Part shown: one piece after another, positions 1 through 25,068 of the stretch
Numbering within the stretch: the first letter of the stretch is position 1
Layout: each line of letters begins with the position of its first letter
Origin: a virus
Virus record (IMG/VR): IMGVR_UViG_3300047678_000247
Coordinates: 1-25,068 of that record
Strand: one strand, 5' to 3'
DNA length: 25,068 nt
The notes under the pieces: model-generated
What the model was told of the DNA's origin: nothing
The model's database searches: none
Seen by the model: only the letters and a program-made list of their open reading frames with translations
Program-made: the position numbers and the translations under genes

Positions 1-76
1 CAGAGGCGAAAAGGTCTACTTGGTGTTTGCAGGCCTTGTGCTTCCGCAGAAATGCTACGGTTATTCGCTTGCGCAT
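1..76 (-). CDS. Hendecad-repeat family protein, N-terminal fragment cut by window edge
   Basis: The first 25 codons of a family member are visible, starting at the ATG at 76 and running off the left edge. GGAGA lies a few bases upstream of the ATG. The visible residues (MRKRITVAFLRKHKAC..., then QVDLFAS) match the N-terminal domain of the genes at 100-441, 11043-11447, 11471-12091 and 13862-14401. Positions 1-127 are identical, base for base, to 11372-11498, so this locus is a recent copy of the start of the 11043-11447 gene. It follows the 100-441 gene by 23 bases, the same tandem arrangement seen at 11471/11447. Its repeat number cannot be seen. Function unknown. Confidence 0.75.
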   Translation of the reverse strand, partial: MRKRITVAFLRKHKACKHQVDLFAS

Positions 77-99
77 TGCTATCTCCTGCTGGGGCTGGG

Positions 100-441
100 C
101 TACAAACCCAGGGCATCCGCGAGGGCGGATGCCTTCACGCGCCGGTACTCGGCGTCGGCGGATGCCTTCACGCGCTCGTACTCCGCGTAGGCGGATGCCA
201 TCGCGCGATGGTACTCGGCGAGGGCGGATTCCATCACGCGCTCGTACTTCACGAGGGCGGGGCCCTCCAAGATTGTGCAAGCCAGCCAGTGGATATTGAG
301 GTAGTGCGCCTGTGCGCGGAGGATGTTGTCTCGGCTGATGTCCGCGCCCTTAGGGAAAACACGGGCGAAAAGGTCTACTTGGTCGTCGCAAGCCTCGTGC
401 TTGCGCAAAAATGCTACGGTTATGCGCTTGCGCGTTCGCAT
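100..441 (-). CDS. Hendecad-repeat family protein, 4 repeat units
   Basis: 113 residues. Residues 1-55 or so are the conserved family domain: ITVAFLRKHEAC near the N-terminus, QVDLFARVFPKGADIS next, then a segment ending in ILEGP. Four 11-residue units follow, of the pattern A-x-A-E-Y-x-R-V-x-A-S, and the protein ends in the family terminus ALADALGL. Alanine, tyrosine and valine fall at spacing 4-3-4, as expected for a hendecad coiled coil. No signal peptide or membrane segment is seen. The start is the ATG at 441 with GGAG about nine bases upstream. The N-terminal half is close to the gene at 11471-12091, and a partial paralogue follows 23 bases downstream. I know of no established function; a filamentous or oligomeric phage accessory protein is possible. 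Confidence 0.8.
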   Translation of the reverse strand: MRTRKRITVAFLRKHEACDDQVDLFARVFPKGADISRDNILRAQAHYLNIHWLACTILEGPALVKYERVMESALAEYHRAMASAYAEYERVKASADAEYRRVKASALADALGL

Positions 442-461
442 TGGTCAATACTCCGCTAAGC

Positions 462-548
462 CTATGGGCTGGGGCTGGGGCTAATACGCTTCGCCTTATT
501 GCCAGGGCCGTCGCACTGCGGGCACGCGAAGTCTTCATGCACTCTCAT
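462..548 (-). CDS. Small CxxC zinc-knuckle-like protein
   Basis: 28 codons. The ATG at 548 overlaps the TGA of the 545-811 gene (ATGA), so translation is probably coupled. The peptide begins MRVHEDFACPQCDGPGNKAK and ends in a Ser-Pro repeat that is read from the shared intergenic motif found beside the repeat-protein genes. CPQCDG is a typical half zinc-ribbon motif of tiny phage proteins. No second cysteine pair is present, so metal binding would need a dimer or a partner. It is short enough to be chance, but the coupling and the CPxC motif argue for a real gene. Confidence 0.5.
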   Translation of the reverse strand: MRVHEDFACPQCDGPGNKAKRISPSPSP

Positions 549-811
549 TGCCCACCCCCGAACCTGATCTGCTCGGCGTGGGCGATGGCGTCACGCATGG
601 CGATGCACTCCGGCGTTTCGCACCCGGCCAACTCCAAGTATCGCTCCAGCAAGGCCCGTGCGGCCTTGCAGAGCGCCGCGACGGCCTCGCTTTGCTCGCG
701 GGCGTTGGCCTCGCGCCACTTGGCGGTGAGGTCGGGCATCTTGCCGGGTCGTTGGTGCGGTCCGTCCTTCACAAACACATTCACGTCACGGGGTAATGGG
801 GTTTCGCTCAT
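545..811 (-). CDS. Hypothetical phage protein, 88 aa
   Basis: Starts at the ATG at 811 (MSETPLPRDVNVFV), preceded by AAGGA six bases upstream; the longer in-frame start at 844 lacks a comparable site. The N-terminal third is extended and rich in Pro and Gly. The rest is predicted helical, rich in Ala and Glu, and holds a cysteine pair (AGCETPEC). No membrane segment is present. Its stop overlaps the start of the 462-548 gene. It lies in the leftward early operon between the repeat proteins and the replication genes. I do not recognise the family. Confidence 0.7.
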   Translation of the reverse strand: MSETPLPRDVNVFVKDGPHQRPGKMPDLTAKWREANAREQSEAVAALCKAARALLERYLELAGCETPECIAMRDAIAHAEQIRFGGGQ

Positions 812-868
812 GGCTGATCCTTTCGCGTGGCGTGGGTCGGTCAACTCTCGGGCGTCGATTCCGGCGCG

Positions 869-887
869 GAATAGGGCGGTGTTCCTA
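869..887. promoter_or_regulatory. 19-bp dispersed inverted-repeat motif, copy 1
   Basis: GAATAGGGCGGTGTTCCTA, matching 17 of 19 bases of 12391-12409. Both copies lie in a gap between leftward genes, just before or at the stop of the upstream gene. The ends form a short imperfect inverted repeat (GGAATA/TGTTCC here; perfect GAATA/TATTC in the other copy). It could be an operator, an RNA processing site or a short transcription signal. Role inferred only from recurrence and position. Confidence 0.3.
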
Positions 888-892
888 ATCGC

Positions 893-1303
893 TCACGTCT
901 TGCTACTTGCCTTGTCGTTCATCTTCACGAGCAGTGCCACGAGGGCGACGGTTTCGGCCAGGTCCATACCGCCGAACCGGGCACTGTCGCTTTGGCCGCC
1001 GTACGCCTCGCTCTTGCGGTCGATGTGGATGCAGATCGCGTCGGCGGTCACGGTGGCGGTGAGTTTGCGGCGCGGCCAGTTCTGATCGTCGTAGTCGGAC
1101 TCCCAGCAGAGCGTGACGTGCCCGCGTTGATCGGAGATGCGGAACCAGTCGGGCCGGCGGACTTCTTTGCCGAGCGCCCCGAGGAAGCGGTAGACGGCGT
1201 TGGTGAGTTCCTTGTTGGTGTGGTGGCGTTGAACGTGGAGGTACGCGGAAACGGTGTCGCGGTAGTCCTCGTCGATCTTCCCGAAGGCGGTCGTGTGCTT
1301 CAT
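893..1303 (-). CDS. Hypothetical phage protein, 136 aa
   Basis: ATG at 1303 with AGGAG seven bases upstream. The protein begins MKHTTAFGKIDEDYRDTVSA. It has a mixed helical first half (YLHVQRHHTNKELTNAVYRF), then a likely beta segment (DWFRISDQRGHVTLCWESDY), then KLTATVTADAICIHIDRK, and a Gly/Met/Leu-rich helical C-terminus. It is soluble, with no signal peptide. The pattern could be a small HTH-plus-sheet fold, but I cannot name a family. It sits in the early operon, downstream of a 13-codon open frame (1300-1341) whose stop overlaps this start. Confidence 0.75.
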   Translation of the reverse strand: MKHTTAFGKIDEDYRDTVSAYLHVQRHHTNKELTNAVYRFLGALGKEVRRPDWFRISDQRGHVTLCWESDYDDQNWPRRKLTATVTADAICIHIDRKSEAYGGQSDSARFGGMDLAETVALVALLVKMNDKASSKT

Positions 1304-1404
1304 GCCTTGTCTCCTGGGTCGGTCATGTGGATGGCGTTCATGTACGCTTGGCCCGTGGCCTGTGTTGGCGCGGCGGTGTTACTTCTCGTACTTCGCTTTC
1401 CAGT

Positions 1405-1827
1405 TCATGGGTTCTCCTTGATGTGGCGGGCCACCCATTGGCGCATTCGCTGCCAACGCCGCTCGGGTTCTTCACGTTCGTTCCAGTCGTTCTCGTACTC
1501 AACCTCTTGCACAAGGCACTTGGCTACGTTCAGTTCGCTCGCCAGCGTCTCATTGAGTTCTTCGAGTTCACAGGGATCGTCGTGTTCGTGCGATCGGTAG
1601 TCCTTCCCGCGTGCGGCGCACACGGCCCCGATTGCGCAACAATCACCGTCGCTGGTTTGCAAGGCTCCTCGGATGAGCCGTTTTTCTGGCATGGCGTCGA
1701 GCGCGGCGGCCAGATCACGGAGGAGTTTTTGACCCCTCTTGCCTCGGATGGCCGATTTCACCATGCCACGCCAGCGCCCTAGTTGCAGAATGTCATCGTT
1801 GTCGTCGGTGTATCCGTGTCTGCTCAT
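1405..1827 (-). CDS. Conserved-type phage hypothetical protein, 140 aa
   Basis: Starts at the ATG at 1827, overlapping the stop of the 1824-2012 gene (ATGA), with AGGGA about seven bases upstream. The core reads RLIRGALQTSDGDCCAIGAVC. That resembles small phage proteins that carry a 'G-x-L-...-GD-x-C-C-x-x-G-x-x-C' signature and have no assigned activity. The C-terminal third is strongly charged and helical (ELEELNETLASELNVAKCLV, then a run rich in Glu, Arg and Trp). No membrane segment. The stop overlaps a 9-codon frame (MNWKAKYEK, 1379-1408). Family resemblance is from memory of the motif only. Confidence 0.75.
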   Translation of the reverse strand: MSRHGYTDDNDDILQLGRWRGMVKSAIRGKRGQKLLRDLAAALDAMPEKRLIRGALQTSDGDCCAIGAVCAARGKDYRSHEHDDPCELEELNETLASELNVAKCLVQEVEYENDWNEREEPERRWQRMRQWVARHIKENP

Positions 1828-2012
1828 GGCTTTTCCCTTCGGAGTGTGGCAGGCAACTTCCCGCCCGCCTTGTCGGCGGCGGCAATCAGGGCCTTGGCGA
1901 TGGCCCGCGCCTCGGCTGGGTACAGGGCCAACACGCTCACGGTCAGGCCGTGCGAAGTCTCGACCCACACGTTGCCGTCAACGGGATTCGGTCCAAGGTC
2001 GAATCGGCTCAC
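1824..2012 (-). CDS. Hypothetical phage protein, 62 aa
   Basis: Start chosen at the GTG at 2012, which overlaps the stop of the DnaC-like gene (GTGA); its own stop overlaps the next ATG (ATGA). The protein reads as a short beta-rich N-terminus (GNVWVETSHGLTVSVLALYP) followed by one alanine-rich helix (AEARAIAKALIAAADKAGGK). This layout, a sheet then an 'AxAxALxxAAxxA' helix, is common among small phage proteins that handle a masked or trimmed input, but no function is known to me. Coupled on both sides, so it is probably translated with the replication genes. Confidence 0.7.
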   Translation of the reverse strand: MSRFDLGPNPVDGNVWVETSHGLTVSVLALYPAEARAIAKALIAAADKAGGKLPATLRREKP

Positions 2013-2767
2013 AGCGGACTCCCTTCGGCCCGGTGGTTGGGCCACTTCGACAGGTCGAACACTTCGCCCGTCTCAAGCCACCGCTCCCGGATGCGGTCGT
2101 GGACCGTCCCCGCCATCGCCGCCCGCGTCAGGTTGCTGATGACGATCGTGGACACGCACGACTCGTACCGCGAGTTGAACAGACGCGAGTAAAACTGGCT
2201 GGGCTTGCTCTCCAGATCGTCGGGCTCGGGCCGTCGCTCCCACTCGTCCACCACCAGCGTCGTGTAGGCTTTCGCGTTTGCCCGCAGCCACTCGTGTTCT
2301 GAACACGTCCCCAACTTGTAGACCGCGTGGGTCCAGTCGCCATACAGACACGCGGCGGTGCGGTAGAGGCACGGCTTGCCCGTCTGCCGCGCCAGCCACG
2401 TTGCGAGCGTGGTTTTGCCGGGCCCGTAGTGCCCGATGAGGACCACGGTGCCCCGTGAGGCCAGCACCTCGGCCATGCGGGCGACCCGGGCGGGATCGTG
2501 CCATGCGGGATCGGGGTTGGCGAGGAGGAAGTTGCGGGCGCGGAGGGGGAAGTCGCCGGCGGGCAGGTAGCCGAGACGCTTGCGTTCGGCGGCGCGGCGG
2601 TCGGTTTCGGCCTGGGCGGCTTCGGCACGGTGGACGCGGTGTGTGATGGCGGCGGTGGCGGCGCGGATGACGGGCGCGAGGGTGGGGGGCTTGGCGTCGG
2701 GGCGGATGCCCTGAGCGGCGCGGATGGCCTCGACGCGGGCCGCGGCGTCCTGGGCGGTGATGGTCAC
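2009..2767 (-). CDS. DnaC-like helicase-loader ATPase
   Basis: 252 residues. Walker A GHYGPGKTT is at about residues 112-120, and Walker B LVVDE at about 171-175, followed by ERR. VISN near residue 220 suits a sensor-1 position. The N-terminal 100 residues are alanine-rich and helical, as in loaders that contact the helicase. The expected role is loading of the replicative helicase at the phage origin, with ATP. Start chosen at the GTG at 2767, with GGGAGG six bases upstream and a GTGA overlap with the DUF1376-like gene. An initiator immediately upstream of a DnaC-like ATPase is the classic replication pair of temperate phages. A DnaA-like or IstB-like ATPase is the alternative. Confidence 0.82.
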   Translation of the reverse strand: MTITAQDAAARVEAIRAAQGIRPDAKPPTLAPVIRAATAAITHRVHRAEAAQAETDRRAAERKRLGYLPAGDFPLRARNFLLANPDPAWHDPARVARMAEVLASRGTVVLIGHYGPGKTTLATWLARQTGKPCLYRTAACLYGDWTHAVYKLGTCSEHEWLRANAKAYTTLVVDEWERRPEPDDLESKPSQFYSRLFNSRYESCVSTIVISNLTRAAMAGTVHDRIRERWLETGEVFDLSKWPNHRAEGSPL

Positions 2768-3651
2768 AATGGCCTCCCTTCGGCAAAGGATTCGAGTTTG
2801 GGGCGGGCGGGCGTGCTGCGCGAGTTCGACCCCGCCCATGCCGAGTCGTCCAGTTCGTACCGCGCCTCGTCCAGCCACGTCCGCAGCATCGGCACCGAAC
2901 CGTCGGCGGTGGACCGCACCCACTGGCTGGCGGCGAACGCCTTGACCCGGCCCAGCAGCCACCGCGCCGCATCAGCCTCGCCCCAGATGCCGGTGAAACG
3001 CGGGTCGGACATCCCGGCGTTTTGCAGCCAGGTGGCGACGACTTTCGGGCCGGAGTGGCCCGGTGCCTTGGCGTTGGGGTAGGCCGCGGCGATGGCCCGT
3101 GCGGCCACGTCCCGTCGCCAGACGCCGGATTCGATCCAGTCGTGGGGAATCCCCGCCGGTGTTTCCGCACACACACCCTTCCCCCCCGTCTCGGCGGGGG
3201 GTAGGGGGGTGTCTTTTGGATTTGGTCTTCTGAGATCGTGAACGTGAATGGGGACGGGGACGGGAGGGTCGAGCGTTGCTTGAGCAATGCTTGAGCAATG
3301 CTTGAGCAATGCTTGAGCAGACTTGCCGCCGCGGCTACCCGCATCGGCCTTTTTGGCCCGAAAACGCTGTTGCTCTTCAAAGCGCCGAATCAACCACGTT
3401 TGGAACCTCCCTGACACGGGACTGCCGAGCAAGAGACGAATCCGCGCCCGCATCCTGTCCCAATCGTCGGCGCTCACCCCCGCCAGGATGGCGAGATCAG
3501 CGTCGGAATCAGGAAGGGTGCAGGGGGGCGTCTCGTTCCACGACAGGACCGAGAGGGAGAACCAAACGCCAAGTTCGGACTTCGAGAGGACAGCGATCGG
3601 GCGAGCCCAATCCTCTGGGAAAATGGTGATGTTCAGGGGTCGTTTAGCCAA
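2764..3651 (-). CDS. DUF1376-like phage replication initiator
   Basis: 295 residues. The first 95 match the DUF1376 (YdaU-type) pattern: ITIFPEDWARPIAVLSKSE..., then WFSLSVLSWNE, LPDSDADLAILAGVS and DDWDRMRARIRLLL. This is a winged-helix-like domain common in phage replication genes. A poorly conserved proline-rich linker (about 105-165) follows, then a C-terminal region with DWIESGVWRRDVAARAIAAA and a Trp-rich helical part. The start is a TTG at 3651; no downstream ATG keeps the domain intact. The linker is encoded by a GC hairpin, an AT-richer stretch and four 11-bp repeats, which may form the origin. It overlaps the loader gene by GTGA. Confidence 0.75.
   Translation of the reverse strand: MAKRPLNITIFPEDWARPIAVLSKSELGVWFSLSVLSWNETPPCTLPDSDADLAILAGVSADDWDRMRARIRLLLGSPVSGRFQTWLIRRFEEQQRFRAKKADAGSRGGKSAQALLKHCSSIAQATLDPPVPVPIHVHDLRRPNPKDTPLPPAETGGKGVCAETPAGIPHDWIESGVWRRDVAARAIAAAYPNAKAPGHSGPKVVATWLQNAGMSDPRFTGIWGEADAARWLLGRVKAFAASQWVRSTADGSVPMLRTWLDEARYELDDSAWAGSNSRSTPARPKLESFAEGRPL
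3181..3320. other. Candidate replication origin inside the initiator gene
   Basis: From left to right on the plus strand there are three parts. C- and G-runs able to form a hairpin or quadruplex lie at 3181-3210. A more AT-rich stretch lies at 3211-3258. Four near-identical 11-bp direct repeats, GCTTGAGCAAT, start at 3278, 3289, 3300 and 3311; the last is degenerate, and a weaker half copy lies at 3271. Eleven is not a multiple of three, so the encoded peptide is not repetitive, and the repeat must matter as DNA or be a recent slippage. Lambda and relatives keep iterons inside their O initiator gene. The assignment as an origin is inference. Confidence 0.45.
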
Positions 3652-3769
3652 TGTCGCCTGCCTTCACCCCCGCAGCGCAGCAAAACCGCCCGAACCCAAG
3701 GCTTGCCCATCGTTCGGAATCCCGATAGATGGCGAGGGTGCGGGCGGCTTTGTGGGGCTGTAAAGGCAT
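3644..3769 (-). CDS. Possible small protein, 41 aa
   Basis: ATG at 3769, with GGGA about seven bases before it. It runs to a TAA at 3646-3644 that overlaps the start of the initiator gene by eight bases. The peptide (MPLQPHKAARTLAIYRDSER, then a segment ending AGVKAGDIG) looks like a short helical DNA-binding-type peptide. A 12-codon frame (MGKLSPLVHRES) ends on its start (TGATG). The gap 3652-3842 holds no better candidate. Position fits the coupled gene chain, but length alone cannot exclude chance. Confidence 0.33.
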   Translation of the reverse strand: MPLQPHKAARTLAIYRDSERWASLGFGRFCCAAGVKAGDIG

Positions 3770-3842
3770 CAAGATTCCCGATGGACAAGCGGGGAGAGTT
3801 TACCCATACCAGCCCCGCCGTCAAGTCCCTACCGTGGCTGAT

Positions 3843-4163
3843 TCATGCCCCACCAGCGATGCTCATGTTCTCTGGACCGGAACCGCGACAAGGGGGCGCG
3901 GCGACGCTGGTATCTAAAACTTCCGAAGTGCTGGGGACTGGCTTCGCCTCCGGTGCTGGGCCTTCGGTGGGTGCGAACAGTGCGCGGGCGAGCCTGGACG
4001 AGGCTTCCCTGGCGATGGACGAGGCGTGCTGGAGGTTGATGGCCTCGGCGTCGGGATGCCCCATGGCGCGGCACGAGTCGGCGGCCTGGATGAGCACCAT
4101 GGCGCGCTCAAGGCGCGACTTCGCGTCCACGACGGCGTTGCGGATGTTGGAGGTACTAGTCAT
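3843..4163 (-). CDS. Hypothetical protein, 106 aa
   Basis: ATG at 4163 overlaps the stop of the methylase gene (ATGA). Residues 1-65 or so are one or two Ala-rich helices (SNIRNAVVDAKSRLERAMVL, then QAADSCRAMG and SIAREASSRLARALF). The last 40 residues are proline-, serine- and glycine-rich and probably disordered. No membrane segment. It is co-transcribed with the methylase. A 5-codon frame (MNQPR) overlaps its stop. Family not recognised. Confidence 0.7.
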   Translation of the reverse strand: MTSTSNIRNAVVDAKSRLERAMVLIQAADSCRAMGHPDAEAINLQHASSIAREASSRLARALFAPTEGPAPEAKPVPSTSEVLDTSVAAPPCRGSGPENMSIAGGA

Positions 4164-5047
4164 GATGCTCCATTCACGATCAGCAGTTCGGGTGCTTCGA
4201 CGACGCCCGCGCGCTTCGTATTGCCTTGCGCCAACGCCTTGGTGGTCATGCAGTCGTGGAAGCGCCAGCCGTCGTACAACTCGCGCACGCTCGGGTGGTC
4301 GTAGTACGACACGATGACCTGGGCGCGCTTGAAGCGGCCCGCAGCCTCGCGCAGCCGCGCGTGGTCCTCGGGCTTGAAGTCGTGCTGGTACTTCGCCCCC
4401 TTGACGACGTAGGGCGGGTCCAGATAGATCACGGTTTTCGGCTCATCTTCAATGCGGCCGATCAACTCGAACCCGTCGCGGTTCAGGATCGTCACGTTGC
4501 GCAGCCGCTCGTGCCAGTCAGGGATGGAGTTCACCGCCGACCGGAACCGCTTGGCCGCGTGCCCACCGTTGGCGGTGTATCGCACGCAGAACCCCTGGTT
4601 GTAACTCTGTGTGCCGGCGCAGCCGTTGCGGCCCAGCCATGAGCACAGGAAGTAGTCGTACGCCCGCTCCAGGTCCGGGGCATCCGGGGCCGGAGTCAGG
4701 CCCCGCGTCTTCCATCGCTCGGCGGCTTCGCGGTACAGTTGCTCGCTCATCAGCGTGCAGACCAGGCGGTCACAGAGGGTCAGGTACATCTCGCGGTGGG
4801 CGATCACCCGGGCCAGGTTGGTCACTTCGCCGTGCAGGTCGTTGATGGTCTCCATCGGGCACGGCGTCTTGTGCAGGATGACGCTGATGCCGCCCACGAA
4901 TGGTTCCCAGTAGCAGCGATGGGGCCGCATGAGCGCGACGATGCGGGGGGAGAGCGTCCGCTTGCTACCAAACCACGGGGCGATGGCGGCGATCTGGGGC
5001 ACGACCACATCGGGCGCGTCGGGTTCGGCGAAGAGTCCGGTGCTCAC
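4160..5047 (-). CDS. D12-class DNA adenine N6-methyltransferase (Dam-like)
   Basis: 295 residues. Motif I-type segment APWFGSKRTLSPRIV with YWEPFVGG following (residues 23-53) binds S-adenosylmethionine, and the catalytic DPPY lies at about 210-213 (VIYLDPPYVVKG). ETINDLHGEVTNLARVI at about 66-82 fits the conserved acidic segment of the family. The central 100-200 region corresponds to the target-recognition part. It transfers a methyl group to adenine N6 in a short DNA site that cannot be read from sequence. A lone methylase in a phage usually protects against host restriction or marks its DNA. Start chosen at the GTG at 5047, which overlaps the preceding stop (GTGA). Confidence 0.9.
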   Translation of the reverse strand: MSTGLFAEPDAPDVVVPQIAAIAPWFGSKRTLSPRIVALMRPHRCYWEPFVGGISVILHKTPCPMETINDLHGEVTNLARVIAHREMYLTLCDRLVCTLMSEQLYREAAERWKTRGLTPAPDAPDLERAYDYFLCSWLGRNGCAGTQSYNQGFCVRYTANGGHAAKRFRSAVNSIPDWHERLRNVTILNRDGFELIGRIEDEPKTVIYLDPPYVVKGAKYQHDFKPEDHARLREAAGRFKRAQVIVSYYDHPSVRELYDGWRFHDCMTTKALAQGNTKRAGVVEAPELLIVNGAS

Positions 5048-5154
5048 GTCCCCACCGCCTTTCGCAAGGCATTCCGACTCGGAAAGTTGGCGCGATACAC
5101 CGCGCACGCCTTCGCGTCGAAGTCGATCGCCTTGACGGTGCGCCAACGCCTCAT
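5044..5154 (-). CDS. 36-aa peptide resembling a C5-methyltransferase fragment
   Basis: ATG at 5154 overlaps the stop of the 5151-5474 gene (ATGA), and its stop overlaps the methylase GTG start (GTGA). The peptide contains VKAIDFDAKACAVYRANFPS. In C5-cytosine DNA methyltransferases a similar stretch follows motif I, where an acidic residue contacts the cofactor ahead of a '...YRANFP' helix end. The catalytic PCQ and ENV motifs are absent, so no activity is expected. It may be a relic of a lost methyltransferase kept as a coupling peptide. The resemblance is short and could be chance. Confidence 0.5.
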   Translation of the reverse strand: MRRWRTVKAIDFDAKACAVYRANFPSRNALRKAVGT

Positions 5155-5474
5155 GTGTTCACCGTCCTCACGAGCCTCTTGATGGCGTTCTTCACCATGC
5201 CCTCCAACTCGCGCATGTCGTCCTCGATGTGCATCGCCAGCACGGCCCGCTCGGCGTGCATCCGCTCGCACGCCGCGGCCACCGTCTTGACCATGCGAAT
5301 CCACTCGTCCATGTTCGCGCGGCACGGCACCCCGCCCTGGTCGATCCGCGTGGTGAGGTCGGCCAGCGCGTGGAACTCGTGTTCCGACAGCCCGTTCAGG
5401 CGCGCGTCCACGACCAACCGCACTGGCGGCGGCGGTGGAGCAACCGGCTTCGGGATCACGGTGGCGCGGGTCAC
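5151..5474 (-). CDS. Hypothetical protein with helical core, 107 aa
   Basis: GTG at 5474 overlaps the stop of the 17-codon gene upstream (GTGA). The N-terminus is proline-rich (VIPKPVAPPPPP). It is followed by a predicted helical hairpin (LNGLSEHEFHALADLTTRID, then DEWIRMVKTVAAACERMHAE) and a charged C-terminal helix (EDDMRELEGMVKNAIKRLV). The run of charged amphipathic helices could form a coiled coil. It lies between the membrane protein and the methylase. No family recognised. Confidence 0.65.
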   Translation of the reverse strand: MTRATVIPKPVAPPPPPVRLVVDARLNGLSEHEFHALADLTTRIDQGGVPCRANMDEWIRMVKTVAAACERMHAERAVLAMHIEDDMRELEGMVKNAIKRLVRTVNT

Positions 5475-5524
5475 GACAGCGCCTCCACGAGTTCGGTGGC
5501 CTTCAGGTGCTGGAGGCACTTCAT
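5471..5524 (-). CDS. 17-aa micro-gene
   Basis: ATG at 5524 overlaps the TGA of the membrane-protein gene (ATGA), and its own stop overlaps the next GTG (GTGA). The peptide is MKCLQHLKATELVEALS. The only support is its exact coupling on both sides and the lack of any other reading of this 50-base gap. It may serve just to hand ribosomes on to the next gene. Confidence 0.35.
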   Translation of the reverse strand: MKCLQHLKATELVEALS

Positions 5525-5781
5525 TCTTTTCTCCTGATTTCGAGCCACCGAACCAGGCCGGTGATGAGTGCAGCAGGCCCGGCATACGCGCAGAACACCG
5601 CGAGCCTGGACTCCCCGGACTGGAGTGATTCCAGGCCCACCCCGACGAAGACAATGCGAAGGGCGCAGACGGCGAAGGTCCACGCCCCGGCCCTCGCGGG
5701 CGTGCCGTTGGTGGCGAGATAGCGCTTCTGGTACACCACCGCCTCGGCAATGGCCACCATGGCGAGCACGAGCAGGTTCAT
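5521..5781 (-). CDS. Small membrane protein, three TM segments
   Basis: 86 residues, ATG at 5781 with GGAGG five bases upstream. Three hydrophobic segments are seen: residues 1-17 (MNLLVLAMVAIAEAVVY), about 33-51 (AWTFAVCALRIVFVGVGLE) and about 58-79 (ending in AALITGLVRWL). Short basic loops lie between them, and the tail is RRKE. Size and topology would suit a holin or a superinfection or membrane-associated phage protein. However, it lies in the early region among replication genes, and no lysin is nearby, so holin is only one option. Overlaps its neighbours by four bases on each side. Confidence 0.75.
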   Translation of the reverse strand: MNLLVLAMVAIAEAVVYQKRYLATNGTPARAGAWTFAVCALRIVFVGVGLESLQSGESRLAVFCAYAGPAALITGLVRWLEIRRKE

Positions 5782-5969
5782 GGCTCCTCCCCCCTCACCC
5801 CGTTCTCCCGCCTCGCTTTGGCGATCCTTGCCAGTCGGATGCGGCGATATTCCCACATCTTCCGAAGGCCAAGCGCGGCAGCATCGCGCACGGAGCAGCA
5901 TCCCCTCCGCCCGATCTCCCTGGCCACCTGGCGGGCATACTGACGCGAGAGGCGCGTGCCGCTGCTCAT
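5778..5969 (-). CDS. Small basic protein, 63 aa
   Basis: ATG at 5969, GGAGG about nine bases upstream, stop overlapping the next ATG. Very rich in arginine (MSSGTRLSRQYARQVAREIG, then DAAALGLRKMWEYRRIRLA). The segment VAREIGRRGCCSVRDAAALG could form a helix-turn-helix, which with the charge suggests nucleic-acid binding. No membrane segment. Family not recognised. Confidence 0.65.
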   Translation of the reverse strand: MSSGTRLSRQYARQVAREIGRRGCCSVRDAAALGLRKMWEYRRIRLARIAKARRENGVRGEEP

Positions 5970-6328
5970 GATCCACCTCCGCCGCGGACCACGCGCGTCG
6001 CGGTCTGGAAGTGAGGGGCCAGGATCTTCCGAGCGTCATCCACCATCGACGCAAAGAGGTCGCGCTCGATGACCATCTGGTCGGCCATCGCCTGGGTGAC
6101 GCGATCGACGCCGATGCGCAGGGTGGCCAGGATCGCGGCCATCTTGGCCGCGTCGATCTCTTCCCCGCCAGGCTTGGTGGTGCTCAGCCGGACGGCCACG
6201 CGCGGATAGAGATCGTCCCGGCGGACCCACACGGCCACGCCCCCGCCTCCGGGCTTCAGTAACGCATCCGCGCCGGCCTGGATCTCCATGATCTGTGTTT
6301 GCGTCAACTTCGGTCGGTCCGGAATCAT
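5966..6328 (-). CDS. Hypothetical phage protein, 120 aa
   Basis: Start chosen at the ATG at 6328 (MIPDRPKLTQTQIMEIQAGA) with GGGGA five bases upstream; an in-frame arginine-rich extension begins at about 6394 but looks non-coding. The middle is beta-rich with a glycine loop (KPGGGGVAVWVRRDDLYPRV). The C-terminal half is helical (DAAKMAAILATLRIGVDRVT, then MADQMVIERDLFASMVDDAR). The tail is glycine-rich. No family recognised. The 180 bases upstream (6329-6507) show no convincing gene. Confidence 0.7.
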   Translation of the reverse strand: MIPDRPKLTQTQIMEIQAGADALLKPGGGGVAVWVRRDDLYPRVAVRLSTTKPGGEEIDAAKMAAILATLRIGVDRVTQAMADQMVIERDLFASMVDDARKILAPHFQTATRVVRGGGGS

Positions 6329-6507
6329 GATTCGTCCCCGCCTTTCTGGCCGGCGCGCCATGCCCCGGGCCGCCATCGCCTGGCGGAGCGCCATGCCCCG
6401 CCGCCCAGAAGCACTTCCAGGTCGGCGGGGAAAGAGGGGATGATGGCAGGGCGTGGGTCCAAATCCGCGGCAACGCCTTCCGGCGATGCGGCGGGTGAAG
6501 GGAGGGA

Positions 6508-7173
6508 TCAGGTGCGAGATTTGATGTGTCGAAGTTCCTCGGGCGTGAGGTCCTTGCCCAGCGTCCGCAGGGCCTGGTACGGCGCGCGGGCGATGCACTC
6601 GGCCCGCTCCTCGGGCGTGAGATCCTTGCCCAGCGTCCGCAGGGCCTGGTACGGCTCGCGGGCGATGCACTCGGCCCGCTCCTCGGGCGTGAGATCCTTG
6701 CCCAGCGTCCGCAGGGCCTGGTACGGCGCGCGGGCGACTTCATTTCTGACGACAACGTTCAATGCGACTTTCATGCTGAGTTCCTTATGCGTAAACGTGA
6801 AGTTGTTCAGAACGGGATGTCGCGCAGATATCGCTGCATGAGCGGCATCGCGCCGCTTGATGTACAGCCAGGGGTTCATCCACCACCACCAGGGGCGAGC
6901 GTCTCTGGTTCTCATAGCCGCGCCTCCACCGGCCACCTCGCGGAGTTTGAGGTTCTCGCGTTCGAGCGTGTCGTACCTTTCCACCAATCGCTCAACCACG
7001 TACGGCGCGTCGAAGTCGCCTTGCAATCCATGCAGCAGGCGAAGGTGCGACTTGATGAGGTCGAGTTCCTTCAGCGCGCCGGTCTGATTGATCGAGGTGT
7101 ACGCGGCGGCCCTCCCGCAGCACGGCGAATACAGCATGTTGGCACCGCACTCAGGGCATTCATTGGGTATCAC
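6508..7173 (-). CDS. Zinc-ribbon protein running in frame into three 24-residue repeats
   Basis: From the GTG at 7173 (AGGAG seven bases upstream) the frame is open for 221 residues. The N-terminus has a CPECG...CCGR zinc-ribbon motif (residues 5-20). A helical part (ALKELDLIKSHLRLLHGLQG, then a coiled segment VERYDTLERENLKLREV) and a tryptophan cluster (ARPWWWWMNPWLYIK) follow. A second start, the ATG at 6774, has its own AAGGA site, so 6508-6774 may be a separate 88-aa gene, MKVALNVVVR..., made of three units of APYQALRTLGKDLTPEERAE plus CIAR. A 13-codon frame (7170-7211) ends on the GTG. Whether this is one protein or two nested ones is unresolved. Confidence 0.65.
   Translation of the reverse strand: MIPNECPECGANMLYSPCCGRAAAYTSINQTGALKELDLIKSHLRLLHGLQGDFDAPYVVERLVERYDTLERENLKLREVAGGGAAMRTRDARPWWWWMNPWLYIKRRDAAHAAISARHPVLNNFTFTHKELSMKVALNVVVRNEVARAPYQALRTLGKDLTPEERAECIAREPYQALRTLGKDLTPEERAECIARAPYQALRTLGKDLTPEELRHIKSRT
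6536..6739. repeat. Three tandem 72-bp repeats within a coding region
   Basis: Copies begin at 6536, 6608 and 6680 (the last incomplete) and differ by only a few bases, including an A-to-E codon change. Each encodes 24 residues with the core PYQALRTLGKDLTPEER. Since 72 is a multiple of three, copy number can change without a frameshift. High identity points to recent duplication. Confidence 0.9.
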
Positions 7174-7220
7174 GGTTGGGCTCCTGTGATGGCGTCGGGG
7201 TCGATGGTCATGGGTTCCTT

Positions 7221-7712
7221 TCAGGATGCGGACGTGAGCAACAGGCGGGGCATCTCGCCGCGCTCGCTGATTTCCTTGAGTTGAGGGCGGAGCCATTCGC
7301 CCGTGGTCTGGCCGCTCGGCAGAAGCACGTCGGCAAGGAACTCGCGTTCAACGGTGCTGATCCGGCTGGCGCAGGCTTCCAGTTTTGCCTTGATGACAAG
7401 CGCCAGGGCACGCCACGTCGATCGACACGCCTGCTCCCAGAGTTTGTTCACCATCTCGGGCGGGTTCTCGACCCACTTCTGATACACCGTGCGATGGGTG
7501 AACCGCTTTTCACTCTTGGCGGGAAGCGGGAGGATCATCCGCACATTGAGCATGGTGCGCGTTGTCGGGTCGGTGATGCAGAAACCGATCATGGCGCGGC
7601 CCGGCTCGGTGGCGTAGGCGAAACGCTCAGCGCCGTAGCGGGCCAGCGTGCTCTCGATTTCAGCGCGGGACTTTTCGACACTAACGGATGTCTGGCTGGC
7701 GTAGATGCTCAT
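7221..7712 (-). CDS. Conserved phage/prophage protein of unknown function, 163 aa
   Basis: ATG at 7712 with AGGAG six bases upstream, inside the end of the neighbouring gene. The protein opens MSIYASQTSVSVEKSRAEIE, then TLARYGAERF, a strand segment ending NVRMILPLP, and later WEQACRSTWRALALVIKAKL and ISTVEREFLADVLLPSGQT. This order, with the invariant-looking WRALALVIKAKLE helix and EFLA..LP.G, is that of a widespread phage-associated family that has no assigned activity. It is often encoded near replication and recombination genes, as here. Length is typical. No membrane segment. Confidence 0.8.
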   Translation of the reverse strand: MSIYASQTSVSVEKSRAEIESTLARYGAERFAYATEPGRAMIGFCITDPTTRTMLNVRMILPLPAKSEKRFTHRTVYQKWVENPPEMVNKLWEQACRSTWRALALVIKAKLEACASRISTVEREFLADVLLPSGQTTGEWLRPQLKEISERGEMPRLLLTSAS

Positions 7713-7715
7713 GGG

Positions 7716-8315
7716 TCACTCCTGCGGGTAGTCGTTGTATTCGTCCGCAGCGTCCCGTTTCCGGTGGTCGGCGATCGCCTGCGCCAGCGTGCCCGCGTCG
7801 TAATCGTGCTGGAAGTGCCGCGCCGCCAACGCCAGTTCATCCGTGTCCTTCACGCGGCACTCGACTTCGTCGATGTAGTCGGCAAACTCGATCAGCCGCA
7901 TGAGCGCCGACAGCAGGCACTTCGCGTCAATGGAGTATTCCATCGCTCGCTTGTGACGGGCGGCTGGGTTCGTCGGCGCGGGCTCGATCGCTCGCGCCGC
8001 CCGACCGGCTTGGGCGTTTGCGGTACTCGCCACACGCTCAGCCAAACAGGCCAGTTTCCGCGTGCCGATCTCATCGTTGATGCCCCATTCGCGCCAGTTG
8101 GGATTGATGGGCGGGCGGTAGTGCGGGCCGATGGGCGCGGACACCCAAGCGGGCTTGGCGGGCATGGCAGCGGCGCGTTCGTTGAGCGCGGCGGCGATGA
8201 TCTCGGCGTCGGCTGGGTCGGTGACGGAGGCGATGCCGCGATTGTTATTATCGACGATAGTTGCGGGTCCGGGCATGAAATGCTGGACGCGGACGGGGTA
8301 AGTCATGTTGTTCAC
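7716..8315 (-). CDS. Hypothetical phage protein, 199 aa
   Basis: Start at the GTG at 8315 with AAGGAG eight bases upstream, overlapping the Erf-gene stop (GTGA); an ATG three codons in is the alternative. Residues 15-50 read GPATIVDNNNRGIASVTDPA then DAEIIAAALNERAAA. This beta-turn followed by an 'ADAExIAAALN' helix is frequent at the ends of small phage proteins. The middle is basic and low-complexity. The C-terminus holds a helix (CLLSALMRLIEFADYIDEVE) and a charged tail. It lies directly downstream of the recombination genes. Function unknown. Confidence 0.7.
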   Translation of the reverse strand: MNNMTYPVRVQHFMPGPATIVDNNNRGIASVTDPADAEIIAAALNERAAAMPAKPAWVSAPIGPHYRPPINPNWREWGINDEIGTRKLACLAERVASTANAQAGRAARAIEPAPTNPAARHKRAMEYSIDAKCLLSALMRLIEFADYIDEVECRVKDTDELALAARHFQHDYDAGTLAQAIADHRKRDAADEYNDYPQE

Positions 8316-9370
8316 TTGCTGCTCTCCTTCAGGTGGTCAAACTTCCCGGCGTGGAGTGCCGCCCAGGCCTTGGCCCGGCTCGGGAGCGGCACGCTCAGGT
8401 ACGACTCGTACTTGCCCGCCTTGAGCGAGCGATCGAACACGGCGGCGGCACCCTCTTTGTCCAGCCCCAGCCGGTCGCCGATCGCCTCAAGCATGGCATC
8501 CCGCCAATCGCCGGCAGACTCGAACGTGCATGGCGGTTCTGGGCAAGCCGACACCACCGGGGCCGGAGCGCTCGCAGCCGTGGGAGGCGGCTGGGTCTCG
8601 GACGGCCCCGGTAGTGCGGTTTTCTTCTCGTGCTTGGCGAGTTCAGATTCGATCACGCCGAGTTTGCCGTCAAGGATATCCGCGAAGGTGTTGGCGTCGG
8701 CGAAGCGGAGGAAGCGAGCGACCTGGGCCTCGTCGCCGGGGTAGACGGCGCGAACGCGGGCCTCGATGGCGTCGGCCTCGGCCTGGCTGATCCGCTTGCC
8801 CAGATCGCGTGCGTCACCATCAACGTCCTTGTCGGTGGCGATATTGAGCATCGAACAGAGGCAGAGGCGCTGGGCCATTGTGCGGGCACCGGCGTCAACC
8901 TGGGATGCCGAGTTGCCCGGCGGGCCGTCGCCGATGCGGTTGCCGTACTCGGTGACGACGGCATGGCCACCACGGTGGCGAAGCGTGCCGATGGCGAAGA
9001 TGCGGTTGCCGTCGTAGCGGTAGGTGAACATCACGCCGAACCCGTGACGGGCGAGAACGGGCTGGACTTCCTGCCACACGTCCTCGTAGGCGGCGAAGCG
9101 GTAGCGTTCGGAGCCGTCCTTGTTGCGCACGATGCGGTAGGCCTTGACGGGCCGGAGTTCGGATTGGAGTTGGGCGAAGGCGTCCGCGAAAGCGCGTTCG
9201 GCGTTGCGGTCCTCGACGCTGATGTAAAGTTCGGTGATCTTCTCCAGCGCCTCCACGTCGGTTTTGCCGATGCCCTTTTCGCTGAGCGAGTGGAGCATGG
9301 CGAGGATGGGGTTGGCTGAGTCGTCGCGGCGCACGAGCGGCGCGGGTTCGATCGGGGCGAGGTCGGTCAT
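8312..9370 (-). CDS. Erf-family single-strand annealing recombinase
   Basis: 352 residues. The Erf-like core covers about 30-190: ALEKITELYISVEDRNAERA, FADAFAQLQSELRPVKAYR, RYRFAAYEDVWQEVQPVLA, RHGFGVMFTYRYDGNRIF, and GDGPPGNSASQVDAGARTMA leading to QRLCLCSMLNIATDKDVDGD. These are the conserved blocks of Erf/Sak-type proteins that anneal single-stranded DNA. The extra C-terminal half (after about 200) has a proline/alanine linker and a separate helical domain (ESAGDWRDAMLEAIGDRLGL). It is longer than P22 Erf (about 200 aa). Overlaps the pentapeptide gene by ATGA and works with the YqaJ exonuclease two genes upstream. ATG at 9370. Confidence 0.88.
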   Translation of the reverse strand: MTDLAPIEPAPLVRRDDSANPILAMLHSLSEKGIGKTDVEALEKITELYISVEDRNAERAFADAFAQLQSELRPVKAYRIVRNKDGSERYRFAAYEDVWQEVQPVLARHGFGVMFTYRYDGNRIFAIGTLRHRGGHAVVTEYGNRIGDGPPGNSASQVDAGARTMAQRLCLCSMLNIATDKDVDGDARDLGKRISQAEADAIEARVRAVYPGDEAQVARFLRFADANTFADILDGKLGVIESELAKHEKKTALPGPSETQPPPTAASAPAPVVSACPEPPCTFESAGDWRDAMLEAIGDRLGLDKEGAAAVFDRSLKAGKYESYLSVPLPSRAKAWAALHAGKFDHLKESSK

Positions 9371-9834
9371 TGGGCGTTCTCCTCAGCGGCGCAGGCTCGC
9401 AGGTCGGCCAGCGCTTCGTCATTCGTCGTGTAAAAGTCCGGGATCGGTTTACCAGGTCGAGACGCGGCGTAGATCAGGACACCGGCGACCGACGAGCCAA
9501 CCCGGTCCTCAAGCAGTTTGCCCGCTTCGCCGGCCAGCGTGATGGCCCAGCCCGCTCGGCAATGCGTTGTCTCGCATGTGTGCCAACTTCGCATTTCGAG
9601 CGAGCAGCCTGCTTTTTCGATCGCCGCGAGGATGGCCGAATCAATGTTCGGCACAATCGGCACGTCGCGCAGGTCGGCACCGCGCAGGTCGGCACAGCGC
9701 AGGTTGGCACCGCGCAGGTCGGCACGTTTCGGGACGGCTCCGGCAGGATTGGGCGTGTAGCCCATCTCCACGAGCCACGCCTGATGAGGCGCGTACCAGT
9801 CGTACTTCTTGAGGTGATCGGGGATCGGCAGCAT
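9367..9834 (-). CDS. Short pentapeptide-repeat phage protein, 155 aa
   Basis: Four or five A-D/N-L-R-x pentapeptides (RADLRGANLRCADLRGADLR, residues about 37-56) sit between an N-terminal helix (DHLKKYDWYAPHQAWLVEMG) and a conserved C-terminal part. The latter has WHTCETTHCRAGWAITLAGE, then a Val/Ala helix ending VLIYAASRPG and FYTTNDEALADL. This C-terminal 'W-H-T-C-x-T-T-H-C-R-A-G-W' motif, with two Cys and two His, could bind metal and recurs in phage proteins of unknown role. The pentapeptide run is too short to be a DNA mimic like Qnr. Overlaps the exonuclease stop by TGATG and the Erf start by ATGA. Confidence 0.8.
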   Translation of the reverse strand: MLPIPDHLKKYDWYAPHQAWLVEMGYTPNPAGAVPKRADLRGANLRCADLRGADLRDVPIVPNIDSAILAAIEKAGCSLEMRSWHTCETTHCRAGWAITLAGEAGKLLEDRVGSSVAGVLIYAASRPGKPIPDFYTTNDEALADLRACAAEENAQ

Positions 9835-10499
9835 CAGAAAATCTCCTGCAAGTCGGTCGCTTCGGGCTCGGGCGTGCGAACGCGCCCGCCGTTGGCACGC
9901 TCAATCATGCCATGCATCTTGTCGATGAGTCCATTCGCGTGGGCAAAACCTGCCTCGATTAGTGCCATTTCCTCATCCACACGGGGGACAACCACTACGA
10001 GCGGCGGGAACCCGCGGCACCACGACACGAACCGCCAGCATGGCGCGTCGGCCACCCACATTCCCGCCAGCACCTGGATGATGTATTCCTTGGGCACCAC
10101 CCCGCCCGCAAGATACTTGACGTGCGCCGTTGGCTGCGGGCACTTGATCTCTAGCCCCGACTTGTCATCGAGCATCCCGTCAGGCGAGGCCCCGCATTTG
10201 CCGTCGTCGGTGAGGCACAGGCCGACGGTGCGGATATCTTGGGCAAGGTGGAGAGCGAGCCATGCGCGGGCCTCTGGCTCGACGATCTGGCCCTGCTCCA
10301 TTGACCACGACCCGCCCCGTGTGAGTTCGTGACCAAGCCAGCGTTCGGCGGCCTTCTGGGCGGCGTAGGTGATGGGCATTTCGCCCTTGCGGATGGCGAG
10401 TTCGGGCGTGAGGACGTTGGCGAGTTCTGAGGCGGTGGGGATGCCGAGGCGGGCGTGAAGCCACTCGGGCGACCCTTGCTCGTGGGGGATGGTTTTCAT
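9834..10499 (-). CDS. YqaJ-type viral exonuclease
   Basis: 221 residues, ATG at 10499. Motifs in order: QGSPEWLHARLGIPTASE (residues 8-25) typical of the YqaJ/lambda-Exo fold, MEQGQIVEPEARAW (about 67-80), catalytic Asp in GASPDGML (about 103-110) and the E-x-K pair in GLEIKCP (about 115-121). A downstream glutamine-containing segment is EYIIQVLAGMW. It should digest one strand of linear double-stranded DNA 5' to 3', feeding single strands to the Erf protein encoded two genes on. Length is usual for the family. It overlaps the genes on both sides, supporting a recombination operon. Confidence 0.9.
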   Translation of the reverse strand: MKTIPHEQGSPEWLHARLGIPTASELANVLTPELAIRKGEMPITYAAQKAAERWLGHELTRGGSWSMEQGQIVEPEARAWLALHLAQDIRTVGLCLTDDGKCGASPDGMLDDKSGLEIKCPQPTAHVKYLAGGVVPKEYIIQVLAGMWVADAPCWRFVSWCRGFPPLVVVVPRVDEEMALIEAGFAHANGLIDKMHGMIERANGGRVRTPEPEATDLQEIF

Positions 10500-10780
10500 G
10501 CTTTGCTCAGCACATTGACGTGGGCGGACTTGCCCCTGCGGGTGGCGCGGGTGTCTGCGGTGACGCGGATGAGGCCGACAAAGCGGAGCGCCCGCATCGT
10601 GGGCGTGGTGGACTGGTGGCCCCACTTGGTGATGGCGTCCACTTCGTCATCCGTGAGCCCGCGCGGTCGCTCAAGAAGTAGCGACAGCGCGCGCTGCCCC
10701 CGTTCGGAATCGGCAAGCAGCGAGTACCGCTTGGCCATCGCTTCGCTGACGCATTCCTTGCCACAGTGAGGGCACTTCAC
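10496..10780 (-). CDS. Zinc-ribbon winged-helix protein, 94 aa
   Basis: GTG at 10780 with GGAG upstream, overlapping the stop of the 10777-10980 gene (GTGA). The N-terminus MKCPHCGKEC is a zinc-binding motif. The rest reads like a compact winged helix (LLERPRGLTDDEVDAITKWG, QSTTPTMRALRFVGLIRVT, TRATRRGKSAHVNVL), a design common in phage proteins that read 'TPxxRAxxLxxxGLI'. Probable role: sequence-specific DNA binding or an NTP-independent accessory of recombination. It is coupled to the exonuclease. Confidence 0.75.
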   Translation of the reverse strand: MKCPHCGKECVSEAMAKRYSLLADSERGQRALSLLLERPRGLTDDEVDAITKWGHQSTTPTMRALRFVGLIRVTADTRATRRGKSAHVNVLSKA

Positions 10781-10980
10781 GGCTCCACCTCCATCGGCCC
10801 GGTGCATTCGTCGAAGCGTTCGGGTTCCTCGGGCTCGGCGGCCCGCACGGCGGCGTGAAGGCGTGCGGTGCCGGGGTCGTCGGGCGAGCGGCGCACACAC
10901 TGGGCGAGCCATCGTTTTTCTTCGGCCACTTTGCGGGCCCAGTGGCAACGGGCGCAGGTGCAGGTCGGTTCGTGGTTCAT
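10777..10980 (-). CDS. Cys/His-rich small protein, 67 aa
   Basis: ATG at 10980, AGGAG six bases upstream. Begins MNHEPTCTCARCHWARKVAE: C-x-C-x2-C-H, a possible single zinc knuckle. The rest is a charged helix followed by an acidic tail (PEEPERFDECTGPMEVEP). Very short and probably soluble. Its stop overlaps the next GTG. Family not recognised. Confidence 0.65.
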   Translation of the reverse strand: MNHEPTCTCARCHWARKVAEEKRWLAQCVRRSPDDPGTARLHAAVRAAEPEEPERFDECTGPMEVEP

Positions 10981-11042
10981 GGTGGGCTCCTAATCCTGGC
11001 GATGGCGGCGGCTGCGAATCCGCCCTATGGGCTGGGGCTGGG

Positions 11043-11447
11043 CTACAAACCCAAGGCATCCGCCAGGGCGGATGCCTTCGCGCGCCGGTACTCTGCGTAG
11101 GCGGGGGCCGTCACGCGCCGGTGCTCCGCCAGGGCGGATGCCTTCACGCGCTCGTACTCCGCCAGGGCGGTGGCCGTCACGCGCTGGTACTCCGCCAGGG
11201 CTGGGGCCGTCACGCGCTGGTACTCCGCCCGGGCGGATGTCGTCACGCGCCGGTACTCCGCGAGGGCGGATGCCTTCAAGATTCGTCTAGCCAGCCAATC
11301 AATATTGAGATTGCTGGTCGAGGCGGTGAGGATGTTTTCCCGGCTGATATCCGCCCCCTCATCAGGGAAAACAGAGGCGAAAAGGTCTACTTGGTGTTTG
11401 CAGGCCTTGTGCTTCCGCAGAAATGCTACGGTTATTCGCTTGCGCAT
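11043..11447 (-). CDS. Hendecad-repeat family protein, 6 repeat units
   Basis: 134 residues from the ATG at 11447 (GGAGA just upstream). The family domain is RKRITVAFLRKHKACKHQV, ASVFPDEGADISRENIL, then NIDWLARRILKAS. Six 11-residue units follow (for example ALAEYQRVTAP, ALAEYERVKAS), then the terminus ALADALGL. Positions 11372-11498 are identical to 1-127. It lies 23 bases downstream of the 11471-12091 gene, in the same orientation. After the stop comes the shared motif containing CCTATGGGCTGGG on the plus strand. Function unknown; see the family finding. Confidence 0.82.
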   Translation of the reverse strand: MRKRITVAFLRKHKACKHQVDLFASVFPDEGADISRENILTASTSNLNIDWLARRILKASALAEYRRVTTSARAEYQRVTAPALAEYQRVTATALAEYERVKASALAEHRRVTAPAYAEYRRAKASALADALGL

Positions 11448-11470
11448 TGCTATCTCCTGCTGGGGCTGGG

Positions 11471-12091
11471 CTACAAACCCAGGGCATCCGCGAGGGCGAG
11501 GGCCTTCACGCGCTTGTACTCCGCGTCGGCGGATGCCATCGCGCGATGGCACTCCGCGTAGGCTGGGGCCGTCACGCGCTTGTACTCGGCCAGGGCGGGG
11601 GCCGTCGCGCGCCGGTACTCCGCGAAGGCGGGGGCCGTCGCGCGCCGGTACTCCTCCAGGGCGGGGGATGCCGCGAAGGCGGATGCCGTCACGCGCAGGT
11701 ACTCGGCCAGGGCGGGGGCCTTCGCGCGCCGGTACTCCGCCAGGGCGGGGGCCTTCGCGCGCCGGTACTCCGCCAGGGCGGATGCCATCACGCGATGGAA
11801 CTCGGCGAGGGCGGATTCCATCACGCGCTCGTACTCCGCGTCGGTGGGGGCCGTCGCGCGCTGGTACTCCTCCAGAGCGGATGCCCTCAAGATTCTTTCA
11901 GCCAACCAATCGATATCGAGGTAGTGCGCCTGTGCGCGGAGGATGTTTTCCCGGCTGATGTCCGCGCCACCAGGGAAAACAGAGGCGAACAGGTCTACTT
12001 GGTCGTCGCACGCCTTGTGCTTGCGCAAAAATGCTACGGTTATGCGCTCGAAGGTGACATGCGACGCCTGCTTCTTCTTCTCGTCGCTCAT
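11471..12091 (-). CDS. Hendecad-repeat family protein, 11 repeat units
   Basis: 206 residues from the ATG at 12091 (AAGGA five bases upstream; ATGA overlap with the preceding gene). The first 15 residues are lysine-rich and unlike other members (MSDEKKKQASHVTFE), then ERITVAFLRKHKAC and the family domain. Eleven 11-residue units follow, six then five, with a six-residue partial unit (AFAASP) between them, and the usual end ALADALGL. The partial unit looks like an in-frame deletion or recombination scar. It is the longest member in the window. Repeat DNA is about 90% GC-rich 33-mers differing at a few positions. Confidence 0.83.
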   Translation of the reverse strand: MSDEKKKQASHVTFERITVAFLRKHKACDDQVDLFASVFPGGADISRENILRAQAHYLDIDWLAERILRASALEEYQRATAPTDAEYERVMESALAEFHRVMASALAEYRRAKAPALAEYRRAKAPALAEYLRVTASAFAASPALEEYRRATAPAFAEYRRATAPALAEYKRVTAPAYAECHRAMASADAEYKRVKALALADALGL

Positions 12092-12267
12092 GTGCTTCCT
12101 TTATGGCCGTCCGAAATGGACGACGTTTTCTGCTTCCCGTCCCGGTACCCCATCGCGTAGAAGGGTTCGCGCGGGAACCGCTCGGGCTTGCCCTCGACCG
12201 CATCACGCCACCCGAGCGTGTACGCCCGCTCCTGGCTGATGCACTCCTGCCACGATTCGGCGCTCAT
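12088..12267 (-). CDS. Small hypothetical protein, 59 aa
   Basis: Start at the ATG at 12267 with GGGAG seven bases upstream, rather than the longer in-frame start at 12366, which would cover the intergenic stretch. The peptide contains AYTLGWRDAVEGKPERFPRE then PFYAMGYRDGKQK. This 'GWRDAxxGKP...YxxGYRDG' pattern is common in tiny phage proteins. Stop overlaps the next ATG. Function unknown. Confidence 0.65.
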   Translation of the reverse strand: MSAESWQECISQERAYTLGWRDAVEGKPERFPREPFYAMGYRDGKQKTSSISDGHKGST

Positions 12268-12390
12268 GTGTTGCTCCCGTGCGGCTCCCACCGCAAATGC
12301 GCTCCCGGCCCGCTCCCAGCGGTAGGTGAGGCACCATGAGTATCGACACCCCCGCCCACAGGGCAAGCATCAATCCCGCTTTTTCGCGCC

Positions 12391-12409
12391 GAATAGGGCA
12401 GTATTCCTA
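12391..12409. promoter_or_regulatory. 19-bp dispersed inverted-repeat motif, copy 2
   Basis: GAATAGGGCAGTATTCCTA, paired with 869-887. The ends form a perfect five-base inverted repeat (GAATA/TATTC). It overlaps the stop codon (CTA on this strand) of the 12407-12637 gene and precedes the next leftward gene by about 120 bases. Confidence 0.3.
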
Positions 12410-12637
12410 GTTGACTACTCGGATGTACCCAACTGGGCCGCTCGGTGGCGGTAGGTACGGGCCGACAATCACCGAAGCGCTGGAGGCGAAAACACGCTCA
12501 AGCGCCTGCGCCACTTGCACAGCAGAATCTGGACGCGGCGTGCAGGGCGGAATCAGCCAAGTACCGTCATCCTGTATAGCCTCCAACTCCAACATCCAAT
12601 CGAGAAAATCGCGTATTCTGCGGAAGTCTTTGCTCAT
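12407..12637 (-). CDS. Hypothetical protein, 76 aa
   Basis: Start at the ATG at 12637 with GGAGG six bases upstream. Reads MSKDFRRIRDFLDWMLELEA, a proline/threonine turn (IPPCTPRPDS), then AVQVAQALERVFASSASVIV and a beta-rich end. A two-helix small soluble protein. Its leader contains the 85-bp structured repeat at 12682-12766. Family not recognised. Confidence 0.65.
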   Translation of the reverse strand: MSKDFRRIRDFLDWMLELEAIQDDGTWLIPPCTPRPDSAVQVAQALERVFASSASVIVGPYLPPPSGPVGYIRVVN

Positions 12638-12681
12638 GCGCCACCTCCAAGAAAACCGGCCCACCCGCGCGAACTGGTGAA

Positions 12682-12766
12682 CGGCTAGGGCCAGAAACCC
12701 GCACCAACCGCTGTCGCGGGTGGCCGGGTAGCCCCGCCGCCACGGGCGCGGCGGGGCAGGAAAACC
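12682..12766 (-). repeat. 85-bp structured intergenic element, copy A
   Basis: About 80 of 85 bases match 13466-13550. On the minus strand it holds a strong hairpin (GCCCCGCCGC, loop GCCCGTG, GCGGCGGGGC; ten pairs) and a second six-pair stem (ACCCGC...GCGGGT), with a further conserved stretch. It lies between the 12805-13407 gene and the start of 12407-12637, 45 bases before that start. It could be a terminator/attenuator or a structured leader RNA. There is no T-run, so a simple intrinsic terminator is not supported. Confidence 0.6.
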
Positions 12767-12804
12767 GCTAAGCCTATGGGCTGGGCTACAACGTACGCGG
12801 AGTC

Positions 12805-13407
12805 TCAGGAGCAGAGGCGGAAGGAGGGGGCGAACCGGTGGTCCCAGGAGGAGGAGTTAGCCATCACGTGGGCGAGGCCGCCGGCGCGGAGACCGGCGAG
12901 GTCGGCCTCGGCCTTGGCGATGGTGGAGGCCAGGAGTTCGGTGGCGGCGGTCTTGAACTTGGCCACAAGGGCGGGCCACTCGTCGAGTTCGGCGCCCCAG
13001 CGGGCGATGAGGACGCGGGTGGAGGCGGAGTGGAAGGAGGTGCCCGTGTTGCCGAGGAGGATGGGGTCGGTACGGACGACGGCGGGGTGCCAGACGGTGA
13101 GGTGGTTGATGCCCTGGGAGATGGCGCGGTCGGCGTATTCGAGCACGCGGAGGGGGATCGGGGAAAGGTCGTAGTCGGCGAGGGGGGTGGCCTGGGGGCA
13201 GAAGAAGGAGAAGAGGATCGCCTGCTCGCGCGTGAGGAAGGGGAAGGTGATGGGGCGGCGGTTGGGGGCGAGGAGTTTGGTCTGGCCGGCGAGGGCGAGT
13301 TTGTTGCACAGGGCTGTGCGGCCTTCGAGTTCGTCGGGGGTTTCGGTGACGAGTTCGGGCTCCTCGAAGGACTCAAACTTGGTGCCGTTGGGGAGGGTGT
13401 CAATCAT
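12805..13407 (-). CDS. Hypothetical phage protein, 200 aa
   Basis: ATG at 13407 with AGGAG eight bases upstream. Starts MIDTLPNGTKFESFEEPELV and continues TPDELEGRTALCNKLALAGQ, then FPFLTREQAILFSFFCPQAT, and ends in an alanine-rich helix (AATELLASTIAKAEADLAGL) with a variable tail. Both ends of the gene are flanked by the 85-bp structured element. The combination of a helical C-terminus and an N-terminus with many charged residues gives no clear family. Codon use is as in neighbours. Confidence 0.75.
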   Translation of the reverse strand: MIDTLPNGTKFESFEEPELVTETPDELEGRTALCNKLALAGQTKLLAPNRRPITFPFLTREQAILFSFFCPQATPLADYDLSPIPLRVLEYADRAISQGINHLTVWHPAVVRTDPILLGNTGTSFHSASTRVLIARWGAELDEWPALVAKFKTAATELLASTIAKAEADLAGLRAGGLAHVMANSSSWDHRFAPSFRLCS

Positions 13408-13465
13408 GCGGGGGCTCCTGGTGGAGTGGGGTGAGGGTGAGACCGAACCGGCGTAAGGGTTCAGT

Positions 13466-13550
13466 CGGCTAGGGCCAGAAACCCGCACCAACCGCTTTCG
13501 GGGGTGGCCGGGTAGCCCCGCCGCCACGGGCGCGGCGAGGCAGGAACACC
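13466..13550 (-). repeat. 85-bp structured intergenic element, copy B
   Basis: Same layout as 12682-12766. The main hairpin has one changed pair (GCCTCGCCGC against GCGGCGGGGC). It lies immediately after the stop of 13552-13791 and 59 bases before the start of 12805-13407. Two copies, each in the leader of a downstream gene, suggest a regulatory RNA element rather than chance. Confidence 0.6.
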
Positions 13551-13551
13551 A

Positions 13552-13791
13552 TCACGCGGCAGGCTTGCCGAGGTCAAGTTCCTTCAAGGCCGCCATGATC
13601 TGCTCTTCGGTTTCATCGCCAGGCCACTTGCCATAGACAGCAGCCAAGCCAGTGGCGGAGCGGGCCTTGATGACCTCCATTGCCGCCGCGTACGCCGTCG
13701 CGCGCTCGTACTCCGCGTCGGCGGATGCCTTCAAAATTCTGCCGGCCCGTTGGTTCAAATCTTCGGCCTCATGGTTATCTGTCTCTGACAT
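13552..13791 (-). CDS. Diverged single-unit relative of the hendecad-repeat family, 79 aa
   Basis: ATG at 13791 with GGGAG six bases upstream. The N-terminus (MSETDNHEAEDLNQRAGRIL) does not contain the ITVAFLRK domain, but RILKASADAEYERATAYAAA carries the family junction and one full 11-residue unit. The rest (VIKARSATGLAAVYGKWPGD, then DETEEQIMAALKELDLGK) is unique. It lies 70 bases downstream of the 13862-14401 gene. Likely a chimera made when part of the repeat region joined another small gene, or a heavily decayed copy. Confidence 0.7.
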   Translation of the reverse strand: MSETDNHEAEDLNQRAGRILKASADAEYERATAYAAAMEVIKARSATGLAAVYGKWPGDETEEQIMAALKELDLGKPAA

Positions 13792-13861
13792 GTTCACTCC
13801 CGCTTGTAAATCGCGTCTTTTGCCATAACCGCGACCATCCGCGGCGGCGGCTGGGGCTGGG

Positions 13862-14401
13862 CTACAAACCCAAGGCATCCGCGAGGGCGAGGGCCTTCAC
13901 GCGCTGGTACTCGGCGAGGGCGGATGTCGTCACGCGCCGGTACGCCGCGAAGGCGGGGGCCGTCACGCGCTGGTACTCGGCGTCGGCGGATGCCCTCAAG
14001 CGCTCGTACGCCGCCAGGGCGGATGTCGCCACGCGCCGGTACGACGCGAAGGCGGAGGCCTTCGCGCGCAGGTACTCCGCCAGGGCGGATGCCATCACGC
14101 GCCGGTGCTCCGCCAGGGCGGGGGCCGTCACGCGCCGGTGCTCGGCGTCGGCGGATGTCGTCACGCGCTCGTACTCGGCCAAGGCGGATGCCTTCGCGCG
14201 CTGGTACTCCTCCAGGGCGGGGCCCTCCAAGATTCTGTCCGCCAGCCGATCAATATCGAGGCCTTTTGTCGATGCGATGAGGATATTGTCTCGGCTGATG
14301 TCCGCGCCATCAGGGAAAACAGAGGCGAACAGGTCTACTTGATGTTTGCAAGCCTTGTGCCTGCGCAAAAATGCTACGGTTATTCGCTTGCACTTCGCCA
14401 T
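13862..14401 (-). CDS. Hendecad-repeat family protein, 10 repeat units
   Basis: 179 residues from the ATG at 14401 (AGGAG nine bases upstream). Family domain CKRITVAFLRRHKACKHQV, ASVFPDGADISRDNILI, GLDIDRLADRILEGP, then ten 11-residue units (for example ADAEHRRVTAP, AFASYRRVATS) and the end ALADALGL. It is the first gene of the leftward operon, so it is probably the earliest expressed member. Units are more diverged than in 11471-12091, suggesting an older copy. Function unknown. Confidence 0.83.
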   Translation of the reverse strand: MAKCKRITVAFLRRHKACKHQVDLFASVFPDGADISRDNILIASTKGLDIDRLADRILEGPALEEYQRAKASALAEYERVTTSADAEHRRVTAPALAEHRRVMASALAEYLRAKASAFASYRRVATSALAAYERLRASADAEYQRVTAPAFAAYRRVTTSALAEYQRVKALALADALGL

Positions 14402-14692
14402 CTGTGTGTCTCCTGCCCTCTCGGGCTACCCCAGCCTGCTGTCCGGCTGGCCGACACCACCAAGGTACACCCATATCGGCCAACATCCACCCGCACACCA
14501 CAAATCCATCTCCGTTTACTGTCGTTTGCTACCCGTACACACGCCTATCAGTGCCCCGACAGCCTCCTCGCTCGCCCGCTTGTCTCAAACGTCCAAAATC
14601 TGAGGAACAAGGTCCGCCCTGATTCCAAAGGCCCTGCCGTGGCCCGCTGTGTAGACAATGGGCGCCGATAGAGAAGTGGCCAAATCCACGGA

Positions 14693-14722
14693 AATAAACG
14701 GTCTTAGGTTGTTTGCGGACAA
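14693..14722 (-). promoter_or_regulatory. Weak candidate promoter for the early operon
   Basis: -35 TTGTCC (14722-14717), an 18-base spacer and -10 TTTATT (14698-14693), reading leftward. It would leave a leader of nearly 290 bases before the 13862-14401 gene. Fit to sigma-70 is mediocre; only position supports it. Confidence 0.22.
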
Positions 14723-14765
14723 GAAAACGGGCAAGTTGGCGCCACCCGCATCATGCTTCTGGCGC

Positions 14766-14773
14766 TGCCAGTG
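14766..14773. repeat. Target-site duplication, left
   Basis: TGCCAGTG, identical to 16139-16146, directly flanks the left inverted repeat of the insertion sequence. Confidence 0.9.
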
Positions 14774-14782
14774 GGTAGTGTC

Positions 14783-15679
14783 TCAGTTTGAAATCTCGTC
14801 CTTGCGGTACGGACCCCGCTTGTTGGCCTCTGTGCCGATGGTGGCACGCTCGCGGGTCTGGAGCAAGGCCACGAGTTCTTCGATCTCCCAGACGTGATTC
14901 GCCAAACCCGCCTCCATCGCGGGCGTGACGCGGAGCGTCTTGTGGATGCGGCAGAAGTTGTAGTGCATGAAGTGGATCGCCACGGCCGCGCGGTGGTTGG
15001 TGAGCTTTTTCGAGAAGCCGTTGGTCAAGCGCGTGAATCGGCGCATGCCCATTCGCATCGTCAAGTTCTGCCGCTCGACATGGCTCGTGCTGATGTGCTT
15101 CTCATCGGGCCGACCACTGATGCGCACGACGGTCGTGCCGATGCACTCGCACGGGCTGTAGCGGGCCTCAGTGTCACGCGACGCGCCGTAGTGCTTCACG
15201 AGCATCGCGTAGTCCACTTGCCAGCCGAACGCATCCTGCACGGTCCGCTCGTAAACCGCGTGCCCGTCGGTGGTGAGTTGGCAACGCCCGTCCAGTCGGC
15301 GGGAGAGATCGAGCATGAATCGACCGGCACACTCCGCATCGCGGTCCCCGACCATCCACGAAATCATCAACTTGGAATCGCTGTCGATCGCGGTCCAGGT
15401 CCACACGCTGCCTACTCCGGGCTGGCCGCGCATGTGCGCCGGGAGGTTGCGGTCCTTCGCGTAGCAGAACGCCCAAATCTCGTCCGCCTGCACGCGCTGC
15501 GCGTTCACGCCGCGTACGTGCTGATCGTGGTATTCCTCGCACACCGGCCCGAAGTCCGCGACGAACTTCGTCAGGGTGTTGATCGAGCAACCCACCATCC
15601 GCGAGATCGAGCGAAGGCTGTTGCCCTCCACGAGTGCCCGGACGATCTGGACGCGCTGGGTGGTATCGAGGCGATTCAT
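14783..15679 (-). CDS. IS1-type DDE transposase
   Basis: 298 residues from the ATG at 15679. An N-terminal helix-turn-helix (residues about 19-42: NSLRSISRMVGCSINTLTKF) precedes the catalytic domain. Candidate DDE residues are D66 (ADEIWAF), D138 (TTDGHAVY) and E202 (HVERQNLTMRM). VWTWTAIDSDSKLMISWMVG follows the first Asp and FTRLTNGFSKKL the Glu, both typical of this group. No frameshift is seen, unlike classical IS1, which uses two frames. An alternative ATG at 15688 overlaps the -10 box and is unlikely. It cuts and joins the element's ends. Confidence 0.92.
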   Translation of the reverse strand: MNRLDTTQRVQIVRALVEGNSLRSISRMVGCSINTLTKFVADFGPVCEEYHDQHVRGVNAQRVQADEIWAFCYAKDRNLPAHMRGQPGVGSVWTWTAIDSDSKLMISWMVGDRDAECAGRFMLDLSRRLDGRCQLTTDGHAVYERTVQDAFGWQVDYAMLVKHYGASRDTEARYSPCECIGTTVVRISGRPDEKHISTSHVERQNLTMRMGMRRFTRLTNGFSKKLTNHRAAVAIHFMHYNFCRIHKTLRVTPAMEAGLANHVWEIEELVALLQTRERATIGTEANKRGPYRKDEISN

Positions 15680-15686
15680 ATTGAAC

Positions 15687-15715
15687 ATTATACTTGACCG
15701 ATCATGCTAAAACAA
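15687..15715 (-). promoter_or_regulatory. Consensus-type promoter of the transposase, leaderless
   Basis: On the minus strand: -35 TTGTTT (15715-15710), a 17-base spacer, -10 TATAAT (15692-15687). Seven bases separate the -10 box from the ATG at 15679, so transcription should begin at or next to the start codon, giving a leaderless message. No ribosome binding site is seen. Confidence 0.7.
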
Positions 15716-15814
15716 GGCGATGTTATACTTTTCGGTTGTTTTTTGACGATCATTCTTGACGTCGGAATCGCCAACATGGGAGGGCGGCGGAGTCAGACTT
15801 CGGCTCGCGCGTAA

Positions 15815-16063
15815 CTAGTTCTTGCCCCACCTTTTGGCCGCAGCCTTTTTGGCGATCTGGGTTCGCCGTTTCGATGAGAGTTTTTCCGCCCTCGCCTTCC
15901 CGCCCTTCAGCCCACCCAGCCGCCCCAGCGCAACCGCCGCCGGGTTCTTCTCGGGGTCCGGCTCGGGCACGGGCGGCGTCTTGGGCTTCTCCCCGATCGC
16001 CTCCATGAGCGTGCGGTGTGCTGTCTGGTTCGCGTCCTCTCGCTTGCTTGACCGCTTTGGCAT
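15815..16063 (-). CDS. KGG-like passenger gene inside the insertion sequence
   Basis: 82 residues from the ATG at 16063 (MPKRSSKREDANQTAHRTLM); a longer reading from 16108 is possible. The core NPAAVALGRLGGLKGGKARA is followed by KLSSKRRTQIAKKAAAKRW. This basic, glycine-paired motif recurs in small bacterial proteins, often near mobile elements. It may bind nucleic acid through its lysine and arginine pairs. It lies between the right inverted repeat and the transposase promoter, in the same direction, so it moves with the element. No catalytic motif; role unknown. A weak start site leaves the exact N-terminus open. Confidence 0.7.
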   Translation of the reverse strand: MPKRSSKREDANQTAHRTLMEAIGEKPKTPPVPEPDPEKNPAAVALGRLGGLKGGKARAEKLSSKRRTQIAKKAAAKRWGKN

Positions 16064-16138
16064 ACCCCGAGTGTACCCGCTGGTAGGGCGGGCGCGGCGA
16101 GCGGTCAAAGATTCGCGGATTCAAACTGCGACACTACC

Positions 16139-16146
16139 TGCCAGTG
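16139..16146. repeat. Target-site duplication, right
   Basis: TGCCAGTG, identical to 14766-14773, follows the right inverted repeat directly. Confidence 0.9.
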
Positions 16147-16685
16147 AGAGCCGCCACGCTTAGAGCCGATCGCCCTTGAGAAGGCCCGCTCGGGGCCTTA
16201 CCGGGTGAAGCGGGATTCAAAGTGATACACGACCAGGACGTGCCCCGGCCTACCAACCTGCTACACTCCACCAAACCAGCCCGCGGGCCAGCCTCAGGGC
16301 ACCGGGCGATCAACCACACGGGGACACCGGACTTAGCACGACGGAACAGGCCCCAGCCGAGGCACTCCCTGCCCAACCGCTCGGGACACCATCCCCAGCA
16401 TCGCGGGCAGGGCCAATAGGCTAACCCACCCTCATCGGCAAGGTACACCGATCACGGCCAATGAGGGATGCCGGCGCTCACCATCGAGCAGCGCCCCAAA
16501 TGGTCATTGGCGGGGCGGGTGCGCGCCCACCGACACCAACCTCGCCCACGCGGTCAGTGTCGCCCGACCTGCTGGATCGGAGCGGCACGGCTGAACTCGG
16601 CGGGGCGAAAACTCGCGGGGAAGATCGCGGATTGATTGGGTCTTAGGTTGGGGTAGTTTGGGGAACCGTGCGCTATCGTTCTCGC
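16147..16685. other. Non-coding region upstream of the HTH gene
   Basis: No convincing gene is seen in about 540 bases. It contains a GC hairpin (16181-16199) and, read on the minus strand at about 16200-16275, a tRNA-like stretch: GGTGGAG...CTTCACC ends, GCAGGTTGGTAG, TTTGAATCCCG. It also carries a 25-base sequence (16585-16609) repeated exactly at 17261-17285. GTCTTAGGTTG at 16640-16650 also occurs at 14701-14711, on the far side of the insertion sequence. It may hold control sites for the rightward HTH gene. Confidence 0.5.
16181..16199. terminator. Short GC hairpin, possible terminator
   Basis: AAGGCCC, loop GCTCG, GGGCCTT: seven pairs. No T-run on either side, so factor-independent termination is doubtful. 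It follows, on the minus strand, the tRNA-like stretch at about 16200-16275. Confidence 0.3.
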
Positions 16686-16955
16686 ATGGCACAGCAACTT
16701 CCATCGGACCCGTTACCGCTGAACTTGGCGGCCCGATGCCTTCGCGTTCCGGCGCGGTGGCTGCGGGATGAAATCGAAGCCGGACGTATCCCCGCGTTGA
16801 TCGCGGGTCGGAGTGTGCTGGTTCACGTTCCCACGGCCGCGGCCCTACTCGCCGAACGCGCGAAAAGCGGTTGCCCAAACCCGCTCATCCCTCAACCATT
16901 ACACAAAACCCCCACCAAACCACACACAGCACACCCCAAAAACACCCCACATTAA
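16686..16955 (+). CDS. Small HTH (excisionase-like) protein
   Basis: 89 residues from the ATG at 16686 (MAQQLPSDPLPLNLAARCLR); a GTG 18 bases upstream is in frame. Residues about 11-58 hold a MerR/excisionase-type helix-turn-helix: LNLAARCLRVPARWLRDEIE then AGRIPALIAGRSVLVHVPTA. This wording is typical of planctomycete genomes. The tail from about residue 65 is Pro/Thr/His/Lys-rich and comes from an almost G-free stretch (16884-16958), probably disordered. It is the only rightward gene in the left two thirds of the window, as expected of a regulator reading away from the early operon. It could be a repressor, an excisionase or a host remnant. Confidence 0.7.
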   Translation: MAQQLPSDPLPLNLAARCLRVPARWLRDEIEAGRIPALIAGRSVLVHVPTAAALLAERAKSGCPNPLIPQPLHKTPTKPHTAHPKNTPH

Positions 16956-17669
16956 CACGTAAGCCAGCCGCTTGATTCCCCTTGCACAATACCCCTAACC
17001 GAGTTGCTGCCAGACAGTAAAAACTACAGCACGGCAGCAATCGACGCCGAAACGGGCCACGGCGGCGCGCCAACTTGCGACATTGGTCTCAACTGCGTCG
17101 ATCTTGGTCTCAACTGCGTCGAACTGCGTCGATCATGGTCTCATCTGCGTCGATCTGCGTTGTGCAGTTGCGAGCGAGCCTCAACGCGGTACGTCTGCCC
17201 AGGGCGCCCCGCTAATGCCCCGCTAATGCCCCAATAAGGCCCCAAAGACGCCCCGCTGGCGCACGGCTGAACTCGGCGGGGCGAACAAGCGGGAATCGAC
17301 GGGAATCCGCCCAAGATGCTCAACGGTGAGGGAGTGAGCGCCTTGGGCGACGGTGAGCGCCTTGGGAACACGCCCACGGACGCCCGCGACGTAAATAGCG
17401 GAAACGCCGGGAATCGCGGTATATCTGTCACCGTCGCCACGGTCGCTTGGGCCGGCGTGACAGCCTACCGCGACCCAGGAGCAGGGGGCCTTGGGGGGGC
17501 TGCTGGCGCGGGTGATTAGATCGAGCCCCCCGTACATTCCCCGGCCAAAACTCGGGATTTGGGCTGGGTGGTGAAGAGAGGAGCCCAAGAGCGCCAACCC
17601 GACGCCGAAGATTGCCATACCCCGCGGGTTGCGGCCCGCGCATGACTGGCGCTCAGTCCGGATTCCGGA
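16956..17669. other. Repeat-rich non-coding region
   Basis: No gene with support on either strand. It contains 21-bp iterons (17081-17154), three GCCCCGCTAAT-type repeats (17206-17240), a 25-base sequence repeated from 16585-16609 (17261-17285), and a segment (17404-17455) resembling 17925-17980. The density of repeats suggests an origin or control region. Confidence 0.5.
17081..17170. repeat. Iteron-like direct repeats
   Basis: Two 21-bp copies of TTGGTCTCAACTGCGTCGAT (about 17083 and 17104), a half copy ACTGCGTCGAT (17123-17133) and a variant with ATGGTCTCATCTGCGTCGAT (17135-17154). The core TGCGTCGA occurs four times, at 17094, 17115, 17126 and 17147. The spacing of 21, 11 and 21 bases is near helical. 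Candidate protein-binding array for replication or repression. Confidence 0.65.
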
Positions 17670-17765
17670 TCATCCGGACAGCCGGACTACCTCACTCTGC
17701 CCCGTGGTTTCTCGCGTGTTCTGACAGTCACACCATTTTCCGGATTTCCGGATGCGCCGGAAACC
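17657..17765. repeat. Cluster of TCCGGA-type palindromes
   Basis: At least five TCCGGA or near copies between 17657 and 17765, in two groups about 60 bases apart (TCCGGATTCCGGATCATCCG in the first; TTCCGGATTTCCGGATGCG in the second). Could be operator sites or a structured single-stranded DNA or RNA. Confidence 0.45.
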
Positions 17766-18011
17766 AGCACGTGCGCACGCCAACCCGGACACTGGATCAT
17801 CAAGCGCGGTCAAGTGGTCGTAGATAGTGCTTTTACCGATTGCATTCCCGCCCGCCTCCATCGCCGCCAGGGCTTCCGCCAGGTTTGGGTGCGGGTTGCT
17901 TGGCGACGGCGACGAAACCCCCGTGAACGCCGGGAATCGCGAGGGTTCTGTCACCGTCGCCACACGGTCGCCAAGCACCGAAGCCCCAATAAGGCCCCGT
18001 TTCGACCCCAA
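17670..18011 (-). pseudogene. Possible remnant of an HTH-containing protein
   Basis: An open leftward frame reads NLAEALAAMEAGGNAIGKST then IYDHLTALDDP, which looks like a helix-turn-helix of a plasmid- or phage-type replication or control protein. There is no ATG (only a TTG at 18011) and no good ribosome binding site. The stretch VATVTEPSRFPAFTGVSS recurs in altered form (VATVTDIPRFPAFPLFTS) in the same frame at about 17385-17443, so a coding segment was probably duplicated and then decayed. A chance open frame in GC-rich DNA is the alternative. Confidence 0.25.
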
Positions 18012-18189
18012 AGACGCCCCATTGCGCCGAAGATTGCCGATTTAGCCCCAGTCTCGCGGGCGTGGACCTTCGAGTTGAGGGGCCTGGCCGACTCCCAGGC
18101 TGAGTTGCGTGAGGGTATCCGACTAGGAATCTTCCCTATTCTGGGGCGGAAAAAGCGTGGCCTTGGGGGGAGAGTGGCGATCGGTCCGG

Positions 18190-18311
18190 GTTTGCGGTAA
18201 ACTCGTCGGACGGGTCGCGCGACCGGCTCGCAACCGGCGCGCTCGCGGGGGATGGGCCACGTCGGTACCTCTACGCCGACGGGCCCGCCCCCGGCCCGGA
18301 TGTAGAGGAGG
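18190..18311 (+). promoter_or_regulatory. Structured leader with a hairpin over the ribosome binding site
   Basis: Contains the perfect palindrome GGTCGCGCGACC (18213-18224). A larger hairpin follows: outer stem CCTCTAC (18268-18274) with GTAGAGG (18302-18308), inner stem CGGGCC (18280-18285) with GGCCCG (18293-18298). The Shine-Dalgarno GAGGAGG (18305-18311) lies partly in the outer stem, so the fold should limit translation of the gene at 18319. Confidence 0.55.
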
Positions 18312-18318
18312 TTTTACG

Positions 18319-18831
18319 ATGGCCAAGGCTAGCACGCGGCAGAAGCGCAACGCGCTCCAAGTTGTTCCCAACCCCACCGAAGTGAAGCCGGTCCCGACTC
18401 TTGCCGACGCGGCAACAGAGATTGACGAAATGATCGTTCTTGCACGCACCAATGGGCCGGCCCGCGCGGCGCGATTGGCAGGGGAGTCGGTGTCGTCCCT
18501 GGTCTGGCGAGCGCTCCTCACGCTCGACCGTGCCGACCCTTGCCCGGTGCTGAGCCAAGCCATAGACAAGCCGGTGGCCGACATTTTCGGGCTGCGGGCT
18601 CACGGCGTCCCGGGGAGTAGCGTGAACCCCGATCTGCGCCAGGCTGAGGCCGAGATGGACGCGAGTAAGGTGCTATGCAAGGCCATCCTGACCCTTGCCC
18701 CGTTGCAAGGCAGCAAAGGGCTCACTCCGGATCAACTCGGATCGCTCCGGGCCGACGCCAAGCGGCTTCGGGAACTCGACGCGATACTCGCCCCGGGACG
18801 AGCGGTGAGGGCGCGGTGGGGAAGCAAGTAA
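18319..18831 (+). CDS. Rightward hypothetical protein, 170 aa
   Basis: ATG at 18319 with GAGGAGG eight bases upstream; the upstream in-frame reading would translate the structured leader and is rejected. The N-terminus is basic (MAKASTRQKRNALQVV). A helical region follows (LADAATEIDEMIVLARTNG, then PARAARLAGESVSSLVWRAL). The C-terminal part is helical and basic, including PDQLGSLRADAKRLRELDA. It has no signal peptide or membrane segment. It is convergent with the late module and the only rightward gene to the right of 16955. It could be a regulator or a packaging-related protein; no family recognised. Confidence 0.7.
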   Translation: MAKASTRQKRNALQVVPNPTEVKPVPTLADAATEIDEMIVLARTNGPARAARLAGESVSSLVWRALLTLDRADPCPVLSQAIDKPVADIFGLRAHGVPGSSVNPDLRQAEAEMDASKVLCKAILTLAPLQGSKGLTPDQLGSLRADAKRLRELDAILAPGRAVRARWGSK

Positions 18832-18866
18832 GCCGCAAGTAAGCCGCACGCACGCAAGTAAGCCGC
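18824..18866. repeat. Three 13-bp repeats at the end of the rightward gene
   Basis: GCAAGTAAGCCGC at 18824-18836, 18835-18847 and 18854-18866. The first contains the stop codon of the 18319 gene. Probably slippage; could extend the 3' end by carrying extra stop codons. Confidence 0.7.
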
Positions 18867-18964
18867 ACGCTGCTACGGGTCCGTGCTGAACGCACTGGCA
18901 CGGCGGCAGACGAAGGGCGGTGCCAAGTGAACGGCGCACGCTCCCCGGGAGGGGGCCTGAACCT

Positions 18965-19204
18965 TTATTCCTGGAGGTCTGAAGACCTGCGTTCTTCGAG
19001 TCTGGCATTTTCGTCGGAGATGGCGAGCATATGCCTAAGCATTCCTTGGCGTGCATACCAGTTTCCGGTGCCACGGAACACGCATTTGGTTTCGCCGTGT
19101 TCGGTCTGCCAAGAAGCGATGACTGTTGCGGCATCGAAGCCTGCGTCCAAGAGGGCGGCTCTGATGTGGTCGAGGGCTTCTGATTTGCGGGCGTCGTCGT
19201 TCAT
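18965..19204 (-). CDS. Hypothetical phage protein after terminase, 79 aa
   Basis: ATG at 19204, ten bases after the terminase stop. Reads MNDDARKSEALDHIRAALLD, then AGFDAATVIASWQTEHGETK, then RGTGNWYARQGMLRHMLAI and a charged end. A helix, then a beta part, then an 'RGxGNWYAxxG' motif that I associate with small phage proteins without known function. A six-pair palindrome (AGGTCT/AGACCT, 18975-18988) lies near its 3' end. Last gene of the leftward late module in this window. Confidence 0.7.
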   Translation of the reverse strand: MNDDARKSEALDHIRAALLDAGFDAATVIASWQTEHGETKCVFRGTGNWYARQGMLRHMLAISDENARLEERRSSDLQE

Positions 19205-19214
19205 GTGGTGGCTC

Positions 19215-21050
19215 TCAGAACTGGCACCAGTTGGGTTCGGAGGAAGAGGTTTGGAGGAGGTCGTTGAGTTGTTGGCGGATGCGGTCGGCTGTGGAGAGGG
19301 GTTTGGGGTTGAAGTCTGGGTCGATGGAAGTGGTTGAGGAGAGGGCGACGACGAGTTGTGCGAGGGCGTCTACCCGGTCGGTTTTATCGAGGGCGCCTTT
19401 GACGCTGGTGAGGCGTGAGATTTGGTATTGGAGTTCTTCGTCGGCGGCAACTCGGCGGCAGACGACGAGGCGGTGGGAGTCCATGAGGGTGGCGAGGGCG
19501 GCGATGATGCGGTCCTCTTTTTTCTTGAGGTTCCACGAGGCGAGCGCTGAGCAACCCCATGGTGTTTCGGCTTCTGAGGAAGAGTCGGCGAGGCGGTTGA
19601 GTTCGACTTGGAGGAGGTTGACCCACGGGTTGGCGTTGGGGTCGTTGGCACCGAAGAGGTTGCCTTCGATGGTGCAGGATGTGGCGCGGTGATGTTTGAG
19701 GAGTTCGGCGATGGCGGCGAAGTTCTGGGGAGTGCCGCCGCCCTTGAAGGCTTTGAGTTCGTGGACGTGGATGTAGCCGTTGAGGGATGAGCCGATGGCG
19801 ACGATGGTTTCGGACTTGCCGGAACCGCCGGGGTCGATGGCGGCGGCGGTGATCTGGTAGGGCTTCCATTCTGAGGGCGGGGAGTGGTAGACGGGTTCGT
19901 GGAGGGTGTCGCCTGGCCATCCGTTGACGCGCATGCGGATGGCGGTTGATTGGTGGTTGGAGTTGACTTCGCCCCATGCGAGCGTGGATGGGGCCTTGTC
20001 GTGCGGTGAGTCGAAGACGATGAGGTTGGAGAGGCGAAGCGGGTAGCGGTTGGACTCCCGCATGTTGGCCTGGCAGAGCATCTGGAGTCCGAACCAGCGG
20101 GCTCCTTTTTTCTGCTCGGCGGCGATCATCTTGTGGGATACGCGGTAGTCGAGGAGGATGTCGCCGGGTTTGTTTTTGCCGGAGTTGAGGCGTTCGGTGA
20201 TGGAAGGGGCGAGTCCGAGGAACTCCTGGCCAGGCTCCGGGTAGAGGGCGGGCCAGGTGCGGAACTCGTAGCCGTCGGCGGCCATGAGGTGGTAGACGGA
20301 TTCCTCGTCGTGGAAGGTTCCGCAGCCGACGACTTCGCCGCCCGGTTCGTCGATGGCCTGGTGGGGAAGGCGGTATTGGGCGACGGTGGAGAACTCGCGG
20401 GTTCGTTCGTGGACGGCCGCCCGCATGGTGATGCTGGAGGCGTTGTCGCCGTCTTCGATGTCGTCAGGGAGGCAGGTGTGGGCGCGGGAGCCGGTGATGG
20501 CTCCGTCGATGCCGGTGGACTTGAAGGACGGCACTTTGTCGTCCGACGACATGCCGGCGATGTCGAAGCCGTACATGGTGGAGTCGCGGAGGGTGTCGGA
20601 GTCGCGCGGGTCCATGTGGCGAAGGAAGAAGACGTTGCTGATCCAGTTGCGTGAGAGGGTAACGAACTCCTGGGCCTTGGCGCGGCCGGTCTTGGAGATG
20701 ATGAGGGTTTTCTGGTCTGGTCGCTTGAAGGCGCGCCAGAGGCCGAATGGGCAGGTGATGATGGAGGTTTTGCCGAAGAACCGTTGGGCGAGGACGTAGC
20801 GGAGCCGTGGCCCGTGCTGAACCCAGTGGCACACGTCTTCCTCGACCCAGCCGAGTTGTGAGCGTTTTTCGGGATCGTCGCGCCGGGTGGCCCGCCAGAG
20901 TTCAAAGACGAAGAAGAAGAACTCGTCCTGAAGGCCCTGGATGTAGGTTTCGGTGCTGGCGTAGCGTGGCTCGAATCGCGCCATGGCGGCGTCGGAAAGG
21001 AAGTGGCGCGTGCCGTATGTGGCGAGGAGGTTTGTTTTGCGGACGTTCAT
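19215..21050 (-). CDS. T7-type terminase large subunit
   Basis: 611 residues, close to T7 gp19 (586). Walker A-like QRFFGKTS is at residues 89-96 and Walker B LPDDIED at 194-200, within ITGSRAHTCLPDDIED, which matches the T7-type 'TGxRAxxxxxDDxE' block. The C-terminal nuclease domain starts near 400: D406 (AAIDPGG), E462 (IEGNLFG) and D558/D561 (KTDRVDALAQ). It should use ATP to pump DNA into the prohead and cut the concatemer. It overlaps the probable small terminase by ATGA, the usual pairing. All key motifs are intact. Confidence 0.93.
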   Translation of the reverse strand: MNVRKTNLLATYGTRHFLSDAAMARFEPRYASTETYIQGLQDEFFFFVFELWRATRRDDPEKRSQLGWVEEDVCHWVQHGPRLRYVLAQRFFGKTSIITCPFGLWRAFKRPDQKTLIISKTGRAKAQEFVTLSRNWISNVFFLRHMDPRDSDTLRDSTMYGFDIAGMSSDDKVPSFKSTGIDGAITGSRAHTCLPDDIEDGDNASSITMRAAVHERTREFSTVAQYRLPHQAIDEPGGEVVGCGTFHDEESVYHLMAADGYEFRTWPALYPEPGQEFLGLAPSITERLNSGKNKPGDILLDYRVSHKMIAAEQKKGARWFGLQMLCQANMRESNRYPLRLSNLIVFDSPHDKAPSTLAWGEVNSNHQSTAIRMRVNGWPGDTLHEPVYHSPPSEWKPYQITAAAIDPGGSGKSETIVAIGSSLNGYIHVHELKAFKGGGTPQNFAAIAELLKHHRATSCTIEGNLFGANDPNANPWVNLLQVELNRLADSSSEAETPWGCSALASWNLKKKEDRIIAALATLMDSHRLVVCRRVAADEELQYQISRLTSVKGALDKTDRVDALAQLVVALSSTTSIDPDFNPKPLSTADRIRQQLNDLLQTSSSEPNWCQF

Positions 21051-21496
21051 ACTTGGGTGGTCAGCGATCCGTCCCGGAAAGCCTCTTCGATGTTATCGAC
21101 GCGGCGGCGCTCGGCCTCGGTGGTGGCGTGCTTGTCGAAGCGTGGCCTGATGGCGGCCCATGACTGCATGGATGAGATCATGGCGGCGGACGGGCTGGTG
21201 CGCCGAGTTTTGTGGCCGCTGATGATTTCCATGCCGTTCTTGAGAACGCTGTCGAACTCCACATCGAGGAGGCGGACGATGGCGCGGCACTTGTCGCCGT
21301 TGGGGAGCGGGTGCGATTTGATCTGGCGGATGATGCGCAGGAGCGTCTGCGGGTCCGGCCTGACCATGACCCTGCGCCTGGATTTGGTGACGCGCTCGAT
21401 GCCATCGGTGAGGAGTTTGATGGAGAGGTCGTCGATGCGATCGGCAATGGTCTGTTCGTTGTCCATGTTTCCATACCGGAAATCGCCCGCGGGCAT
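21047..21496 (-). CDS. Probable small terminase subunit
   Basis: 149 residues, ATG at 21496 overlapping the preceding stop (TGATG); a second start at 21466 (MDNEQTIADRIDDLSIKLLT) is possible. The protein is largely helical with a basic patch (DGIERVTKSRRRVMVRPDPQ) and a helix-rich core (TLLRIIRQIKSHPLPNGDK). The usual small subunit is a helical DNA-binding protein of about this size encoded just upstream of the large subunit, overlapping it. Sequence identity to known small subunits is not evident, so the call rests on position and size. Confidence 0.6.
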   Translation of the reverse strand: MPAGDFRYGNMDNEQTIADRIDDLSIKLLTDGIERVTKSRRRVMVRPDPQTLLRIIRQIKSHPLPNGDKCRAIVRLLDVEFDSVLKNGMEIISGHKTRRTSPSAAMISSMQSWAAIRPRFDKHATTEAERRRVDNIEEAFRDGSLTTQV

Positions 21497-22533
21497 CACC
21501 CGAACACGGCGAACGAGTTGACGCCGCCGGTGCTGGCGGTGACCTCGCGGATGCGAGGGAAGACGCCCAAGAACGAAGCATTGGTATCGGTATACGTGCC
21601 GAGGGCTGTGGCGGTCGTGTACTTGAGGCTGCTCGCAAAGCCCATGGCCTGCATCGTGGCGGTGTCAAAGAATGTAGACTGATTTACAGCCGCAAAGGCA
21701 GTAGTGGTGGTGGGCTCGATCATGAAGCGGTAGGCGGTACCAGCGTTGAGTGTGCGTTCGAGCGGGAACTCCCACATCGCGGGGTTGGCCGTGCTGCCGT
21801 CTGTGATATCGTCCACGGCCCACTCTTCCAGCGGTGTCGCGTTGGTGCCTTCCATCAAGTACACTTTGAAATCGGTGCCGACATTGAGGCGTGCCACGAG
21901 ATGGATAGCGTCGATCACGCACGTCTGGTCTGGTGTCCAGAGCGTGCCGCGAAACTTGGGGCTGTTCGACGACGACCACGAGTGGCTGGTGCTCAAGCGG
22001 CAGACACCGACGACGGTGCCGTCGTCGTATTCGAGGGCCATATTGGCGTAGTTGCTGCCGGCGTCCCATGTGCCAGCCGTAAGGGCACGCCCGACAGCGA
22101 TAGCCATGCCTTGGAGGTTGCCCAACAACGCATAAAGGATGTTGATGAAGTTGCTTGCCCCGATCGTGCCTGTGTTGTACCGGATGGTGGCCCACACCAG
22201 ATCACCCTTGGTAACAGGGCAGGTGTTGCCCGATCCAAGATCAATGCGGTGCAGCGTGCTCGCCGTCGGATTGCTCCAGTTGACCTTGGCGTTGCCGGAG
22301 TTTTTGTACGTGCCGTCGGGCACGCGAGTGGTGGTAGCACCTTCGAGCCCCACGTAATAATCTGGTGCGGTGCCGGTTTTTGTACCTGCTAACACATGGA
22401 TGTAGCGGATGTTGCCCGTCTTGGGCATCCGCCAAAGGGCACCTACACCGTCGTTGTTGGCGTCGAGAGCCTGGGTTGCGCTGCCGTGCAGCATCATCCC
22501 GAGGCCCAGACTCAATCCCATATCTACAGCCAT
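21496..22533 (-). CDS. Probable virion structural protein, 345 aa
   Basis: ATG at 22533. Rich in Thr, Ser, Gly and Asn with alternating beta-type patterns (SWSSSNSPKFRGTLWTPDQT, ATMQAMGFASSLKYTTATAL, TYTDTNASFLGVFPRIREV). This composition fits a beta-rich surface protein such as a tail-fibre, receptor-binding or decoration protein. No catalytic motif or membrane segment. It lies between the tail-fibre cluster and the small terminase. Confidence 0.65.
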   Translation of the reverse strand: MAVDMGLSLGLGMMLHGSATQALDANNDGVGALWRMPKTGNIRYIHVLAGTKTGTAPDYYVGLEGATTTRVPDGTYKNSGNAKVNWSNPTASTLHRIDLGSGNTCPVTKGDLVWATIRYNTGTIGASNFINILYALLGNLQGMAIAVGRALTAGTWDAGSNYANMALEYDDGTVVGVCRLSTSHSWSSSNSPKFRGTLWTPDQTCVIDAIHLVARLNVGTDFKVYLMEGTNATPLEEWAVDDITDGSTANPAMWEFPLERTLNAGTAYRFMIEPTTTTAFAAVNQSTFFDTATMQAMGFASSLKYTTATALGTYTDTNASFLGVFPRIREVTASTGGVNSFAVFG

Positions 22534-22539
22534 GATGGA

Positions 22540-22779
22540 TCACTCTCTGAAGGTGGCGGATTCAACGATGTTGCGGAGTTGCGGGAGCGTGCGTCCGGGG
22601 TTCTCGCGGATGATCGAGGCCAGTTGCCAGATCACGAGTTTTTCCACGTCGGTTTCATCCAAGGCCGCACGCAGATCGGCCATCGCCACGTTGATATCAC
22701 GCGACCCTCGGGACGTGGTGACGGTGAGCAACAGGTGGTTGCCGCCAGGACACAATCCTCTTACGTTGATGGTGGCCAT
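22540..22779 (-). CDS. Small hypothetical protein, 79 aa
   Basis: ATG at 22779, three bases after the tail-fibre stop. Beta-rich N-terminus (MATINVRGLCPGGNHLLLTV, then TTSRGSRDINVAMADLRAAL) and a C-terminal helix (EKLVIWQLASIIRENPGRTL). Could be a tail-fibre assembly or minor virion protein, given its neighbours. A longer in-frame start is rejected because it would overlap the fibre gene. Confidence 0.6.
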   Translation of the reverse strand: MATINVRGLCPGGNHLLLTVTTSRGSRDINVAMADLRAALDETDVEKLVIWQLASIIRENPGRTLPQLRNIVESATFRE

Positions 22780-22781
22780 GT

Positions 22782-24053
22782 TCAGGTTCTCGTGTATTCC
22801 AGTTGCACTTCGACGTAGGCCACCGAGGACATCGAATCGAGTGAGAACGCCAGCCAGTCGCCCGCCGTGATGGTGGTGGTCCATCCCGTCAGGGTTGAGT
22901 CCGAGGACTTGTTGGCGCTGCTGAGCGTGGGCTTGGCCGAAGCGGTGATCGTGTCGGCCACGGTCGGCGGGTAGTTGGCGTTCGTGTCCTTCCACACGTC
23001 CACGACGGCGCTTCCGCTGGTGGCGAGCCCGGTGGAACTGTGCCCGGTGATCGTGGCCTTGGTGATGGTGCCGCTGACGGCTGCTTGCAGATACACCACG
23101 TCGCTTACCGTGGCGAGACGGGCCTTGATCGTGCCGGTTTTGAGTGCGTTCGAGGCCTTGGCAGGCGTGACGGCGGAGTTGGCGATGGTGGCCGCGAACG
23201 AGCCGGTGCCCGTGCCCGTCACGTCGCCCGTGAGCGTGATGGTCTGGTCGCCGGTGTTCGTGCCGCTGTGGGTGCCGCCCGAGAGTGTGGTGTTGCCCGA
23301 AATGGTGAGCGTGCGGTCGGCATCGCCCGTGGTCAGCGTGAGCGTGCGGTTCGCCGTCAGGTCGCTTCCGGGGAGCAAGGCGAGCGAATGGCTGGCGTTG
23401 GTGTCGAGGATGCTCAGGGCGGTAAGCCCCGTGATCGAGCCGCCCGTGATGGTGACAGCGGACGCCGCCTGCGTGGCGATGGTGCCGAGCCCGAGCGTGG
23501 TCCGCTGGGCGCTGGCGTCCGCGTCGTCCACGATCGCCCGTCCCGCCGCCGTGAACGTCGCCAGCGCCGCCGTGCCCGAGCCCGTGAAGTATGGCAGACG
23601 GTCTGATGCCGACGTGAGCCCGGCGATCGCCAGAAGTTCCGCGTCGCTGATGGCAATGGTGAGCGTGCTGCCCGCGCCTGCGTCGGTCAGGCTGATGCCC
23701 GTGCCGGCGGTCGCTACACGCTCATCACTGAGCGATCCGTTCGTGGCGAGCGTGAGATACTGGGCGTTGGTCGGTGCCCCGCCACCACCACCGCTCGGCA
23801 GATCGTCGATGAGCACCTTGCGGTTGGCGGATGCGCTCGCGTCGTACATGACGACGTAATCGGCCGCGCCGTCAACCGTGGCCTCGGCGGTCAAGCCGTT
23901 GATGTTCACCACGGAGATACCGCCCGCCGTCGATCCGTCGCCGATATGCACTTGCTGCGTGTCGGTGAGGTAGACCAGTTCACCCTGCGAAGGCGTGAAC
24001 GCGGCTACGGATGCGGCGATGTCGCGTCGGAGTTGAAGGCGCGTAGAGGGCAT
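22782..24053 (-). CDS. Tail fibre protein
   Basis: 423 residues, ATG at 24053. The N-terminus [20 protein letters not shown] followed by [20 protein letters not shown] matches the Mtd N-terminal attachment domain found in many phage fibres. The central shaft has fibre-type repeats ([20 protein letters not shown], then [20 protein letters not shown]). The C-terminus ([19 protein letters not shown], then [20 protein letters not shown]) matches a common beta-sandwich fibre tip. It should trimerise and bind the host surface. No chaperone motif is seen. Very low charge and high Thr/Ser/Ala are typical. Confidence 0.85.
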
Positions 24054-24062
24054 GGTCTGTTC

Positions 24063-24365
24063 TCACGAATACTTGCTGGCGTCGCCAAGGTCAATCGTCA
24101 GTTGAAAATCGGTCGCATCCCCGAGGTCGAACACAATGCTGCTCTCATCCTCCGAATCGCCAAGGTCAAACCAGTTCGGTATCGAGATTCCGCCTCCACC
24201 ACCGCCGCCGCTTCCAGCCGTCGCCTCCACGTTTATCAGCCTGAGTTCAAGGGCTGTTCCCCATACGGCCACGGCACGAAGGTACTTCTCGATCCGCTGC
24301 ATCATCAACCGCAGCCCGTCGGGCTGAGTCACCGAATCATCAAGGCGCGGGGCAACAGGCATCAT
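24063..24365 (-). CDS. Small virion protein with DLGD repeats, 100 aa
   Basis: ATG at 24365 overlaps the stop of the internal-virion gene (ATGA). The first half is a helix (DGLRLMMQRIEKYLRAVAVW, then GTALELRLINVEA). A seven-glycine linker follows, then three copies of a short motif FDLGD or IDLGD spaced 13 to 20 residues apart. This layout, a coiled N-terminus with a glycine hinge and short strand repeats, fits a fibre-associated or virion scaffold protein. Placed between the internal-virion gene and the fibre. Confidence 0.7.
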   Translation of the reverse strand: MMPVAPRLDDSVTQPDGLRLMMQRIEKYLRAVAVWGTALELRLINVEATAGSGGGGGGGISIPNWFDLGDSEDESSIVFDLGDATDFQLTIDLGDASKYS

Positions 24366-25068
24366 CGCTTGTATTCCGTCGTCGGCAGCGAATCGTATCC
24401 GACAATCCGCTTGAGCCCGTCATGGAGTTTGAGGGCGTTGGGGATGCCCAGCCCGCGCACAAGGGCGTTGAAGTCCGCCTGGGTGAGTACGTCGTCGTTC
24501 CTGAACACGCCGAGCGCCGACCGATAGGCCGCGCCCGCCGCGCGGACAGTCTGGTTGATCTGGCCGACAACCGGAACCGCGTCGAAGTCGATGAGCGACG
24601 ACGGACCCGTGGTGCGGAAGTTGGCGAAGATCGGATCGTGCTGGCCGGCTTGAAGCGCCGTGTCCACGGCGGACGGCAGCATGGATGACCACGACGCCCG
24701 ACCGAAGCCGGCGAGGATCATGTTCCTGGTCGTGAGCCGCTCCTTGCGGTAATCCTTGGCGTCGCTCCGGCCCGCCGACTCGTAGTAGGTGCGGACGGCG
24801 TAGGCCGCCGACGCGCCGATCCCCGAACCGACAAAGAGCAACGTCGATGATGCGTCGCCGTGCGCGATGGCTTGCGACCACCGCTCCACCTTGGAGTTCC
24901 ACGCGCCCAGGTTGTATCGACGCAGTTGCGAGACGACCCGTCCAAACGGGCTGGTCGAGAACCACAGGTTCATCTGTGTGGCCGACGGTGTGTAGGCCAG
25001 CGCCTGCGATTCCTTGGCAATGCCCGTGCGGAGCCGTGCCAGAACGCCCGTATCCCACTTCTCGGGAT
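24362..25068 (-). CDS. Internal virion protein (T7 gp16-like), C-terminal part
   Basis: The frame is open from the right window edge to the TGA at 24362; the gene starts outside the window. Visible end: GVLARLRTGIAKESQALAYT, PSATQMNLWFSTSPFGRVV, SQLRRYNLGAWNSKVER, then LLFVGSGIGASAAYAVRTYY and a hydrophobic helical tail. In T7-like phages the C-terminus of the large internal core protein has a similar pattern, a soft membrane-like helical end that is ejected into the host. The resemblance is by layout rather than residue identity. No transglycosylase motif is in view. Confidence 0.6.
   Translation of the reverse strand, partial: PEKWDTGVLARLRTGIAKESQALAYTPSATQMNLWFSTSPFGRVVSQLRRYNLGAWNSKVERWSQAIAHGDASSTLLFVGSGIGASAAYAVRTYYESAGRSDAKDYRKERLTTRNMILAGFGRASWSSMLPSAVDTALQAGQHDPIFANFRTTGPSSLIDFDAVPVVGQINQTVRAAGAAYRSALGVFRNDDVLTQADFNALVRGLGIPNALKLHDGLKRIVGYDSLPTTEYKR

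Follow-up and report, generated by a model that had tools for sequence, protein, structure and literature searches.

Hendecad coiled coils place hydrophobic residues at the core positions a, d, and h, with alanine favored (PMC9858780). Proteins of this kind, such as FilP and Scy, as represented by the survey of Martinez-Goikoetxea and Lupas (2023, cited in PMC11676326), provide one comparison system for the genes analyzed here. A second is phrog_18326, whose members include ORF54 of Pseudomonas phage PPpW-3, AF_046 of Pseudomonas phage AF, gp36 of Burkholderia phage Bcep176, and the virus protein vir526_00023. A description of the hendecad family reported below was not found in the literature. 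The family is real, and it is unnamed, uncharacterized, and unannotated in existing resources; the analysis singles it out as a widespread viral protein family of varying length and copy number.

The window, by which we mean the whole stretch of DNA that was analyzed, is a linear 25,068-base fragment from an IMG/VR virus record. It had been called a prophage, a label not supported by the window genes examined, among which no integrase was found. The gene copies in the window are the following.

1..84, minus strand: beginning of a fifth copy, truncated by the contig end so that just the head is seen, with an in-frame ATG-RKRITVAFLRKHKACKHQVDLFAS
100..441, minus strand: copy w1, head plus 4 units, 113 aa, with the cut fifth copy in tandem downstream
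11043..11447, minus strand: copy w2, head plus 6 units, 134 aa, with AGGAG upstream
11471..12091, minus strand: copy w3, head plus 11 units, 206 aa, in tandem with w2, with an irregular 6 residues (SAFAASPALEEYRR) after unit 6
13552..13791, minus strand: headless remnant, 79 aa, consisting of the head end (RILKA; "...RILKASADAEYERAT") and one unit, followed by a C-terminus of unrelated sequence
13862..14401, minus strand: copy w4, head plus 10 units, 179 aa, AlphaFold mean pLDDT 85

Copies w1 to w4 share a head of ~57 residues, which is followed by the unit array, and a purine-rich ribosome-binding-like site lies before most starts. Tandem Repeats Finder independently reported 33-bp arrays and their 66/99-bp multiples at every complete gene. 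The original prediction listed six loci with a shared N-terminal domain, lost in the 13552-13791 member. Four complete genes with their coordinates and counts of 4, 6, 11, and 10 units, and the headless one-unit member, were upheld; of the sixth locus the head is seen, cut at the contig end.

The consensus of the 31 window units is A(96%)-L/D/Y/F-A(87)-E(87)-Y(83)-x-R(100)-V/A-T/K/M-A(80)-S/P. R7 is invariant, and A1, A3, E4, Y5, and A10 are each present in at least 80% of units. Unit positions 1, 3, 4, 5, 7, 8, and 10 are conserved, whereas positions 2, 6, 9, and 11 are variable. When consensus units from 14 virus records were compared, between-record differences fell 165/125/374 at codon positions 1/2/3, and 66% of single-base codon differences between records were synonymous in the claimed frame. 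The third-position excess and the synonymous fraction, together with the occurrence of the same residue pattern in unrelated viruses, indicate that, as judged by sequence, the claimed frame is the coding frame. As a mirror effect, one opposite-strand frame reached 63% synonymous, and the differences among window units alone are mainly non-synonymous (0.25), so that the coding case rests on the between-record comparison and on the conserved heads.

These observations bear on whether the cassettes and units are selfish, non-adaptive repeats, spread by recombination or slippage in neutral accessory genes of little function. The occurrence of paralogues, the truncated headless copies in the window and in record L022, the dN/dS values near or above 1 between recent paralogous heads (the L021 pairs), and the multiple identical units in L043 would all fit such an origin. 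We nevertheless consider it unlikely, because A1, A3, E4, Y5, R7, and A10 are retained across unrelated viruses with an excess of third-position change, several of the older head pairs have dN/dS values of 0.2-0.5, and heads and start sites are intact in all four complete window copies.

The 11-residue period is exact, with 4-16 units per gene and 271 units tabulated. Y5, V8, and A1 form a conserved hydrophobic core, 3-4-4 apart, with a small residue (Ala) in the core. To this extent the predicted hendecad spacing holds. However, in each of the five arrays tested the hydrophobic moment at 131° (the 130.9° harmonic) exceeded that at 98°, the hendecad angle, and proline is common at unit position 11 (32% in the window, 41% in the other units). 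The moment at 98.2° exceeded that of shuffled sequences in arrays of at least 10 units. At 98.2° per residue, arithmetic places positions 9, 2, and 6 at 65, 98, and 131°, on one contiguous side of the helix. The clustering of these variable positions fits an exposed or partner-facing surface; taken alone, it cannot tell a binding face apart from simple exposure to solvent.

An eleven-residue period is also found in the amphipathic 11-mers with which perilipins, apolipoproteins, and synuclein bind membrane or lipid surfaces. The aromatic residues at unit positions 2 and 5 would suit such binding, as would weak matches to the Pfam models Perilipin_2 and Apolipoprotein. Both models, however, scored far short of their curated cut-offs, alanine dominates the hydrophobic face, and the units carry almost no net charge; binding to membrane or lipid surfaces is accordingly rated as highly improbable.

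The structure of w4 was predicted with AlphaFold as a monomer, using 18 family sequences (mean pLDDT 85). The model contains four short head helices and two antiparallel tail helices spanning residues 60-116 and 121-176. The pLDDT is >90 over most of the tail and 74-77 at the turn (residues 117-120). The expected helical character is predicted for both head and tail. The expected rod with a length scaling to unit number is not supported, since the 10-unit tail is predicted to fold back on itself. The turn coincides with the site of the irregular proline-containing insertion in w3, which makes a tail hairpin plausible for the modeled protein. Spurious bends in AlphaFold models of long coiled coils have been reported (PMC11676326), and so the w4 model establishes neither a rod nor a hairpin. 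A Foldseek search with the predicted structure gave no match below E 0.001.

Stepwise protein-derived scans of viral contigs detected head-plus-tail genes in about 30 virus records. Together with the four complete window genes, these records confirm the proposed hendecad-repeat gene family. Two scans covering 84,980 bacterial and archaeal genomes detected no relatives, which is weak evidence of absence given the strict peptide patterns used. The heads are 50-60 residues long with the signature L...AC..Q...F......W...LL, and at least three types are found in front of this kind of tail; three are given here.

Type A head: AC..QV.LF...FG.SVE.T..LC...A..F.W.WAA..LL, of which the window heads are a branch
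Type B head: ACREALKWQ.GKTLRETWD.C.RGDWLEWLL
Type C head: TTLN.IR...PC..GW.KLL...NGLDDALWCLR

Profile-profile comparison matched the window head to the type A heads with 97% probability (E 1e-11). The alignment of type A with type C heads is full-length, with a probability of only 53%, and type B heads have no profile similarity to type C and no link to the other types, so a common origin of all the heads is not established. An AlphaFold model of a type C member had a pLDDT of 67, too poor for head comparison. Type C heads match phrog_18326 (L027, E 8e-11; also L025 and L057). The tail occurs in two dialects, AxAEYxRVxAP and AxKAYxEAxAP, and in L062 a head 38-44% identical to the window heads is carried on the second of these. 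Several heads thus share one type of tail, and among them is phrog_18326, an orphan family known from cultured phages.

A phage making a set of rods of different lengths with one head had been thought unusual. Instead, about ten virus records carry 2-5 copies each, and the multi-copy state is therefore a general property of the family. The proposed comparison of copy number across related genomes bore this out, with at least two copies in 9 of the 24 records searched whole and, in L060, tandem paralogues with 9, 16, 15, and 7 units. Unit number also differs between close relatives. Records L012 and L039 have 10 and 5 units and are 96.7% identical over 1,188 bp, and L048 and L049 differ by exactly 66 bp (two units) in the array, with flanks 99.1-99.7% identical on both sides; these differences come from short-read metagenome assemblies, which can collapse repeats. 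Because the near-identical L048 and L049 are exactly two units apart, natural in-frame changes of unit number appear to occur, in agreement with the in-frame change of a 33-bp unit that had been predicted.

Window bases 1-127 repeat the sequence at 11372-11498 exactly, over 127 bases. An assembler run with k=127 leaves an overlap of exactly 127 bases at a graph branch. The contig most likely stops at an assembly-graph branch caused by the hendecad-gene repeat, and the true copy number is then unseen. The same 127-base end overlap is present in a second contig, and in 8 of 24 records the contig end falls within 150 bases of a copy, compared with 0.7 expected. The repeat genes thus explain breaks of virus contigs at these sites, and copy and unit numbers for the family in short-read virus catalogues are unreliable.

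Other repeats were noted in the same records. At 3277-3319 the window has a perfect 11-bp tandem repeat (TGCTTGAGCAA, 3.9 copies) within an ORF at 2764-3651 on the minus strand. Since 11 is not a multiple of three, a change in copy number would shift the frame of this ORF, making an on/off switch possible. The gene at 6508-7296 (minus strand) encodes a hypothetical protein with three near-identical 24-residue repeats (EPYQALRTLGKDLTPEERAECIAR) at its C-terminus (72-bp DNA unit, 97% matches), a second in-frame repeat system in this virus. Pentapeptide-repeat proteins (phrog_31265-like) lie near hendecad genes in two viruses (window 9367-9834, minus strand; L022 7248-7808), and the L010 contig encodes an 18-residue repeat protein (ASGCTALTELKADAADYI).

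The genes on which the functional argument draws are the following.

8312..9370, minus strand: ERF-type single-strand annealing protein (Pfam PF04404, E 1e-10; phrog_155)
9834..10625, minus strand: YqaJ-type recombination exonuclease (PF09588, E 6e-18)
19215..21050, minus strand: T7-like terminase large subunit (phrog_38, E 3e-56)

A DnaC-like ATPase and a D12 methylase are also found around the window arrays. The neighbors in other records include primases, helicases, exonucleases, and resolvases, and in named phages the type C head gene lies between repressor, primase, and recombination genes. The window terminase is ~30% identical to T7-like and autographivirus terminases, and the family is carried by viruses with quite different terminases. 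The association with replication, recombination, and methylation genes, combined with the differing terminases, argues for an early, non-virion accessory role. A search via the ERF gene found no close relatives of the window virus. An IS1-family transposase adjoins w4 (14783-15688, minus strand); its closest plasmid relatives are alphaproteobacterial (50-55% identity), a hint from sequence that the host may be too.

Helical segments often recur in phage tail proteins and in internal virion proteins, and the hendecad proteins could instead be virion or tail rods serving as structural spacers of set lengths. The weak Foldseek matches to viral tape-measure and internal virion proteins lean in this direction, all at E above 0.001. 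A virion role is still very unlikely: the window hendecad genes are small and are surrounded by genes for replication and recombination, at a distance from those for the terminase, tail fiber, and internal virion proteins; family members occur in viruses with different packaging genes; and near-identical viruses differ in unit number.

Our preferred reading, to which we assign a probability of about one-half, is that the hendecad family comprises early, non-structural accessory proteins whose unit and copy numbers are changed by recombination and whose helical tails present the heads and a variable face to a host protein. Unit and paralogue number would change by homologous recombination or strand annealing between repeats, and the ERF and YqaJ proteins of the phage itself could take part in unit gain and loss. 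The tails would bundle as helices, in a hairpin or an oligomer, with unit positions 2, 6, and 9 as the variable face. A host protein may be the target, bound through head or tail, and the purpose would most likely be interference with, or adaptation to, some host function, defense for example. A more elaborate version seems very unlikely to us; it would make the family an evolvable phage binding kit, with interchangeable heads, recombination-tunable tails, and several copies per genome, in which unit number and the variable face (2, 6, 9) are reshuffled to track host targets.

Searches of described families gave little to set beside this reading. No Pfam, NCBIfam, or PADLOC model passed its cut-off for window or type A members, and the PADLOC anti-phage defense models gave no significant match. 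Neither head nor whole protein had a functional match in PDB, Pfam, NCBIfam, or PADLOC. Several candidate matches were rejected. Those in Corynebacterium phages reflected the in-frame reading of an 11-bp DNA repeat (TATGGGCGCAC) of no relation; in L011 (Corynebacterium phage Kimchi1738) this repeat forms a 15-copy array that, with a 19-copy TATAAA array, occupies 4081-4244 and 4747-4861 and is unrelated to the hendecad family. A gene of an Octadecabacter virus, with the annotation ribonuclease E, gave a weak match, and plasmid DivIVA/pentapeptide proteins matched as well; these matches lay mainly over repeats. An IgA1 protease match was confined to the tail region and was taken as compositional. 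An "Imm-5-like" identity of Ala-rich phage relatives was checked and not confirmed.

ATP synthase subunit b gave a weak profile match to the first half of the tail (E 0.017); the window family has a different head and no membrane anchor, and no homology is claimed. The phrog_18326 proteins resemble the hendecad family in the type C head, in size, in early-region placement, and in having a long Ala-rich helical tail. Their own tail is nevertheless different, consisting of RLFAVWCARQVEHLMTD... and Ala-rich AAARDAAWAA repeats rather than AEYxRV units. No window member has an N-terminal domain profile match to phrog_18326, and the match of the window head to the type C profile is suggestive only (13%). 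With the hendecad coiled-coil proteins the family shares the 11-residue period, the 3-4-4 spacing of hydrophobic residues, and the Ala-rich core (PMC9858780). Scy was a recurrent sub-threshold NCBIfam match, scoring no more than ~28 bits where the cut-off is 1040, and no Pfam DivIVA match was found. Compared with FilP and Scy, the window family is phage-encoded, is mostly 110-240 aa in length, has an unrelated head and frequent proline at unit position 11, and is present as several paralogues per genome.
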